Shown: positions 1 through 64,000 of the stretch, one piece after another
Position numbering within the stretch: position 1 is the first letter of the stretch
Layout of the letters: each line of letters starts with the position of its first letter
Assembly (NCBI RefSeq): GCF_015693305.1
Contig: NZ_CP065138.1
Span: 2,730,001 to 2,794,000, forward strand
Source of the DNA: Sphingobium sp. Cam5-1
Lineage (GTDB): Bacteria; Pseudomonadota; Alphaproteobacteria; Sphingomonadales; Sphingomonadaceae
DNA length: 64,000 bases
Direction: 5' to 3'
The notes under the pieces: model-generated
The model's database searches: none
What the model was told of the DNA's origin: nothing
The model's input: the letters and a program-made list of their open reading frames with translations, nothing else
Position numbers and translations under genes: made by a program

Positions 1-2
1 TC

Positions 3-1193
3 AAGGACAATAGCGAGGAAAGCAAGCTTAAGCGGCAGGTGGCGCAGGCGACCAAGATGCAGGCGATCGGCCAGTTGGCTGGTGGCGTCGCGCATGACTT
101 CAACAATATCCTGACCGCGATCATCGGCCATTGCGACCTGATGCTGATGCGCCATACGCCGGGCGACAGCGATTATGACGATATTCAGCAGATCAAGTCG
201 AACAGCAATCGTGCGGCTGGGCTGACGCGCCAGCTGCTCGCCTTTTCACGGCAGCAGACATTGCGTCCGCAGGTGCTGCAACTGCCCGACATCGTTGCCG
301 ACGTCTCCAACCTGCTAAAGCGCCTGCTGGGTGAGAGCGTGAAGCTGGAGGTCAGCCATGGCCGCAACCTGGGCGCGGTGCGTGCTGATCCGGGCCAGCT
401 GGAGCAGGTGATCGTGAACCTGGCGGTCAATGCGCGCGACGCGATGCCGGAAGGCGGCATCCTCAATATCCAGACCTATGCGGTTCCGGCCGGCAAGGTG
501 CGCGAAATGCGGCAGGAGATATTGCCCGCCGCCGATTATACCGCGTTGCGCGTGTCCGACACCGGCCTTGGCATCCCGCCCGACATTCTTTCGAAGATTT
601 TCGAGCCCTTCTTCACGACCAAGGAATTGGGCAAGGGCACGGGGCTTGGCCTCTCCACCGTCTATGGCATCGTCAAGCAGTCGGGCGGCTATATCTTCGC
701 CGAATCTGAAATTGGCCGGGGGGCGAGTTTCGTCATCTACCTGCCCGTCTATCAGGGCGCGGACATGGAGCAGGCAATTCCCGCCAAGCTGCCTATCAAA
801 CGCAGCGAGACATGGGGCACGGGCACGGTGCTGGTGGTCGAGGACGAGGATATGGTCCGCGCCGTCGCCGAACGCGCCCTTTCGCGTCAGGGCTACAAGG
901 TGCTGACCGCCAATGATGGCGAGCAGGGGCTGGAGGTACTGGCGAGCGGTGAGAAGATCGACCTGCTGATCTCCGACGTGGTCATGCCCAATATGGACGG
1001 CCCGTCCATGGTCGCGCGGGCACGGGACACGCATCCCGACCTTCCCGTGCTGTTCATGTCGGGCTATGCCGAGGAGCAGCTGCGCAAGTCGATCGACCTT
1101 GCCAATGTCGCCTTCCTGCCCAAACCATTTTCCGTCAGTCAGCTCGCCGAGGCGGCGCGGGACGCCTTGGCAATGGGTACAGCGGTGGAATGA
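3..1193 (+). CDS. cckA: Hybrid histidine kinase CckA, C-terminal part (gene starts before the window)
   Basis: The reading frame is open from base 3, so this is the 3' part of a longer gene. Visible parts in order: dimerisation/phosphoacceptor helix with HDFNN (phospho-His near base 96), a HATPase domain with N box ([14 protein letters not shown]), G1 box (DTGLGIP) and G2 box (GKGTGLGLS), then a C-terminal receiver with acidic pair EDED and phospho-Asp in [11 protein letters not shown]. This order and these motifs are typical of CckA, the membrane kinase/phosphatase that feeds the ChpT-CtrA phosphorelay of alphaproteobacteria. The N-terminal membrane and PAS parts lie outside the window. Another hybrid kinase of the same architecture cannot be fully excluded, but the motif wording fits CckA closely. 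Confidence 0.85.
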
Positions 1194-1273
1194 ACTTCTT
1201 GAACGATCAGGCGTTTATGCTGGTCCGCGCGCCGATGATAAGATAGCGAGCGTAACGAAATAGGGGATCGCAC

Positions 1274-1630
1274 ATGTCGGACGGCAAGACCATCCTGGTG
1301 GTTGAGGATGAAGCGATGATCGGCATGATGCTGGAAGATTATCTCGAAACATTGGGATATCGCCTGCATGCCATTGCCGTGTCGGTGGACGAGGCGTGCG
1401 ACCATGCGCGCAAGGGCGGCTTCGACGCCGCGTTGGTGGACTGCAATCTGCAGGGTGAGAAAAGCTGGCCGGTCGCGGACCTGCTGGCGCAAAGCGGTAT
1501 CCCCTTTATTTTCGCGACAGGGGGCATGGCTGATGATGTGCCGTCAGGGCATTCGGATCGGCCCACTTTGGCAAAACCTTATACGATTGGCGCCGTTGAG
1601 CGGGCGCTGACGAAGGTTCTTTCCGCCTAA
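1274..1630 (+). CDS. Single-domain response regulator (receiver only)
   Basis: This 118-residue protein is one receiver domain with no output domain. Phosphorylation residues are present: acidic VEDE near residue 10, phospho-Asp in ALVDCNLQGE near residue 56, a Thr in FATGG and the conserved Lys in LAKPY near residue 100. It lies 80 bp after the cckA-like gene and just before the SOS box of recA. Stand-alone receivers of this type are common in sphingomonads and usually pass phosphoryl groups or bind a kinase. The neighbouring kinase could be its partner, but that is inference from position only. Confidence 0.8.
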   Translation: MSDGKTILVVEDEAMIGMMLEDYLETLGYRLHAIAVSVDEACDHARKGGFDAALVDCNLQGEKSWPVADLLAQSGIPFIFATGGMADDVPSGHSDRPTLAKPYTIGAVERALTKVLSA

Positions 1631-1643
1631 ATAGGAAATTTCC

Positions 1644-1658
1644 GTTCCCCTCTTGTTC
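1644..1658 (+). promoter_or_regulatory. SOS (LexA) box upstream of recA
   Basis: GTTC at 1644-1647 and GTTC at 1655-1658 are separated by exactly 7 bases, the direct-repeat operator of alphaproteobacterial LexA. The second half-site also begins a 13-bp palindrome, GTTCTTTGAGAAC (1655-1667). The box lies 75 bp before the chosen recA start. Confidence 0.85.
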
Positions 1659-1732
1659 TTTGAGAACAAAGGGGATACATGGTGGCCAAGGCGCCACTTA
1701 ATCGGCGCTTCCGCTTGACAGGGGATAGGCCG

Positions 1733-2806
1733 ATGACAGCAATGCTCTCACTCATCGATTCCAAGAAGACAGGGACAATGGACAGACAGAAAGCATTGGA
1801 AGCTGCCCTTTCCCAGATTGACCGCGCCTTCGGTAAAGGTTCGGCCATGAAGCTGGGCAGCCGCGAGAAGATCGAGATCGAGGCGATTTCGACGGGATCG
1901 CTGGGGCTCGACATCGCGCTGGGTATCGGCGGCCTGCCGCGCGGCCGCATCATCGAAATCTATGGCCCTGAAAGCTCGGGCAAGACCACGCTGGCGCTGC
2001 ATGCCATTGCAGAGGCGCAGAAGACCGGCGGCATTGCGGCCTTTGTCGACGCGGAACATGCGCTCGACCCGGTCTATGCCAAAAAGCTGGGCGTCGACAT
2101 CGACGAACTGATTGTTTCGCAGCCTGATACCGGCGAACAGGCGCTGGAGATTGTCGATACGCTGGTGCGCTCAAACGCCATTGACGTGTTGGTGGTGGAC
2201 TCGGTCGCCGCGCTGGTGCCGCGCGCTGAAATCGAAGGCGAAATGGGCGATAGCCATGTCGGCCTTCAGGCGCGCCTGATGAGCCAGGCTTTGCGTAAGC
2301 TTACGGGTTCGATCTCGCGTTCCAAGTGCCTTGTCATCTTCATCAACCAGGTCCGCATGAAGATCGGCGTCATGTACGGCAATCCGGAAACGACGACGGG
2401 CGGCAACGCGCTGAAATTCTATGCGTCGGTTCGCCTCGACATCCGCCGCACCGGCCAGATCAAGGATCGCGACGATATCGTCGGCAACGCGACCCGCGTG
2501 AAGGTGGTGAAGAACAAGGTGGCCCCGCCCTTCAAACAGGTGGAATTCGACATCATGTATGGCGAAGGGATTTCGAAGATCGGCGAGATACTCGACCTTG
2601 GCGTCAAGGCGGGCGTGGTCGAAAAGTCGGGCGCCTGGTTCTCCTACGACTCCGTCCGCATCGGCCAGGGTCGTGAAAATGCCAAGACCTTCCTCAAGGA
2701 AAATCCCGAAATGGCGGAGCGCCTGGAAAAGGTGATCCGGGGCAAGACCGAAGAGGTCGCCGAAGGGATGATGACCGGACCCGAAGCGGAGGATGATGGC
2801 GAATAA
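1733..2806 (+). CDS. recA: Recombinase RecA
   Basis: RecA forms filaments on single-stranded DNA, drives strand exchange and triggers LexA self-cleavage. The 357-residue product shows the Walker A motif GPESSGKTT, the Walker B strand [10 protein letters not shown] and the L2 loop [21 protein letters not shown], close to full family length. I chose ATG 1733 because the protein then begins MTAMLSLID, as sphingomonad RecA proteins do, and AGGGG lies 8 bases before it. An upstream ATG at 1679 also has a purine-rich site, but it would add 18 residues of unconserved arginine-rich sequence. SOS control is shown by the LexA box at 1644-1658. A strong terminator follows at 2882-2920. Confidence 0.97.
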
Positions 2807-2881
2807 GCACGGCTAACGCCTGCGGCCGGATCAGCCGCAGGACAGCCGCGCGGCTCTGCCCGCCTTTCGTTTCACGCACTG

Positions 2882-2920
2882 AAAAGGCCCGCCCGCGCAT
2901 TTTCGCGGGGCGGGCCTTTT
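2882..2920 (+). terminator. Rho-independent terminator after recA
   Basis: A near-perfect stem AAAAGGCCCGCCCGCG / CGCGGGGCGGGCCTTTT with a short CATTTT loop ends in a T run. It lies 75 bp past the recA stop. Confidence 0.85.
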
Positions 2921-3000
2921 ACCGTGATAAGAGGGCAGAGGGCGAGGCTTGCTCAACAGGGCTAGAGCATAGTGCCTTAAATCAGAATCTTCCTCTGTTA

Positions 3001-3077
3001 CCGTTCGCCCTGAGCTTGTCGAAGGGCTTTTCTTCTTTTTAGAAAGGGAAGGGCTTCGACAAGCTCAGCCCGAACGG
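3001..3077. repeat. Intergenic palindromic repeat (two inverted arms of about 27 bp)
   Basis: Arm 3001-3027 and the reverse complement of arm 3051-3077 agree at 23 of 27 bases. Both carry the core TGAGCTTGTCGAAG, a sequence I recall as a dispersed intergenic repeat in sphingomonads and some other proteobacteria. The 2807-3124 gap holds only this repeat and the recA terminator; no gene is seen. Confidence 0.75.
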
Positions 3078-3124
3078 GGTTGAGTGATCCAGATAAAAGG
3101 CACGATGCTCTAAATGAACATTGA

Positions 3125-4501
3125 TCAGCGGCTGGGGCTCACCATTCCTGCCGGTTTGAGGTCAGAGGGCGGATTTTTGGCGTGGCTCCGCTGGCGCCTT
3201 TTGCTCTGCTCGACGGCGAGCTTTTTCTTGAGCCGTACGCCCTGAAGACCCCAATCTCCAAAATGTACGGCAGCCAGGAATATGAGGAGGCCGTTCATGA
3301 ACAAGGCGATGGTGAGGGGCAGCGCGAGAAAGACGTCGAGTATTTGTTCGGTCGGTGTTTCTACAGGCCCGACCCGGTCGATCCCGAACAAGGCGAGGCC
3401 GTCTTCCAGGGAATGCCCATCCCATTCCCGCCGGAAAAACCATTCGCCTACCTCTATCGCCAGAATGGTCGGGGCGATGAGCATGGCGGCGAGGCCGATT
3501 ATGACCATCGCCTCGCTCAAAAGCTGTACGCCAAGAGAGGGAAGGCGGCGCTTGGTTACAGGATCATGGACCTGTTTTTCGGGCGCCACGGATTGCGATA
3601 TCCCAATCGATTTCACGGTGGATGACGAAGGCGGGTCCGAAAAGCCGTATCGATCCAGCTTGGCCAACATGCGGGGGTTCAACTGAGACGTGCAGCTATC
3701 CTCGATGAATTTTTGTTGCTCGATCGTCAGTTCCTGGCGGAAGCTGTCGGATTGTCCCTTTCTGATCCGCAGGGCATCTGAATCCGATCTGTCATATTCA
3801 TGGCCGGGAATGCCCTGGGCGAGTTCCAATGCCTTGAGCTTTTCGAAGGATGAGTTTTCCACCGCATATCGAAGAGCCTGGGTGTTGACTGGCTCATCCA
3901 GGAAATTGAGCATCTTTTCGACTTCTGCCTCCGTTTGAAGCAGTAGATCCTCATAATATATGATGTGATGATCATGCCGTTCGAGGCCATTGGCCCAGCT
4001 GTTCATATATTTGATATAGTGGGGCAGGCCTCTATTCTCATCCATGAGAAAATCATCAACGCTGCCTTGAAACGACATCTTATGCCGGGTCACATGGTGA
4101 TAGTCGGAAATAAGTACGGCCCGCGGATCGCGGATCAGGAATATGATGGGCAGCCGACCGGGCAGGGTCGGCTTGAAGCGCAGATGGGTGGAAGGGATGA
4201 GGGGGAAAGAAGCCTCCTCCGACCTGCGGACAAAGGCCGGTATGCCGCGCACCGGATCCAGGTCGAAATTGGGAGCAAAGGTGAACATGCTCTGGGTCGT
4301 AATGGGCGGATATGCACGCGACGCGAGGAAATATTGCGCCAGGATAAACCTGAGCCAGGTCCTGCCCGACTTCGGGTAGGAGGCAAGGAGCGCGGTCGCG
4401 GCGCTGGAAACAAGACGCAGGCTGCGAGCCGAAGCAATGCGGCGCGCCAAAAGGAAGGGCGCGTGAGCCAGTGAGGCGATGTGGGACGTGTCCATCGACA
4501 C
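3125..4501 (-). CDS. Sulfotransferase-domain protein with a C-terminal two-helix membrane tail
   Basis: The first ~270 of 458 residues form a PAPS-dependent sulfotransferase domain: 5'-phosphosulfate loop YPKSGRTWLR near residue 42 and 3'-phosphate site RDPRAVLISDYHH near residue 125. This family moves sulfate from PAPS to a hydroxyl or amine acceptor; the acceptor cannot be read here. A linker and then two hydrophobic segments follow (near residues 325-350 and 387-412), then a basic tail. The membrane extension is not part of the usual sulfotransferase fold, so the enzyme is probably anchored to the inner membrane, perhaps acting on a lipid or exopolysaccharide precursor (inference). It stands alone, divergent from imuA. 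Confidence 0.75.
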   Translation of the reverse strand: MSMDTSHIASLAHAPFLLARRIASARSLRLVSSAATALLASYPKSGRTWLRFILAQYFLASRAYPPITTQSMFTFAPNFDLDPVRGIPAFVRRSEEASFPLIPSTHLRFKPTLPGRLPIIFLIRDPRAVLISDYHHVTRHKMSFQGSVDDFLMDENRGLPHYIKYMNSWANGLERHDHHIIYYEDLLLQTEAEVEKMLNFLDEPVNTQALRYAVENSSFEKLKALELAQGIPGHEYDRSDSDALRIRKGQSDSFRQELTIEQQKFIEDSCTSQLNPRMLAKLDRYGFSDPPSSSTVKSIGISQSVAPEKQVHDPVTKRRLPSLGVQLLSEAMVIIGLAAMLIAPTILAIEVGEWFFRREWDGHSLEDGLALFGIDRVGPVETPTEQILDVFLALPLTIALFMNGLLIFLAAVHFGDWGLQGVRLKKKLAVEQSKRRQRSHAKNPPSDLKPAGMVSPSR

Positions 4502-4634
4502 AGATTAGCTTGGCAGAATGCCGGGTGTGAAACTTTTCCGGATGATGGCCAATGTGTGTAAGAAGCTGAAACCATCCTCCCTTTTTTCTGATGCCAGCCA
4601 AGTTGATTGACAGGGGGTGCGCTATCGTCGAAAA

Positions 4635-4649
4635 GAACATATAGAGAAC
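4635..4649 (+). promoter_or_regulatory. SOS (LexA) box upstream of imuA
   Basis: GAAC at 4635-4638 and GAAC at 4646-4649 are 7 bases apart, a perfect alphaproteobacterial LexA operator. It ends only 5 bases before the imuA start codon, so bound LexA would cover the start region itself. Confidence 0.85.
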
Positions 4650-4654
4650 ATTCT

Positions 4655-5470
4655 ATGGTGGATTCGGTGAACAGGCTTGCAGCCCTCAGGCGGCACATTG
4701 CATCACTGGAAGGGATTCCGGCCGTCAAAGCAGGTGCGCGTATCACGACCGGACATGCGGCTTTTGATCAGGCATTGCAGGGTGGCCTTGCCAGGGGGCG
4801 GGTGCATGAATTGTTCGGGAATGCTGAAGATGAAGGCGCCACTGCCGGTCTTTCCCTGATCCTTGCCCATCTTGCGGCGCGTGAGGCTCCTCTGTTCTGG
4901 TTGCGCCTTCCAGATGGAGCGGCGGGACAACCTTATGGCCCGGGTCTTGCCGCGCTTGGAATAGATCCAGCCCATTTGCTGGTCGGCGTGATGAAGGATG
5001 AGGCCCTGCTGCTGCGCGCGGCGGTCGATGCGTTGCGATGCCCGGCGCTGGGCGCGCTGGTCATCGAACTGCGCGGGCGCGCGCCGCTCATGGACCTGAC
5101 TGCCAGCCGCCGCCTGGCGCTGGCGGCGGAGACGTCTGGTGTTACCGCCTTCGTCCTGCGGATCGGCGGCGATCCGGTGCCGAGCGCGGCGGAGACGCGG
5201 TGGCGGGTGGAGGCTGCGCCATCCGTGCCGTTGCCGGGCAATGCGCCGGGCATGAGCGCCTTTTCGCTCCACCTGTTGCGCCGCCGTTCGGGGGCAGACG
5301 GCATGACATGGCGGATGGTGTGGAATGCCGAACGGGGAGATTTTGGAGAAGAGTGCGATGAACGCCATGAGCATGGACGGGCAGGCGGAGAACGCGCTGA
5401 AGAGGCGGCGCTACCTGGCGCTGTGGTTCCCCTTCCTGCCGGTCGACCGCCTGCGCATCGCGCGGCCTGA
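4655..5470 (+). CDS. imuA: ImuA, SOS mutagenesis accessory protein
   Basis: ImuA (SulA/RecA-like) belongs to the ImuA-ImuB-DnaE2 mutasome that performs error-prone translesion synthesis after DNA damage. The 271-residue product has the family features: N-terminal helix, ITTGHAAFDQALQGGLARGRVHELFG segment near residue 30-50, and a C-terminus ending in a proline-rich stretch (GAVVPLPAGRP). I chose ATG 4655 because any earlier start would run through the SOS box. The 3' end overlaps imuB by about 113 bp, so translation of the two is probably coupled. Confidence 0.88.
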   Translation: MVDSVNRLAALRRHIASLEGIPAVKAGARITTGHAAFDQALQGGLARGRVHELFGNAEDEGATAGLSLILAHLAAREAPLFWLRLPDGAAGQPYGPGLAALGIDPAHLLVGVMKDEALLLRAAVDALRCPALGALVIELRGRAPLMDLTASRRLALAAETSGVTAFVLRIGGDPVPSAAETRWRVEAAPSVPLPGNAPGMSAFSLHLLRRRSGADGMTWRMVWNAERGDFGEECDERHEHGRAGGERAEEAALPGAVVPLPAGRPPAHRAA

Positions 5471-6962
5471 TCTGTGGCAGGCACAGGGCGGCGCCGGGCC
5501 GGTCGTCATCGTGGAGGCTGTGCGCGGGGCCATGCGCCTTGTGACGCCGGATGCCGATGCGCTGGCGCTGGGCCTGAGCGCAGGCATGACGCTGGCCGAT
5601 GCGCGGGCGCAGGAGCCGGATCTGGTCAGCTTCGAAGCGGATCATCATGCCGATCAGGATTGGCTGGAGCGGCTGTGCGATGGGTGCGCGCGCTATACGC
5701 CGGCGGCCGCGATCGATCCGCCGCATGGGCTGATGCTGGACATCACCGGCTGCGCGCATCTGTGGAACGGGGAGGAGGCCCTGGCGCGCGAGGCGGTGGA
5801 GCGGTTTGAGCGGCACGGCATGGAAGTGCGTCATGCAGTAGCGGGCACGCCTGAGGGCGCGCATGCGCTGTGCCGTTTTTCCGCCGGGCCAGCGCCAGAT
5901 GAGGAGGCTGCGCTGCGTCGCCTGCCGGTCGAGGCGCTGGAGCTGGAGCAGGAGAGCGGGGTGGCGTTGCGACGCGCGGGGCTGCGCACCATCGGCGATC
6001 TTGCCGCCCGCCCCGCCGCTGCGCTAGCCGCGCGCTTTGGCGAGGAGGCGGTGGACGCGCTGCATCGCCTGCTGGGTCTGGGGCATCGCCCGCTTAGCCC
6101 CCGCCGTCCGCGTCCCGTCCTGCGGATCGAGCGTCGTTTCGCCGAGCCTGTGGGCAGCACCGCCTATGCCTTGCAGCGGGTTGAGGAGATGGCGGGCGAA
6201 GCGGGCGAGCGGCTGACTGAGCGGGGCGAGGGCGGGCGGCGGTTCGAATTGCTGTTCTTCCGCGCCGATGGCCTCGCCTTTCCGCTGCGGGTGGAAACCG
6301 GCCTGCCGGTGCGGGATGCGCCTGCGATCATGCGGCTGGTGCGGGAGCGGATCGACAGCCTGTCCGATCCGCTGGATCCCGGCTTCGGCTTCGACATGCT
6401 GCGCCTTACCGTGCCGCAGACCGAGCCGATGGCCGCGACCCAACTGGCGCTGGAAGGGGGAGAGGCGCGACGCGAGGAAGCGGTCGCGGCGCTGATCGAT
6501 CGGCTGTCCGTCCGCGCTGGCCGCAACCGCATCCAGCGGTTGGAACCGCGCGACAGCCATATTCCCGAGCAGGCGCAGCTTGCCTTGCCCGCGATCGAAA
6601 GCCGCACCCCGTCCAGTTGGCCGCGTCAGGAAGAGTCCGGCGACCCGCCGATGCGCCCCATCCATCTGTTCGACCCGCCCCAGCCGATCGAGGTAGTGGC
6701 GGAGGTCCCCGACGGTCCGCCCCATCATTTCCGCTGGCGGCGTAGCGCGCATGAAGTGACTCGCTATGAAGGGCCAGAGCGGATCGCGCCCGAATGGTGG
6801 AAGGCGAAGGACGGCGCACTAGCGGGCGAAGGTGCGGGCATGACGCGCGACTATTACCGGATCGAGGATGCGCGCGGTCGCCGCTACTGGATCTTCCGCC
6901 ATGGCCTTTACGGCACGGAGGCGCGGCATCCCGGCTGGTACATCCACGGCCTGTTCGCATGA
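5358..6962 (+). CDS. imuB: ImuB, catalytically inactive Y-family polymerase homologue
   Basis: ImuB is the scaffold of the ImuA-ImuB-DnaE2 mutasome. It has the Y-family fold, as in LALWFPFLPVDRLRIARPD at the N-terminus and the helix-hairpin-helix region around residues 190-240 (LRRAGLRTIGDLAARPAAALAARFG), but the family lacks the catalytic acidic residues. QLALP near residue 405 resembles the beta-clamp binding motif that ImuB uses to reach DnaN. ATG 5358 is preceded by GGAGA. The stop codon overlaps the dnaE2 start as ATGA. Confidence 0.88.
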   Translation: MNAMSMDGQAENALKRRRYLALWFPFLPVDRLRIARPDLWQAQGGAGPVVIVEAVRGAMRLVTPDADALALGLSAGMTLADARAQEPDLVSFEADHHADQDWLERLCDGCARYTPAAAIDPPHGLMLDITGCAHLWNGEEALAREAVERFERHGMEVRHAVAGTPEGAHALCRFSAGPAPDEEAALRRLPVEALELEQESGVALRRAGLRTIGDLAARPAAALAARFGEEAVDALHRLLGLGHRPLSPRRPRPVLRIERRFAEPVGSTAYALQRVEEMAGEAGERLTERGEGGRRFELLFFRADGLAFPLRVETGLPVRDAPAIMRLVRERIDSLSDPLDPGFGFDMLRLTVPQTEPMAATQLALEGGEARREEAVAALIDRLSVRAGRNRIQRLEPRDSHIPEQAQLALPAIESRTPSSWPRQEESGDPPMRPIHLFDPPQPIEVVAEVPDGPPHHFRWRRSAHEVTRYEGPERIAPEWWKAKDGALAGEGAGMTRDYYRIEDARGRRYWIFRHGLYGTEARHPGWYIHGLFA

Positions 6963-9900
6963 AACGCGGAAAGGGACCTGACCCGTCCAAGCCCAGGTCG
7001 CCCGACCGGCGGGAGTTGGACGAGGTTGAGGCAAGGGAGAAGATACGACAGGCTGTAAGACCGCCAGTGTCGAGGGAGGGGCCTGCCTTCGCCGAATTGG
7101 GCGTCATGTCCAATTACAGCTTCCTGCACGGCGCCTCACACCCTTCAGATATTGTTGCACAAGCCAATCATCTGGGGCTACGCGCCATCGGCATTGCTGA
7201 CAGGAACAGCGTGGCTGGCGTGGTGCGCGCTTATGTTGCCCTTCGCGACGCGCCGGACAAGGCCCGCGCCGCCATAATCAAAGAAAAGAAGGAGAGGGGC
7301 GAATCAGTCGAACTGACCGCCCAGGAAGAGGCTGCCTGTCATACCGATCTGCGCTTGGTGGTGGGCGCTCGCCTGGTCTTTGTCGATGGTACGCCTGACA
7401 TTCTGGCCTATCCCAAAAGCCGCTTTGGGTGGGGACGGCTTACCCGTCTGTTGACCAAAGGCAATATGGAAGCGGTGAAGGGAGATTGCATTCTTACCTT
7501 CGGTGATTTGCTTAGCCATCTTGACGACCTTCTGTTGATTGTCCTGCCGCTATCCACGGCTCGGCCCCAAGAGGTACACAAGGCTCCCCCGGCCTATCCG
7601 TCCGGGGATGAGGTGGTGTCCATCTCTCACCTGAAACTGGTGCCGCCTGCGTCTCCGCCCACATGGCAGGATGCATTGCGCCTGTTGCATGACAAGGCGC
7701 CGGGATGTGTGTGGCTTGGCCTGACCCTGCGCTATCATGGGCGCGACCGCCGACATGCCACCGCTATTCAGCAGACTGCCCGTGAGGTGGGTGTGCCAGT
7801 CATCGCGACCAATGATGTGCTATATGCCGAAGCGACATCGCGGCCCTTGCAAGACGTGCTCAGCTGCATTCGGGATGGCGTGACGCTCAAGCAAGCGGGG
7901 CGACGGCTGGAAGCACATGCTGAGCGGCATCTCAAATCTCCGCAGGAAATGGCCCGCCTTTATGCTGCCTATCCGCAAGCGCTGGCTGAAACGATCCGCT
8001 TCGTTGATCAGATCGATTTCGTCCTCACTGACCTAAAATATGAATATCCTCATGAGCCGGTGCCGTCCGGCTGGTCACCCGATGGCTGGCTGGAGGATTT
8101 GGTGCGTCGCCGGGCAAAGCGCCGTTACGGGCGCAGATTGCCTCCCAAGGTAAGGGCGCTGATAGGACAGGAGCTGCGCCTTATCCGAATGCAGCGCTAT
8201 GCTTATTACTTCCTGACCGTCCACGACCTTGTGTGCTTCGCCCGCGCGCAGAAGCCCCCCATTCTCTGCCAGGGCCGGGGGTCCGCCGCCAACTCGATTG
8301 TCTGCTTCCTGTTGGGCGTCACGTCCGTCGATCCGATGAAGCACGACCTGCTCTTTTCCCGTTTCGTGTCAGAAGAGCGCAACGAACCGCCCGACATCGA
8401 CGTCGATTTCGAACATGAGCGGCGTGAGGAGGTGATGCAATATATCTACCGCCGCTACGGGCGCGAGCGGGCGGGGATCGCCGCGACCGTCATCCATTAC
8501 CGGTCTCGCAGCGCCCTGCGCGAAGTGACGAAGGTACTGGGCCTTAGCGAAGATATCGCGGCGCGCCTGTCCAGTACCGTCTGGGGCAGCTACTCAAGCG
8601 ATTTGGGCGATGGGCGTTTCATCGATGCGGGCTTTTCCCTCGACAATGCGGAGATACTGCGGTTGCGATCGCTGGTTCAGCAACTGATCCGAGCGCCTTT
8701 TGCCCGGCATCTGTCCCAGCATGTCGGCGGCTTTGTGCTGACTCAGAACCGGCTGGATGAAACGGTGCCCATTCACAATGCTGCGATGCCGGATCGTAGC
8801 TTCATCGAATGGGACAAGGACGACATCGATGCGCTGGGCCTGATGAAGGTCGATGTGCTCGCGCTCGGCATGTTGAGCTGCATTCGCAGGGCTTATGAAT
8901 TGATGCGGCGTCATGGCCTGGGCGATCATGACCTGACCGTCGATCTCGATTCCGAAGACTCTGCTGTTTACGCCATGCTGCAAAAGGGGGACAGCATCGG
9001 TGTGTTTCAGGTGGAAAGCCGGGCGCAGATTAACATGCTGCCGCGCTTGAAGCCGGAGAACCTGTACGACCTGACAGTGCAGGTTGCGATCGTTCGGCCT
9101 GGGCCGATCGAAGGCGACATGGTGCATCCCTATTTGCGGCGGCGGGCGGGCCTTGAAAAGCCGGAATTTCCTTCCCCCGGCTATCCACATAATCCCAATG
9201 AGTTGCGGGAGTTGCTGAAGGATACCTACGGTGTCCCCCTGTTCCAGGAACAGGCGATGAAGCTCGCCATTGTCGCGGCGGAATTTACGCCATCGGAGGC
9301 TAACCAGCTGCGGCGGTCGATGGCGACTTTCCGGCAAGTGGGGGGCATGGACAAGTTCAAGGAGAAGATGATCGGCGGTATGGTGCGGCGGGGCTATGAG
9401 CGTGACTTTGCCGAGCGTTGCTATAGCCAGATCGAAGGGTTTGGCAGCTATGGCTTTCCTGAAAGTCATGCCCTGTCCTTTGCCCGGCTGGTCTATGTGT
9501 CGGCCTGGATCAAATGCCACCAGCCTGCCGTCTTTGCCTGTGCGCTGCTGAATTCTCAGCCGATGGGGTTCTATGCGCCCGCGCAGATCGTGCGGGATGC
9601 GCGGGAGCATGGCGTCGCGGTGCATGATGTGGATGTGAATATGAGCGGGTGGGACAATGCGCTCGAACCGCTGCTGCGGTCGCGGGACATGCGGCGGGGT
9701 GAGGGGGAGGGGCGGGCGTTGGCGCTGCGGCTGGGCTTTCGCCAGATCGATGGTTTTCGCGAAGCTTGGGCGGCGCAGATGGTGGAGGCGCGGGAAGGTG
9801 GGCTGTTCACCAGCCTTGAGGATCTGGCGCGGCGGGCTGGGTTGCCCGCGCGGGCGCTGCGCTTGCTGGCGGATGCGGACGCGTGCCGGTCGTTGGGGCA

Positions 9901-10555
9901 GGATCGGCGGGAGGCGCTGTGGGAGGCGCGGCGGACGCCGTCCAATGAATTGCCGCTGTTCGCTGCTGCCCGGAAGCGGGACCAGAAGGCGGCGGGAGAA
10001 TTGGGGCAGGAGCCGGACGCGATGTTGCCCGCCATGCCGCTCGCCGAACAAGTCGCGGCCGATTATCAGATGACACGCCTGTCGCTCAAAGGCCATCCGA
10101 TGGAGTTCCTGCGCCCGGTCTTTGCCGCCGAGGGGGTGCTGAGCTGCGCGCAGACATCGGCCGCGAAGAACGGGACGAAGGTGCGGACGGCGGGCGTGGT
10201 GCTGGTGCGGCAGCGGCCGGGCAAGGGCAATGCCGTCTTCATCACGATCGAGGATGAAACGGGGATCGCCAACATCCTGCTGTGGGCGCGACTGTTTGAA
10301 ATGCAGCGGCGGCCGGTGATGGCGTCGCGGCTGATGCTGGTCGAAGGCGAGGTGCAGCGGAGCAAGGAGGGCGTCGTCCACCTGATGGCGAGCCGGGTGC
10401 ATGATCGCACCGCCGAGCTGTCGCGTCTGTCGGATACGCATAAGCCGCAGATCGCTTTGTCGCGGGCGGATGAGTTTGTGCATCCTCAGCATCCCCGGAC
10501 GTCCAGCCATCCGCGCAATGTGCGGATATTGCCCAGGTCTCGGGACTTTCATTGA
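6959..10555 (+). CDS. dnaE2: Error-prone DNA polymerase III alpha subunit DnaE2 (ImuC)
   Basis: DnaE2 is the polymerase of the SOS mutasome. The 1198-residue product starts with a PHP domain (NYSFLHGASHP near residue 52). The C-family polymerase core carries the catalytic aspartates in PDIDVDFEHERREEV near residue 478, followed by the fingers region and a C-terminal OB fold (RTAGVVLVRQRPGKG near residue 1075). ATG 6959 overlaps the imuB stop by four bases (ATGA). The product is much shorter and differently ended than replicative DnaE1, and the imuA-imuB context settles the identity. The GC-rich 3' third (about 9600-10100) has unusually repetitive GCG/GGC codon use. Confidence 0.93.
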   Translation: MKRGKGPDPSKPRSPDRRELDEVEAREKIRQAVRPPVSREGPAFAELGVMSNYSFLHGASHPSDIVAQANHLGLRAIGIADRNSVAGVVRAYVALRDAPDKARAAIIKEKKERGESVELTAQEEAACHTDLRLVVGARLVFVDGTPDILAYPKSRFGWGRLTRLLTKGNMEAVKGDCILTFGDLLSHLDDLLLIVLPLSTARPQEVHKAPPAYPSGDEVVSISHLKLVPPASPPTWQDALRLLHDKAPGCVWLGLTLRYHGRDRRHATAIQQTAREVGVPVIATNDVLYAEATSRPLQDVLSCIRDGVTLKQAGRRLEAHAERHLKSPQEMARLYAAYPQALAETIRFVDQIDFVLTDLKYEYPHEPVPSGWSPDGWLEDLVRRRAKRRYGRRLPPKVRALIGQELRLIRMQRYAYYFLTVHDLVCFARAQKPPILCQGRGSAANSIVCFLLGVTSVDPMKHDLLFSRFVSEERNEPPDIDVDFEHERREEVMQYIYRRYGRERAGIAATVIHYRSRSALREVTKVLGLSEDIAARLSSTVWGSYSSDLGDGRFIDAGFSLDNAEILRLRSLVQQLIRAPFARHLSQHVGGFVLTQNRLDETVPIHNAAMPDRSFIEWDKDDIDALGLMKVDVLALGMLSCIRRAYELMRRHGLGDHDLTVDLDSEDSAVYAMLQKGDSIGVFQVESRAQINMLPRLKPENLYDLTVQVAIVRPGPIEGDMVHPYLRRRAGLEKPEFPSPGYPHNPNELRELLKDTYGVPLFQEQAMKLAIVAAEFTPSEANQLRRSMATFRQVGGMDKFKEKMIGGMVRRGYERDFAERCYSQIEGFGSYGFPESHALSFARLVYVSAWIKCHQPAVFACALLNSQPMGFYAPAQIVRDAREHGVAVHDVDVNMSGWDNALEPLLRSRDMRRGEGEGRALALRLGFRQIDGFREAWAAQMVEAREGGLFTSLEDLARRAGLPARALRLLADADACRSLGQDRREALWEARRTPSNELPLFAAARKRDQKAAGELGQEPDAMLPAMPLAEQVAADYQMTRLSLKGHPMEFLRPVFAAEGVLSCAQTSAAKNGTKVRTAGVVLVRQRPGKGNAVFITIEDETGIANILLWARLFEMQRRPVMASRLMLVEGEVQRSKEGVVHLMASRVHDRTAELSRLSDTHKPQIALSRADEFVHPQHPRTSSHPRNVRILPRSRDFH

Positions 10556-10573
10556 GGGCGAGGATAAGATCAA

Positions 10574-10708
10574 AATCCTCCCTGCGCGTAAGCGTGGGGA
10601 GGGGGACCGCCGGGCAGCGGTGGTGGAGGGGAAATGGCACGACCTGCGCGGCTTCCCCTCCACCAGCCTGCGGCTGGTCCCCCTCCCCATCTTCCGCTGG
10701 GGAGGATT
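10574..10708. repeat. Imperfect inverted repeat of about 135 bp after dnaE2
   Basis: The element begins AATCCTCCC and ends GGGGAGGATT. Inside, GGGGAGGGGGACC near 10596-10608 faces GGTCCCCCTCCCC near 10676-10688, and GGTGGAGGGGAA faces TTCCCCTCCACC. It can fold into a long hairpin and fills most of the gap to the next gene. It resembles dispersed palindromic repeats of sphingomonad genomes; it may also end dnaE2 transcription. Confidence 0.7.
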
Positions 10709-10736
10709 AATGTGTCCGCTTTAACAGGAGAATCCC

Positions 10737-11198
10737 ATGTCCATTCCCGATCTCCCCATCGAAGGCGGTTGCCGGTGCGGGCGTGTGCGTTTCCGGTTGA
10801 GCGAAGCGCCTTGGGGTGAGGCGGCTTGTCATTGTACCGGCTGCCAGAAGATGACGGGCAGCGCTTTTTCCACCACGATCATCATGCCTTCGGGCGGCTT
10901 TGAACTGATTGCGGGCGCCACGGTGATTGGTGGGCTGCATGGCGAAGACGTGCACCATCATCATTGCGACTGGTGCAAGAGCTGGGTCTTCACCAAGCCT
11001 GTCGCCGACATGGGCTTCGTCAATGTGCGAGCAACCATGCTGGACGATGCGAGCTGGTTCGCGCCATGGATGGAAACGCAGACGGCAGAAAAGCTGCCCT
11101 GGGCGCATACCGGCGCGGTGGTCAGCTTCGAACGCTTCCCCGGCATGGACGAATATGAGGGGCTGATCGCCCGCTACCGCGCCGAGCGGCTTCAATAA
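10737..11198 (+). CDS. GFA-family zinc-binding protein
   Basis: The 153-residue product matches the GFA/CENP-V domain family (named after glutathione-dependent formaldehyde-activating enzyme). Zinc-ligand cysteines are visible in GGCRCGRVRF near residue 12, CHCTGCQK near residue 36 and HHHCDWCKSW near residue 80. Most members have no proven reaction, so the formaldehyde role is not assumed. The start follows a good AGGAG site. The last 7 bases overlap the end of tamB on the other strand. Confidence 0.82.
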   Translation: MSIPDLPIEGGCRCGRVRFRLSEAPWGEAACHCTGCQKMTGSAFSTTIIMPSGGFELIAGATVIGGLHGEDVHHHHCDWCKSWVFTKPVADMGFVNVRATMLDDASWFAPWMETQTAEKLPWAHTGAVVSFERFPGMDEYEGLIARYRAERLQ

Positions 11199-14100
11199 TC
11201 CTTCGAATAGCGCAGGTTTGCCGATGATCCGGCGTTGGTGCCGGTCTTCGACAGCAGGCTGAGCGTCTTTGACAGGGAGATTTCCAGCTGGGTGGCGGTG
11301 AAGCCCTTGGGATCGGTGATCACCTCCACATAAATATTGTTGGAGATGTGCTGACCCACTGCCAGCGATGCGCCGCGCCCGGTTTCCTTGTCGCCGCTGA
11401 CGATGCCGATGCGGTCGACGCCAGACGCATTCTGCAACTTGCCCATCGGATTGAGCCCGCCACCACCGCCGCGCAGGCCGTTGAGCGCAGCGGCAAGCTG
11501 GATCGCCTGGGTGGCAGACAGGTTCGCGACATTGTCGCCGAACAGGATGCGGGCCAAAATCTCGTCCTGCGGCAGGGTGGGCGTCGAGATGAAGCTGATG
11601 TCCGGCTTCTGCGCCGTGCCGCCGACCGCGATGCCTGCCGCCACCGTGTTGATCCGGGTTTCGGCGCGGATTGCCAGCACCGGGTTCATCATCGGCCCGT
11701 TGAAGGTGATGATGCCCTGTTCAAGGTCGAACTGATGGCCTGAGAAGCTGTAGCGGCCGCGTATCACCTCGATCTTGCCGACGACGCGCGGGGCCTTTGT
11801 TGTGCCGGTAATGCGCATGTTGGTCTTCCATTCGGAATCAAGGCCCATGCCGGTCAGATAGATTTCATTGTCGGCGCGCACCCGGACGTCGAGCTTCCAG
11901 TCGGCGGGCTTGGCCGCTGCCTGCCGCGACGCGACGCGCTGGTCGAGCAGGTCGGTGCCCTCGCCCTTGCGCCGGACGCCCTGAAGCTGGCGGATGTCGG
12001 CACCGCCCTGCCAGGCGATACGGTATCGGGTTTCGGGAAGCGACAGGTCGCCCTTGATCAGTCCGCCGTCTGCCGCGCTGTTGCTCACGTTGATCGTGCC
12101 GGTGACGACGCTGGTGATGGCCTGGCTGCGGGCGATGCGGGCGCGGTCCAGCTTGATCGCGATGTTCATGGGATAGCCGCTTTCGGCCGCGAGCCCGACG
12201 GAGCCGTTGGCCTGCACCGTGCCGTCGCCAGCTCGGCCCGAAAAGTCGCGTATCTCCAGCCGATCGTTGGTAAAGCGGCCATCAAGACGCATCTGCGTCA
12301 GGCGCGTGCCGAACGTTTCATTTTCATATGTCAGCGCGTTGGCGCGGACGAGGCCGTTGAGGCGCGGGGCGGTGAGGCGGCCGCTGAAATCTGCTGCGAG
12401 GGCGATGGGGCCGGTCAGTTGCTGATCAGCGAGACCGGCGAAGGAGAACAGCACGTCGGCAGGCCCGGCATAGCGTATGCCGCCGCCAAGGGGTGCGGAT
12501 TGAAGCTGCTCTGTCCAGCTTGATCCGGGGCCGGAAGGCGCGAGCGTGGCGATGAAGCGCCCTAATGGCGCGTTGCCGCGTCGGATGAGACCGCGCAGGT
12601 CGCCGCCGCGCCCCGAAAGACGGCCTTCGATCGCCATGGAGACCGGATCGGAGACGGCTGACAGGCTGGAGCGGCGGAAATTATTGATCGCGACGCGTGT
12701 GGTGGCGGTGGGGAAGGAATTGCCGCTCTGGTTGAAATCGATCGCGCCGGTCGCCTTGCCACTGATGCCGAGGCCGGGGCTGGAGATGTTCATAATGGCG
12801 AGGTCGAAATCCTTGAACCGTGCCTGGAGGGCGGTCTGGTTGCCGAAGCGTCCGGCGAGATCGACCCGACCTTGAGGCATGACGAGCGTTGCTGGCTCCA
12901 GTCGGTAGCCTTGGGGTTCGATGCGGATGATCGCGGGCTGGGCGAAGCGGAAGGGAATGTTGCTCGCCTTGCCTTCCAGCGCGACGGCGTAGAGGTTCGG
13001 GCGCAGCGCCGCATTGACGGCGATGGAGAAGGGCACGCCGGTCGATCCGTCGGCGACCAACTGCGCGCGGCCCCGGCCGCCCTGATAATTGATCCGGGCG
13101 CGGCTCTTTCGCACGACATAGTCGCCATAGGCGGCGTTCGCCATCTGGACATCGGCGGTGATGCGTGGCTGGTCGGTGAGCACGATGTCCGCCGTCACGA
13201 GGGCGCGGCCGATCACCACGTCGGCTTCGCCGGGCAGGCGGGCGTTGCTGGCCGTGGCGTTCACCGCGATGCCCTGTGCTTTGCCGATGGCGGAGAGCCG
13301 CGCCGCGCCGGTGATGCCGGACCCGTTCATGGCCAACTGTCCGGCGAAAGGTCCGGCGGCGGTCTGTTGGAGGCGGCCGTTCATGTCGATGCCCGCGAAG
13401 CGTGCGCGGGTGATGTCGATGGTGAGCGGACCCTTGGCCGTACGGATCAGCACATTGGCGAAGAAGGGGCCATAGGCAGAGCCGCCGGTCGCCTCCAGCC
13501 GGTAGCCGCCAGCCTCGCCATTCAGCTTGGCGACGACATTGGAGAGCTGCACGCCGACATTGGGGCGAGCCGCGCGCAGGACTGCCTGGGGCCGCTCCAT
13601 CGTACCGCGCACGCTGAGCGCGAGCGGGCCATATTGGTTCGACGTGGCGGCGGCGTCGAAGGTGATCGCGCCATTGGTGTCGTAGCTGCCTGATCCGGAA
13701 TGGATGCGGAAATTGGGCGCGGCACCCTTGAGGTCCATCAGCGTGAACTTGCCTTCCGGCGTCATGCCGATACGGCCCGACGCGATGGCATTGCCGCCCA
13801 GGAAATCGCGCACCGAGGCGTTTTCCCAACGTGACGTGCGGACGCCGAACTTGCCCGAAAGGCCCCAGCCGCCCTTGGGTCCGGGCACCAGCTTCACATC
13901 GGTGTTGAGGTTGACGATGCCGACGCCGTCGATCTTGTAATCATTCACCCGCCCCTTGAGCGCGCCCCGGTAGATGGCCTTGTCGAGGTCGGCGAGGACA
14001 ATGGCGGTGGCATCCACCCGGTCGCTGTCGATCTTGAGGTTGTCGCTGATCAGCTTGCCGGCTGAATAGGCGAAGTCGCCCTTGACGCGCAGATTCTGGA

Positions 14101-15406
14101 GCAGCCCACCCGCTGCGGCATTGAGACCGGTGACGCGCTGCGCGGTCGCGTTGACGGGGATGCGGATGCGGTCAGCGTCGATCACTGCGCGGCCGCTGGC
14201 TTTCAGGCCCTCGATCCCGGTCTGGTCGAAGGCGAGCATCGCGGCGCTCAGGTCATAGTCGATGAAGGGTGTGGCCATCGGCCCGTCGAGGATGATCGAA
14301 GCGCGCACATCGTTGCCGCGCACCTTTTCCATGATTGCGCCGGGCGTCAGCAGCGCGGCGTCGATCTTGAGGCCGCTGAACTGGCTTTTGCCGAGGTCGA
14401 TGAGGCCATTCGCCGTGGCGGCGAGGGCAGTGGAGCGCAACGTACCCTTCAGGTTCACGCGCCGCTCATTGAGCCCGGCGAAGAGATCGACATCGAGGGC
14501 TGGTGCGGTCAGCGGGTCCACGGTTCCGGCAAAGACGAGGCCCGGGCGCACTGGACCCTTGGCCGTGAAGTTGCCGTCACGTGCGGCAAGGGCGATGTTT
14601 GCGAGCTGCCCCTTTGGCGAGGTTGCGACGATCCGGCCGTTCCACGCCTGCCATGTGCCGCGTCCGTCGAGCGTTGCGGTTAGGCCATCGGTAAGCCCGC
14701 TCATCTTTGCGATCACGCCGCCTTTGGGCGCGGTCAGCGTGCCTTTCATGGCGAGGCGATTCTGTTCGGGGACTGCGTCGAGCCAGGCCTGAAGCCGGTC
14801 GCCGCTATCGACGACGGCGTTGGCGCTAAGCTGCGCGCGGCCGTCGGCGATGTGGGTGACGCCATCGATGGCGATTTCGCGCTTCTGGCCGATCACGGGC
14901 CGAGCCAGCACGAATTTAGCGATCTTCAGCCGATCGACGTCGATGTCGAGGTCGGGGAGGATCGGCGCATTGGGATCGCTTTTCGTGACGTTGAACTGCG
15001 GGCTGCGGGCTAGCACGACCAGCGGGCTTTCCAGCAGCCGGACGGAGATATGGTTGTTGAGGTAGCGGAAGGGACTCCACACGACATGGACGCGGGGAGA
15101 TACGGCGAAAGGCCCCTTGGGATCTCGCAGGACGAGGTCGTGGATGACCATGTCGCTATAGACCGATCCCTCGATGCGGCCGACTTCGATCGCCATGCCA
15201 GATTCGAGCTTGAGCGCCGCGATCTGGCGGATCAGGAATTTTTTGCCTGGCTGCGTGTTGAGGAACAGCAGCAACCCCGCGACAAGCACGACGAGGCCGA
15301 CGATCAGGCCCACGACGCCCAGCACGATCTTCTGCCAGAGCGGCCGTCCTTCCCGGATGACCACGGTCTGGCTTTCCGGAGCGGAAGGAGGCGTGTCTTC
15401 GGCCAT
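11192..15406 (-). CDS. tamB: TamB, translocation and assembly module inner-membrane subunit
   Basis: TamB (AsmA-like superfamily) spans the periplasm as a long beta structure and works with TamA in outer-membrane assembly and probably lipid transport. The 1404-residue product has one N-terminal membrane helix (residues 25-50, IVLGVVGLIVGLVVLVAGLL), a very long repetitive beta-rich body, and the conserved C-terminal TamB domain (DEILARILFGDNVANLSATQ near residue 1290). It starts one base into the tamA stop codon (TGATG on the minus strand), so the two form one transcription unit with coupled translation. Confidence 0.93.
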   Translation of the reverse strand: MAEDTPPSAPESQTVVIREGRPLWQKIVLGVVGLIVGLVVLVAGLLLFLNTQPGKKFLIRQIAALKLESGMAIEVGRIEGSVYSDMVIHDLVLRDPKGPFAVSPRVHVVWSPFRYLNNHISVRLLESPLVVLARSPQFNVTKSDPNAPILPDLDIDVDRLKIAKFVLARPVIGQKREIAIDGVTHIADGRAQLSANAVVDSGDRLQAWLDAVPEQNRLAMKGTLTAPKGGVIAKMSGLTDGLTATLDGRGTWQAWNGRIVATSPKGQLANIALAARDGNFTAKGPVRPGLVFAGTVDPLTAPALDVDLFAGLNERRVNLKGTLRSTALAATANGLIDLGKSQFSGLKIDAALLTPGAIMEKVRGNDVRASIILDGPMATPFIDYDLSAAMLAFDQTGIEGLKASGRAVIDADRIRIPVNATAQRVTGLNAAAGGLLQNLRVKGDFAYSAGKLISDNLKIDSDRVDATAIVLADLDKAIYRGALKGRVNDYKIDGVGIVNLNTDVKLVPGPKGGWGLSGKFGVRTSRWENASVRDFLGGNAIASGRIGMTPEGKFTLMDLKGAAPNFRIHSGSGSYDTNGAITFDAAATSNQYGPLALSVRGTMERPQAVLRAARPNVGVQLSNVVAKLNGEAGGYRLEATGGSAYGPFFANVLIRTAKGPLTIDITRARFAGIDMNGRLQQTAAGPFAGQLAMNGSGITGAARLSAIGKAQGIAVNATASNARLPGEADVVIGRALVTADIVLTDQPRITADVQMANAAYGDYVVRKSRARINYQGGRGRAQLVADGSTGVPFSIAVNAALRPNLYAVALEGKASNIPFRFAQPAIIRIEPQGYRLEPATLVMPQGRVDLAGRFGNQTALQARFKDFDLAIMNISSPGLGISGKATGAIDFNQSGNSFPTATTRVAINNFRRSSLSAVSDPVSMAIEGRLSGRGGDLRGLIRRGNAPLGRFIATLAPSGPGSSWTEQLQSAPLGGGIRYAGPADVLFSFAGLADQQLTGPIALAADFSGRLTAPRLNGLVRANALTYENETFGTRLTQMRLDGRFTNDRLEIRDFSGRAGDGTVQANGSVGLAAESGYPMNIAIKLDRARIARSQAITSVVTGTINVSNSAADGGLIKGDLSLPETRYRIAWQGGADIRQLQGVRRKGEGTDLLDQRVASRQAAAKPADWKLDVRVRADNEIYLTGMGLDSEWKTNMRITGTTKAPRVVGKIEVIRGRYSFSGHQFDLEQGIITFNGPMMNPVLAIRAETRINTVAAGIAVGGTAQKPDISFISTPTLPQDEILARILFGDNVANLSATQAIQLAAALNGLRGGGGGLNPMGKLQNASGVDRIGIVSGDKETGRGASLAVGQHISNNIYVEVITDPKGFTATQLEISLSKTLSLLSKTGTNAGSSANLRYSKDY

Positions 15407-17508
15407 CAGAAAGCCTGCCCAATGCCGATATAGAGGGTGAATTTGGACTCGCCCGGCTGCCGGTTGATCGGCATGGCTATGTCTGCCCGGAAGGGACCGA
15501 AGTCGGTATAGAAGCGGCCGCCCAAGCCTACGCCATAGCGAATGTCGGAGAATTTCGGGATGGCGCTTTCATAGACTTGCCCCGCGTCAACGAAGGCGAC
15601 CACGCCGTAATTGCCGAAACGGTAACGGCCCTCGACGGCGAACTCATTGACGGATCGGCCGCCTACGGGATCGTCATTGACGTCCTTTGGCCCCAGTTCC
15701 TGATAGCCAAAGCCGCGCACCGACCCGCCGCCGCCCGCATAGACCCGGCGGGAAGGCGCGATCTGGTCACGCGATGCGCCGCTGATCGTGCCAAGCCGCG
15801 TCCGAGCCGCGATCACCAGCGCATCGGAAACGGGATAATAGCCGCTGAGATCAAAGGTGCCGCGCACATAGGGTGACAGATTGCCTTGCAGGGACGCTTC
15901 AGGTGACAGGCGCAGATTGGCGCGGAAGCCTTTGGTGGGATTGAGCAGGTCGTCCGATCGGTCGTAGCCAAGCTGCACCGGCAGCGCGCCGATGAAATAG
16001 GTCAGCCGCCGCTTTTCCGCCGTTGCCAGATCGATGGTCGTCTGCTCGTTCGACAGCAGGACTTCCGCGCCGTAGGTGTAGGTCCAGCGTTTCTGGAAAA
16101 TCGGCGTGGACTGCCGCGCCCAGCTGATGTTGAGGCCCGCGGTAAAGGCTTCATAGGCATCGTAATTTTGGTGGTTGAGCAGGACGCCCGTCTGGAAGGT
16201 CTTGTCCCGCTTGCCGGCGTTGGAGCGGCGGAAGGTGCCGGCAACGCCCTGTTCCTGCGTGCCCGCGATCACCTTCGCGATCAGCGCGCCTTCTGGCGGG
16301 AAGAGATTGCGGTGCGTCCATGTGCCTTCGGCGCGGAAGCCTTGCCCCGTGCCATAGCCAAGCTCGCCCGCCAGCGTGCGGGGCGGACCCGCCTCCTGAT
16401 CGACATGCAGGTCGACATATTCGGTGCCATCGGGGCCGGGTTCGTTGGTGCGCACCGGATCGACCGCGACGCTGGAGAAGAGGCCCGTCGCGACGAGGGC
16501 GCGGCGCAGGTCATCCACCTTGCGGCTGTCGTAAAGCTCGCCGGGTTTGAAGCGACTGATGACCTTCATATGGTCAGCGCCAAAGGCCTGCTTGCGGCCC
16601 GAGGTTGTGATCCCACGGAACGATCCGCGCGGGCCGACATCGACAGGCAGGGTATAGTCGCCGGTGATCGTCGCGGGGTCGAGCAATATGTCCCGTTCCC
16701 CGACCTTGGCGAAGGGATAGCCATTTTCGGGCAGCTTCACCCCGACATTGGCCTCCGCGCTTTCCACGTCAGCGGCCACGATATAGTCGCCGGTGTTGAG
16801 CGGCAGGCTGTCGCGGACAAGGCCTGGCGGCACCGTTGGCCCGGCGTTGATGACGATGTCGCCGATCTTGTACCGCTTGCCTGGCGTGACGGACAGCACA
16901 GCCTTCAGCGTGCCGTTGCCGCTCTGGTCGAGCGAGGCGAGCGCGGTCGCGTCATAATAGCCCTCCGAATAAAGCAGCCGCACGGCGAGAGCTTCATCCT
17001 CATGCGCGCGCGCCTGCACCATGGCGGCGGTATCGGCGCGCCCCTTGCCATCGACCAATGCTGACTCGCCCCGGAATTCGTCCTCAAGGCCGGTTTTGCC
17101 GAAACCGTCGATCTCAACGGCATAGTGGATCTCGGGCGTCTTTTCGTGCGGGCTGTCGTTTGCCACCTCAGTCGGCACGGTTACGCTGTCGAGCGGGGCC
17201 AAGGGCTGTACCAGTTCCGCTTCCGCTGGGGGTTCGGTGGCGGGCGGCAGTTCGGCGGGCGCGCTGGCCTGCGGCATTTGCTGATCGATCCAGCTGTCTA
17301 CCGAGGGTAGCGGACTGGCAGGGTTGGCGGGGTTACTCTCGCCAGCCTTGGGTAATCGCGCTTCAAACTCGTCGTCGGGCAGGATTGGCGGCTCTTGCCC
17401 GGCAGCAACCGTACCAGCAGATGTCTGGGCTTGCAGCGACAGGGGTGACGCAGCGATCATCAGAACGCCCAAGGCACGCCGGGCGCGTTTCGCCTGCCTG
17501 AAACCCAT
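15406..17508 (-). CDS. tamA: TamA, Omp85-family outer-membrane protein
   Basis: The 700-residue product has an N-terminal signal peptide ending near SLQAQ, a Pro-rich linker, POTRA domains (residues ~120-390) and a C-terminal 16-strand Omp85 barrel. The barrel contains the conserved VYAGGGGSVRGFGYQELGP segment near residue 595 and ends in an aromatic residue (IGIGQAF). Together with the overlapping tamB this identifies TamA rather than BamA, which would be longer and sit beside skp/lpxD. It is divergent from recJ across 129 bp. Confidence 0.92.
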   Translation of the reverse strand: MGFRQAKRARRALGVLMIAASPLSLQAQTSAGTVAAGQEPPILPDDEFEARLPKAGESNPANPASPLPSVDSWIDQQMPQASAPAELPPATEPPAEAELVQPLAPLDSVTVPTEVANDSPHEKTPEIHYAVEIDGFGKTGLEDEFRGESALVDGKGRADTAAMVQARAHEDEALAVRLLYSEGYYDATALASLDQSGNGTLKAVLSVTPGKRYKIGDIVINAGPTVPPGLVRDSLPLNTGDYIVAADVESAEANVGVKLPENGYPFAKVGERDILLDPATITGDYTLPVDVGPRGSFRGITTSGRKQAFGADHMKVISRFKPGELYDSRKVDDLRRALVATGLFSSVAVDPVRTNEPGPDGTEYVDLHVDQEAGPPRTLAGELGYGTGQGFRAEGTWTHRNLFPPEGALIAKVIAGTQEQGVAGTFRRSNAGKRDKTFQTGVLLNHQNYDAYEAFTAGLNISWARQSTPIFQKRWTYTYGAEVLLSNEQTTIDLATAEKRRLTYFIGALPVQLGYDRSDDLLNPTKGFRANLRLSPEASLQGNLSPYVRGTFDLSGYYPVSDALVIAARTRLGTISGASRDQIAPSRRVYAGGGGSVRGFGYQELGPKDVNDDPVGGRSVNEFAVEGRYRFGNYGVVAFVDAGQVYESAIPKFSDIRYGVGLGGRFYTDFGPFRADIAMPINRQPGESKFTLYIGIGQAF

Positions 17509-17637
17509 GTAAATTCAGCCGCCCCTTTCCGTCCGCCGTGCACGCGGGGAAGACGAATACGCGCAAAGGCTTGTTTCGGTTCCGTCGTGGGCCGTGAACC
17601 GCTTCCCTCGGGCGTCGGCCCGGTTTAGGGATCAGAA

Positions 17638-19404
17638 ATGACCATAGCGCTGAATGTATCCCGCTCTATCCTTGGACAACCGTGGCGCTGGCGGGGCGCA
17701 GGCGCGGATGCGCGGGAGCCCGGCTATCTGCCCGACGACCTGGTCACACAGTTGTTGCTGGCCCGTGGCTGTCCGCGCGAAGCCGTGGAGGCGCATCGCA
17801 ACCCGACCATCCGCCACTTCATGCCCGATCCCAGCTTGTTCCGCGACATGGACAGCGCTGCCGAACGGCTGGCGGATGCGGTGCAGCGCGGCGAGCACGT
17901 CCGTATCTTCGGCGACTATGATGTGGACGGCGCAACCAGCGCGGCCTTGCTGATCCGTCTGCTGCGTGACCTTGGCCTGTCCGCCCGGCCCTACATCCCG
18001 GATCGGCTGATGGAAGGCTATGGTCCCTCGGGCGAGGCATTGGTGCGGCTGGCCGGGGAAGGGGCAACGCTGATCGTCACCGTCGATTGCGGCGCCCAGG
18101 CGTTCGAGGCGCTTGCAATGGCGAAGGCTGTGGGCGTCGATGTCGTGGTGGTCGATCACCATAAATGCGCCGCCGCGCTTCCCGAGGCTTTTGCGCTGGT
18201 GAACCCCAATCGGCTTGACGAGGTTGAGGAGGCGGCCGCTCATGGCCATCTGGCGGCGGTGGGGGTTGCATTTCTCTTGGGCGCCGCGCTTATCCGCGTG
18301 TTACGCAAGCGGGGATGGTTCGCGCAACGGGCCGAGCCTGCCCTGATGGAATTGCTCGACATCGTGGCGCTGGGCACCGTGGCGGACGTGGCGCAACTCA
18401 AGGGGCTTAACCGCGCCTTTGTCGCACAGGGCCTTAAGGTCATGGCAAAGCGCCGCAACATCGGCATCTCCGCGCTGATCGACGCGAGCCGCCTTAGCCG
18501 TGCGCCATTATGCCATGATCTGGGATTTGCGCTTGGTCCCCGCATCAACGCTGGCGGGCGGGTAGGCAAGGCTGATCTGGGCGTGCGCCTGCTGACGACG
18601 GAAGATCCGATCGAGGCCGCGAGCATCGCTGCCGAGTTGGACCAGTTCAACGAGGAACGTCGCGTGATCGAGGCGGCGGTACAGGTCGAGGCAGAGGAAC
18701 TGCTCGCGGCGCAGGGCAACCGGGCCGTGGCGCTGATCGCTGGAGCTGGCTGGCATCCCGGCGTGATCGGCATCGTCGCCGGACGCATCAAGGAGAAGGC
18801 GGGGCGTCCCGCGATCGTCGTGGCGATTGACGAGGCGGGTACGGGCAAGGGCTCCGGCCGTTCGATCTCCGGCGTTGATCTTGGCGCGGCCGTGCTGGCG
18901 GCCAAGGATAGCGGTTTGCTGGTTGCTGGTGGCGGTCACGCCATGGCGGCAGGGCTGACCGTCGCGGCTGACAAGCTGGATGCGCTGGCTGATTTTCTGG
19001 ACGAAAGGCTCGCTCCTGCCGTCGCCCGTGCCCGCGATGACCGCGCATTGTTGATCGACGCCGTGCTTGCCCCGGCGGGCGTCAACCCGGACTTCGTGGC
19101 CGCGATCGAGGCAGGCGGCCCCTATGGCGCTGGCTGGCCCTCTCCGCTCATCGCGGCAGGACCGATGCGCGTCATCAAGGCCGATGTCGTCGGCAATGGT
19201 CATCTGCGCGCCGTCATGGCGGGGGACGATGGTCGCTCCATCAAGACCATCGCCTTCCGCCAGGCGGAGAGCGAGTTGGGGCAAGCCATTCTCGGCGCAC
19301 CGCGCGACCGCCGCCTGTGGGTCGCGGGCCGTGCAAAGATCGACGATTGGGGCAGCCGACCCGCTGCTGAACTGCATCTGGAAGATGCAGCCTGGGCCGA
19401 TTGA
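17638..19404 (+). CDS. recJ: Single-stranded-DNA 5'-3' exonuclease RecJ
   Basis: RecJ resects 5' ends in RecF-pathway recombination and mismatch repair. The 588-residue product shows the DHH phosphoesterase motifs: FGDYDVDGATSA near residue 97, VTVDCG near residue 148, and the name-giving DHHK near residue 173. The DHHA1 domain has GGGHAMAAG near residue 432, and a C-terminal OB fold follows. Length and motif order are normal for the family. It lies directly upstream of tRNA-Glu. Confidence 0.95.
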   Translation: MTIALNVSRSILGQPWRWRGAGADAREPGYLPDDLVTQLLLARGCPREAVEAHRNPTIRHFMPDPSLFRDMDSAAERLADAVQRGEHVRIFGDYDVDGATSAALLIRLLRDLGLSARPYIPDRLMEGYGPSGEALVRLAGEGATLIVTVDCGAQAFEALAMAKAVGVDVVVVDHHKCAAALPEAFALVNPNRLDEVEEAAAHGHLAAVGVAFLLGAALIRVLRKRGWFAQRAEPALMELLDIVALGTVADVAQLKGLNRAFVAQGLKVMAKRRNIGISALIDASRLSRAPLCHDLGFALGPRINAGGRVGKADLGVRLLTTEDPIEAASIAAELDQFNEERRVIEAAVQVEAEELLAAQGNRAVALIAGAGWHPGVIGIVAGRIKEKAGRPAIVVAIDEAGTGKGSGRSISGVDLGAAVLAAKDSGLLVAGGGHAMAAGLTVAADKLDALADFLDERLAPAVARARDDRALLIDAVLAPAGVNPDFVAAIEAGGPYGAGWPSPLIAAGPMRVIKADVVGNGHLRAVMAGDDGRSIKTIAFRQAESELGQAILGAPRDRRLWVAGRAKIDDWGSRPAAELHLEDAAWAD

Positions 19405-19505
19405 AAGAAGTGGTCGTTTTCCTGCCCCAAAGGGGGTTGACCGCCGCAAGCTCCCCCCCTAAAGCCGCCCTCGCTTCGCAGCGCCGCCCAGGCAGTTCTG
19501 CATGT

Positions 19506-19580
19506 GGCCCCTTCGTCTAGCGGTTAGGACGCGGCCCTTTCACGGCTGAAACACGGGTTCGATTCCCGTAGGGGTCACCA
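19506..19580 (+). tRNA. tRNA-Glu (anticodon UUC)
   Basis: The 75-nt cloverleaf has acceptor arm GGCCCCT / AGGGGTC with one G-U pair, anticodon loop CTTTCAC (anticodon TTC), T-arm GGGTTCGATTCCC and encoded CCA. Its last 17 bases form the island attachment core. Confidence 0.97.
19564..19580 (+). other. attL of the genomic island (core in tRNA-Glu 3' end)
   Basis: The 17-base core TCCCGTAGGGGTCACCA is repeated exactly, in the same orientation, at 38815-38831. The flanking bases differ on both sides (T/C before, C/T after). Integration therefore left the tRNA gene intact at the left end. Confidence 0.9.
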
Positions 19581-19602
19581 CCCAGCATTTGCTGGGTTTT
19601 TT
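19581..19602 (+). terminator. Rho-independent terminator after tRNA-Glu
   Basis: Stem CCCAGCA / TGCTGGG with a TT loop is followed by six T residues, immediately after the CCA of the tRNA. It belongs to the island side of attL. Confidence 0.85.
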
Positions 19603-19619
19603 CATCTCCGCCGAGATCA

Positions 19620-19653
19620 GTTCCCCCAGCAGGTGGGGGAAATGTTCCCCCAC
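19620..19653. repeat. Cluster of three GGGGGAA half-sites near attL
   Basis: Three copies of the C5/G5 motif (TTCCCCC or its complement) lie within 35 bp. Two of them form a perfect 9-bp-arm palindrome, GTGGGGGAA-ATG-TTCCCCCAC (19633-19653). Position 40-70 bp inside the att core fits arm-type integrase binding sites; that role is inferred. Confidence 0.45.
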
Positions 19654-19773
19654 TTCATCAGTCCATGGCTCTTGGTGAATTCTTAAGGGCGATGATGGAG
19701 AGTGTCCGCCTTTCGGGATTGCGCTTTCGTTGCAGATGTGGTCCTGCTCACGACGGAGAGCCTGCGAGATCAA

Positions 19774-20607
19774 ATGTCACTCGAATTTACGCCTATAGCC
19801 GACCAGCACGCCATCGAAGCGTGCGCGATGGTCGTCCGCTTGTTTCAGCCGCTCGATCCAGAAAGCATGGATCGCTTGCGCGAGGAACTGTTCGCAATCG
19901 CGTCTGCTGCTGATCTTCCTTCGAAGCATGCAATGACGGGGGCAACGTTTTTCTTCGGGCCGCAGGGGGTAGCTGCGCCCCCTCCGCCGGTGACGGGGGG
20001 CTGGTTATTTCAGCGTTTCGCGCCAGACGGAAAGGTCCAGGCGGAGCTGCGATGCGAAGCTCAGGCAATAACGCTCACTGTTCGTGAATATGATCGGTGG
20101 GCAGACCTCATGGCCTTTGCCGAGAGGACTCTTTTCCCGGCGTTGCAGCTTTATATGCAAACATTCCCTGTGCTCGCAGCGGTATTGTTGCAGTACGAGG
20201 ATAAGTTCTGGGCCGCTGACAATGATGTGAGCACAAACGCTCTGTTCCGTGACGATACCCAGTGGGTAAATATTTCTCACAAAGGATCGAAAGATCCTTG
20301 GCATTCGCATTTCGGAATGTTTGTCGCGCGCGATCGGCCAAACAATCGCGAGCTCGTTAATGTAAACGTGAATGTTTTGGATATGGTCATCCCGTCAGAG
20401 CAGGTGGAGCGCCGCGCCGCAGCGATCACTGTGCTTGTAGGGGACATGTATGACATCCCTCAGCAGGAGCCGCTGACGTTCTCGTCACCTGAGGAAGGCG
20501 TAGAATATGCCCGTCGCTCGCTTTCGATATCGCACGAGCGCCAGCGGAAAATCTTGAATAATGTGCTCCAGGATGACTATCTTCGTGCAATTGGTGCCCT
20601 GGACTGA
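19774..20607 (+). CDS. TIGR04255-like protein, first gene of an unknown three-gene cassette
   Basis: The 277-residue product looks like the sporadically distributed TIGR04255 family. It opens MSLEFTPIADQHAIEA and carries a central segment GGWLFQRFAPDGKVQAEL (near residue 80) followed by ITLTVREYDRW. No function is established for the family that I know of, and no catalytic motif or membrane segment is visible. I chose ATG 19774 because the family begins at this FxPIxxxHAI motif; a GTG at 19702 would add 24 residues. The gene is more AT-rich than the surrounding core genes. It is followed after 2 bases by a second unknown gene, so the two are surely co-transcribed. Confidence 0.7.
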   Translation: MSLEFTPIADQHAIEACAMVVRLFQPLDPESMDRLREELFAIASAADLPSKHAMTGATFFFGPQGVAAPPPPVTGGWLFQRFAPDGKVQAELRCEAQAITLTVREYDRWADLMAFAERTLFPALQLYMQTFPVLAAVLLQYEDKFWAADNDVSTNALFRDDTQWVNISHKGSKDPWHSHFGMFVARDRPNNRELVNVNVNVLDMVIPSEQVERRAAAITVLVGDMYDIPQQEPLTFSSPEEGVEYARRSLSISHERQRKILNNVLQDDYLRAIGALD

Positions 20608-20609
20608 TT

Positions 20610-21161
20610 ATGAAAACGACTGACCAGATTATCGATCAGCAACCGCCTGCTTCACAAGCGATCATTTCGGCCGCTTTGCGTCAAGCGCTCCAGCAAAGTT
20701 TTTCCTCGACCTGTTCTTCTATATCGGAGTTGCAGGGTGCGCGGATCTCTTTTGCGCTAGCGGACCGGAGCCACATTGAGGCTGAATCTCCGCACGAGGC
20801 AGATCGCCAAATTCGGCGCCTGGTCAATTTCAAAAGTCGTAAGAAGGGCTGGGACGGACGCGAAGCTGAGGCTCCGAACCCAGAATCTCTAGGCGCGGCG
20901 ATCCATTTCTTACAGAGCCTCAAATATCTACCGTTCCCGATCCCGATGGCCAGCGTGGGTAGTGATGGCAACGCCACCCTCTATTGGAAGAACGACAAGG
21001 TCTACGCCGACGTCGAGCTGTATGAGGACGGGAGGATCGGCTATCTTTTGCAGGTCGGGGACCGAGATCCGGAGGACAATGAAGTCGATATGCCCGAGCG
21101 GGGTATTCCGCCGAGCATCTTTGGCGCCCTGATCGCGGCCAATCCTTTCAAAAACCGGTAG
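20610..21161 (+). CDS. Unknown protein with GWDG motif, second gene of the cassette
   Basis: The 183-residue product is not assigned to a named family. A helical N-terminal half is followed by KKGWDGREAEAPNPESLGAA (near residue 75-95), then a strand-rich part with DGNATLYWKNDKVYADVELYEDG. This layout (GWDG...A.P...A..FL followed by DG.I.LxW) is one I recall from unassigned proteins encoded next to TIGR04255 genes in mobile regions. It has no signal peptide or membrane segment, so it is probably cytoplasmic. The start lies 2 bases after the previous stop. Confidence 0.7.
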   Translation: MKTTDQIIDQQPPASQAIISAALRQALQQSFSSTCSSISELQGARISFALADRSHIEAESPHEADRQIRRLVNFKSRKKGWDGREAEAPNPESLGAAIHFLQSLKYLPFPIPMASVGSDGNATLYWKNDKVYADVELYEDGRIGYLLQVGDRDPEDNEVDMPERGIPPSIFGALIAANPFKNR

Positions 21162-21170
21162 TACGTTCAT

Positions 21171-21749
21171 ATGCAGGACGCTTGCCGTGCGGTCTTTGGC
21201 TCGGGGGCCACAGGTAAGGACCTTCAAGATGCAATTCATGCCTCATTCCCGGAAGGTGAGTGCGAGGAGTGTTCCATTAGCGAACACTCCCATGGTCCTG
21301 TGGCGGATGACGAGATCCTTACGAAACTGATCGTCGACCCCATCCACATCGACAAAGGCGTGGTCAGTCCGGCGGCTTTTACGGATGCGTACAGTTTGGA
21401 TTTGTCCTTGTTTCGCGAAGAGCTTGCGACCGATAAAGAGATCCAGCTTGCCATCGATCAGATCAAGAATACGGGCTGGGGTAAGGAGTCGCCGCAGTCG
21501 CGGTCCATCGTCGCGGTGATGCACGCGTCAGCAGAGTCCATAAGGGCACTGCGCCTCGATAATCCTTCCGGGCCGATGTGCAGGATCTATGATACCGGAG
21601 AGGCGGATAAGCCTGCTCATGCGTCGGTGTTTACACCCACCCGCGCTAGGACGAACAAGAGCGATCAGCGGGCGATACGCCGCGCGCTTCTAAATGCATT
21701 TGGAACTGCGAAAGCAATGCCCAACTATCGGCCGGGCCTCAAACCCTAG
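21171..21749 (+). CDS. Unknown protein, third gene of the cassette
   Basis: The 192-residue product has no recognised domain name. Notable parts are CEECSIS near residue 27, DDEILTKLIVDPIHIDKGVVSPAAF near residues 45-70, LSLFREELATD, and a C-terminal PAHASVFTP. The segment order (DxExLxRxVxxPxHI...G.V.P.AF...LSxxR...PAHA) is one I recall from other unassigned proteins of mobile regions. The gene follows its neighbour by 9 bases and ends the cassette. It is predicted to be soluble. Confidence 0.65.
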   Translation: MQDACRAVFGSGATGKDLQDAIHASFPEGECEECSISEHSHGPVADDEILTKLIVDPIHIDKGVVSPAAFTDAYSLDLSLFREELATDKEIQLAIDQIKNTGWGKESPQSRSIVAVMHASAESIRALRLDNPSGPMCRIYDTGEADKPAHASVFTPTRARTNKSDQRAIRRALLNAFGTAKAMPNYRPGLKP

Positions 21750-21801
21750 CAACGGTTGTGATTAACGTCCCATCTTCAACGGCGTGACGCTGCTCATCTT
21801 T

Positions 21802-22216
21802 TCAGATGCGCCGACGGCGATCATGTACGCGCGCGCGCTTGCCGTAGTGGCGGACGGTCTCTGGCGTCATGCCCAGGATGGCGCCAACGTCTGTGTCGCT
21901 GAGGCCCGTTTCCAGCAGGTAGCAGCAGGCGTTCTTGCGCAGGCCGTGGAAGGTGTAGAGCAGCTGGTTCTCGTCATCGACATGGCCGAGGTCATGCATC
22001 AGGCGACGAATGCGCTCCTGAATCCGATCCTCGCCGGAGAAGGGGCGGCCTGACCGATCGTAGAGCAGGGCGACGGCCTTCTTCTCGACCTTGCCGATTT
22101 CCTCGCGCCACCAGGGATGGACGGGCACCGCCACGTCGACATCGGTCTTCCTGCTTGAACTCTTCGCTATGCTTCATCATCTCGTCGGTCTCCTTGATCG
22201 AGCTCCAAACTCTCAA
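21802..22216 (-). pseudogene. Tyrosine recombinase (phage-type integrase) remnant, frameshifted and 5'-truncated
   Basis: The frame from 22134 to 21802 encodes the C-terminal end of a catalytic domain: FHGLRKNACCYLLE (box II H-x-x-R) and MTPETVRHYGKRAR with the nucleophile Tyr. Just upstream, homologous-looking sequence (KETDEMMKHSEEFKQ) continues in another frame and meets KTDVDVAVPVHPWW near 22147, pointing to a one-base frameshift. The N-terminal DNA-binding domain and first catalytic Arg are absent. It was probably the integrase of this tRNA-Glu island or of an earlier insertion, and is inactive now. Confidence 0.75.
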
Positions 22217-22328
22217 GTGACCGCCACAAAACTGTTACAAGTCCACGAGTTCCGATCTAGCCTGATGATCGCCAGGCTTTGGGACACGACAATCTGAGGG
22301 GTAAGCGCGCTGGAATGCACGTCGCTCA

Positions 22329-22886
22329 CTATCTTGCCGAACTTCCGCCCTCAGAGATTCCCTCCATCAGCAACTGGACTGCGCGGGACAAGACGCTATC
22401 TCTCTCTTCGGCAGGCAGATCCACCGCGACCGCCTGAAGCATCTGGGCAATCCGACCGATATCGTCGACCGAAAGATCGTCGCGAACGATGCCTGCATCC
22501 TGCGCCCGCTCGAGAGGCAGGGCCATGAGTTGCCGAGCGCGGATTTCGAACTCTTGCCATTCCTGCTTTAGCGACGGATCTCTCTCCAGACCTCGCAGTC
22601 CGGAGGCATGTATGGCCGACAGCAGCCCGATGCGGACCAAGAAGAAACGGAAGGCGTCGTGATCGTCAGTGATGAGTGCGGCCTGAGCGATCAACGCGTC
22701 GAGCCGACTGCGTACGACCTCAAGCACCAGCATAGAGCGGTCCCGGAAGTTACGATAAAGCGTACCGCGCCCTATACCGGCGTTTTCCGCGATTGCCTCC
22801 AAGGGCACATCATAGCCCTGCTGCTCGAACATGTCGGCGGCGACGGCAATCAGCTTGGCTCGTCTCTCCTGTGCGTCTTTCCTCAT
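22329..22886 (-). CDS. TetR/AcrR-family repressor of the adjacent efflux operon
   Basis: The 185-residue product has an N-terminal TetR helix-turn-helix (AIAENAGIGRGTLYRNFRDR near residues 31-51) and a variable ligand-binding C-terminal domain. It is divergent from the RND efflux operon. The 158-bp gap contains a near-perfect palindrome (22915-22938) that is its probable operator, so it likely represses both itself and the pump until an inducer binds. The inducer cannot be read from sequence. Confidence 0.88.
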   Translation of the reverse strand: MRKDAQERRAKLIAVAADMFEQQGYDVPLEAIAENAGIGRGTLYRNFRDRSMLVLEVVRSRLDALIAQAALITDDHDAFRFFLVRIGLLSAIHASGLRGLERDPSLKQEWQEFEIRARQLMALPLERAQDAGIVRDDLSVDDIGRIAQMLQAVAVDLPAEERDSVLSRAVQLLMEGISEGGSSAR

Positions 22887-22914
22887 GCTTGACGGGCCTC
22901 ATGCTTTCCCATAA

Positions 22915-22938
22915 TAACCGGACATCAATGTCCGGTTA
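22915..22938. promoter_or_regulatory. Palindromic operator between tetR and the efflux operon
   Basis: Left arm TAACCGGACATC and right arm AATGTCCGGTTA match at 11 of 12 positions. Size and location between divergent tetR and pump genes fit a TetR dimer site. Confidence 0.75.
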
Positions 22939-23044
22939 CACCCTTTTGCGCCGCCACGGAAGAATGGCTTCGCACGGGATCTCTGGAGAGGAATGCCCGC
23001 CAGGTCCAGAGCAACCATGGCCTAACCTGCCGAGGAGTTTCCCC

Positions 23045-24205
23045 ATGCCGACCTTCCCGATCCTCCTGCGCCGCCGAGCATGCGGCGGCGTGGCCACGCT
23101 GTTCCTTCTCGCGTCCTGCGGGCATCAGGAGGAGCAGGCGGCACCCGCTCCTGTGGTTGACGTGGTGGCGGTCACGACGGGCGATGTTCCCAACATCACC
23201 GAACTGCCCGGTCGGATTGAGGCGGTGCGAACGGCCGAGGTGCGCGCCCGGGTCGACGGCATCGTGGAGCGCCGACTTTATCAGGAAGGATCGGACGTAC
23301 CCGCAGGAGCGCCGCTGTTTCAGATCGATCCGCGCGACAAGGAGGCGCAGCTCGCGCAAGCGCAGGCCGCGCTTAATCGGGCGACGGCCGCACGCGCCAA
23401 TGCCCGCGCTATCGTCGCTCGCTACGAACCGCTCGTGAGCCGCAAGGCGGTCAGCGCGCAGGAATATGATGCAGCGCTTTCAGATGCGCGGCAAGCCGAC
23501 GCCAGCGTCAGCGATGCGCGCGCCGCGCTGGACCGGGCGCGCCTCGAGCTGGGATACACCAGGGTGCGAGCGCCGATCGCAGGCCGGGTGGGCAAGGCGC
23601 AGGTGACCGAAGGCGCTCTGGTAAGCGCTTCATCCGCGACCTTGCTGACGCAGGTGAACCAGCTGTCGCCGATATACGCGACCTTCACCCAGTCCAGTTC
23701 CAAATTGCTCGATGTGCAGCAGCTTGCCAAGGCTGGCGCGCTTCGCCTCCCTGACCTGGGCGCTATTGAGGTACGCCTCGTACTGGAGAACGGCACGCAA
23801 TATGGCCTGCCTGGACATCTCGATTTCGCGGATCAGACCGTCGATCCCTCCACGGGCAGCCAGACGCTGCGCGCCCGCTTTCCCAATCCGGATCGGCTGC
23901 TGTTGCCCGGTCAATTCGTGCGTGCGCGCATCATCGCCGGATCGCGCCGCGACGGCATCGCAATCCCCGAGCGAGCCGTTCAGATCAGTAATGAGGAAGC
24001 ATCGGTTCTGATCGTCGGACGCGACAATCTCGTTGCCAAGCGTACGATCGAACTGGGTGGGCGGAGCGGCGGCAAGTGGGTGGTTCTGTCGGGTCTCAGA
24101 AGCGGCGACATGATCATCGTCGACGGCTGGATGAAGGTGCAGCCTGGCCAAAAGGTCACGCCGCGCAAAGCGGGCGCGACCCGCGCCGCTCTCGGCAAGC
24201 GCTGA
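23045..24205 (+). CDS. RND efflux periplasmic adaptor lipoprotein (MexA/AcrA type)
   Basis: The 386-residue adaptor links the inner-membrane pump to the outer-membrane channel. It has a lipoprotein signal with lipobox LLASC near residue 24, a biotinyl-lipoyl half motif (EVRARVDGIVERRLYQEGSDV near residue 65), a long alpha hairpin rich in Ala/Gln, and the second lipoyl half YTRVRAPIAGRVGKAQVTEG near residue 175. ATG 23045 follows a clear GAGGAG site; upstream in-frame starts would lack a signal peptide. It is the first gene of a three-gene operon with the pump 16 bp downstream. Confidence 0.92.
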   Translation: MPTFPILLRRRACGGVATLFLLASCGHQEEQAAPAPVVDVVAVTTGDVPNITELPGRIEAVRTAEVRARVDGIVERRLYQEGSDVPAGAPLFQIDPRDKEAQLAQAQAALNRATAARANARAIVARYEPLVSRKAVSAQEYDAALSDARQADASVSDARAALDRARLELGYTRVRAPIAGRVGKAQVTEGALVSASSATLLTQVNQLSPIYATFTQSSSKLLDVQQLAKAGALRLPDLGAIEVRLVLENGTQYGLPGHLDFADQTVDPSTGSQTLRARFPNPDRLLLPGQFVRARIIAGSRRDGIAIPERAVQISNEEASVLIVGRDNLVAKRTIELGGRSGGKWVVLSGLRSGDMIIVDGWMKVQPGQKVTPRKAGATRAALGKR

Positions 24206-24221
24206 CCGACAGGAGACCCCC

Positions 24222-27200
24222 ATGAAACGCTTCTTCGTCTATCATCCGGTCTTTGCCTGGGTTGTCGCAATCTTCGTCGCCCTTTTCGGCATTATCGGCC
24301 TGCGGCTTCTGCCGGTCGAGCAATATCCTCAGGTCGCGCCGCCCGCGCTCAATCTCCAGATCACCTACAACGGCGCCGACGCAGCCACGCTCGACCGGAC
24401 GGTGACATCGATCATCGAGAAGGAGATGAACGGCGTTGAAAACTTCCTCTACATGTCCTCAACGAGCCGGTCGAACGGCACGGCGCAGGTTACCGTTACG
24501 TTCAAGCCCGGGACCGATCTGGACGTCGCCCGGACGCAGGTGCAGGATCGTCTGAGCCGCGTCGAACCACGCCTGCCGACCGAGGTCAGGCAGCTCGGCA
24601 TCAGCGTGACCAAGTCCAGTTCCGGCTTCCTGATGCTCGTCGCCTTCCAAGCCGAGGATGGCGCGATGAGCGCGCTCGATATGGGCAACTTCGCCTCGAG
24701 CAAGATCATGGATGAATTGCGCCGTGTACCTGGCGTTGGCGATGTGCAGTTGTTCGGTTCCCCCTATGCGATGCGCGTCTGGCTCGACGAAGAGAAGCTT
24801 GCTGGCTACGGTATTTCGGCGGCCGACGCCCTTGCAGCCGTTCAAGAGCAGAATAGCCAGACCGCCGGGGGAGGGCTTGGTGAACAGCCTCTTGCAGGGG
24901 GGGCCGAAATCAACGCCAAGATCATCACTCAGAACCGCTTTTCGACCCCCGAACAATTTCGCCAGATCATCGTCAGGTCCAATCCGGACGGTTCGACGAT
25001 CCGGCTCGGGGATGTCGCGCGCGTCGAGTTAGGCAAGGACAATTACGGCTTCCGCCTGACGCTTAACGGCAGGGAAACGGCGGGCATGGCAATTCAGCTG
25101 GCTAGTGGCGCAAACGCGTTGGGCACGGCAGAGGCCATAAAGGCCCGCTTGACCGAGTTGGAGAAGATTTTCCCGCCGGGTTTGAGCTGGACTGTTCCTT
25201 ACGACACCACGCCCTTCATCACCGCCTCAGTCGACAGCGTCATTCACACTCTGGTAGAAGCGATGGTGCTGGTTTTCCTCGTGATGTTCCTGTTTTTGCA
25301 GAACTGGCGCGCCACGCTGATCCCGGCGTTGGTGGTGCCGGTCGCGCTTGCTGGGTCTTGCCTTGGCCTCTACCTGTTCGGCTATTCGATCAATGTGCTT
25401 TCGCTGTTCGCCATGGTTGTGGCGATCGGCATCCTTGTCGACGACGCCATCGTGGTGGTCGAGAATGTCGAGCGCATCATGCGCGAAGAAGGGCTCAATC
25501 CCCGGCGCGCCACGGTAAAGGCGATGGGCCAGATCACCGGCGCGATCGTCGGCATCACGCTGGTGCTGGTTGCGGTGTTCATCCCCATGGCCTTCTTTCC
25601 CGGCTCCACCGGCGGCATCTATCGCCAGTTCTCAGTGACACTCGCGATTTCAATTCTCTTCTCGGCCCTGCTGGCCCTGACCTTGACACCGGCGCTTTGC
25701 GCTACCCTGCTCAAGGCAGAGCATGGCGATGACAGCAGCCGGTCGCACACTCCCCAAGCGGGCCTTGCGGGGTGGGCGCACCGCTTCTTCGCATGGTTCA
25801 ATGATCGGTTTGGCCGGATCACTGATCGCTACACTGCAGGCGTCGGCACGATGATACGCGCACCGGGGCGCTGGCTGGCGGTCTTCGCCGTGATGTGCGC
25901 CGTTACGGTCGTGGCGTTCACGCGCCTGCCGGGCGGCTTTTTGCCGACGGAGGATCAGGGCTATATCTTTGCCAGCTACACCGCTCCGCCGGGCGCGACG
26001 ATTCAGCGCACACAGGAGGCGGTGGAGCGGGCGGAAGCGTTCCTCAGAAAGCAGCCGCAGGTGCGCAACGTGGTCTCGATCGTCGGGTTCAGCTTCTTTG
26101 GCCAGGGCCAGTCGGCTGCGCTCTCTTTCGTCGATCTCAAGCCGTGGGATGAACGCAAGGGCGCCGATGAAAGTGCGAGCACGCTCGTGCAGCGGGCCAA
26201 TGCCGCCTTTTCGACCATAACCGGCGCCATGGTTTTCGCCCTCGACCCACCGCCAATCCAGGCGCTGGGCAATGCGACAGGCTTCACCATGAAGCTGGAG
26301 GATCGCAGCGGCGAAGGCGGCATGGCGCTTCAGCAAGCCGCGCAGCAGATCCTCGCACAAGCCGGCAAGAGCAAGGTCTTCGCGATGGTCCGGCAGGAAG
26401 GGCTGCCGCCATCGCCGCAGCTCCATGTCGACATCGACCGCATCAAGGCGCGCAGCCTCGGGCTTCGCATAGCCGACGTTAACCAGACGCTCGGCGTTGC
26501 CTTCGGCTCGGCTTATGCAAACGACTTCGTTCATGACGGCAATGTCTTGCGCGTCTATCTCCAGGCCGATGCCGGGCAGCGGATGCGCGCGGAGGATGTG
26601 TCGGCCTTGCGGGTTCGCAATGATCAGGGTCTGATGGTGCCCTTTTCTGCCTTCACACGGGTCAAATGGACGGCAGGTCCGCAGCAGCTCGAACGCTATA
26701 ATGGCTATCCGTCGATCACTCTGTCGGGCCAGGCGGCGCCGGGGCAATCCAGCGGCGCGGCCCTTGTGGAGATGGAGCGCATCGCCGACAAGGTGCTGAA
26801 CGGCAACCTGTCCTACGAATGGACCGGGACTGCCTATGAAGAGAAGCAGGCAGGCGGCCAGATCGGTCTTTTGCTCGGTCTTTCCGTGGTCGTCGTGTTC
26901 CTGCTGCTCGCGGCGCTTTACGAAAGCTGGCCGATCCCGGTGGCGGTGCTGCTGGTGGTGCCCTTCGGCGTGCTGGGTGCAGTCATCTTCACGATGCTGC
27001 GTGGGCTTTCGGCTGACGTCTACTTCAACGTAGGCCTGATTACCATCATCGGCCTGGCCGCCAAGAACGCGATCCTGATCGTCGAGTTTGCTGTCGAACA
27101 GGAGACCGAAGGCGTCGCCCCGCTCGAGGCAACGATCAACGCGGCGCGCCTGCGTCTGCGACCGATCCTGATGACCAGCCTCGCCTTCATCCTGGGCATG

Positions 27201-27428
27201 GTGCCCCTCGTCATCGCCAGCGGTGCCGGGGCGGCAAGCCGTCAGGCGGTCGGCACCGGCGTCGCCGGCGGCATGATCACCGCGACGCTGTTCGGCATCT
27301 TCTTCACGCCGGTCTTCTACATCGCGATGCGACTATGGCTTGTACGCAAGCGCGACCATGAGGCAGCCGATGCGCAGGAGGAGGCGCGAGAAAGAGCCGG
27401 TCACGACGGGGAGACCGCCCATGCGTAA
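24222..27428 (+). CDS. RND multidrug efflux pump, inner-membrane transporter (HAE1, MexB/AcrB type)
   Basis: The 1068-residue protein is a proton-driven trimeric exporter. It has the standard layout of 12 membrane helices and two large periplasmic loops. The N-terminal helix begins MKRFFVYHPVFAWV, the proton-relay Asp pair lies in GILVDDAIVVVENVER near residue 405, and the relay Lys in GLAAKNAILIVEFA near residue 950. Length and motifs place it in the hydrophobic/amphiphilic efflux family rather than the metal (CusA) family. The C-terminus is highly charged and overlaps the start of the channel gene by 8 bases. Confidence 0.95.
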   Translation: MKRFFVYHPVFAWVVAIFVALFGIIGLRLLPVEQYPQVAPPALNLQITYNGADAATLDRTVTSIIEKEMNGVENFLYMSSTSRSNGTAQVTVTFKPGTDLDVARTQVQDRLSRVEPRLPTEVRQLGISVTKSSSGFLMLVAFQAEDGAMSALDMGNFASSKIMDELRRVPGVGDVQLFGSPYAMRVWLDEEKLAGYGISAADALAAVQEQNSQTAGGGLGEQPLAGGAEINAKIITQNRFSTPEQFRQIIVRSNPDGSTIRLGDVARVELGKDNYGFRLTLNGRETAGMAIQLASGANALGTAEAIKARLTELEKIFPPGLSWTVPYDTTPFITASVDSVIHTLVEAMVLVFLVMFLFLQNWRATLIPALVVPVALAGSCLGLYLFGYSINVLSLFAMVVAIGILVDDAIVVVENVERIMREEGLNPRRATVKAMGQITGAIVGITLVLVAVFIPMAFFPGSTGGIYRQFSVTLAISILFSALLALTLTPALCATLLKAEHGDDSSRSHTPQAGLAGWAHRFFAWFNDRFGRITDRYTAGVGTMIRAPGRWLAVFAVMCAVTVVAFTRLPGGFLPTEDQGYIFASYTAPPGATIQRTQEAVERAEAFLRKQPQVRNVVSIVGFSFFGQGQSAALSFVDLKPWDERKGADESASTLVQRANAAFSTITGAMVFALDPPPIQALGNATGFTMKLEDRSGEGGMALQQAAQQILAQAGKSKVFAMVRQEGLPPSPQLHVDIDRIKARSLGLRIADVNQTLGVAFGSAYANDFVHDGNVLRVYLQADAGQRMRAEDVSALRVRNDQGLMVPFSAFTRVKWTAGPQQLERYNGYPSITLSGQAAPGQSSGAALVEMERIADKVLNGNLSYEWTGTAYEEKQAGGQIGLLLGLSVVVVFLLLAALYESWPIPVAVLLVVPFGVLGAVIFTMLRGLSADVYFNVGLITIIGLAAKNAILIVEFAVEQETEGVAPLEATINAARLRLRPILMTSLAFILGMVPLVIASGAGAASRQAVGTGVAGGMITATLFGIFFTPVFYIAMRLWLVRKRDHEAADAQEEARERAGHDGETAHA

Positions 27429-28824
27429 TCCCGCCCACATCCTCTTCGCTGTTGCCTTGCTCGGTGGCTGCAACATGGCGCCGAAGTACGTTCAGCCAGT
27501 TCCGCCCGTTCCGGCGACCTTCCCCGCAGCCACTTCGAGCGGAGGAGAAGCCGCAACGGCGGTCGGCTGGCAGCGCTTCTTCGGCGATCCACAGCTCAAG
27601 GTCTATATCGCCGCCGCGCTTTCGAATAACCGGGATCTGGCGGCCGCAACCGCCCGCATCGAGCAAGCCAGAGCGCAGTTCAGGATCCAGCAGGCCGGAC
27701 GCCTGCCGCAGATCGACAGTAGCGCGGGCGCCACCCGGACGCAGGCACCGTTGGGGTCCCTTGGCTTGGGCGAAAGCATGGGCAACGGCGCGATCACCTA
27801 CAACCAATATTCCGTGCGCGTCGCGGCTAGCGCGTTCGAACTGGATTTCTGGGGTCGGGTCCGCAATCTTAGCGAGTCCGCCCGTAGCAGCTATCTTGCG
27901 ACAGTCGAAGCGCGGCGTGCTTTCCGCCTGTCGCTGATCGGCGATGTCGCGGCGATCTATTACAGCATCCGCGCGGGCGAGGAGGGGATCGCGCTGGCCG
28001 AGCGCACGGTCGCGAGCCGGCGCCAGGGCCTTGCCATAGCCAAGCTGCGGATGGATGCAGGCGTCACCTCCTCGGTCGATTACGACCAGTCTACCGCTTT
28101 GCTGACGCAGGCGCAGACGGAACTCGCCGATCTCCGCCGGACAACCGAGCAGCAGCGCAACCAACTGCTTGTCCTGATCGGCGGGCCGACAAACGCGCCG
28201 ACTCCCGATGGCCGCCCGATTGCCGACGCGGGACAGTTCACGGCGCTTGATGCGGGTCTGCCCTCTACCTTGTTGCGGAGCCGTCCGGACATCTTGCAAG
28301 CGGAACATCAGTTGCTAGCCGCGAATGCCGATATCGGAGCCGCCCGTGCAGCCTTTTTCCCGACTATATCGCTGACCGGAGCATTCGGGTTCGTTTCGCC
28401 CAAGCTTGAAGGTCTCTTCGATAGCAGCAACCAGAATTGGTCATTCGGCGGATCGGCCGCGCTCCCCATCTTCGACTGGGGCAGGCGCGAGAGACAACTC
28501 GACGCGGCGAAGGCCCGGCGAGATGAGCTGGTGGCGACCTACCAGCGCACCGTCCAGAATGCGTTTCGCGAAGTGTCCGACGCTCTGGTGGGGCGACAGC
28601 GCTATCGCGAGCAGATCACAGCACAGGAGCGAGCGGTCGCCGCCCAGCGGCGCCTCGCCGAGACGGCGATATTGCGCTACGACAACGGCATCGCCATCTA
28701 TCTCGAAGTGCTCGACGCCGAGCGCAACCTGTTCTCCGCCGAGCAACAACTCATCAGGCTGCGCGCTACAGAGCTACAAAATGGCGTGTCGCTCTACACT
28801 GCGCTCGGCGGCGGCGATGGCTGA
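27421..28824 (+). CDS. RND efflux outer-membrane channel lipoprotein (OprM/NodT family)
   Basis: The 467-residue product completes the tripartite pump. It has a lipobox LLGGC near residue 17, then the two repeated OEP (outer membrane efflux protein) halves: FELDFWGRVRNLSESARSSY near residue 140 and LPIFDWGRRERQLDAAKARR near residue 350. ATG 27421 overlaps the pump stop codon by 8 bases; earlier in-frame starts lie inside the pump gene and give no signal peptide. Confidence 0.92.
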   Translation: MRNPAHILFAVALLGGCNMAPKYVQPVPPVPATFPAATSSGGEAATAVGWQRFFGDPQLKVYIAAALSNNRDLAAATARIEQARAQFRIQQAGRLPQIDSSAGATRTQAPLGSLGLGESMGNGAITYNQYSVRVAASAFELDFWGRVRNLSESARSSYLATVEARRAFRLSLIGDVAAIYYSIRAGEEGIALAERTVASRRQGLAIAKLRMDAGVTSSVDYDQSTALLTQAQTELADLRRTTEQQRNQLLVLIGGPTNAPTPDGRPIADAGQFTALDAGLPSTLLRSRPDILQAEHQLLAANADIGAARAAFFPTISLTGAFGFVSPKLEGLFDSSNQNWSFGGSAALPIFDWGRRERQLDAAKARRDELVATYQRTVQNAFREVSDALVGRQRYREQITAQERAVAAQRRLAETAILRYDNGIAIYLEVLDAERNLFSAEQQLIRLRATELQNGVSLYTALGGGDG

Positions 28825-29314
28825 GGATTCATGGTCCAGCCTCCGATGATCGGACGGAGATTGCGTCGAGGGTGGCTCGTCCTCCTAAGATGCATCTCAT
28901 GGAAGCCCGTGCGCGCCCGCTGCTCAGGCACCGATTCTAGAGGCGATCCTTTACGCTATCTGCAGTCACGAGTGACTGGTTTGGACGAGAGCAGCCGTTC
29001 AAGGTTGGGCTACGAAATGTCCTGATCTGGTCGAGAGGCGCCGGACGGTTCGTCCGAAACCCGTCATTGGCTTGTCAGAAAACCAGCGTTTGCGGAATTC
29101 TATGTATTGCGCTTGCCGAAAGTACCGAAATTTGAACTGCTGGTTCCTCGCTTCCGGTGAGGGGCCACTTCACCGGGCTTTTTGGGACGAAGCTGTCGCT
29201 GGGCGTCGCGACGGGGAACGTCCGGTTGCGCCGATATCGGCCATTCGTGGATCCATCCAGAGCGCGTGGGACGTCGGCCATGCCGGGGCACCCCTTTGCC
29301 CCCCGGCCAGGTAA
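28825..29314. other. 490-bp gap with no recognisable gene
   Basis: Short open frames here have no start site or family resemblance. A hairpin CCGGTGA-N9-TCACCGG followed by GCTTTTT (29154-29183) could be a terminator, but it lies 330 bp after the efflux operon. The rest may be decayed mobile sequence. Confidence 0.5.
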
Positions 29315-30013
29315 TCAGGCAGCATCGACCATGACGATCTCGCTATCCTCGACCGCGAGGACGCGGATCACATCGACGTCCTGGATCGCGGCGCCGTCGC
29401 GAGCATTAACTCGCACGTCGTCGATTGTGATCGCGCCGGTAGCGGGAACGAGATAGGCCTTCCGGTCCTTGCCGATGGGATATTCGGCGCTTTCGCCAGC
29501 CTTCAGTGTCGCGGCGACGATGCGGGCATCGGTTCGGATTGGCAGCGCGTCATTGTCATTCTCGTACCCGGAAGCCAGCGTGATGAAATGGCCGGCGCGA
29601 TCAGCCTTCGGGAAGGGACGAGCGCCCCAGCTCGGTGCATCGCCGTTGCGGGTAGGTACGAGCCAGATCTGGAAGATTTTCGTCGTGACATCCTCCAGAT
29701 TATATTCGGAATGGCGGACGCCCGATCCGGCGCTCATGACCTGAACGTCACCAGCTTCCGTCCGGCCTTTGTTGCCGAGGCTGTCCTCATGCGTGATGGC
29801 GCCTTCGCGGACATAGGTGATGATCTCCATGTCGCGGTGCGGATGGGGTGGGAAGCCGGTGTGCGGTGCGATCGTGTCGTCGTTCCAGACGCGCACATTG
29901 CCCCAGTTCATGCGGGCCGGATCGTGATACCCGCCGAACGAGAAGTGATGCTTGGCGTCCAGCCAGCCATGGTTGGCGCCGCCGAGCGCTGCGAAGGGGC
30001 GAATCTCGATCAT
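29315..30013 (-). CDS. Pirin family protein (bicupin; YhaK-like)
   Basis: The 232-residue product is a pirin-type cupin. It shows HHFSFGGYHDPARMNWGNVRVWNDD near residue 20, the metal-binding cluster GFPPHPHRDMEIITYV near residue 53 (two His plus a later His/Glu), and AGSGVRHSEYN near residue 95. Bacterial members include quercetin dioxygenases and regulators, so the exact reaction is open. The start at 30013 has AGGAG seven bases before it. It is divergent from a LysR gene, sharing a 111-bp control region with a palindromic LysR-type box (30099-30113). Confidence 0.88.
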   Translation of the reverse strand: MIEIRPFAALGGANHGWLDAKHHFSFGGYHDPARMNWGNVRVWNDDTIAPHTGFPPHPHRDMEIITYVREGAITHEDSLGNKGRTEAGDVQVMSAGSGVRHSEYNLEDVTTKIFQIWLVPTRNGDAPSWGARPFPKADRAGHFITLASGYENDNDALPIRTDARIVAATLKAGESAEYPIGKDRKAYLVPATGAITIDDVRVNARDGAAIQDVDVIRVLAVEDSEIVMVDAA

Positions 30014-30098
30014 GTGATGTCTCCTTGGGGACAGCATCAGGCTGTCGTTGGAGACCTTTTACAGCTTGCGATAACTTCTATGCAGATAGATAAAACCG

Positions 30099-30113
30099 GC
30101 CGATTTATTCGAG
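30099..30113. promoter_or_regulatory. Putative LysR box between pirin and lysR
   Basis: On the minus strand it reads CTCGAATAAATCGGC, 11 of 15 matches to the perfect palindrome TTCGATTAAATCGAA found upstream of the isochorismatase gene. It lies in the divergent control region, 86 bp before the pirin start. Confidence 0.5.
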
Positions 30114-30124
30114 AAAGTGGAACG

Positions 30125-31054
30125 ATGAATACGCCCGGCACCCCGACGTTCGACCAGCTCCGCATCTTCCTCACCATCGTCGACGTAGGCAGTTTCGCCG
30201 CCGCTGCGCGCAAGCTCAATCGTGCGGTTTCGGTGATCAGCTATGGCATCGCCAATCTGGAGGCGCAGCTCGGGCTGACGCTGTTCGACCGGGAGAGTAC
30301 GCGCAAACCCCAGCTCACGGTCGAAGGGCGCGCATTGCTCGCGGAGGTGCGCAGCATATCGCACGGTTTCGACGGGCTGCGCGCGAAGGTAAAGGGCCTG
30401 CTCGACGGGCTGGAAGCGGAGGTGGACCTGGCTGTCGATGTCATGGTGCCGTCCGAACGGCTGGGCAAGATCCTGCGCGGCTTCGCGGCGGAGTTCCCCA
30501 CCGTCCAGCTTCGCCTGCATGTCGAGGCTCTTGGGGCGATCACGGCCATGGTGCTCGACCGCACGGCCGCGATCGGAATTTCAGGACCGCTGGCGGCCGG
30601 CGTGGAAGGGGTCGAGTGCATCGCCGCAGGTTCGGTGCCGATGGTGCCCGTGGCGGCGCCCGATCATCCGCTCGGCCGCATGGAGCGCATTCCGCCCGGT
30701 GCCGGGCGCGAGCATACCCAGCTGGTGCTGACGGACCGCTCTCGCTTCACCGAGGGGCAGGATTATTCAGTGATGAGTCCCAAGACCTGGCGCCTGGCGG
30801 ATCTGGGCGCGAAGCATGCCCTGCTGCGGGAAGGGATCGGGTGGGGCAATATGCCGCTGCCGATGATCGAGCCTGACCTGGTCGATGGCACTCTGGTGCG
30901 GCTAGTCATGCCGGATCACCTTGGCGGAACCTATCGGTTCGCCGGCGTCTGGCGCCGCGATTCGCCGCCCGGACCCGCCGCCTCATGGCTGCTCGACCAG
31001 TTCGTCGCGCTTGGCTCGGACGACAAGGAGCTGGAGGGCATGGGCGATGTCTGA
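30125..31054 (+). CDS. LysR-family transcriptional regulator
   Basis: The 309-residue product has the LysR winged helix at its N-terminus (FLTIVDVGSFAAAARKLNRAVSVISYGIANLEAQLG near residues 15-50) and an effector-binding domain. It probably regulates pirin and the other transcription units of the island block that carry related T-N11-A palindromes. ATG 30125 gives the usual family length; the frame is open further upstream but that part runs antisense to pirin. Its end overlaps the next gene by 8 bases. Confidence 0.88.
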   Translation: MNTPGTPTFDQLRIFLTIVDVGSFAAAARKLNRAVSVISYGIANLEAQLGLTLFDRESTRKPQLTVEGRALLAEVRSISHGFDGLRAKVKGLLDGLEAEVDLAVDVMVPSERLGKILRGFAAEFPTVQLRLHVEALGAITAMVLDRTAAIGISGPLAAGVEGVECIAAGSVPMVPVAAPDHPLGRMERIPPGAGREHTQLVLTDRSRFTEGQDYSVMSPKTWRLADLGAKHALLREGIGWGNMPLPMIEPDLVDGTLVRLVMPDHLGGTYRFAGVWRRDSPPGPAASWLLDQFVALGSDDKELEGMGDV

Positions 31055-31658
31055 TCCTGCCAAAGATCGACCGGGCCGGGGCATGCGGTCGGGGCGGCTG
31101 GAGGCCTTCACCGATGGGGTTGTCGCGATCATCATCACGATCATGGTGCTCGAATTGAAGGTGCCGGAGGAAGGGACGTTCGAAGCGCTGTCGGACAGCC
31201 TGCCGATCCTGCTCGCCTATGTCCTGTCCTTCATCAATGTCGGACTGTACTGGAACAATCACCACCATCTGATGCAGGCGACCGGGCGGATCGACGGACG
31301 TGTGTTGTGGGCGAACCTGTTCTTGCTGTTCTGGCTGTCGCTCGTCCCCTTCGTCATCCGATGGCTGGATGCGAGCGGCTTCTCGCCGATGGCCACGGCG
31401 TCCTATGGCGTCGTGCTGGGCATGGCGGCGATCGGCTATGAACTGACGGAGCGGTTCATCATCGCCTGCAACGGCCGTCAGTCGGCCGTGGCCAAGGCGA
31501 TTGGTCGTGACTGGAAGGGCAAGATCAGCCTTGCCATCTATGCCGTCGCCGTACCGGCTGCCTTCTTCGCGCGGCCGGTGGCGATCATTCTGTACATCGT
31601 CGTTTTGCTGTTCTGGCTCGCGCCCGATCGCAGGATCGAGCGCGCGCTGAAAGACTAA
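31047..31658 (+). CDS. TMEM175-like membrane protein (DUF1211)
   Basis: The 203-residue product matches the TMEM175/DUF1211 family, prokaryotic members of which form potassium-permeable channels. The signature RLEAFTDGVVAIIITIMVLELK (first helix, near residue 17) contains the FxDxV filter-helix pattern. Six hydrophobic segments are visible overall, with GLYWNNHHHLM after the second or third. It overlaps the lysR stop by 8 bases (ATGTCTGA) and converges on a DUF1275 gene with a 4-base overlap. Confidence 0.85.
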   Translation: MSDPAKDRPGRGMRSGRLEAFTDGVVAIIITIMVLELKVPEEGTFEALSDSLPILLAYVLSFINVGLYWNNHHHLMQATGRIDGRVLWANLFLLFWLSLVPFVIRWLDASGFSPMATASYGVVLGMAAIGYELTERFIIACNGRQSAVAKAIGRDWKGKISLAIYAVAVPAAFFARPVAIILYIVVLLFWLAPDRRIERALKD

Positions 31659-32350
31659 AGCGGCTTGGATGCGACGGGGTGAAGGGTGCAGGCCAGGGTG
31701 CCTGCGAAGATCAGCCCGCCGGCCAGGATGAGGGGCACGACCAGCCCGCCATGGGTGACGAGATATGCGCCGATGGCTGCACCAAGGAAAATGGCGGCAA
31801 CGCTGCCGATGCGCCGCGCCCAATTGGGGTTTGCGCCGCCGGCGAGGCTGGAATCGGCGGCAAGTCCGGCGATGGTGAGCGTCAGGACGGTCGTAGTGAG
31901 GTCGGTCACCTTGAGCTGTCGGATGGTCGCGTTGCGAAAGCCCATGGCGAGGCCTGTAAGCGCAATAATCATATAGACGCTGAAACCCGGCGTCTGCGTC
32001 GCGATGTCGAACCCCACGGCCACGCCAGCCGCGATCCAGAGGAGGACTGCCTCGACCGACGCGGCGATGATCAGCCAGCGCCCAAGAGGTGAGCCTGCAT
32101 GCCGCTTGCCAACCTGTCCGGCAATCAACGCGCCGACCATGAACGATGCGATGGCGACGATATAGGGTGCGATCTTGAAGCCCGGCGCGCCGCTGGCGGC
32201 GAAGCCGAGAAAGACGACATTACCGGTCATGTTCGCCGTGAAGACTTTTCCGAGACCGAGCACCGAGGTGGCGTCAACAAGGCCTGTCGTCACGGAGAGG
32301 AGCAGTAGGAGCCAGGCAAGCGGCGATGCGGCGGGTTTGTCGGTGGTCAT
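31655..32350 (-). CDS. DUF1275 (YoaK-like) membrane protein
   Basis: The 231-residue product has about six membrane segments. It carries the family signature TTGLVDATSVLGLGKVFTANMTGNVVFLG near residues 22-50 and GFRNATIRQLKVTDLTTTVLT near residue 140. No transport substrate is established for this family. ATG 32350 has GGAGA six bases upstream. A LysR-type box lies about 80 bp before the start. Confidence 0.85.
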   Translation of the reverse strand: MTTDKPAASPLAWLLLLLSVTTGLVDATSVLGLGKVFTANMTGNVVFLGFAASGAPGFKIAPYIVAIASFMVGALIAGQVGKRHAGSPLGRWLIIAASVEAVLLWIAAGVAVGFDIATQTPGFSVYMIIALTGLAMGFRNATIRQLKVTDLTTTVLTLTIAGLAADSSLAGGANPNWARRIGSVAAIFLGAAIGAYLVTHGGLVVPLILAGGLIFAGTLACTLHPVASKPL

Positions 32351-32430
32351 GACGGTCTCCGTGGGTGCGATGGCCATTTCTTTAATCGCCACCATTCCAT
32401 CGATGCAGCCGAATAATATCGATAGTTTCA

Positions 32431-32445
32431 TTCGATTAACCGGAA
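32431..32445. promoter_or_regulatory. Putative LysR box upstream of the DUF1275 gene
   Basis: TTCGATTAACCGGAA matches the perfect palindrome TTCGATTAAATCGAA at 12 of 15 positions. It is 81 bp before the DUF1275 start codon. Confidence 0.5.
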
Positions 32446-32452
32446 CACTGTG

Positions 32453-33814
32453 TCAGAAGCGAAAGTTGCTTTCCACTCCCAGCATGGCGACCGTCTTTGC
32501 TGGACCAGTCTCATGAATGAAGGCGCCCGGGGCGAAAGCGGACAACGATGCAGACAATTCCCACTCAGGCGTCGCTTGCCAGTCGATGGTCGCTTCGGCT
32601 TCCTTGCCGATGAAGCGCGCATGGCTGTCGCCCGCTCCGCGTATCAGGGTGCCGGGTATGTTGTAGACACCGTCTGCGATGCTGTAGCGCCAATAGGCCA
32701 TGGCTGCGAGACCGAAGGAGACGCCATCGCCGAGTGAACCGCTGACGCGGGGATTGACGCTGATGATGTTGGTCGGACCGACCGGCGAGAGTTCGCCGAA
32801 ATATTTGCCCTTGGGGAAAAGGGCGTTGAAAGTGCCGATCTTGCCGTCACCCGCTTTACCGTCACCGCTGACGATGTTGACGCGCAGCGTCGCGTCCGGA
32901 GCAAGGGGGAGAGCGGGAAAGCTTCGGCCGACTTCCGTGCCGAGTGTCCAGGCGGCGATCCTCTGCCCCTCGAAATGACCGAATTGCGCCACACCCTCGA
33001 CATTCCAGTGCCAGTCGCCACGGACGCCGTGCGATCGCAGCCCAAGGCTGTGTCGAACCTCGCGCCCCTTCACTTCATCGAAACGGGCGAGCCGGTTGCG
33101 ATAGCCGAGATAATAGATGTCCAGTTCCGGCAGCGCAACATAGGCGCCCCACAGCGCCTTGTCGCCCGACCTTGCGTCATCGAAGCTGTCTGGCCCGGGC
33201 TGAACGGGCCGTGCCGCGATCAGGCTGAGCTTGGGTGTTCCAATCGCAACATCGACCCTCGCGCCATCGAAGGCCAGCGGGACATTGGGACCGTAGCGCG
33301 TGCCGATCAGCCGCTCCGTGCCGAGCGAGAGCATCTGGCGGCCGAAGCGCACGGTGACAGGGCCGAGATCGACCTCGCCAAATCCCTGAAGCAGATCGGC
33401 CCGCGTCTGGTCGATGGGACTGGCGGAGGGTGAGACGCCGACCGCATAGGCCAGGATCGGCTGTACGAACGCCCGTGCCTTGCCAACGTGGAGATCGGCA
33501 TAGGGGAGCGCGCGCAGCCACAGATAGCTGTCACCGGGTGCGTCCGCTCCGCCCCACAGATTGTTTCGATAACTCTCGCTCCGCGCGCGCAGTTCGATGC
33601 CGGTCGACAGCCAGTTGTCGTCGCCGAGCGGGATGTACTTGAGTGGACCGGTCCAGTGCTCTGCGCGTTTCTTCGCATCGGCAAGGTCGGACCAGTCCTC
33701 GTCATAGCGCGTGATGCTGAGCGTGGGTGCCTCCCACGCTTCCTTGTGCTGGGCGCTGGCCGGTGCCGCGAGACCCCCGGCCAGCAACCCGGCCGCGATG
33801 AGGATCCTAAGCAT
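32453..33814 (-). CDS. Alginate-export-family outer-membrane beta-barrel protein
   Basis: The 453-residue product has a signal peptide (MLRILIAAGLLAGGLAAPASAQ) and a body of alternating amphipathic strands ending in NFRF, as in outer-membrane barrels. The pattern FGRQMLSLGTERLIGTRYGPNVPLAFDG near residue 155 is typical of the Alginate_exp (AlgE-like) family, many members of which are uptake or export porins unrelated to alginate. It probably lets the substrate or product of the neighbouring enzymes cross the outer membrane (inference). ATG 33814 overlaps the doxX stop by 8 bases. Confidence 0.82.
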   Translation of the reverse strand: MLRILIAAGLLAGGLAAPASAQHKEAWEAPTLSITRYDEDWSDLADAKKRAEHWTGPLKYIPLGDDNWLSTGIELRARSESYRNNLWGGADAPGDSYLWLRALPYADLHVGKARAFVQPILAYAVGVSPSASPIDQTRADLLQGFGEVDLGPVTVRFGRQMLSLGTERLIGTRYGPNVPLAFDGARVDVAIGTPKLSLIAARPVQPGPDSFDDARSGDKALWGAYVALPELDIYYLGYRNRLARFDEVKGREVRHSLGLRSHGVRGDWHWNVEGVAQFGHFEGQRIAAWTLGTEVGRSFPALPLAPDATLRVNIVSGDGKAGDGKIGTFNALFPKGKYFGELSPVGPTNIISVNPRVSGSLGDGVSFGLAAMAYWRYSIADGVYNIPGTLIRGAGDSHARFIGKEAEATIDWQATPEWELSASLSAFAPGAFIHETGPAKTVAMLGVESNFRF

Positions 33815-34298
33815 GGGGCCGCCACCCCCGGGCGACGAGTGCAACGAGCACGAAGCCGCCGATCAGGCCGATATGTTCGAAAAAGGCATTGGTCGCCATG
33901 AAGCGCTCCTGCCCCGTCGGCATCGCCCAGAAGGCGTTCGCGGTAAACGCGGCGAGCAGGGTGAACACCCCCAGCATGCCCGCGCCCAGCCAGACCAGTC
34001 GGCCGCTGAGGATCAGCATCGGTCCGACAAGTTCTATGCCGATGGTGAGTGCCGCCCAGAAGGCGCGCGGCGTCATGCCAAAATGCGCCTGCTCCGCGAC
34101 GGCTGAGGGCCAGTCGGTGAGCTTGACGATGCCGCCCAGCAGGTAAGCACCTACCAGTGCGAGGCGGGCCAGGAACCATGTGGGACGCCAGTCGAGGATC
34201 ACGGTGACGAAGCGGGGTGCGTTGGTGGTTCGAGCGGGCGCAGCGATGGGATTGGTGGCGACCGGAGCGGTCGCCCTCCTTTGAACGGTGCGGTTCAT
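33807..34298 (-). CDS. DoxX-family membrane protein
   Basis: The 163-residue product has a hydrophilic 35-residue N-terminus and four membrane segments with the DoxX pattern (LARLALVGAYLLGGIVKLTDW near residue 44, then MLILSGRLVWLGAGMLGVFTLLAAF near residue 95). DoxX proteins are membrane partners in redox or stress functions; the role here is unknown. It starts a short operon with the porin gene. Two LysR-type boxes lie 50 and 82 bp upstream. Confidence 0.8.
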   Translation of the reverse strand: MNRTVQRRATAPVATNPIAAPARTTNAPRFVTVILDWRPTWFLARLALVGAYLLGGIVKLTDWPSAVAEQAHFGMTPRAFWAALTIGIELVGPMLILSGRLVWLGAGMLGVFTLLAAFTANAFWAMPTGQERFMATNAFFEHIGLIGGFVLVALVARGWRPHA

Positions 34299-34347
34299 TT
34301 CTATTTCTCCGGTAGCTTGGTGAGCCCTATCTACTCAGCCAAGCACA

Positions 34348-34394
34348 TCCGAACGATCCGAATAAAATAGGAGGTGTTGTTCGATATTATGGAA
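34348..34394. promoter_or_regulatory. Two putative LysR boxes upstream of doxX
   Basis: TTCGATATTATGGAA at 34380-34394 matches the reference palindrome TTCGATTAAATCGAA at 11 of 15 positions. A weaker copy (9 of 15) lies on the minus strand at 34348-34362. The pair fits a LysR recognition/activation site arrangement in the 138-bp gap. Confidence 0.45.
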
Positions 34395-34436
34395 TGTGGA
34401 AACAGCGGTCCTCGTGGGAAAGGAGCGCTGCCCCTA

Positions 34437-36365
34437 TCAGACGGCCCAGCAGCCACATCCCATGACGCCCCAGAAGCTCTGGACGTCGGCGGTCGGCATA
34501 CTGCCGCCGAGCGCTGCGGCATGATCGTGGCCATGAACGTTACAGGCGGAGGCGCATCCGCAGGCCGAAGCCAGCTTCTTTGCCGCTTCATCTCGCCGCC
34601 AGTGGCCGCCGAAGGTCGCGACCGGGGACCAGTCTGGCATCGCTTTTGGCGCTTCGGGGGCGAGCGGGCCGAAACTGCCTTCACCGTAGACGATCTTCCC
34701 GCCCAGCACGGTCAGGACCGAGTGCAGATGCGCAATCTCGCTCTCCGGCACGCTGAAATAATCGTCCGAAAGCAGCGCTAGATCGGCCAGTTGTCCAACC
34801 TTGATCTGTCCCTTTTTGCCGACCTCGTTGGAGAACCAGCTGTTCTTCTCGGTCCACAGCCGGAGCGCAGTCTCACGATCGAGCCGGTTACGGGTGGGAT
34901 AAAGCGTCAGCCCGCCCACCGTCTTTGACGTCACGAGCCAGCTGAGCGACACCCAGGGATTGTAGCTGGCGACGCGGGTGGCATCGGTGCCCGCGCCCAC
35001 AGGTACGCCTGCATCCATCATACGTTTGATCGGCGGCGTTGTCTCCGCGGCCTTTGCGCCATAACGCTCGACGAAATATTCGCCCTGAAAGGCCATGCGA
35101 TGCTGAACCGCGATCCCGCCGCCCAGTGCGGCGATCCGGTCGATATTGCGTTCGCTGATCGTTTCGGCATGGTCGAAGAACCAGTTGAGCCCCTTGAGCG
35201 GGATATCGCGGTTCACCTTCTCGAAAACGTCCAGCGCGCGGGAGATGGTCTGATCATAAGTTGCATGGAGACGCCAGGGCCAGCGGCGCTCGGCGAGCAA
35301 GCGGATGACGGGTTCGAGATCGCCTTCCATCTCCGGCGGCATATCGGGGCGGGCGACACGAAAATCTTCGAAGTCCGCTGCCGAATAGACCAGCATCTCC
35401 CCGGCGCCATTGTGGCGATAGCTGTCGTCGCCATCGCCCGGCTTGATCTGCGTTGACCAGCTGGCGAAATCCTTCAGCTCTTCTTTCGGCTTCTGCGTAA
35501 ACAGATTGTAGGCGATGCGCAGTGTCAGCTCGCCGTCCTTGTGCAGCTTGTCGATGACTTCATAGTCGTCGGGGTAATTCTGCGACCCGCCGCCTGCGTC
35601 GATCACACTGGTAACGCCCAGCGAATTCAGCTCCCGCATGAAATGTTTGGTGGAGTTGAGCTGATAATCCTGCGGCAGCTTCGGACCCTTTGCCAGCGTC
35701 GCATAGAGGATGGTCGCGTTGGGCTGGGCCAGCAGCAGGCCTGTGGGGTTGCCCGCCGCATCGCGAACGATCTCGCCTCCCGGCGGATTGGGCGTATCCT
35801 TTGTGTATCCGACGGCGCGCAGCGCAGCGGCGTTGAGGAGCGCACGGTCATAAAGGTGGAGGATGAAGACAGGCGTATCTGGCGCGGCGGCATTTATCTC
35901 CGCCAGTGTCGGCAGGCGCTTCTCGGTAAACTGATGCTCGGTGAAACCGCCGACCACGCGGACCCATTGCGGCGGCGGCGTGTTTTCGGCCTGCTTCTTC
36001 AGCATCGCCATGGCGTCGGCGAGCGTCGGCACGCCTTCCCAGCGCAGTTCCATATTATAGTTCAGGCCGCCGCGAATGACGTGAATATGGCTGTCGATGA
36101 GGCCCGGGATCAGGCGGCGGCCACCGGCGTCGATGACGCGGGCATCGGGCGCTGCGACTGCGCGCACTTCCTGCTCGGAGCCGACGGCGAGAAACTTGCC
36201 GTCGCGGATCGCCACCGCCTGCGCCTGCGGATTTTCGCGGTCGAGGGTGGTTATCTTTGCGTTGGTCAGGATCAGGTCGGTGTGGGTCATGGCGAAACTT
36301 TCGGAGGTGGCGAGAAGGGTGGTAGTGGCGGCAACGCTGCCAAGCAGCTGGCGGCGGTTCATCAT
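34437..36365 (-). CDS. Tat-exported YtcJ-like amidohydrolase with Cys/His-rich tail
   Basis: The 642-residue product belongs to the metal-dependent amidohydrolase superfamily (YtcJ branch). It has a twin-arginine signal (NRRQLLGS near residue 3), metal motif GLIDSHIH near residue 95, HATYDQ near residue 370, WFFDHAET near residue 397 and AGTDATRVASYNPW near residue 455. The substrate is unknown. The last 40 residues are unusual, carrying ACGCASAC, HGHDH and MGCGC, and look like a metal-binding appendage. The start codon overlaps the XapX stop as ATGA; a second Met follows directly. Confidence 0.85.
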   Translation of the reverse strand: MMNRRQLLGSVAATTTLLATSESFAMTHTDLILTNAKITTLDRENPQAQAVAIRDGKFLAVGSEQEVRAVAAPDARVIDAGGRRLIPGLIDSHIHVIRGGLNYNMELRWEGVPTLADAMAMLKKQAENTPPPQWVRVVGGFTEHQFTEKRLPTLAEINAAAPDTPVFILHLYDRALLNAAALRAVGYTKDTPNPPGGEIVRDAAGNPTGLLLAQPNATILYATLAKGPKLPQDYQLNSTKHFMRELNSLGVTSVIDAGGGSQNYPDDYEVIDKLHKDGELTLRIAYNLFTQKPKEELKDFASWSTQIKPGDGDDSYRHNGAGEMLVYSAADFEDFRVARPDMPPEMEGDLEPVIRLLAERRWPWRLHATYDQTISRALDVFEKVNRDIPLKGLNWFFDHAETISERNIDRIAALGGGIAVQHRMAFQGEYFVERYGAKAAETTPPIKRMMDAGVPVGAGTDATRVASYNPWVSLSWLVTSKTVGGLTLYPTRNRLDRETALRLWTEKNSWFSNEVGKKGQIKVGQLADLALLSDDYFSVPESEIAHLHSVLTVLGGKIVYGEGSFGPLAPEAPKAMPDWSPVATFGGHWRRDEAAKKLASACGCASACNVHGHDHAAALGGSMPTADVQSFWGVMGCGCWAV

Positions 36366-36610
36366 CCGTCGCGCTTTTCGTTGGTCGGCAGCTTGCCAAG
36401 AACGTGGTTCATGCAATCCTGGCGCACAAAACGCGACAGTTCCGGCAGGCTGCTCAGGCGTTGCGCGACCGGGATGATCTGCTCACCGAGCAGGATCCCC
36501 GCCAGTCCGACCAGAGCGATCACCGGCGGTGCGGGAGAGCGAACGCCCATCAGGCTGTAAATGATACCGACGATGAGGCCGGCGCCGAGGGAAAGAATAT
36601 AGGCTTTCAT
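36362..36610 (-). CDS. XapX-domain small membrane protein
   Basis: The 82-residue product starts MKAYILSLGAGLIVGIIYSLMGVRSPAPP, the XapX signature, with two hydrophobic segments (residues 3-20 and 30-45) and a hydrophilic tail. Function is unknown; these genes commonly accompany hydrolase/amidohydrolase clusters. It overlaps the amidohydrolase start by four bases. An upstream ATG at 36637 would add nine residues and is less likely. Confidence 0.8.
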   Translation of the reverse strand: MKAYILSLGAGLIVGIIYSLMGVRSPAPPVIALVGLAGILLGEQIIPVAQRLSSLPELSRFVRQDCMNHVLGKLPTNEKRDG

Positions 36611-36633
36611 CTCCGTTTTCCCGCTCCTGGTTA

Positions 36634-37488
36634 TCAAGCCTGAATGAAGGCCAGAATGTCGGCGTTCAAGACGTCGGCGTTGACCGTCAGCATGCCATGC
36701 GAGAAATTCTCATAAATCTTCAGCGCAGCGTCCGGCAGCAGTTCGGCCTGTAGCACGCCCGCATTCTTGTACGGCACGACCTGGTCGTCATCGCCGTGCA
36801 GCACCAGCGTTGGCACGGTGATTGCTTTGAGGTCGTCGGTCTGGTCGGTTTCGGAAAAGGCCTTTATGCCTTCATAATGGGCGAGCGCGCTGCCCATCAT
36901 GCCCTGCCGCCACCAAGTGTCGATGACGGCGGGCTTCACTTCCGCGCCCTCACGGTTGAAGCCATAGAAAGGCCCGGCGGCGACATCCTGGAAGAATTGC
37001 GAGCGGTTGGCGGCGAGGCTGGCGCGCAGGCCGTCAAATACATCCATGGGAAGGCCGCCGGGATAGCGATCCGTCTTCAGCATGATCGGCGGCACCGCGC
37101 TCACCAGCACGGCCTTGGCGACACGCCCTTGCGGGATGCCGAAGCGAGCGACATAGGCCGCCACTTCGCCGCCGCCGGTGGAATGGCCGATGTGGATAGC
37201 GTTACGCAGATCCAGATGCTTGGCGACTGCGGCCGCATCGGCGGCATAATGATCCATGTCATGCCCGAAATCGACCTGAGCCGAGCGACCGTGTCCACGG
37301 CGATCATGGGCTACGACGCGATAGCCCTTCGACAGGAAGAACAGCATCTGCGCGTCCCAGTCGTCGGACGAAAGCGGCCAGCCGTGATGGAACATGATGG
37401 GCTGGGCGTCCTTGCTGCCCCAGTCCTTGTAGAAGATCTGTGTGCCGTCGGCGGTAGTGACGGAGCTGGAAATGGCGGGGCTGGTCAT
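36634..37488 (-). CDS. Alpha/beta hydrolase, non-haem chloroperoxidase type
   Basis: The 284-residue product has the full catalytic triad of the chloroperoxidase/esterase group: nucleophile Ser in GHSTGGGE near residue 102, acid in VLHGDDDQVVP near residue 230, and His in NFSHGM near residue 262, plus the oxyanion segment FHHGWPLS near residue 33. Such enzymes are esterases with side perhydrolase activity; no signal peptide is seen, so it is cytoplasmic. It sits between the isochorismatase-like gene (79 bp gap) and the XapX gene (23 bp). Confidence 0.88.
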   Translation of the reverse strand: MTSPAISSSVTTADGTQIFYKDWGSKDAQPIMFHHGWPLSSDDWDAQMLFFLSKGYRVVAHDRRGHGRSAQVDFGHDMDHYAADAAAVAKHLDLRNAIHIGHSTGGGEVAAYVARFGIPQGRVAKAVLVSAVPPIMLKTDRYPGGLPMDVFDGLRASLAANRSQFFQDVAAGPFYGFNREGAEVKPAVIDTWWRQGMMGSALAHYEGIKAFSETDQTDDLKAITVPTLVLHGDDDQVVPYKNAGVLQAELLPDAALKIYENFSHGMLTVNADVLNADILAFIQA

Positions 37489-37567
37489 GGCGGGTTCCTC
37501 GAACTGAGAAGGGGAAGGGTCGGCGACCGGTGGGGGAAGGAGGCCCGGCCGCCGGATATGCTAGAGC

Positions 37568-38227
37568 TTAGTGCGCGCCTTCGGATGCATTGAACATGGT
37601 CTTGGCGTAGGTGATTCCCAGGCCATAGGCGCCGCCCCACTTCTTCGCGAAGCCGGTCGTCATGTCGTAGGTCTCGGTCCGGGCCCAGTCGCGCTGCAGT
37701 TCGAGAAGATACTGGAGCGAGGTCATCGGCTTGGCGCCCAGCTGGGTCATGCGCTCAACAGCGCGTTCATGGGCTTCTTCCGAAATGTCGCCGCAGGCAT
37801 CGGTGATGACATAGACGTCGAAGCCTTGATCGATGGCCGAGGCGACTGGCCCGACGATGCAGACGCTCGTCCACAGGCCGGCGAAAACAAGGCGCTCCTT
37901 GCCGATGCGGTTCACCTCGTCGATAACGGCGGCATCTTCCCAGGTATTCATCGACGTGCGGTCGAGCAGGGGCTGGCCGGGGAAGGCGTCGGTGATCTCG
38001 CTGAACATCGGGCCGGAGAAGCTGTCGGCGGCGACGGTGGTCAGAATGGTCGATACCTTGAAACCGGCGGCGGCATTGGCGACCAACGCGGCATTGTTGC
38101 GTAGCAGTTCGGTGGAGATCGACTTGGTGGCGAAGGCCATCTGCGACTGGAAGTCGATCATGACCAGGGTATGATCGTTGGCCGCGATGAGGGATTTGCC
38201 GGGGGTCGGGGTGGCTTTAATGGTCAT
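37568..38227 (-). CDS. Isochorismatase-family cysteine hydrolase (YcaC-like)
   Basis: The 219-residue product shows the family triad: Asp in LVMIDFQSQM near residue 24 and nucleophile Cys in GLWTSVCIVGP near residue 120, with the general base region between them. YcaC-like members have unknown physiological substrates. It is the first gene of the minus-strand island operon (then hydrolase, XapX, amidohydrolase). The strongest LysR palindrome of the island lies about 100 bp before its start. Confidence 0.85.
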   Translation of the reverse strand: MTIKATPTPGKSLIAANDHTLVMIDFQSQMAFATKSISTELLRNNAALVANAAAGFKVSTILTTVAADSFSGPMFSEITDAFPGQPLLDRTSMNTWEDAAVIDEVNRIGKERLVFAGLWTSVCIVGPVASAIDQGFDVYVITDACGDISEEAHERAVERMTQLGAKPMTSLQYLLELQRDWARTETYDMTTGFAKKWGGAYGLGITYAKTMFNASEGAH

Positions 38228-38328
38228 ATCGGTCTCCAGTCTGAAATTCGGACACTCGGTTAGTTCCGGTGTGATTGGAGCCCTAGCGGGATATTTTTCT
38301 CCCGCGCAGTCAGATAAAATTTGGCCCT

Positions 38329-38349
38329 TCGTTCGATTAAATCGAACGA
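38329..38349. promoter_or_regulatory. Perfect palindrome, probable LysR operator upstream of the isochorismatase operon
   Basis: The two 10-base arms around a single A are exactly complementary; the core is TTCGATTAAATCGAA, which contains T-N11-A. It lies 102 bp before the start codon and is the best match to similar sites at 30099, 32431 and 34380. Confidence 0.7.
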
Positions 38350-38814
38350 TGATCCGGTGCAGTCATCTTCGGGACTGAGTTCTAATCGGTGACTCTGTAG
38401 GTTGCCGCGCTGGCGCTTAATTTGTCATGAGGTCGGCAGCGCGAGGTGAGTAAGCTCACAAAGGCTCGGGCCTCTTCCCGACCTAAACGGCTGGCTGCGG
38501 CGTTAGCGGACGTTCCAACTCGCAGCTGCTGAAAGGCGTGAGCTGGTCGATACCTGCCTGCTCGGATGCCAGTCGGACCAGCGCCGGGTCCGCCAACAAA
38601 GGCGACGTTCAGAGAGGATCCTCGCGCGCTGAAAACCGCCATCTGTTCATGTGGAAGCAGAGGACGGCTTACTATGCCTGGCCCGCCCGGTAGAGCAACG
38701 GCCGCTTGCATGGGAAACATTGTGGTCCATTTAGCTCGTCCGTAAGATCTTCAAAGGGCTCATTGACGACCCCCGTAACATGCGATGAAATAAAGAATAT
38801 CTTCAAATCCCCTC
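38350..38814. other. Right end of the island without recognisable gene
   Basis: No convincing start, ribosome site or family similarity in any frame. A 112-codon minus-strand frame (38382-38720) looks like chance. The sequence becomes AT-richer just before attR (38760-38810). Confidence 0.5.
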
Positions 38815-38831
38815 TCCCGTAGGGGTCACCA
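38815..38831 (+). other. attR of the genomic island
   Basis: Exact direct copy of the last 17 bases of tRNA-Glu (TCCCGTAGGGGTCACCA), without the rest of a tRNA around it. Distance from attL is 19251 bp. Confidence 0.88.
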
Positions 38832-38936
38832 TTTTCCAAGCGCAGCCTTCATCATGAGCCGCGTTCCGCCGGGATCAAAGCGGCAGCGCGGTCGTTCTTC
38901 ATGCCTTAGCAACCGGCATGGAAGGCAGCGGGACTC

Positions 38937-39704
38937 GTGGCGTCACTTCATTGGCCTAGCCAGCTCATCATCGTACGTCATGGCCAGAGCGCCGGAAATG
39001 TGGCGCGCGACGCCGCAACTGAAGCACAGTCCGATCGCATAGCCTTGTCCGTGCGGGATGCGGACGTTCCGTTAAGTGGATTGGGCCGTGAACAGGCGCA
39101 GGCACTAGGCCATTGGTTCGGCAGCGAGGCCGAAGATCAAAGGCCGGAGGTTCTGTTGTCGTCCCCCTATCTGCGCGCATTTCAGACTGCGCAGATTTTC
39201 CGCGAGGTTGGCGGAGCCGCCGCCGAGGAACCGATCTGCTTCGATGAACGGCTGCGGGAAAAGGAATTCGGCATTTTGGACGGGCTGACGACGACGGGCA
39301 TCCGCAATCTGGAGACCGACCAGTATGAATTCCGCCAGATGCTCGGAAAATTCTATCACCGGCCGCCGGGCGGAGAGAGCTGGTGCGATGTCATCCTGCG
39401 GCTCCGGTCGGTGATGGACACCATATCGCTGCATTATGCCGGACGACGCGTGATGATCTTCACGCATCAGGTCGTGGTGCTGTGCCTTCGCTATATCATC
39501 GAAGGGTTGAATGAAGCGGAGATACTGGCGATCGACCGGGCTGGCGATGTGGCGAACTGCGCGATCAGCGATTATGTTTATGACCCTTCCCATGGGCGCA
39601 ATGGCGGGCTGGTGCTGCGCCGTTACAATGTGACCGCGCCGATGGAGGAAGAGGAGACCCCCGTTACACGCGAACCCGATGCCATCGCCGGAGCACGGGG
39701 ATGA
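38937..39704 (+). CDS. Histidine phosphatase family protein (phosphoglycerate-mutase-like)
   Basis: The 255-residue product has the phospho-His motif IIVRHGQSAGN near residue 14, the Arg in SSPYLRAFQTA near residue 78, and the second catalytic His in FTHQVVV near residue 177. The family contains mutases, phosphatases and regulators, so the substrate is open. It starts at GTG 38937, about 105 bp after attR, and is the first core gene past the island. It overlaps the next gene by four bases (ATGA). Confidence 0.82.
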   Translation: MASLHWPSQLIIVRHGQSAGNVARDAATEAQSDRIALSVRDADVPLSGLGREQAQALGHWFGSEAEDQRPEVLLSSPYLRAFQTAQIFREVGGAAAEEPICFDERLREKEFGILDGLTTTGIRNLETDQYEFRQMLGKFYHRPPGGESWCDVILRLRSVMDTISLHYAGRRVMIFTHQVVVLCLRYIIEGLNEAEILAIDRAGDVANCAISDYVYDPSHGRNGGLVLRRYNVTAPMEEEETPVTREPDAIAGARG

Positions 39705-40591
39705 CGCCAAAGGCTCTCGATAGTGAATGGTTGCGCGCGCACCCCCTGCCGATCCCCGACCATGACACCGACAAGAATGGGCGGGGTCGTGTGTTGGTTG
39801 TTGGCGGCGCGGAATTCGTGCCGGGCGCGCTGCGGTTGACGGGCGAGGCGGCATTGCGCGCGGGTGCTGGAAAATTGCAGATGGCGACGGTGCGCTCTGC
39901 CGCCATGTCGCTGGGCGTGCTGGTTCCCGAAGCCGCGATGACGGCGCTGCCTGCGGAGGAGAATGGTGAGATCGCCGCCGGAGCGGCTGAGCGTCTGGCG
40001 CCGCAGCTCGCCCGCTGTGACGCGCTGGTTCTGGGGCCGGGGATGAGCGTGAGTTCCCAGACGGGTGAACTGGTCGCTGCCATATTGGCCGTCACCGATC
40101 CGCCGGTCACCATCGTCCTCGACGCGGCGGCGCTGACCTCTGCGCGCGAGTTGCGATCGACCGTCGCCGGGCATGAGGGGCATATCATCCTGACGCCTCA
40201 TCATGGCGAGATGGCTATCCTGACCGGGCAAAACGTCGAGGCCGTGTCGGCGGCTCCCGCGAAGATCGCGCTACAAGTGGCGGCGGAATTTCAGGCGGTG
40301 GTCATCCTGAAGGGCGACCGCAGCGTAGTCGCGGCTCCGGATGGCGCCTGCCTGTTGCATGAGGGCGGTTGCGTCGGCCTGGCTACCGGCGGTTCGGGCG
40401 ATGTGCTGGCCGGGATCGTCGGCGGTTTGGCGGCGCGCGGTGCGGACCCGTTGCGGGCGGCCGCCTGGGGCAGCTGGCTGCACGGCCGGGCAGGGCGCGA
40501 ACTCGCCCGCACCATGGGGCCTGTCGGATTTCTGGCGCGCGAATTGCTGCCGCTGATTCCCGGCCTACTGGAAGAGCCTGGCAACAGCTAA
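39701..40591 (+). CDS. nnrD: ADP-dependent NAD(P)H-hydrate dehydratase (C-terminal YjeF-type domain only)
   Basis: The 296-residue product repairs hydrated NAD(P)H. Ribokinase-like signatures are visible: GRVLVVGGAEFVPGAL near residue 28, ITLTPHHGE-like segment ILTPHHGEMAIL near residue 164, and the catalytic/nucleotide site GLATGGSGDVLAGI near residue 226. The epimerase half (NnrE) often fused to this domain is absent, so the epimerase must be encoded elsewhere. Coupled by overlap to the histidine phosphatase gene. Confidence 0.87.
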   Translation: MTPKALDSEWLRAHPLPIPDHDTDKNGRGRVLVVGGAEFVPGALRLTGEAALRAGAGKLQMATVRSAAMSLGVLVPEAAMTALPAEENGEIAAGAAERLAPQLARCDALVLGPGMSVSSQTGELVAAILAVTDPPVTIVLDAAALTSARELRSTVAGHEGHIILTPHHGEMAILTGQNVEAVSAAPAKIALQVAAEFQAVVILKGDRSVVAAPDGACLLHEGGCVGLATGGSGDVLAGIVGGLAARGADPLRAAAWGSWLHGRAGRELARTMGPVGFLARELLPLIPGLLEEPGNS

Positions 40592-40621
40592 CTGCATCGT
40601 TGCGCATCCGAATTCATCTTC

Positions 40622-41104
40622 ATGCGTTTCGGATGGATGAGCGACAATTTTTCAGTGCTGCCGCATCTGGTCCCTATCGTCATCGCCTATTGCCTGGCTT
40701 TGCCTATCGGCTGGAACCGGGAGCGGGCGGAACGCAGCGCTGGTTTGCGCACCTTTCCGCTGGTCGCTGTCGCCAGCTGTGGCTTTGTGCAGACGGTGGA
40801 AGGGATGATGGCGCAGGACCCGGCGGCGCTTGCCCGTGTGCTGGAAGGCGTGATCGCGGGCATCGGATTTCTGGGTGGCGGCGCGATCCTGCAGCAGAGA
40901 CATGCCGTCAAGGGCACCGCGACCGCCGCGAGCCTGTGGATCACGGGGGCGATTGGCGTTGCAGCGGGGCTTGGCACCTATGATGTAGCGGTGGTTCTCA
41001 CCGGCTTCACGCTGCTGACTTTCTGGGTCATGGCGCCGCTCAAGCCCGAGGAGAATGAACGGGACGTGGAAGAAAAGATCAGCGAGCCCGGCGCGCCGCG
41101 TTGA
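40622..41104 (+). CDS. MgtC/SapB-family membrane protein
   Basis: The 160-residue product has four or five membrane segments and the family motifs GWNRERAERSAGLRTFPLVAVAS near residue 32 and GVIAGIGFLGGGAIL near residue 80. MgtC-like proteins affect magnesium stress and ATP synthase in some bacteria; the role here is unknown. It follows nnrD by 30 bp and converges on rlmN with 9 bp between stops. Confidence 0.85.
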   Translation: MRFGWMSDNFSVLPHLVPIVIAYCLALPIGWNRERAERSAGLRTFPLVAVASCGFVQTVEGMMAQDPAALARVLEGVIAGIGFLGGGAILQQRHAVKGTATAASLWITGAIGVAAGLGTYDVAVVLTGFTLLTFWVMAPLKPEENERDVEEKISEPGAPR

Positions 41105-41113
41105 GAGGGTGGG

Positions 41114-42385
41114 TTACCCCAGCGCAGCCTGCTTTTCCGCCGCCAGCCGGTCCAGTTCCGCCCGGCTCTTCTTCTCGCTCGCGGACTTGAGCTGCCCGCA
41201 GGCGGCCATGATGTCCCGTCCGCGCGGCGTTCGCACCGGGGCGGAGATGCCGCCTTCGAACACGATCTCCGAAAAGCGCTTGATCCGTTCGGGCGTCGAA
41301 CATTCATAGTCGGTGCCCGGCCAGGGGTTGAAGGGGATCAGGTTGACCTTGGCAGGCAGCTTGTAGTGACGCAGCAGGCGAACCAGTTCGCGCGCGTCCT
41401 CGTCGCTGTCATTCTTGTCCTTGATCATCACATATTCGAACGTGATGCGGCGCGCATTATTCGCGTTTGGATAGTCGGCGCAGGCTTGCAGCAGCTGTTC
41501 TATCCCGAATTTCTTGTTAAGCGGCACCAGTTCGTCACGCACATCCTTGGTCACGCCATGGAGCGACACGGCGAGGTTGACGCCAATCTCTTCCCCGGCG
41601 CGAGCCATCATCGGCACCACGCCGGAGGTGGAGAGGGTGATACGCCGCTTTGACAGAGCGAGGCCGTCGCCGTCCATGACGACCTTCAGCGCGTCGCGCA
41701 CATTATCGAAATTATAAAGCGGCTCGCCCATGCCCATCATCACGATGTTGGTCAGCATGCGGCCGTCGGGGCTATATTGAGAGCTATCGTCCGCTTCGTC
41801 ATCATTGGCGGACGCCATGCTGCCCTTGGGCCATTCGCCCAGCGCATCGCGGGCCAGCATGACCTGCCCGACAATTTCGCCCGGCGTCAGGTTGCGCACG
41901 AGGCGCATCGTGCCCGTGTGGCAGAAACGGCAGTTGAGCGTGCAGCCCACCTGGCTCGATACGCAGAGCGTTCCGCGATCGGCGTCCGGGATGAACACCA
42001 TCTCATAGTCCTGCCCATCGTCCGACCGGAGCAGCCATTTGCGGGTGCCATCGTTCGACACCTGCGCTTCGACGACCTCGGGACGCCCCACGATGAAGCG
42101 CTCCGCCATCCAGCCGCGCATCGGCTTGGCAAGGTCGGTCATGGCGCCGAAATCGGTTTCACCGCGATGATAGAGCCAGTGGAACAGCTGCTTCGACCGC
42201 AGCTTGGCCTGCTTGGCGTCGAGGCCTGCTTCCTCCAGCGCGCTTTTGATCTGCGGGCGCGACAGACCCATCAGGTCGGTGCGCCCATCTTCGCGAGGGG
42301 TGACAGCGCGCGGCACGGGCACAGGGTCAATAGCGCCGGGAATCGGCATCAAGGGGCTGGCGGATGAAAGCATGGCAGCGCCCAT
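41114..42385 (-). CDS. rlmN: Dual-specificity RNA methyltransferase RlmN
   Basis: RlmN is a radical SAM enzyme that methylates C2 of A2503 in 23S rRNA and A37 in some tRNAs. The 423-residue product has the radical SAM motif [11 protein letters not shown] near residue 142, [10 protein letters not shown] near residue 210, and the methyl-carrying Cys near the C-terminus ([11 protein letters not shown] near residue 395). The start is uncertain: ATG 42385 and ATG 42373 both lack a good ribosome site. The upstream gene ends 35 bp away, so the two may be co-transcribed. Confidence 0.93.
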
Positions 42386-42420
42386 AGCGGATTTTTGCGG
42401 ATTTATAAAGGGAGCCTCTG

Positions 42421-42912
42421 TCAGCGCAGCCGCGCGCAGCCCAAAGCCGCCGCGTCGATCGCTGTCGCCGCGCCGCGCAACGTGTAGGTGTCCGCGAAAC
42501 CGCGCCCGTTTGCGCCCTGCGTCTGCACGCTCATGCTGCCTGCTGATCGCATGGCCGCAATGATGGCCGCGTCCGCGCGCGGGTCGGGCGCCCACGCATC
42601 AGCCTGCCCCGCGACCAGCGTGAAGCGTCTCTCCCCAACATTCAGGATAACGGGAGAACCATCCGCCCGCACCCGGCTCAATCGGAAATGCACCTGTCCG
42701 CGCACGCGCTGGCGAGGCCAATTCCCCACCGCGGCGAAACCATTGCCAGCGCGGCTCACGGGTTTGGAGATGGCATAGCAGCGCGGTGCCGCCGGGTCAC
42801 GGAACGCCCCCCAAGCCTCGAACATCCCCAGAGAATCACGTGCGAATGCTGGCGTTGCGATCAGCAGGAGCAGGAACCAGGCGCGCTTCATGACGCTGGC
42901 AAAGCCCATCAT
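42421..42912 (-). CDS. IalB-type exported protein (invasion-associated locus B domain)
   Basis: The 163-residue product has a signal peptide ([16 protein letters not shown]) and the pattern [15 protein letters not shown] near residue 43, with VHFRLSR and a late [15 protein letters not shown] near residue 142. This order is typical of the small IalB-like periplasmic proteins of alphaproteobacteria, whose function is not settled. ATG 42912 follows AGAGGA closely; the next Met at 42909 is also possible. Confidence 0.72.
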
Positions 42913-43059
42913 GTCCTCTTTTGCAACCCTTGCCGTCACGAAACGATCAGCAGGTGCTTGCCGCCGCCGCAACAGTGGTTATGAAGGATCATCCATCATT
43001 GTCGCCCGGATTCGACCGCATCCGGGCTTTGCGCAGAAAAGAAACGGACAAACAGGGAC

Positions 43060-44172
43060 ATGAAGGCCACCATCGAACGCGCCACGCTCCTCAAGAGCCT
43101 CAGCCACGTCCAGTCGGTGGTCGAGCGGCGCAATACGATTCCGATCCTGTCCAACGTGCTGATCGAAGCGTCTGCCGATGGCGCGATCAAGCTGATGGCG
43201 ACCGACCTCGACCTCCAGATTGTCGAAAGCGTGTCCGCGCATGTGGAACAGCCCGGCGCGACGACCATTTCGGCCCACACGCTGTTCGACATCGCCCGCA
43301 AGCTGCCCGAAGGGTCGCAGGTGTCGCTGCAAGCGGCGGAAGGCAAGATGCTGATCCAAGCGGGCCGCGCTCGCTTCAATCTGTCGACCCTGCCGCGCGA
43401 TGACTTCCCGGTGATCGCGGAAGGCGACCTGCCGACCAGCTTCGAACTGCCCGCAGAGACGCTGAAGCAGATCATCGACAAGACGCGCTTCGCCATCTCG
43501 ACCGAAGAGACGCGCTATTATCTGAACGGCATTTATTTCCATGTGTCGGATGATGGCCAGCCGGTTCTGAAAGCAGCGGCCACCGATGGCCACCGCCTCG
43601 CTCGCGTCACCGTGCCGCGTCCCGATGGCGCCGATGGCATGCCGGGCATCATCATACCCCGCAAGTGCATCGGTGAACTGCGCAAGCTGCTCGACGAGGT
43701 CGAAGGTTCGGTGCAGATCACCCTCTCGGCGAGCAAGATCCGCTTTGGGCTTGGCAGCGCGATCCTGACAAGCAAGCTGATCGACGGCACTTTCCCCGAT
43801 TACAGCCGCGTGATCCCCACCGCGAACGACAAGCTGCTCAAGATCGACCCGCGCAGCTTCGAGGAAGGCGTGGACCGCGTCGCTACGATCGCGACGGAAA
43901 AGACCCGCGCGGTCAAGATGACGCTCGATCGCGACAAGATCACCTTGTCAGTGACCAGCCCCGAAAACGGCACGGCGGCCGAAGAAGTGCCGGGTGCGTT
44001 TCAGGGCGAGGGTTTCGATATTGGCTTCAACGCCCGTTATCTGCTCGACATTCTGGGCCAGATCGACAGCGAGACGGTCGAACTACACCTCGCCGACGCG
44101 GCAGCGCCGACGCTCATTCGGGAAAATGATCGCAGCCCTGCGCTCTATGTCCTGATGCCGATGCGCGTTTAG
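43060..44172 (+). CDS. dnaN: DNA polymerase III sliding clamp (beta subunit)
   Basis: The 370-residue product starts MKATIERATLLKSLSHVQSVVERR and has the three clamp domains, with RNTIPILSNVLIEA, the second-domain RYYLNGIYFH near residue 148 and the family-typical C-terminus YVLMPMRV. It tethers replicative and translesion polymerases, including the ImuB-DnaE2 complex encoded in this window. It is not beside dnaA, a common arrangement in sphingomonads. AGGGAC precedes the start. Confidence 0.95.
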   Translation: MKATIERATLLKSLSHVQSVVERRNTIPILSNVLIEASADGAIKLMATDLDLQIVESVSAHVEQPGATTISAHTLFDIARKLPEGSQVSLQAAEGKMLIQAGRARFNLSTLPRDDFPVIAEGDLPTSFELPAETLKQIIDKTRFAISTEETRYYLNGIYFHVSDDGQPVLKAAATDGHRLARVTVPRPDGADGMPGIIIPRKCIGELRKLLDEVEGSVQITLSASKIRFGLGSAILTSKLIDGTFPDYSRVIPTANDKLLKIDPRSFEEGVDRVATIATEKTRAVKMTLDRDKITLSVTSPENGTAAEEVPGAFQGEGFDIGFNARYLLDILGQIDSETVELHLADAAAPTLIRENDRSPALYVLMPMRV

Positions 44173-44185
44173 TCGGGAACGGGGT

Positions 44186-44207
44186 AAGCGGTCGTGCGGG
44201 ACCGCTT
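44186..44207 (+). terminator. Hairpin after dnaN
   Basis: Perfect arms AAGCGGTC / GACCGCTT around GTGCGG, 14 bp past the stop. No T run follows, so termination is only suggested. Confidence 0.4.
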
Positions 44208-44353
44208 GCCTCATCCTGCTCCGTTGGTTTTGGACTCTGTTGAGCGGACGCTGAGGCACTATTCGCGTCGCGAGAGGGGCGTTCCCTCTCCCGTCATACC
44301 TTGCCAGCCGGTCGGGTAAGTTTCTTTCAACATCTGTGCGTTACGCACGGCAT

Positions 44354-46963
44354 ATGGCCCCGTCGCGCACCAAGCTAAGCGATACATCATATCGACCTGC
44401 CGATCTGGCGGTCGCGCTGGGTCTGGCCGAGGGTGGGATGCAGGCGTCAGCCTTCTGGATATCCGGAGCGTTCGCCCATATCGCCCGCCTCTGGCCGCTG
44501 GTGCTGCTGGGCAAGCTGTGCACCATCACGCTGCTCCATGTGCCGCTGTTCACCTTTGGCAATATTCTCCACTTCATCACATTCCTGGCGATGTTGCTGA
44601 TAGATGGCATGCTGATCGCCGCTCCACGTGCCGAACGATTCCAGAGTCTACGGCCGCATGTGCAGAAATGGTTGATGTTGCCGATGGCGCTGCTGTCGAG
44701 CATGAGTTTCAGCATGCTGCTGGGTCCGGCGCAATTTGCGGGGCCATTGTCGATATCTCTAGCGGCGGAAGTCGCGATGGCGTTGATCGCCGTATCGATA
44801 TTTGGCGACCGGCGGTTGCTGGGCGTCAGTTATTTTCTGGGCACATTGATCGTTTCGGCGTTTCAGGAAGCGGGCTTTGCGCAACTGGGTTTGTTGGTGA
44901 GTTGCATCGCGGTCATGATGATTGCCGCAGTGCGCCAGGCAAGGTCTGATTTCGAACGGGCAATCGCCCAACATCAACAGGACCTTCGCGCCCAACGATC
45001 CGACCGCCTGTTGCAGGAATATGAGCAGTCGGGGCAGGGCTGGTTCTGGGAAACCGACCGCCAGGGCTGCCTTACCTATCTTTCCGAAACGCTCACCCGG
45101 ACACTGGATATTGCGGAGGATGAACTTGTCGGCCAGTTGATCACCGACATTGTTTCCCCAGGCGATCATCAAAATGGCGGGGGCGAGCGCACGCTCGGCT
45201 TCCATTTATCGACGCGCACGGGCTTTTCGGACATTCATGTTCGAGCTGCGGCGACCCGCGACGAGCGCTGGTGGTCGATATCCGGCCAGCCGGTGTTCAA
45301 CGAATTCGGCCAATTTCACGGCTTTCGCGGGAGTGGCACCGATCTTACCGAAATGCGCCGGAGCCAGGCGGAGGTAAAGCGCCTCGCCCAGTTCGATTCG
45401 CTTACCGGGCTTGCCAATCGCGTGCAGATGCTGCGGTCGCTGGAAGATGCCGTGGCCGGTGCGCCTGGAAAGTCGGGCGATTGCGCGCTGCTGATGCTGG
45501 ACCTGGATCGCTTCAAGACCGTCAACGATACGCTCGGCCACCCCGCCGGGGACGCGCTGCTGCGGCAGGTGAGCCAGCGTCTTCAACGTGTCGCGGGCGA
45601 TCGCGGCCTTGTGGGGCGGCAGGGCGGTGACGAATTCAAGGTTCTGCTGCCCGGCAGGCATGATCGTGCGCTGCTGTCCCAACTCTCGACGATGATCATC
45701 AATACGCTGTCGCAACCCTATATGATTGAGGGGAAGGCGGTCGTCATCGGCGTGTCCATCGGGATTTCCTGTTGCCCGCATGACGGAGACACGGCCGATG
45801 CGCTGATCCGCAACGCCGATCTGGCGCTCTATGCTGCAAAGGGCGACGGGCGCGGCGTTCATCGCTTCTATTCGTCCGAAATGCACGCCGATGCAGAGGG
45901 GCGTCGGCAGTTGGAGGAGGATCTTCGCCACGCGCTGGCTTCGGACGGGCTGCACCTTGTCTATCAGCCGGTCGTGTCTTCAAGGACGGAGCGGGTCACT
46001 GGCTATGAAGCACTGCTTCGCTGGACCCATCCCGTACGTGGCGAGATTTCGCCATCCATTTTCGTGCCCATCGCCGAGGAGACAGGGCTTATCGGCTCGA
46101 TGGGTGACTGGGTTCTTCGCACCGCCTGCCGCGACGCTTCGGAGTGGGACGAAGATATTCGCGTCGCCGTCAATGTCTCGCCGATCCAGTTCGCCAATCC
46201 CGGATTGCCCGCCACGGTTATGAGTGCGCTCGCTGCTTCCCAACTCGCGCCCCAGCGGTTGGAGTTGGAGATCACCGAAAGCGTGTTCCTGAATGACAAT
46301 GACGGAACGGATTCGATGTTCGCCCGGCTTAAAGGGATTGGCGTTCGTCTGGCGCTCGACGATTTCGGCACAGGCTACTCCTCGCTTGGCTATTTGAAAA
46401 AAGCGCCCTTCGACAAGATCAAGATCGACCAGAGCTTTGTGCGCGGCGCGGTGATGACGGGCAGCCGCAACAGCGCGATCATCAAGGCGATCGTCAGCCT
46501 GGCCGAGGCGCTTGGCATGGACACCACGGCGGAAGGCGCGGAGACGCAGGACGAACTGGCGCTGATCCGCGATCTGGGATGCAGCCATATACAGGGTTAT
46601 GTCTATGGCCGCCCGCTTGTTGCCAGCGATGTGCTGGCCCGGCATCGCGCACATGGCACGGTGGCGCTGGTGGAGGGTTTCCAGTCCAGCCGCCCGGAGC
46701 GCAAGACGATGCTGCGGACGATCGCGGTGCAGGCCGATGGTCACGCCTATACCGGGCGCATCCGCAACATCTCCTCGACTGGCGCAATGATCGAGGGGCT
46801 GTGGCATGTGCCCCAAGGCACCCAGTTGTCGATCGAGTTCAGTGACAGCCAGAATGTGAGCGCTGTGGTTCGCTGGTCGCGCGAGGATCGGATGGGCGTT
46901 GAATTTACCAGCGCCATCGATATCGCCGCTGCCTGCGCCTTGCCTCGCTCATTGGCATCCTGA
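44354..46963 (+). CDS. Membrane-bound PAS-GGDEF-EAL-PilZ cyclic-di-GMP protein
   Basis: The 869-residue product has a membrane region of about five helices (residues 35-195), a PAS domain (near 230-345), a GGDEF domain with intact GGDEF active site (near residue 424), an EAL domain with GYEALLRW near residue 550 and DDFGTGYSSL near residue 672, and a C-terminal PilZ-like domain (TGRIRNISSTGAMIEG near residue 800, a c-di-GMP receptor motif). It can thus potentially make, degrade and sense c-di-GMP. ATG 44354 was chosen; GTG 44336 is an alternative and neither has a clear ribosome site. Confidence 0.88.
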   Translation: MAPSRTKLSDTSYRPADLAVALGLAEGGMQASAFWISGAFAHIARLWPLVLLGKLCTITLLHVPLFTFGNILHFITFLAMLLIDGMLIAAPRAERFQSLRPHVQKWLMLPMALLSSMSFSMLLGPAQFAGPLSISLAAEVAMALIAVSIFGDRRLLGVSYFLGTLIVSAFQEAGFAQLGLLVSCIAVMMIAAVRQARSDFERAIAQHQQDLRAQRSDRLLQEYEQSGQGWFWETDRQGCLTYLSETLTRTLDIAEDELVGQLITDIVSPGDHQNGGGERTLGFHLSTRTGFSDIHVRAAATRDERWWSISGQPVFNEFGQFHGFRGSGTDLTEMRRSQAEVKRLAQFDSLTGLANRVQMLRSLEDAVAGAPGKSGDCALLMLDLDRFKTVNDTLGHPAGDALLRQVSQRLQRVAGDRGLVGRQGGDEFKVLLPGRHDRALLSQLSTMIINTLSQPYMIEGKAVVIGVSIGISCCPHDGDTADALIRNADLALYAAKGDGRGVHRFYSSEMHADAEGRRQLEEDLRHALASDGLHLVYQPVVSSRTERVTGYEALLRWTHPVRGEISPSIFVPIAEETGLIGSMGDWVLRTACRDASEWDEDIRVAVNVSPIQFANPGLPATVMSALAASQLAPQRLELEITESVFLNDNDGTDSMFARLKGIGVRLALDDFGTGYSSLGYLKKAPFDKIKIDQSFVRGAVMTGSRNSAIIKAIVSLAEALGMDTTAEGAETQDELALIRDLGCSHIQGYVYGRPLVASDVLARHRAHGTVALVEGFQSSRPERKTMLRTIAVQADGHAYTGRIRNISSTGAMIEGLWHVPQGTQLSIEFSDSQNVSAVVRWSREDRMGVEFTSAIDIAAACALPRSLAS

Positions 46964-47004
46964 CCTGACTGATCCGGTTCGGGCGGCGACGCCCGCAAGC
47001 ACAT

Positions 47005-47036
47005 AAAAAAGGAGCTGTCGGGTGACAGCTCCTTTT
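47005..47036. terminator. Bidirectional Rho-independent terminator
   Basis: AAAAGGAGCTGTC / GACAGCTCCTTTT with a GGGT loop lies between the convergent GGDEF/EAL gene and the receiver gene. A runs and T runs on both sides allow use from both strands. Confidence 0.88.
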
Positions 47037-47055
47037 GTTGTACGTGGCGGAAGTT

Positions 47056-47475
47056 TCAGGCGGCGATCGCTACCTGTTCGGCCTTAACAAGGCCACGTGC
47101 CACGTCCTTGACCAGTGCGATGAAACGTCCGGCTTCCCGAGCGATCATCGCCTTGTTGAAGCAGGCTGCGGCACCCCGGTCCAGCGCTTCGGCCATGATC
47201 GGCGCTCCGTCGCGCATCAGGCTGGACAGCATGATGACGGGGCAGGGATCCATGTCCATGATCTCGTCAAGGATGCTGAGCCCATCCCGGCCCGGCATGG
47301 CGACGTCCATTGTCACCACGTCGGGCTTTTCCATGCGGATGAGGTCGATCGCTTCTTCGCCATTGCGGGCGATGCCCACGACATCGAACCGGCAATCGCG
47401 TTCCAGCAGCGTTTCGATCATGGCGCGAATGGTCAGCGAGTCATCGACCACCACGATCCGTATCGGCTTTGCCAT
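47056..47475 (-). CDS. CheB-type stand-alone receiver domain
   Basis: The 139-residue product begins IRIVVVDDSLTIRAMIETLL and has phospho-Asp in VVTMDVAMPGRDGLSIL near residue 57, Ser in MLSSL near residue 83 and the conserved Lys in CFNKAM near residue 108. This wording matches the receiver half of CheB, but no methylesterase domain follows. No other chemotaxis gene is in the window. It may feed motility or c-di-GMP control; the convergent neighbour is a c-di-GMP enzyme. Confidence 0.85.
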   Translation of the reverse strand: MAKPIRIVVVDDSLTIRAMIETLLERDCRFDVVGIARNGEEAIDLIRMEKPDVVTMDVAMPGRDGLSILDEIMDMDPCPVIMLSSLMRDGAPIMAEALDRGAAACFNKAMIAREAGRFIALVKDVARGLVKAEQVAIAA

Positions 47476-47540
47476 GCATTCCTCCGACCCTTGTTTTCAA
47501 AGGTCATAACGGACGAAAATCGGAGTCATTTAGGCAAGAG

Positions 47541-50039
47541 TCAGAAGAACAGCTTGCGGAAGGAAATGCTGATCGTGCGGCCCAGCGGATCGAGATAGCC
47601 CTGCTGGTAGCGCAGCGGCGTTCCCCCGGTCGCGTCCGTCACGTCGCGGCGCGTGTTGAAGATATTGTCGATCCCTATCGACACCCGCGATCCGCGCAAG
47701 AAGGGATGGTTCTTCACAAGTGAAGGCATCTGCCCCAGATTGGCGAACAGCCGCAGGTTCGCCGTTGCCAGACTGCCGAAATCGAGCCGCGACGTCCCGC
47801 CAAGAGCACCATCGACATGGGTGCCGCTTTCCCAATCGACGCTGAGCCGCGCGCCGAGGCCATTGTTGGTATAGCCGACGCGCGCCTCCACCTCATGCCG
47901 CGGCTGGCCGCCCGATGATCCTGTCGCGTCGCCATTCAACAGATCGAGTTCCGGCACGCCCGGCGCGATCAGGATGCTCTCGGTAAAATGCCATGTGTGA
48001 TAGAGGCTGAAGCTGAGGCGCCCGCCGCCGCCTCCACGTCTGCCGCCAAAGCCTCCCCCCGGCCGACCGCCACCGGCAGGGCCACCAAAGCTGCCCTCGC
48101 CGTGCGCTCGATCGCCGCCTTCCTGTCCGTGAGGCGGCGTGCCATCCTGACTTGCCTGCGCGCCCCGCTCTCCGCCCCGTCCGCCGCGATTGCCGAACAG
48201 TGCGCGCATGTCCTGCAACTCCTTGGGGCGATCTTCCGGCTTTGCACCGGCGGCGCGCCAAGCCTCTGCCAACTTCTGGATGCGCGACTTTAGCGGGAAG
48301 GAGAGGTCGAAGCCCCAACGCAGCTGTTCGCTTTGCGAGCGCAGATAATTGATCGGACGTGCATCAATTTCGGTCAGCAAGCCATAGACGCGGGTGAAGC
48401 GGCCATCAAAAGCGTCCTCGATTGCGGGGGTCGGCTCGGGGAATGCCGCGATCGGATTGCTTGTCCGGCTGTTGAGGTAGGTCGCGGTCAGGGTCAGGTT
48501 GGGCTTGTCGAAAGGCTTCACCGTTGCGCTCAGCCGGAACTGGTCGCGCACGCTTTCCTTCAATTGGGCGTTGCCCCCCGTCACCCGCGTGACGAAGACG
48601 GTCTGGCCGCTTTGATAATCAAAGACGGGTACATTCTCCGTCCTGACTTCGGGATCGCTGAGTTGATTGCCGGTCGGCGCGGCCCGGTCCTGGTTCGCGG
48701 ACACCAGCAGTTGCACCGCAGGGATCGGCCGCCACCGCAGGCCATAACCAAGCGTGGAGAGCGTGCCGAAGTCCGAAAGCTCCTGCGCTGCCGAATTAAC
48801 ATTGATGCCGATATCGCCAACGGCGCCAAGGACGCCTCTCGCCTTGCTGGTGATTGGCAAGTCGAGAGTGACCTGCCCGCTGGCGATCTGCCGGTCATAG
48901 TCGATGTCCTGCTCGAACCCGTTGCGGATCGACCAGCCCTCAAAGTCATTGGCCGACGCCCCCACCCGGACGGAGCTTGTGACGGCGCCCGCAGGCAACT
49001 CGAACACAGGGCCTGACAGCAGCAGGTCGCCCGTCACCGCCTGCGACCGCGCGTTCGCCCGGTCGATCGACGCCGATCGGTCCGTTCGCGTGCGGGTGTC
49101 CGACAGGTCGCCATTGCCAGTGAAGGACCATTGCCACCCCTTGCCGAGCAGCCCGTTGAAGGTCAGGCCGAGATGGCCGGTCGTTCCGCGAATCTGCTGA
49201 TCGAGCCGGTTGTCTCGCAGAAATTCGGCATAGAGCGGCCCGTTGCCGATCGGCGCGGCAAGTGCGGCGGCAGACAACCCCTGAAGCGAGTTATTGTCCG
49301 ACAGCTCGACCCGGCCGTTGACGGTCATCGACACGCCGCCGAGCGCACGCGCATAGGTGGCGTTCGCGGACACGCTCTCGGTCGCCGGACTCAACGTGCG
49401 GAAACGGGTGATGTCGATCAACGCCGGACTGCTCGCCGTCCGATCGATCCCGCGTTCGCTTTCCAGCAGTGAAGCAGCGGCATTATATTTGATGTTCAGC
49501 GTAAAGCGATTGTCGCCCCGGATGCGCAGCAGGCCCGCTTCGGCCGACCCGCTTTCCCGTCCGCCATCGGTCGTCGTGGCTGCCCGTAGATCGGCCAGCT
49601 CCGCCCGGAAACGCTGGCGCAGGACGATGTTCGCCGCCTTTTGCGTTGGTGCATAGCCATAGGATAGGGCGACCTGTTCCGGCAGGATGTCGACGCGCGC
49701 CACAGCCTCGGACGGGATGTCCTGGATTTCGGAAAAGCTGGATATGCGCTTGCCGTTCAGCAGCACGACCGGGGTCCCGTTCGTCTGTACCGACAATTCG
49801 GTGATCATTTCCGAAATGGAGGTGACGCCCAGAGCGCGGATGTCGGCGGAGGAAAGCTGCTGCTCAGGCTTGATATTGCCCAGCACCGCGCCCCGCTGCG
49901 GCTGGCCGGTGACGATGATCTCGTCGCCTTCCTCCATTTGCGCAGGCGGTTCCTGAGCTGAAGTCTGCGCCATCAGCGCAGCGGGCGATGCGCCCATCAT
50001 GAAAAACAGCATCAGCGAAGCCGGTCGGCGCACGAACAT
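47541..50039 (-). CDS. TonB-dependent receptor-like outer-membrane protein with Gly/Arg-rich insert
   Basis: The 832-residue product has a signal peptide (ending near ALMAQ), a short TonB-box-like acidic stretch (GDEIIVTGQPQRG), a plug domain (VVLLNGKRISSFSEIQDIPSEAVARVDILPE near residue 95-125) and a barrel ending in ISFRKLFF. Within the barrel, about residues 615-680, an extra segment is rich in Gly, Arg and charged residues (GNRGGRGGERG, GGRPGGGFGGRRGGGGG), probably an extracellular loop. The substrate is unknown. ATG 50039 has AAGGGG just upstream; frames further upstream lack a signal peptide. Confidence 0.85.
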   Translation of the reverse strand: MFVRRPASLMLFFMMGASPAALMAQTSAQEPPAQMEEGDEIIVTGQPQRGAVLGNIKPEQQLSSADIRALGVTSISEMITELSVQTNGTPVVLLNGKRISSFSEIQDIPSEAVARVDILPEQVALSYGYAPTQKAANIVLRQRFRAELADLRAATTTDGGRESGSAEAGLLRIRGDNRFTLNIKYNAAASLLESERGIDRTASSPALIDITRFRTLSPATESVSANATYARALGGVSMTVNGRVELSDNNSLQGLSAAALAAPIGNGPLYAEFLRDNRLDQQIRGTTGHLGLTFNGLLGKGWQWSFTGNGDLSDTRTRTDRSASIDRANARSQAVTGDLLLSGPVFELPAGAVTSSVRVGASANDFEGWSIRNGFEQDIDYDRQIASGQVTLDLPITSKARGVLGAVGDIGINVNSAAQELSDFGTLSTLGYGLRWRPIPAVQLLVSANQDRAAPTGNQLSDPEVRTENVPVFDYQSGQTVFVTRVTGGNAQLKESVRDQFRLSATVKPFDKPNLTLTATYLNSRTSNPIAAFPEPTPAIEDAFDGRFTRVYGLLTEIDARPINYLRSQSEQLRWGFDLSFPLKSRIQKLAEAWRAAGAKPEDRPKELQDMRALFGNRGGRGGERGAQASQDGTPPHGQEGGDRAHGEGSFGGPAGGGRPGGGFGGRRGGGGGRLSFSLYHTWHFTESILIAPGVPELDLLNGDATGSSGGQPRHEVEARVGYTNNGLGARLSVDWESGTHVDGALGGTSRLDFGSLATANLRLFANLGQMPSLVKNHPFLRGSRVSIGIDNIFNTRRDVTDATGGTPLRYQQGYLDPLGRTISISFRKLFF

Positions 50040-50226
50040 ACCCCTTTTGGAAAAGCGAACCTTTGATGGTCCGTCACTAGGGGCGAACTGTCTCAAAATC
50101 TTGGCAAGGCCAAGGCGAATTTGTCGCAAATTGTAGCAGACGCCCTCACGCACTGCGGATACCGTCACCCAATCCGTGGATAGGCTGATCTTGTCGCTTG
50201 TTCCCTTTGCCCATTGGCTCGCTTAG

Positions 50227-51177
<951 letters not shown>

Positions 51178-51223
51178 AATTCAGATGGTGAAGGGGGATG
51201 GACGACCGTCGAGCATCAAAAGC

Positions 51224-51619
51224 TCAAGGCTCTCCCTTGGACTCCTGCATCCGCCGTTCGGCAAACCATTGTTCCAGCATCTTGGCGGTGCAGCCGGTAA
51301 AGCCGTTGCTCCCGATCGCAGAGCAGCTGCCGGGTAGATTCTGGCGCTGTACTTCTTCCATCGTCGCCACTTGGCTACCCCAACCCGGCCCACCGGACGG
51401 GGCGGGCTTTTCGCGCAATTTCTTCGGGATGCGGTAGCGTTCGGACTCAGGCTTGCGCGCGCAAACGACGATCTCGTCGCCGACGCCCTTGGGACAGGGG
51501 TCGTTCCCATAGACGACCAGGTTGAACACGCGCTGTGGCGGCTCGGCCTTGGCTGGGGCGAGTAAGGCTATGGGAACAAGCGCCGCCATGGCGAGGAAGG
51601 TATGAACCGGGAAGCGCAC
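51224..51619 (-). CDS. Small exported protein of unknown function, paralogue of the next gene
   Basis: The 131-residue product has a signal peptide (ALLAPAKA) and then NLVVYGNDPCPKGVGDEIVVCARKPESERYRIPKKLR, followed by CSAIGSNGFTGCTAKM near residue 98. It shares this cysteine framework (DxCP, VVCAR, CSAxGxxGFTGC) with the neighbouring gene, so the pair arose by duplication. Four conserved cysteines could form two disulfides in the periplasm. I do not recognise a named family. Confidence 0.75.
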   Translation of the reverse strand: MRFPVHTFLAMAALVPIALLAPAKAEPPQRVFNLVVYGNDPCPKGVGDEIVVCARKPESERYRIPKKLREKPAPSGGPGWGSQVATMEEVQRQNLPGSCSAIGSNGFTGCTAKMLEQWFAERRMQESKGEP

Positions 51620-51707
51620 AGGTGATATCCTCTTTTCGCCCCTGTCCCACCGGCGGAGTGCCCAATTCCGCCAGCCTTACCCAGACGCCAAGCGTCCGGA
51701 GCAACCG

Positions 51708-52289
51708 TCACGGCTGCGTCGGTGCAGTCGGCTGCGGAGCGGCCTGCTGCGGCTGGCTGGCCTGCGCCTTTTCCTCCGCTACGGCTCGCGCTTCGATTGC
51801 CTTGCTATCCGCGTCGATTGTGGAAAGCCGCCGCGCCCGCTCTGCGGCTACCAAATCCTTCCAGCTGGCATTGTCCGCCGCCTGCCGTTCCGCCTTGGCA
51901 AGCCGGGCGAGTTGGTTGAAGCAACCAGTGAAGCCGCCGGGGCCAGTGGCCGAACAGCTTTCCGTGCCGGTACGGCCGACATATTCCATCGACCGCACGC
52001 GCTCGCCCCATGCCTGATTGCTCGGCTTGTTGGGATCGCCACGCAGCGGTTCAGGGATGCGGAAGCGTTCTTCCTCACCCTTGCGCGCGCATACGACGAT
52101 GTCGGTGCCAGCGCTTTGCGGGCAGGCGTCATCGCCATAGACGATGACCAGATTGACGCGCTCAGATCCCGTCGTACCGGCAGCGGCGGTGGGGGCCTGC
52201 TCCTGCACGGGTCCGCTCTGCTGCTGCGCCATGGCGGGCGGGGTGCTCGCAGCCATCAGCAGCATGGCGGCTGTCGCGGTCTTCATCAT
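51708..52289 (-). CDS. Small exported protein of unknown function with Ala/Gln-rich tail, paralogue of the neighbour
   Basis: The 193-residue product has a signal peptide (TPPAMAQ), a spacer, then NLVIVYGDDACPQSAGTDIVVCARKGEEERFRIPEPLRG and CSATGPGGFTGCFNQ near residue 118. These match the downstream neighbour closely, but this copy has an extra charged, helix-prone C-terminus (about residues 130-193) ending in Gln/Pro-rich sequence. Family unknown. It follows coq7 by 13 bp and may be in the dsbB-coq7 transcription unit, which would fit a disulfide-bonded product. Confidence 0.75.
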   Translation of the reverse strand: MMKTATAAMLLMAASTPPAMAQQQSGPVQEQAPTAAAGTTGSERVNLVIVYGDDACPQSAGTDIVVCARKGEEERFRIPEPLRGDPNKPSNQAWGERVRSMEYVGRTGTESCSATGPGGFTGCFNQLARLAKAERQAADNASWKDLVAAERARRLSTIDADSKAIEARAVAEEKAQASQPQQAAPQPTAPTQP

Positions 52290-52302
52290 CGTCCTTATCT
52301 CC

Positions 52303-52857
52303 TCAGATCCGCTTCGACAGCGCGATTGCAGCCCGGCATCCTAAACGAATGACGCCCGAAAGCAGTGGATAGGCAGGCGCCTGCTCCGCTCCACGGGCGA
52401 TCGCGGTTTCGCGATGTTCGACTTCTTCCGCCTGAAAATCCGCGATGGTGGCGGCAAGTTCCGGATCATCATTCGCCAGTTCCGCCAACTGCTCGCCATA
52501 ATGGCGGTCGATCTCCGTCTCGATAGCGGCGGTGCAGGCCATGGCGGCGCGTGGGCCGATCGCGGCGGTCACCGCTCCCAGCGCAAAGCCCGCGACGTTC
52601 CAGATCGGCTGCAATGCCGTCGGCCGCACGCCGCGCCGCGTGATCATCGCGTCGAATATCTTGCGATGCCGTTCTTCCTGCGCCGCCATGCCCGCGATGA
52701 CGCGCGCGTCGGGGTGGCGATCGCCAAGGACGGCAAGCTGCCCGGCATAGATGCGCGTCGCGCCGAACTCGCCCGCCTGATCCACGCGCAGCATCGCCGC
52801 GCGATCATCGGCCGTCACTTTCCGACCGGGGCGGGGGAAGTCCCTGGGCGCGTTCAT
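52303..52857 (-). CDS. coq7: Demethoxyubiquinone hydroxylase (Coq7/CLK-1 type)
   Basis: The 184-residue di-iron enzyme hydroxylates demethoxyubiquinone late in ubiquinone biosynthesis. Iron ligands are visible: Glu in DQAGEFGATRIY near residue 30, the E-x-x-H of MAAQEERHRKIF near residue 62, a central Glu in IETEIDRHY near residue 115, and EEVEHRE near residue 147. ATG 52857 overlaps the dsbB stop (ATGA); a longer upstream frame would read through dsbB. Confidence 0.92.
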   Translation of the reverse strand: MNAPRDFPRPGRKVTADDRAAMLRVDQAGEFGATRIYAGQLAVLGDRHPDARVIAGMAAQEERHRKIFDAMITRRGVRPTALQPIWNVAGFALGAVTAAIGPRAAMACTAAIETEIDRHYGEQLAELANDDPELAATIADFQAEEVEHRETAIARGAEQAPAYPLLSGVIRLGCRAAIALSKRI

Positions 52858-53339
52858 GCCTCTTTCCTCGACTTGATCAGCAAGGCCAAGATGGCGAGCG
52901 CGCTGGCTCCGGACAAGAGCCCGTTGAAGCCCGCGAGCGAAATGCCTAAGAGTGTCCAGGGCGCGACGTCGCAGCGGGTGATCGGGGTCGCCATGATCTG
53001 GTTCAATATGTCGGCCGGGTTGCCCGCCGTAGGAGAGGTGGAGCAGGCGGTCAGCCCCTGCCACCAGCCATATTCGACGCCCGCGTGGAACAGTCCTATT
53101 CCGCCGCTGATCCCGATCGCCAGTCCGGCTAGCCCCGCGAACAGCGCACTGACGCAAGGCCGTTTTTTCACGGCATAGGCGATCAGCGCGAGCGGGATCG
53201 CCGCCATATGCGGATAGCGTTGCCACCAGCACATCTCGCACGGATGCAGACCGCCTATATATTGCGAAGCGTAGGCGCCGCCCAGCAGCAAAAGCGGCGT
53301 GACGAGGGCGATAGCGCGGGCGAGAGGCAAGTTCTTCAT
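52854..53339 (-). CDS. DsbB-family disulfide-bond oxidoreductase
   Basis: The 161-residue membrane protein has four helices, the first periplasmic pair CEMC (in LHPCEMCWWQRYPH near residue 34) and a second pair in ACSTSP and TRCDV (near residues 98 and 123). DsbB passes electrons from DsbA to ubiquinone, so its pairing with the ubiquinone gene coq7 by ATGA overlap makes functional sense. Confidence 0.9.
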   Translation of the reverse strand: MKNLPLARAIALVTPLLLLGGAYASQYIGGLHPCEMCWWQRYPHMAAIPLALIAYAVKKRPCVSALFAGLAGLAIGISGGIGLFHAGVEYGWWQGLTACSTSPTAGNPADILNQIMATPITRCDVAPWTLLGISLAGFNGLLSGASALAILALLIKSRKEA

Positions 53340-53386
53340 GATGCCCGCTTAAACGGCCCCGAACCTTTCGTCATGCTGAACTTGCG

Positions 53387-55570
53387 TCAGCGGCCGAACT
53401 TACGCTGGGTCTTGCCGTACCGCAGCTTGCGCGTGCCCGGCTTGCCTTCGGTCGCCCGCCCACGCGGCGCCGCGACCTGTTCGTTGGCGGGCAGGCCCAG
53501 CTCCTCCGCTTCCAGCTTGCGGATTTCGTCGCGGATGCGGCCTGCCTCCTCGAATTCGAGGTCGGCTGCGGCTGCGCGCATCTTCTTTTCCAGATCCTCG
53601 ATATAGGCGCGGAGGTTATGGCCGACGAGGTGCGGGCGGTCGTCCAGCCCAGTATCGACCGTGACCTGATCCTTGCTCGCGACATGGGCGATGATGTCGC
53701 CGATGTTACGCTTGATCGTGGTCGGCGTGATGCCATGTTCCAGATTATAGGCCTGCTGTTTCTCGCGGCGGCGGCTGGTCTCGTTGAGCGCGCGCTCCAT
53801 GCTGCCGGTGATGCGATCGGCATAGAGGATGACCCGTCCTTCCACGTTGCGCGCGGCGCGGCCGATGGTCTGGATCAGCGATGTTTCCGATCGCAGGAAG
53901 CCTTCCTTGTCCGCGTCGAGGATCGCGACCAGGCCACATTCCGGAATATCCAGCCCTTCGCGTAGCAGGTTGATGCCGATCAGCACGTCGTAGACGCCCA
54001 GCCGCAGGTCGCGGATAAGCTCGATGCGCTCCAGCGTCTCCACGTCGCTGTGCATGTAGCGGACCTTGATCCCCGCCTCATGCATGAACTCGGTCAAATC
54101 CTCCGCCATGCGCTTGGTGAGCGTGGTGACGAGGGTGCGATAGCCCTGCGCCGCGACCTTGCGGCATTCGTTGATCAGGTCGTCCACCTGATCCTCCACC
54201 GGCTTGATCTCGACCGGCGGGTCGATGAGGCCGGTGGGGCGGATGACCTGTTCGGAAAAAACGCCGCCGGTCTGCTCCATTTCCCACGGCCCCGGCGTCG
54301 CGGACACGCTGACCGTCTGCGGCCGCATCGCGTCCCACTCGTTGAAGCGCAGCGGCCGGTTGTCGATGCAGCTCGGCAGGCGGAAGCCATATTCGGCGAG
54401 CGTGATCTTGCGCCGATGGTCGCCCCGCGCCATCGCGCCAATTTGCGGCACGGTCTGGTGGCTTTCGTCCACGAACAGCAGGGCGTTTTCGGGGAGATAT
54501 TCGAACAGGGTGGGCGGCGGCTCGCCGGGCAGGCGGCCGGTCAGGAAGCGGGAGTAATTCTCGATTCCGGCGCATGAACCCGTCGCCGCAATCATCTCCA
54601 GATCGAAGTTCGTGCGCTGCTCCAGCCGCTGCGCTTCCAGCAGCTTGCCCTCTGCCTGTAGCTCTTTCAGCCGCTCGGTCAGCTCGAAACGGATCGCCTC
54701 CATTGCCTGCTTGAGCGTCGGTCCCGGCGTGACATGGTGGCTGTTGGGGAAGACCTTCACATAGTCGAGGTTCGCGATCTTCTTGCCCGTCAGCGGATCG
54801 AATTCGACAATCTCCTCGATCTCATTGCCAAAGAAGCTGACGCGCCAGGCGGTGTCCTCATAGTGGGACGGGAAAATCTCCAGATTATCCCCTTTCACCC
54901 GGAAATTGCCGCGCGCGAAGGCGGCATCGTTGCGCTTGTACTGGAGCGCGACCAGCTTGCGTATGATCTCCCGCTGATCCTCGATCCCGCCCTTCTTCAT
55001 CGAGAAGGTCATGGCCGAATAAGTTTCGACCGATCCGATGCCATAGAGGCAGGACACGGACGCGACGATGATCACATCGTCGCGCTCCAGCAGCGCGCGG
55101 GTGGCGGAGTGGCGCATCCGGTCGATCGCCTCGTTAACGCTCGACTCCTTTTCGATATAGGTGTCGGATCGCGCCACATAGGCTTCGGGCTGATAATAGT
55201 CATAATAGCTGACGAAATATTCGACCGCGTTCTCCGGGAAGAAGCTCTTGAACTCCCCGTAAAGCTGCGCGGCGAGAATCTTGTTGGGAGCAAGGATGAG
55301 CGCGGGCCGCTGCATCGCCTCGATCACCTTGGCCATGGTGAAGGTCTTGCCAGAGCCGGTGACGCCCAGCAGCACCTGATCCTTCTCACCTGCCTTTGCC
55401 TGTTCCACCAGTTCGGCGATGGCGGTGGGCTGGTCGCCCGAGGGTTCATAATCGGAAACCAGCTTGAACGGCCTGCCGCCCTCGCTCTTTTCCGGGCGGG
55501 CGGGTCGGTGGGGAACGAAGCCTTCGCCGGTCTCGGGCTCGTCCAGCGTGGTGCGAATCTGAATGGACAT
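53387..55570 (-). CDS. uvrB: Excinuclease ABC subunit B
   Basis: UvrB is the damage-verifying helicase-like subunit of nucleotide excision repair. The 727-residue product has Walker [13 protein letters not shown] near residue 69, the beta-hairpin region [11 protein letters not shown] near residue 120, the DEAD-like [13 protein letters not shown] near residue 365, helicase motifs [22 protein letters not shown] near residue 560, and a UvrC-binding C-terminal helix pair. ATG 55570 gives the normal N-terminus (MSIQIRTTL); the frame is open further upstream but overlaps the divergent phosphatase gene. No LexA box was found in the 76-bp gap. Confidence 0.95.
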
Positions 55571-55646
55571 GTGGGCCAATATGGGCATGGTCCCGCACCA
55601 CAGCAATGTGGGGCAGGCATCCCACATGACGATAGCGGAGGACCCG

Positions 55647-56468
55647 ATGCGCAAGGCCATTTTCCTGTTCACCACGCTGGCCATGTTGCAGGCATGCGCG
55701 ACGACGACCGGCGGGGCTGGATCGGCGCAGACGCCGCCATCGGTCATGCAGGGACCAAAAGCGCGCACCGCCAGCTATCTGGGCGGCGGCGCGCTGCCTG
55801 ACGGGCTTCTGCTTTCGCCGCCGCCTCCCGCGGCAGGATCGGCGGCCGAAGCGCGCGACAAGGAAGGGGCGGCAGCCGCGCTGGCCTTGCGCGGCAGCGC
55901 GCGATGGGATCTTGCCAAGGCGGACGCGGACCTGCGCCCGGCCCACGCCGCTGCCGCTTTTTCCTGCTCGGCTGGGTTGACGATTGATCAGGCGCATACG
56001 CCTGCGCTTGTCCGCCTTTTGTCCCGGGCGATGGGCGATCTTGGCGGCTCTACCGGCGAGGTGAAGAAGCGGTACATGCGGCCCCGTCCGTTCATGGAGA
56101 ATGGTCAGCCGATGTGCACGCCGGATTGGGACAAGGTTTTGCGCCGCGATGGCTCCTATCCGTCCGGCCATAGCGCGATCGGCTATGGCTTCGGCCTCAT
56201 CCTCGCCGAAGTCATGCCTGACAGGGCCGCGAAGCTGGTGGCGCGCGGGCGGGCAATGGGGGACAGCCGCCGCATCTGCAATGTGCATTGGCTGAGCGAT
56301 ATCGAGGAAGGGCGCGTCATCGCCTCAGCGAGCGTGATGCGCCTCAATGCCGACCCCGCATTTGCCGCCGATCTTGCCGCCGCGCGCAAGGAAGTCGCCG
56401 CGTTGCGCGGCAAACCTTCGGAAACCGCCCTCGATTGCGCGCAGGAAGCTGCGGCACTGGCCCAATAG
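55647..56468 (+). CDS. Class A acid phosphatase (PAP2 superfamily), lipoprotein
   Basis: The 273-residue product has a lipobox-like LAMLQAC near residue 18 and the three PAP2 motifs: KKRYMRPRP near residue 138, [11 protein letters not shown] near residue 170, and [16 protein letters not shown] near residue 208 with the phospho-His region. The last motif is typical of nonspecific class A acid phosphatases (PhoC-like). It is periplasmic or membrane-anchored. ATG 55647 has GGAGGA in place. Confidence 0.87.
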
Positions 56469-56556
56469 CCCGCAGGATCATTTTTCATTCTATGCCTGTC
56501 CTGATATGCTGATGGTTAGACAGGCCGGGTCATTCCGGCATTAACGGGGGAAGATC

Positions 56557-57093
56557 ATGCTTAAAGCCTTGGCCGTCTTTATTCCTGCCACGCTGTTGCT
56601 CGCCAGCTGCGGCGACAAGCTTTCCGGCGAACCGCAAACGCGCGAGGAAGTGAAAGCGCAAGTCGAAAAGGTGCAGCTGAAGCCCGGCCAGTGGGAAGGC
56701 GCCTATACGCTCGAGGATATCGACATGCCGAACATGCCCGGCGGTGGCGATCAGATGAAAGAGCAAATGAAGAACATGATGAGCCGCACCTCGATCAAAT
56801 ATTGCGTCTCTCCCGAAGAAGCGGCGAACCCCAGCGGCAAGATGTTCTCGGGTCAGGAAAACAAGGATTGCACGTACAAGGGCTTCGACGTCAGCGGCGG
56901 GTCGGTGAAGGGTGAGATCGCCTGCAAGTCGGAAAATGGCACGATGAATGCCGTCATGTCCGGCGACTACGCGCCGGAAAGCTATGAAATGCACATGGAC
57001 ATGAAGATGAGCGGTGCGCCCAATGGCATGAACATGAGCATGAAGGCGAAGACCACGGGCAAATGGATCGCCGCGGAATGCGTCGCATCCTGA
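56557..57093 (+). CDS. DUF3617 lipoprotein
   Basis: The 178-residue product has lipobox LLASC near residue 18 and the DUF3617 features LKPGQWEGAY near residue 41, IKYCVSPEEAANP near residue 80 and CTYKGFDVSGGSVKGEIACKS near residue 105. It contains many Met-Asn/Met-Lys steps (MHMDMKMSG, MNMSMKAK). Function is unknown. A second DUF3617 gene follows at 57455. Confidence 0.82.
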   Translation: MLKALAVFIPATLLLASCGDKLSGEPQTREEVKAQVEKVQLKPGQWEGAYTLEDIDMPNMPGGGDQMKEQMKNMMSRTSIKYCVSPEEAANPSGKMFSGQENKDCTYKGFDVSGGSVKGEIACKSENGTMNAVMSGDYAPESYEMHMDMKMSGAPNGMNMSMKAKTTGKWIAAECVAS

Positions 57094-57094
57094 T

Positions 57095-57376
57095 ATGATG
57101 GAGGGCGCGGAGGGCTTTTGCTGGCTCTGCGCGCGTCCTTTAAGCAAACGGGTTGAATGGCATCATCCGGTGCCGAAAAGCCGGGGCGGGCGCGAAAGGG
57201 TGCCCGTCCATCCAATCTGCCATCGCGCCATCCACGCGCAGCTCAGCAATGTGGAGCTTGCCCGAACGCGGGGCGATCCCGCCGCCCTTCGCACGCATCC
57301 CGGTATCGCCCGCTTTCTCGGCTGGGTCGCGGCCAAGCCGCCCGACTTCCACGCGCCGACCTACAGGAAACGCTAG
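57095..57376 (+). CDS. Small HNH-type putative nuclease
   Basis: The 93-residue product has a CxxC zinc knuckle (FCWLCARPL near residue 9), the HNH core VEWHHPVPKSRGGRERVPVHPICHRAIHA (residues 20-48) and a short helical tail. It resembles stand-alone HNH domain proteins; cutting activity is not shown. It starts 1-2 bases after the DUF3617 stop and is probably co-transcribed. Confidence 0.78.
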   Translation: MMEGAEGFCWLCARPLSKRVEWHHPVPKSRGGRERVPVHPICHRAIHAQLSNVELARTRGDPAALRTHPGIARFLGWVAAKPPDFHAPTYRKR

Positions 57377-57454
57377 CGTCGCTTTTTTCTCTTGCGCTTC
57401 TCCGCGCGCCAAGCGAGCCTCCGCCTGTTCCGTAAGAGAACAGGGGAAGAGGAT

Positions 57455-57955
57455 ATGCGAAAGACGATATTGGCGGCGTTGCCGCTGACGATGACGCTTG
57501 GCTTGGCCGGATGCGGCAATGAGGCGCCTGCACCCGAAGCGGTCGAAGCGCCGATCGTGATGAAGGGGGGCGAATGGACGATCACCCGCAAGACCACGGG
57601 CTACAACACGCCGACTGTCACGCCCGAACAATATCAGGTCGCGCTGAAGCAGGTTGATGAGGAAAAGCTGTGCATCGCCGTCGATGCCAAGGGGACACCC
57701 GATGCCGATGCTCTGGCAGGGGATGAGGGCAAGGACTGCACTTATAAGGACAAGCTGCTGCGCAAGGGGCGGTTGATCGCGACTTTGTCCTGCAAGTCCG
57801 GCGGAGCGACATCGGAAATCGTGCTGGAGGGCAATTACACCGCCGACACGCTGACGCTGGGCAGCACCATGACGAAGACGGCCGGGGGCAGCCCGGTATT
57901 GCGCACCACCCATGACGTGACTGGTAAACGCACCGGAGAGTGCAGCAAGGCTTGA
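57455..57955 (+). CDS. DUF3617 lipoprotein, second copy
   Basis: The 166-residue product has lipobox LGLAGC near residue 17 and the family pattern GGEWTITRKTTGY, CIAVDAKG, KDCTYKDKLLRKGRLIATLSCKS. ATG 57455 follows GAGGA; the frame upstream has no signal peptide. It shares domain type but little sequence with the copy at 56557, so the duplication is old. Confidence 0.8.
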   Translation: MRKTILAALPLTMTLGLAGCGNEAPAPEAVEAPIVMKGGEWTITRKTTGYNTPTVTPEQYQVALKQVDEEKLCIAVDAKGTPDADALAGDEGKDCTYKDKLLRKGRLIATLSCKSGGATSEIVLEGNYTADTLTLGSTMTKTAGGSPVLRTTHDVTGKRTGECSKA

Positions 57956-58085
57956 GCAGCGTGTTTTAAGAAACCCTCTGCTGCCTGTCAGCGGAGGGAC
58001 TCCTGTCCGGAATCTCCAGTGCTGGCGGCGGGATTCTGTGCCATTGTCGCGCCCGGCATCCATCAGAATGTCGGAGAGTCGAGAC

Positions 58086-58559
58086 ATGCTCTTTCATCTT
58101 TCGATTGCCGCGCATGATCCAAAGCATGTTGCGGAGGTTATCGCTGAAATGTGGCGCGGCGAGGCGCTGTATTTCCCGCCCGTGACGCCGGGCAGCTGGA
58201 TCGCCATGGCTGGCGATGACCGGGGCACCGCCATAGAGGTCTATCCGATCGACACCGTCTTGCGCGAGGAGGAAGGTGATGCCGATAGCTTCGGGGAGCG
58301 GACTGGCGAAACGCGTTACACCGCGACACATGCCGCGCTGGCCACGCCCCTGTCCCGCGAAGAGATCATGGCAATCGCGCAGCGGGAAGGCTGGCCCGCC
58401 AAATATCGCAAGCGTGGCGGCGTGTTCGGCGTGATCGAATTGTGGATCGAAGGGCGGCAGATGATGGAGATGCTGACGGCCGAGATGCAGGCCGAATATC
58501 TGACGGCGATGACGACGGACAATTGGCGCGCGATGCTGGAAGCAGGGCCTCCCGCCTGA
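58086..58559 (+). CDS. Unknown protein (157 aa)
   Basis: I do not recognise the family. The product starts MLFHLSIAAHDPKHVAEVIAEMWRGEALYFPP and contains PGSWIAMAGDDRGTAIEVYP, then THAALATPLSREEIMAIAQREGW and a C-terminal MQAEYLTAMTTDNWRAML. The first part resembles the opening strand-helix of vicinal-oxygen-chelate folds, but that is weak. No signal peptide is seen. It converges on the metallohydrolase gene. Confidence 0.7.
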   Translation: MLFHLSIAAHDPKHVAEVIAEMWRGEALYFPPVTPGSWIAMAGDDRGTAIEVYPIDTVLREEEGDADSFGERTGETRYTATHAALATPLSREEIMAIAQREGWPAKYRKRGGVFGVIELWIEGRQMMEMLTAEMQAEYLTAMTTDNWRAMLEAGPPA

Positions 58560-58560
58560 C

Positions 58561-59781
58561 CTATTGCAATGCCCGGATGGCGCGTTGGTCGCATCGTTTT
58601 GGACTATGCGGCACGGCGGAATAGGCAGGCACCTGGATGGACTGGCCGATCCGCAACGGCGCAAAGCGCTGCCGCTTTATGCCTTCGCATTTCAGGAAAA
58701 GCTCCAGCATGCGGGGCGGTGTGTCCCATTTTTCATAAGACAGCCGGAATGTGCCCCAGTGGATGGGAATGGCGGTCGATGCCTTGAGCTTTTCGAACAC
58801 CTCGACAGCGCGCTGCGGCCCGATATGCGAGTCCGCCTCCATCTGCCCCGGCCAGAAGCGGAAAGCACCGATCGGGATCATCGCGAGGCGGATCGGGCCG
58901 AACCGCGCCGCTTCGGTGGGCCATGCCATGTCGCCAGCCCCCGTGTCGCCCGCGAAGAAGATGTTGCCCGCGCGCGTTTCGATGAGGAAACTCGACCATA
59001 ATGCGCGGTTGCGGTCAGTGCCCCACCGACTGCTCCAATGATGATTGCGCAGCACATGGACGCGATAGTCGGGGCAATGTTCGTAATTTTCGCACTGGAT
59101 GACTGTTTGCGTCCCCAAATTTTTGAGGGCAGCCCCCGTCACGGACTGGCCCCAATCCAGCGCGATCGCCGGAATGCCATTGTCCTTCAGGATGCGATCA
59201 TTGCCCAGACTGACGATGATCTTGGGCCGATCTCGTTCCCACAGCTTCTTGAGCGTGGGGATGTCCATATGGTCGTAATGATTGTGGCTGACGATGATGA
59301 GGTCGATCTTGGGCAGATCATCCATCCGGATGCCCGGCTGCGCGACCCGCTTTGGTCCTAGCGGTGGGAAGGGGCTCGCATAGTCGGACCAGGTGGGGTC
59401 GGTAAGGATATTGATCCCCGCCGCCTGCACCAGCACCGTGGCATGGCCGACCCATGTCGCCACCATGCCGCGCGGCGCGGCGAAGGCTGGCGGGCGCGTC
59501 GGCTTTACTGTGACCGTCAGCGGCCATTCGGGACGTTCGTCCTGACCCGTCAGCCAGCGGAGGAGAAAGCCCCGGCGGTTCGTCCCCGGAGGACCGGAAA
59601 ACTCGATCTCGCCATCGGGATTGAAGAAGTGCTCGCCGTCATAATGGCCGCTGACCGGCCCGTCATAATAGATGCGGTCGAGAAAGGGCGGGATGATCGT
59701 GATCGCAAGGCACAAGGCAATTACGAGAAACAGCAGCCCGATGCCCGCTCCGCGAAAGACTTTTCCGATGATGCGGCCCAT
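58561..59781 (-). CDS. MBL-fold metallohydrolase, NAPE-PLD/UlaG-like, membrane-anchored
   Basis: The 406-residue product has one N-terminal membrane helix (residues 10-33) and a metallo-beta-lactamase fold with TWVGHATVLVQ near residue 107, the metal motif VSHNHYDHMD near residue 165, NHHWSSRW near residue 248, FFAGDTGAGD near residue 275 and IPIHWGTF near residue 340. These motifs match bacterial N-acyl-phosphatidylethanolamine phospholipase D homologues. The substrate is unproven. ATG 59781 has AGGAGA. Confidence 0.87.
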   Translation of the reverse strand: MGRIIGKVFRGAGIGLLFLVIALCLAITIIPPFLDRIYYDGPVSGHYDGEHFFNPDGEIEFSGPPGTNRRGFLLRWLTGQDERPEWPLTVTVKPTRPPAFAAPRGMVATWVGHATVLVQAAGINILTDPTWSDYASPFPPLGPKRVAQPGIRMDDLPKIDLIIVSHNHYDHMDIPTLKKLWERDRPKIIVSLGNDRILKDNGIPAIALDWGQSVTGAALKNLGTQTVIQCENYEHCPDYRVHVLRNHHWSSRWGTDRNRALWSSFLIETRAGNIFFAGDTGAGDMAWPTEAARFGPIRLAMIPIGAFRFWPGQMEADSHIGPQRAVEVFEKLKASTAIPIHWGTFRLSYEKWDTPPRMLELFLKCEGIKRQRFAPLRIGQSIQVPAYSAVPHSPKRCDQRAIRALQ

Positions 59782-59860
59782 GCCGTCTCCTGCTTCGATC
59801 ACGATGCAGGGTCATAGCCGCGATATAGCGCGGGACAAGAGTTGCTTATCCCTCGCCCTC

Positions 59861-60172
59861 TCAATGCCGCATATGCCGAAGCCAAGGCAGCAAGCGTCTT
59901 TGAAGATCCTGCACCTCGCTATCCTCTCCTTCCAGCAAAGGGATGGCATAGGTCTCAAGATCGTCCTTCAACAGGCTTACGCTCCGGCTGGGATGATGCA
60001 GATCAACCACTGCGCCATCGGGCATGTGCGTGGCTAGCGCGGCCATGCCGTCGCGGACGCTGGCGTAGGGGCCGTCCACTTCATAATCCTCCGCCAGCAG
60101 AAAATCGACCATCATGCCAGCCAGCAGCGGGTCATCCTCAACAATCAGGATGCGGCCGTTGGATCGTGCCAT
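59861..60172 (-). CDS. Truncated, probably degenerate receiver domain
   Basis: The 103-residue product begins like a receiver (RILIVEDDPLLAGMMVDFLL) and keeps a candidate phospho-Asp in GAVVDLHHP near residue 57. It then departs from the family: the conserved Thr/Ser and Lys regions are absent, replaced by IPLLEGEDSEVQDLQRRLL. It overlaps the stop of the upstream oxidase gene by four bases (ATGA), so the two are coupled. It may be a non-phosphorylatable binding protein. Confidence 0.7.
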   Translation of the reverse strand: MARSNGRILIVEDDPLLAGMMVDFLLAEDYEVDGPYASVRDGMAALATHMPDGAVVDLHHPSRSVSLLKDDLETYAIPLLEGEDSEVQDLQRRLLPWLRHMRH

Positions 60173-61068
60173 CACCCTTGCTCCAGCCCGAAATGGCTAC
60201 GGTAGCGGTTGAAGCAGCGCTCGCCACAGCTAAGGCGCATCAACGCGCCTTCCGCGATTGCGACGGCGCGGCGAGGGTCCTCCGCCACCAGCGGCTTGAT
60301 CGCCAGCTCGTTCCAGTCGCGACTATGCTTGACGTCCAGCACCGCATGCAGATCAAAATATCGTCGCTCCGACTGGCTTAGCCCAATTCGTCGCAAGGCG
60401 CGCGCGGTGTGCGCCGATCGGCCCGGCGCGGTCAGTTCGATCGCGCCCAACGCGCCGACGCTGTGCCAGGCATAGCAGCGCTGCGTCGCCATCGCAGTCA
60501 TCGCGTTAGCCAGCGCCAGGCTTTCCCAGACAGTGGTCTCGATCGTCGGCTTCAGTTCCAACGTTGTGACCAACTGCGCCAGCATGGGGCCATGCATGCC
60601 CTTTTCCTGACCGCGCCCCATTTCGTCCCAATAGTTGCGCGCAAGTTCCAGCTTGGCGGAATCGGGCAGCTTTACCTGCGTCAGGGCGACGAGATCGTCA
60701 AAGCCAGCTTCACCGGCGGCTTCCTGCGTCAGGAACCAGCGGATTTCGTCCCGCGACGCATGGTCAGCGAGCCAGGGAAACAGCGCGTCATGCTGGCCGG
60801 GGCCAGTCTGCTCCAACGCCTCGAACCATTGGATGAAGCCTTTGGGATCGGTTGGAGCCTGCGCCGCGCGGTCGCGGACTAGGGCGCGTAACTCCTCCAT
60901 GAAACCGTGCTCTAGCCGCAGCATGGCTTCATCCTGACGGAACCGGCTTTCCCAATCCTCCGGATAGGATGGCGCGAGACGTTGCCGGTTCCAATGACTG
61001 AGGCGTTCCTGAAAACTTTGTTGAAGAAATTGCGATGCGCACTCGGGTGCGACGAAACGGGTAGCCAC
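60172..61068 (-). CDS. Haem-oxygenase-like iron-containing redox enzyme
   Basis: The 298-residue all-helical product resembles the iron-containing redox enzyme family (haem-oxygenase-like di-iron oxidases). Candidate iron ligands are in ALEQTGPGQHDAL near residue 83, FLTQEAAGEAGFDDLV near residue 112, and RYFDLHAVLDVKHSRDW near residue 240. The reaction is unknown. GTG 61068 has AGGAGAG eight bases upstream; ATG 61101 would add 11 residues. It is followed without gap by the degenerate receiver. Confidence 0.7.
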   Translation of the reverse strand: MATRFVAPECASQFLQQSFQERLSHWNRQRLAPSYPEDWESRFRQDEAMLRLEHGFMEELRALVRDRAAQAPTDPKGFIQWFEALEQTGPGQHDALFPWLADHASRDEIRWFLTQEAAGEAGFDDLVALTQVKLPDSAKLELARNYWDEMGRGQEKGMHGPMLAQLVTTLELKPTIETTVWESLALANAMTAMATQRCYAWHSVGALGAIELTAPGRSAHTARALRRIGLSQSERRYFDLHAVLDVKHSRDWNELAIKPLVAEDPRRAVAIAEGALMRLSCGERCFNRYRSHFGLEQG

Positions 61069-61203
61069 GGAAAATACTCTCCTGATTGTACCCCTGTTCA
61101 ATTCGGGGGAGAGCGTGGCGTTCCCTTCAAAATGCCTAACAGGGATCAGTATGAGGGTGTTTACGTCGATAAATGCGGGTCGACCGGGATTTTGGCAGTT
61201 CCC

Positions 61204-62241
61204 TCAACCGCCAAGCAATTGATCGATCTCGGCCGGGCGCAGTTCCATCTGCAACTGATCACATGTGCATTGGCGCGGCGCCTTGTCCGGCCGCCAGCGC
61301 AGAAACCTTGTGCCATGGCGAAAGCGCCCGCCGGTCACCTGATCGTAGATCACTTCCACAACCAGTTCCGGAGCTAGAGGCTCCCAGACGCTTTCCTCGC
61401 CCTTGTTCCAGCGGCTTGGCCCACCCGGTGCCTTGCCGGTGAAGCCCGAGCCTCCCGCTATCGGCTCAAGGCGTTGTAGCAGGAGGGGACGCTCATCCGC
61501 TTTAAACCCGGAGGTGAAGCCCACATGGTTTAGCTTGCCCCCCTCATCATAGAGGCCCAGCAGCAAGGATGCGGCGCCGCGCCCATCAGCCGTGCGGCGG
61601 AAACCACCAACCACACAGTCCGCGCTGCGATAATTTTTCATCTTCATCATCGCGCGTTCGCCGGATCGATAGGGAAGGTCCAGTTGCTTGGCGATGATCC
61701 CGTCGAGCGCGCCGCCGCTGCCTTCCAGCCAGCCGTCGGCATCCTCGATCCGCTCACTGGCAGGGGACAGAAGCAGCATCTCGGTCCCATTCTTCGCGTG
61801 AAAGCGCTTCAGCGCCTTTCGCCGTTCCCGCAACGGCGCGTCCATGAGGTCGCTCTTGCCCAGGGCGAGACAGTCGAACAGCATAAGCTGCGCCGGGGTT
61901 TCGCGGGACAGGCGCGCTATCCTGCTCTCCGCCGGGTGCAGCCGCTGCTGCAACGCATCGAAGGACGGCACGCCGTTCAGCGGCAGGATCAACTCGCCGT
62001 CCAGCACATAGCGGCGCTCGGTCGTCGCGAGCAGTGCATCGATGATCTCCGGAAAGAAACGCGCCAATGACTTGCCGGATTTGGATCGGATGTCGGCTCG
62101 CGCTCCATCGCGGCCCACGACCGCACGAAAGCCATCCCATTTGGGCTCATATAGCCATCCCGGCGGGGTGGGCAGTTCGGACACGAGCCGCGCCTCCATC
62201 GGCAGCGGCAAGGCCAATCCCTTGGGGTCGGCCTGCGTCAT
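61204..62241 (-). CDS. ATP-dependent DNA ligase (LigC/LigD-ligase type)
   Basis: The 345-residue product has the adenylated Lys in YEPKWDGFRAVV near residue 33, VLDGELIL near residue 78, LDGIIAKQLDLPYRSGER near residue 178 and an OB-fold C-terminus (FLRWRPDKAP near residue 320). It lacks the polymerase and nuclease domains of LigD, so it is a stand-alone ATP-dependent ligase acting in repair beside the main NAD-dependent ligase. Its start overlaps the exonuclease stop by four bases. Confidence 0.88.
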   Translation of the reverse strand: MTQADPKGLALPLPMEARLVSELPTPPGWLYEPKWDGFRAVVGRDGARADIRSKSGKSLARFFPEIIDALLATTERRYVLDGELILPLNGVPSFDALQQRLHPAESRIARLSRETPAQLMLFDCLALGKSDLMDAPLRERRKALKRFHAKNGTEMLLLSPASERIEDADGWLEGSGGALDGIIAKQLDLPYRSGERAMMKMKNYRSADCVVGGFRRTADGRGAASLLLGLYDEGGKLNHVGFTSGFKADERPLLLQRLEPIAGGSGFTGKAPGGPSRWNKGEESVWEPLAPELVVEVIYDQVTGGRFRHGTRFLRWRPDKAPRQCTCDQLQMELRPAEIDQLLGG

Positions 62242-63026
62242 GGCTCGGCTCCACCCAAGTCGAGCGTGATGACGACCGGCGCATGATCGCTGGTCTTTTC
62301 CCAGGCGCGAGGCCGGGTATCGACCTCCGCGCTGACCAGCCTTGCGGCGGCAACCGGGTTCAGCAGCGCATGATCGATCCGCAGACCGGCATTGCGCTCA
62401 AAGGCGCCACGCCAATATTTCCAGAAGCTATAGATCACCTCATCGGGGTGTAGCTGCCGTATTGCGTCTCTCCATCCCTGATCGAGGAGGCGCTGGTAGG
62501 CGGCGCGAACCTCCGGCGCGAACAGGGCATCGTCGCGCCACCGGTCGGGCGCATACACGTCAAGGTCGGTCGGCATCACATTATAGTCGCCCGCGACGAT
62601 CACCGGCGCGTCCACGTCGATGAGCGAGGCCATATGCGCGTGCAGCCGTTCGAACCAGCGGAGCTTGAAGTCGAACTTGGGGCCGGGACGGGGGTTGCCA
62701 TTGGGAAGGTACAGGCAGGCTATGAGGACCCCGTTCACCGCCGCTTCGATATAGCGGCTCTGCACATCATTAGGATCGCCGGGCAATCCGCGCCGGGTTT
62801 CATGGATGGCGCCAACCCGGCTCAGGATCGCGACGCCATTCCACCGGCTCTGCCCGTGCCAGACTGCATCATATCCCGCGTCCCGGATGGCGTGCTCAGG
62901 AAAATTCTCCTGCGGTGCTTTCAACTCCTGCAAGCATATAATGTCGGGCTCAGCTTGCTCCAGCCACCGCAGCAGCACCGGGAGGCGCCCGTTCACGCCA
63001 TTCACATTATAGGTCGCGATCCTCAT
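62238..63026 (-). CDS. xth: Exonuclease III (AP endonuclease family)
   Basis: The 262-residue product starts MRIATYNVNGVNGRLPVLLRW and has the EEP-family motifs LQELKAP near residue 33, WNGVAILSR near residue 66, GDYNVMPTDLDVY near residue 148, LRIDHALLN near residue 215 and the catalytic TSDHAPVV near residue 247. It cuts DNA at abasic sites and removes 3' blocks. ATG 63026 is the family start; an upstream Met at 63083 is unlikely. It forms a repair pair with the downstream ligase. Confidence 0.92.
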   Translation of the reverse strand: MRIATYNVNGVNGRLPVLLRWLEQAEPDIICLQELKAPQENFPEHAIRDAGYDAVWHGQSRWNGVAILSRVGAIHETRRGLPGDPNDVQSRYIEAAVNGVLIACLYLPNGNPRPGPKFDFKLRWFERLHAHMASLIDVDAPVIVAGDYNVMPTDLDVYAPDRWRDDALFAPEVRAAYQRLLDQGWRDAIRQLHPDEVIYSFWKYWRGAFERNAGLRIDHALLNPVAAARLVSAEVDTRPRAWEKTSDHAPVVITLDLGGAEP

Positions 63027-63089
63027 GTCTTTCACAAGACGTTTCGCGTCCCGATTGGTTCGAGGGATTGCAGAAGCCCGCACAAATCA

Positions 63090-63121
63090 AAAGGCCGCCC
63101 GGCTGGTTCCGGACGGCCTTT
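63090..63121. terminator. Rho-independent terminator between alkB and exonuclease III
   Basis: Arms AAAGGCCGCCCGG / CCGGACGGCCTTT match at 12 of 13 positions around CTGGTT. It probably ends the upstream alkB transcript. Confidence 0.75.
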
Positions 63122-63286
63122 CCATTGTCAGCCGATTGGACGCGCTCAGAAGAGGCGGACCCCCGCGGCGGAGGTCAGGCTCTTCGTATTTGCCGTGATC
63201 GGCATATGACAATGAGACATCAGACCACCTCCTTTCCGTTGTTGACGATGATCGGGATATGGGTGTGTGTTTGGGGAGAACAAGGG

Positions 63287-63871
63287 TTAGGCGCGTGCCA
63301 TTTCAGCGCCCTTGGCGGTCAGCGAGCGAAAGGTGATCGACCAGCGGGGTACGTCCATGCCCGCGATGCTATGCTCCCATTCATGCCGTGCTTCGCCGGA
63401 CAGATGATAGATGGATCGAGCGGTAACAGGAACGGACAGGCGGTCGAATCCCTTCGCCGTGCGTCTGCGAAAGCGCAATGTCGTGGGACTGCCCAATGAA
63501 ATCCCGATAACATGTTCGAAGACCGGCCGGTCCCTGTGCCAGCCTATGCCAGCGCCGGGATCGTATCGGATCAACAATGCCTGCACCAGGTCGGCATCTG
63601 CCACGTCGGCAAACCCGGCGGCGCGCGCCTTGATTGGTTGAAGCCATGACGGAATAGGGTCGCTTGGGCCAAAGCGGCCATTGTCAAAATCATAAGTCCA
63701 CCCGAGCGATAGTGTCAGCCGCTTTCCGATCCATCCTTGAAAACGAAATGGCGACAGGGGCAGCGCGTCCATCTTCATGATGAGCATCGCTTCCTCATCG
63801 CGGGTCAGCATATCCTCGCGATAATCCAGTCCGGGGATCAGCGGCGCGTCGAACAGGCCCGGCTGCGTCAT
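63287..63871 (-). CDS. alkB: AlkB-like 2-oxoglutarate/Fe(II) dioxygenase
   Basis: The 194-residue product starts MTQPGLFDAPLIPGLDYRED and carries the 2OG-Fe(II) motif GIGWHRDRPVFEHVIGISLGSP near residue 115 (H-x-D), the distal His in SGEARHEWEHSI near residue 168, and RWSITFRSL with the 2OG-binding Arg near residue 182. AlkB removes alkyl groups from DNA and RNA bases. This is the short AlkB homologue type. Its ATG overlaps the stop of an upstream gene by four bases. Confidence 0.88.
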   Translation of the reverse strand: MTQPGLFDAPLIPGLDYREDMLTRDEEAMLIMKMDALPLSPFRFQGWIGKRLTLSLGWTYDFDNGRFGPSDPIPSWLQPIKARAAGFADVADADLVQALLIRYDPGAGIGWHRDRPVFEHVIGISLGSPTTLRFRRRTAKGFDRLSVPVTARSIYHLSGEARHEWEHSIAGMDVPRWSITFRSLTAKGAEMARA

Positions 63872-64000
63872 TTTCTCTGCCGTGCGAGACGTCGCCGATT
63901 GCGGCCAACGGCTTTGCGATAATGGGCGACCGAACCGCGCATCGCGGCATCGGGGCTGGTGCCCAGATCGCCGGTCATCGCCCTCCATTGCAGCACGCCT
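63868..64000 (-). CDS. C-terminal end of an unidentified gene
   Basis: An open frame runs from the window edge to TGA at 63868, overlapping the alkB start (ATGA). The 43 visible residues, GVLQWRAMTGDLGTSPDAAM to NRRRLARQRK, are basic at the end. Too little is visible to name a family; the overlap suggests it shares an operon with alkB. Confidence 0.55.
   Translation of the reverse strand, partial: GVLQWRAMTGDLGTSPDAAMRGSVAHYRKAVGRNRRRLARQRK

Follow-up and report, generated by a model that had tools for sequence, protein, structure and literature searches.

The 19-kb block behind the tRNA-Glu (TTC) gene in the window (the whole 64,000-nucleotide stretch of Sphingobium sp. Cam5-1 DNA that was analysed) is very probably a degraded integrase-type genomic island. 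It carries an apparently undescribed three-gene cassette, P1-P2-P3, which may protect cells against viruses. The features are listed in Table 1. The island is an ordinary, well-supported case of a tRNA insertion hotspot, and the cassette is of greater interest. Specifically, one recurrent operon brings together the named family TIGR04255, an orphan family, and PDC-M32A, a domain listed as a phage-defence candidate, and makes a whole class of sporadic operons open to direct laboratory test.

Table 1. Features of the island and its flanks (window coordinates)
Feature	Position	Strand	Basis
recJ, left flank	17638..19404	+	Orthologue search, match in 61/61 genus genomes; name as in the original prediction
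tRNA-Glu (TTC), integration site	19506..19580	+	ARAGORN
Left 17-bp repeat copy (attL side), tRNA 3' end	19564..19580	+	Repeat search
Terminator-like hairpin then T run, directly behind tRNA, inside island arm	19580..19597	+	Consensus scan only
Island left arm	19581..19653		Sequence comparison; common to islands of G010 (82%, 71 bp) and G022 (93%, 46 bp)
P1, distant TIGR04255 relative	19774..20607	+	Profile search, alignment of homologues
P2, WDG-type protein	20610..21161	+	Weak PADLOC PDC-M32A match (E 2.3e-4)
P3, orphan family	21171..21749	+	Alignment of homologues
Integrase remnant	21765..22173	-	Residues 242-378 of 378-aa G010 integrase, 86-88% identical, two frames
TetR-family regulator	22329..22886	-	Family search
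Efflux periplasmic adaptor (longest ORF)	22793..24205	+	Family match begins near residue 96, so true start probably later
RND efflux permease	24222..27428	+	Family search
Efflux outer-membrane channel (longest ORF; true start probably later)	27340..28824	+	Family search
Pirin-family protein	29315..30037	-	Family search
LysR regulator (longest ORF)	29588..31054	+	Helix-turn-helix begins at residue 188, so true start later
DUF1275 protein	31655..32431	-	Family search
Alginate-export-type outer-membrane protein	32453..33844	-	Family search
Amidohydrolase	34437..36416	-	Family search
Alpha/beta hydrolase	36634..37488	-	Family search
Isochorismatase-type (YcaC-like) hydrolase	37568..38227	-	Family search
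Right 17-bp repeat copy (attR side), remainder of old tRNA end	38815..38831	+	Repeat search, G003 comparison
Histidine phosphatase, right flank	38937..39704	+	Orthologue search

The tRNA 3' end is directly repeated at the two borders of the island, as in tRNA-integrated islands. As the original prediction stated, the 17-mer closes the tRNA-Glu gene and recurs exactly at the right border, where ARAGORN, which finds a single tRNA in the window, places none. With up to 3 mismatches, the window contains two matches to the 17-mer versus 0.12 on average in shuffled sequence, and not one of the 100 shuffles has two. Genome-wide, with up to one mismatch, there are three copies, the two in the window and one at the 3' end of tRNA-Glu (CTC), so the 17-mer is not scattered over many genome positions; such scatter had been named by the original prediction as counting against it. 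A chance origin of the repeat is ruled out by the shuffles and the genome-wide count. The right repeat spans just 17 bp and is preceded by bases unlike those of the tRNA; that it is a stray tRNA fragment is also ruled out, because it abuts downstream sequence found in a relative, G003. The hairpin behind the tRNA comes from a consensus-only scan, which gave 6 terminator-like sites in 3.5 kb versus 2.8 expected.

Comparison of the recJ-phosphatase interval between relatives, as originally proposed, reveals an empty-site allele. Specifically, in G003 (same genus, RecJ 95% identical) tRNA-Glu is followed directly by sequence homologous to position 38832 onward. The gap between the two flanking genes is 284 bp in G003, while subtraction of the 19,251-bp unit from the 19,539-bp gap of the window leaves 288 bp. 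The gap is 3,476 bp in G022, 6,874 bp in G045, and 39,546 bp in G010, and the DNA that it contains differs from that of the window. Because different DNA lies at the same tRNA in relatives, the tRNA-Glu (TTC) locus is an insertion hotspot used by different elements in related species. In G010, a full 378-aa integrase gene adjoins the tRNA, and the right repeat is 44 bp long (97.7% identical); the sequences fetched from G022 and G045 contain a single 17-mer each and no right repeat. Among 61 genus genomes, many of them drafts, the phosphatase and recJ share a contig and are no more than 40 kb apart in only five (G000, G003, G010, G022, and G045), and a strong phosphatase match (E < 1e-100) is present in 23. 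Thus, of the two flanks that had been called core, recJ has a match in all 61 genomes, and the right flank is not core genus-wide.

The island resembles tRNA-integrated islands with a tyrosine integrase in its insertion at a tRNA 3' end, its tRNA-restoring direct repeat, an integrase gene that points at the tRNA, and a cargo that varies between relatives. It differs from them in its broken integrase, its 17-bp right repeat, and the absence of transfer genes from the 20 ORFs of the window that were scanned. The integrase gene, 2.2 kb from the tRNA, is reduced to a C-terminal fragment split over two frames, and no other match to it is found in the whole genome at E ≤ 0.001; an excised circle is therefore not expected. 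Judged from its sequence, the island is probably immobile today. As a precedent, the Sphingobium plasmid pPDL2 is reported to recombine at an attB that originates in the 3' end of a seryl-tRNA gene (PMC3516476). Our literature search found no tRNA-Glu genomic island in Sphingobium.

All of the contents first listed between the repeats (integrase remnant, unknown cassette, efflux operon, and metabolic block) are present. Matches to the efflux block and to the metabolic block also lie at other positions in genomes of the genus and on sphingomonad plasmids, and, going by these matches, the island is a mosaic. The separate occurrence of the two blocks elsewhere is in keeping with a history in which several unrelated insertions, by homologous recombination or transposition, took place beside tRNA-Glu, the repeat is the scar of one old event, and a single 19-kb element never existed. 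The shortness of the right repeat points in the same direction, as does the position of the cassette (19774-21749), which has the att arm on one side and the integrase tail on the other; in G010 these two are adjacent. However, the repeat coincides precisely with the tRNA end and with the start of the downstream sequence found in G003, and a remnant of the integrase type that G010 has at this tRNA is present. We consider such separate insertions possible but rather doubtful. The original reading as one island is supported by the empty site in G003, by the restriction of the 17-mer to tRNA-Glu ends other than at the right border, and by the different cargo in relatives. Counting against it are the short right repeat, which has no tRNA-like bases ahead of it, and the single 17-mer in G022 and G045. 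For such an island, the starting point would be an ancestral element, resembling the one in G010, that recombined into the 3' end of the tRNA gene; the right repeat would subsequently have decayed to 17 bp, the N-terminal two thirds of the integrase would have been lost, and the three-gene cassette, the efflux operon, and the metabolic block, all modules circulating in sphingomonads, would have accumulated inside.

The cassette is the GC-poor part of the island, with a GC content of 53% at 20–21 kb and 58% at 21–22 kb versus 61–66% in most other kilobases between 15 and 44 kb. P1-P2-P3 occur in the same order at ten distinct loci, at two of which the middle gene was counted as P2 by position (L035, missed by a two-sequence profile, and L038, E 0.25). 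Residues Y106, W109, D143, F145, H177, H179, G181, L194, and H254 of P1 are invariant in 12 homologues, and residues E32, E48, S79, R82, R125, and H150 of P3 are invariant in 10. A sequence search of the PDB gave nothing credible. The structure model of P1 is good (88.8) and has an alpha/beta architecture, while that of P3 is too poor for use (mean pLDDT 45).

P1 scores 18.1 bits against TIGR04255 (E 0.0019), below the curated cut-off of 30 bits, while a homologue (G417:C96) scores 35.4 bits; P1 is therefore a distant relative of the family, not a member. Ten of the 12 P1 homologues match TIGR04255 at E up to 0.1 (best 1.7e-11), and canonical members are often first in operons with a P2-like second gene. 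In comparisons that cover 10 of 19 neighbourhoods chosen by eye, with L073 and L085 excluded despite P2 hits and L076 included by position, P2 matches the second gene of the canonical operons at 7e-9 or better in all sets, and P3 matches the third gene at E 2.9e-5 (7e-4 without L083; 0.035 in the strict set). The latter match is no more than suggestive of homology between P3 and the third gene. A search of the literature library found no paper on TIGR04255. P2 also weakly resembles residues 260-350 of PDC-M32A, a PADLOC phage-defence candidate, over 91 residues, and PDC-M32A has three hits in 142 genomes, each of them immediately downstream of a TIGR04255 gene. However, one PDC-M32A model matches just one of ten P2 proteins (E 2.3e-4), a second model likewise matches one of ten (E 0.054), and P1 and P3, considered as possible PDC-M32B partners, have no PADLOC match up to E 1. 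A Sinorhizobium prophage is reported to carry PDC-M32 (PMC12429752).

Several cassette loci lie in phage-like regions, and one adjoins an Mza-like defence system; for three (L042, L044, and L046) of the ten P1 loci that genome searches gave, no recognised phage, integrase or known defence gene is nearby, and a stop codon breaks the P1 gene of L044. By tblastn, P1, P2, and P3 of the window have no match in plasmid records, P2 has none in phage records, and the L039 homologue of P1 has none in either. Of 72,556 plasmid records, a single one matches a canonical TIGR04255 protein (L086), which is evidence against frequent carriage on plasmids.

The small genes, overlapping or abutting and often in mobile contexts, would also suit a toxin-antitoxin type module that retains mobile elements, and at one locus (L045) a P1 relative is accompanied by a HEPN-like protein. 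We regard this role as unlikely. Neither the three window proteins (in Pfam and NCBIfam) nor, at a credible level, ten P3 homologues (in Pfam) match a toxin or antitoxin family, and the P2-like domain is a PADLOC phage-defence candidate. A role in phage or host nucleic-acid metabolism or regulation, outside any conflict system, is consistent with the middling structural matches of the P1 model to AdoMetDC, phosphagen kinases, a plasmid Rep protein, and TBP, which name no function, and with several canonical TIGR04255 operons that, judged by eye, lie amid seemingly ordinary chromosomal genes. Such a role appears improbable given the very sporadic distribution of the cassette (2 of 298 family genomes) and its placement in the midst of phage genes or next to a defence system.

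Phage defence, judged only from the neighbours, is the likeliest role of the cassette, at close to but short of an even chance. The cassette would then be anti-phage protection carried by phages and islands, with P1 as a sensing or scaffold protein, P2 as a coupling protein, and P3 as the effector. More tentatively, P1-P2-P3 might be a three-gene system, so far undescribed, for phage defence or superinfection exclusion and, at the same time, the wider TIGR04255 family might be the core of a large modular group, in which a conserved TIGR04255 sensor would be combined with exchangeable partners (P2 and P3 together, a HEPN protein, or a 'QTCDIVR' protein with a helix-turn-helix protein) and spread by prophages, islands, and tRNA sites.

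The predicted island is confirmed as real and is of an ordinary kind; the cassette it carries, rather than the island, is the reason for keeping the finding. The original prediction placed a 19.3-kb island between two copies of a 17-bp direct repeat, and the repeat is exactly as described, with TCCCGTAGGGGTCACCA at both 19564-19580 and 38815-38831. The first copy forms the 3' end of tRNA-Glu(TTC) (19506-19580). None of 100 shuffles of the window contained two matches to the 17-mer, even with up to 3 mismatches tolerated, and the sole additional copy in the 4.37-Mb genome (≤1 mismatch) is the end of tRNA-Glu(CTC). There is a precedent in a Sphingobium plasmid, reported in PMC3516476, whose recombination uses an attB derived from a seryl-tRNA 3' end.

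RecJ and the right-flank histidine phosphatase were each searched in 61 genus genomes, the window's genome included. RecJ is matched in all 61, and the phosphatase in 46 at E ≤ 0.001 and in 23 at E < 1e-100. The two genes lie on one contig, less than 40 kb apart, in 5 genomes, many others being drafts. With the 19,251-bp unit taken out, the window gap shrinks to 288 bp, near the 284 bp of G003. The anticipated empty site is indeed present in G003, where base-by-base alignment places sequence homologous to window 38832 onward immediately after tRNA-Glu. No second 17-mer occurs at the same site in the fetched sequence of G022 and G045. In G045 (locus L006), about 6.9 kb behind tRNA-Glu contains, by eye, apparent polysaccharide transporter and glycosyl or prenyl transferase genes, and the integrase of G010 has no match in this insert.

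Cassette genes and distances between recJ and the phosphatase
Feature	Window coordinates	recJ-phosphatase gap
P1	19774-20607	
P2	20610-21161	
P3	21171-21749	
G003		284 bp
G022		3,476 bp
G045		6,874 bp
G010		39,546 bp
Window		19,539 bp

G010 encodes a 378-aa integrase directly behind the tRNA and oriented toward it, and at its right border 44 bp of the tRNA end remain, at 97.7% identity. In G010 the counterparts of the window's left arm (19581-19653) and integrase tail (21762-22150, 86% identity) lie side by side; the three-gene cassette separates the two in the window. What survives of the integrase in the window is broken, spanning residues 242-358 and 354-378 over two frames, and nothing else in that genome matches the integrase at E ≤ 0.001; excision of the island would therefore not be expected today. 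A terminator-like hairpin at 19580-19597 lies inside the island arm, its first base being the final tRNA base. In G010 and G022, too, a T-rich arm resembling that of the window comes after the tRNA; the island may thus carry in a tRNA terminator of its own.

The cargo includes a complete-looking efflux operon (TetR regulator, periplasmic adaptor, RND permease and outer-membrane channel) and a right-hand block (pirin, LysR, DUF1275, alginate-export porin, amidohydrolase, alpha/beta hydrolase and isochorismatase-type genes). Searched as DNA with 4 candidates scored per genome, the interval 22150-38814 has matches in 59 of 61 genus genomes, the window's own included. Among the matches listed, pieces of the right-hand block occur at other positions in many genus genomes at up to 86% identity, and the efflux operon is matched at 68-69% in G013, G057 and partly G008. 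Both blocks are present on sphingomonad plasmids; the best-ranked plasmid match, from Sphingobium sp. V4, has 81% identity across 18% of the island, and 8 further plasmid records have 90-99% identity across shorter pieces. From these sequence matches, we read the island as a mosaic whose modules probably move independently.

The cassette P1-P2-P3 is apparently an undescribed recurrent module. No Pfam family is matched by any of the three proteins at E 0.01. The kilobase at 20-21 kb has a GC content of 53% and the next, at 21-22 kb, 58%, versus 61-66% in most other kilobases of 15-44 kb. Searched singly, P1, P2 and P3 are each found in the same 2 of 298 family genomes, those of the window and G117, with identical gene order and proteins 23-27% identical. 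A two-row P3 profile has 4 matches in 337 class genomes, 3 of them new (G469, G417 and G457), all with a P1 homologue next to P3 and a middle gene. Pattern searches with P1 found 5 loci in a viral collection, one being the G117 locus again, and 5 in named genomes, of which L043 is L039 again and L045 has the gene content of L040. The locus L041 runs out at the contig end. In all, the P1-P2-P3 order is found at ten distinct loci (window, L028, L035, L036, L037, L038, L039, L042, L044 and L046), with the middle genes of L035 and L038 assigned by position; P1 of L044 holds a stop codon. Distances across the ten loci correlate between genes (Mantel r 0.42-0.52, p 0.004-0.006; r 0.40-0.54, p 0.004-0.014 without L044), as expected if P1, P2 and P3 travel together. 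Plasmid records contain no match to P1, P2 or P3 of the window, and phage records none to its P2.

Phage, integrase or defence neighbours are found at 6 of the 10 P1 loci from genome searches (window, G117, G469, G417, G457, L042, L043, L044, L045 and L046); for loci from the viral collection, phage context is biased by source. Specifically, L028, the G117 locus, adjoins a phage-type amidase and recurs in the viral collection as a contig of 41.7 kb. L035 neighbours a neck/tail-completion protein, SSB and dCMP deaminase, L038 adjoins a terminase, and L039 is flanked by an endolysin and an integrase. At L036 the neighbours are MzaC-, MzaD- and MzaE-like proteins together with a cytosine methyltransferase and Vsr; the mzaABCDE system is termed validated in PMC9523054. 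A tRNA-Arg lies about 1.1 kb from L037. No phage, integrase, defence or tRNA neighbour was recognised at L042, L044 or L046. Upstream of the cassette at L042:6908-9369 (Bradyrhizobium sp. Gha) are, by eye, an apparent Nif11-type leader and an apparent radical-SAM enzyme.

TIGR04255, the family to which P1 is distantly related, scores above its cut-off at 20 places in 16 of 240 class genomes and in 0 of 14 control genomes. The literature search found no paper on TIGR04255 and one on the phage-defence candidate PDC-M32 (PMC12429752). The PDC-M32A domain occurs in 3 of 142 genomes, in all 3 places immediately downstream of a TIGR04255 gene. Neighbourhoods were fetched for 19 of the 20 places, the twentieth being L036. 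Among their 685 ORFs, the P2 profile has 11 matches up to E 0.03, all 11 immediately after the TIGR04255 gene by coordinates, and no match in 8 of the 19 neighbourhoods. One of the 11, L083, is a member of the same subfamily as P1 (E 1.7e-39 with the P1 profile). Profile-profile comparison covered ten hand-picked neighbourhoods, and cross-comparisons gave E 0.13-0.6. The comparison gives strong support for P2 as the second gene of canonical TIGR04255 operons and weak support for P3 as the third.

P1 also has an alternative partner set. At L045 and L040 it adjoins an integrase, and its partners there are different ones, among them a HEPN-like protein (E 1.4e-6); the row, at L045:9986-11773 (Alcanivoracaceae MAG) and in L040, comprises the integrase, the P1 relative, a 186-aa protein and the HEPN-like protein. 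Read by eye, the TIGR04255 gene of L071, L072 and L074 is followed by an apparent helix-turn-helix protein and a QTCDIVR-motif protein, an arrangement that looks like a second recurrent operon type. A canonical TIGR04255 protein is matched in 1 of 72,556 plasmid records. G417 has three separate TIGR04255 genes (L036, G417:C123 and G417:C28), one of which sits in the P1-P2-P3 module of L036, next to the Mza-like system.
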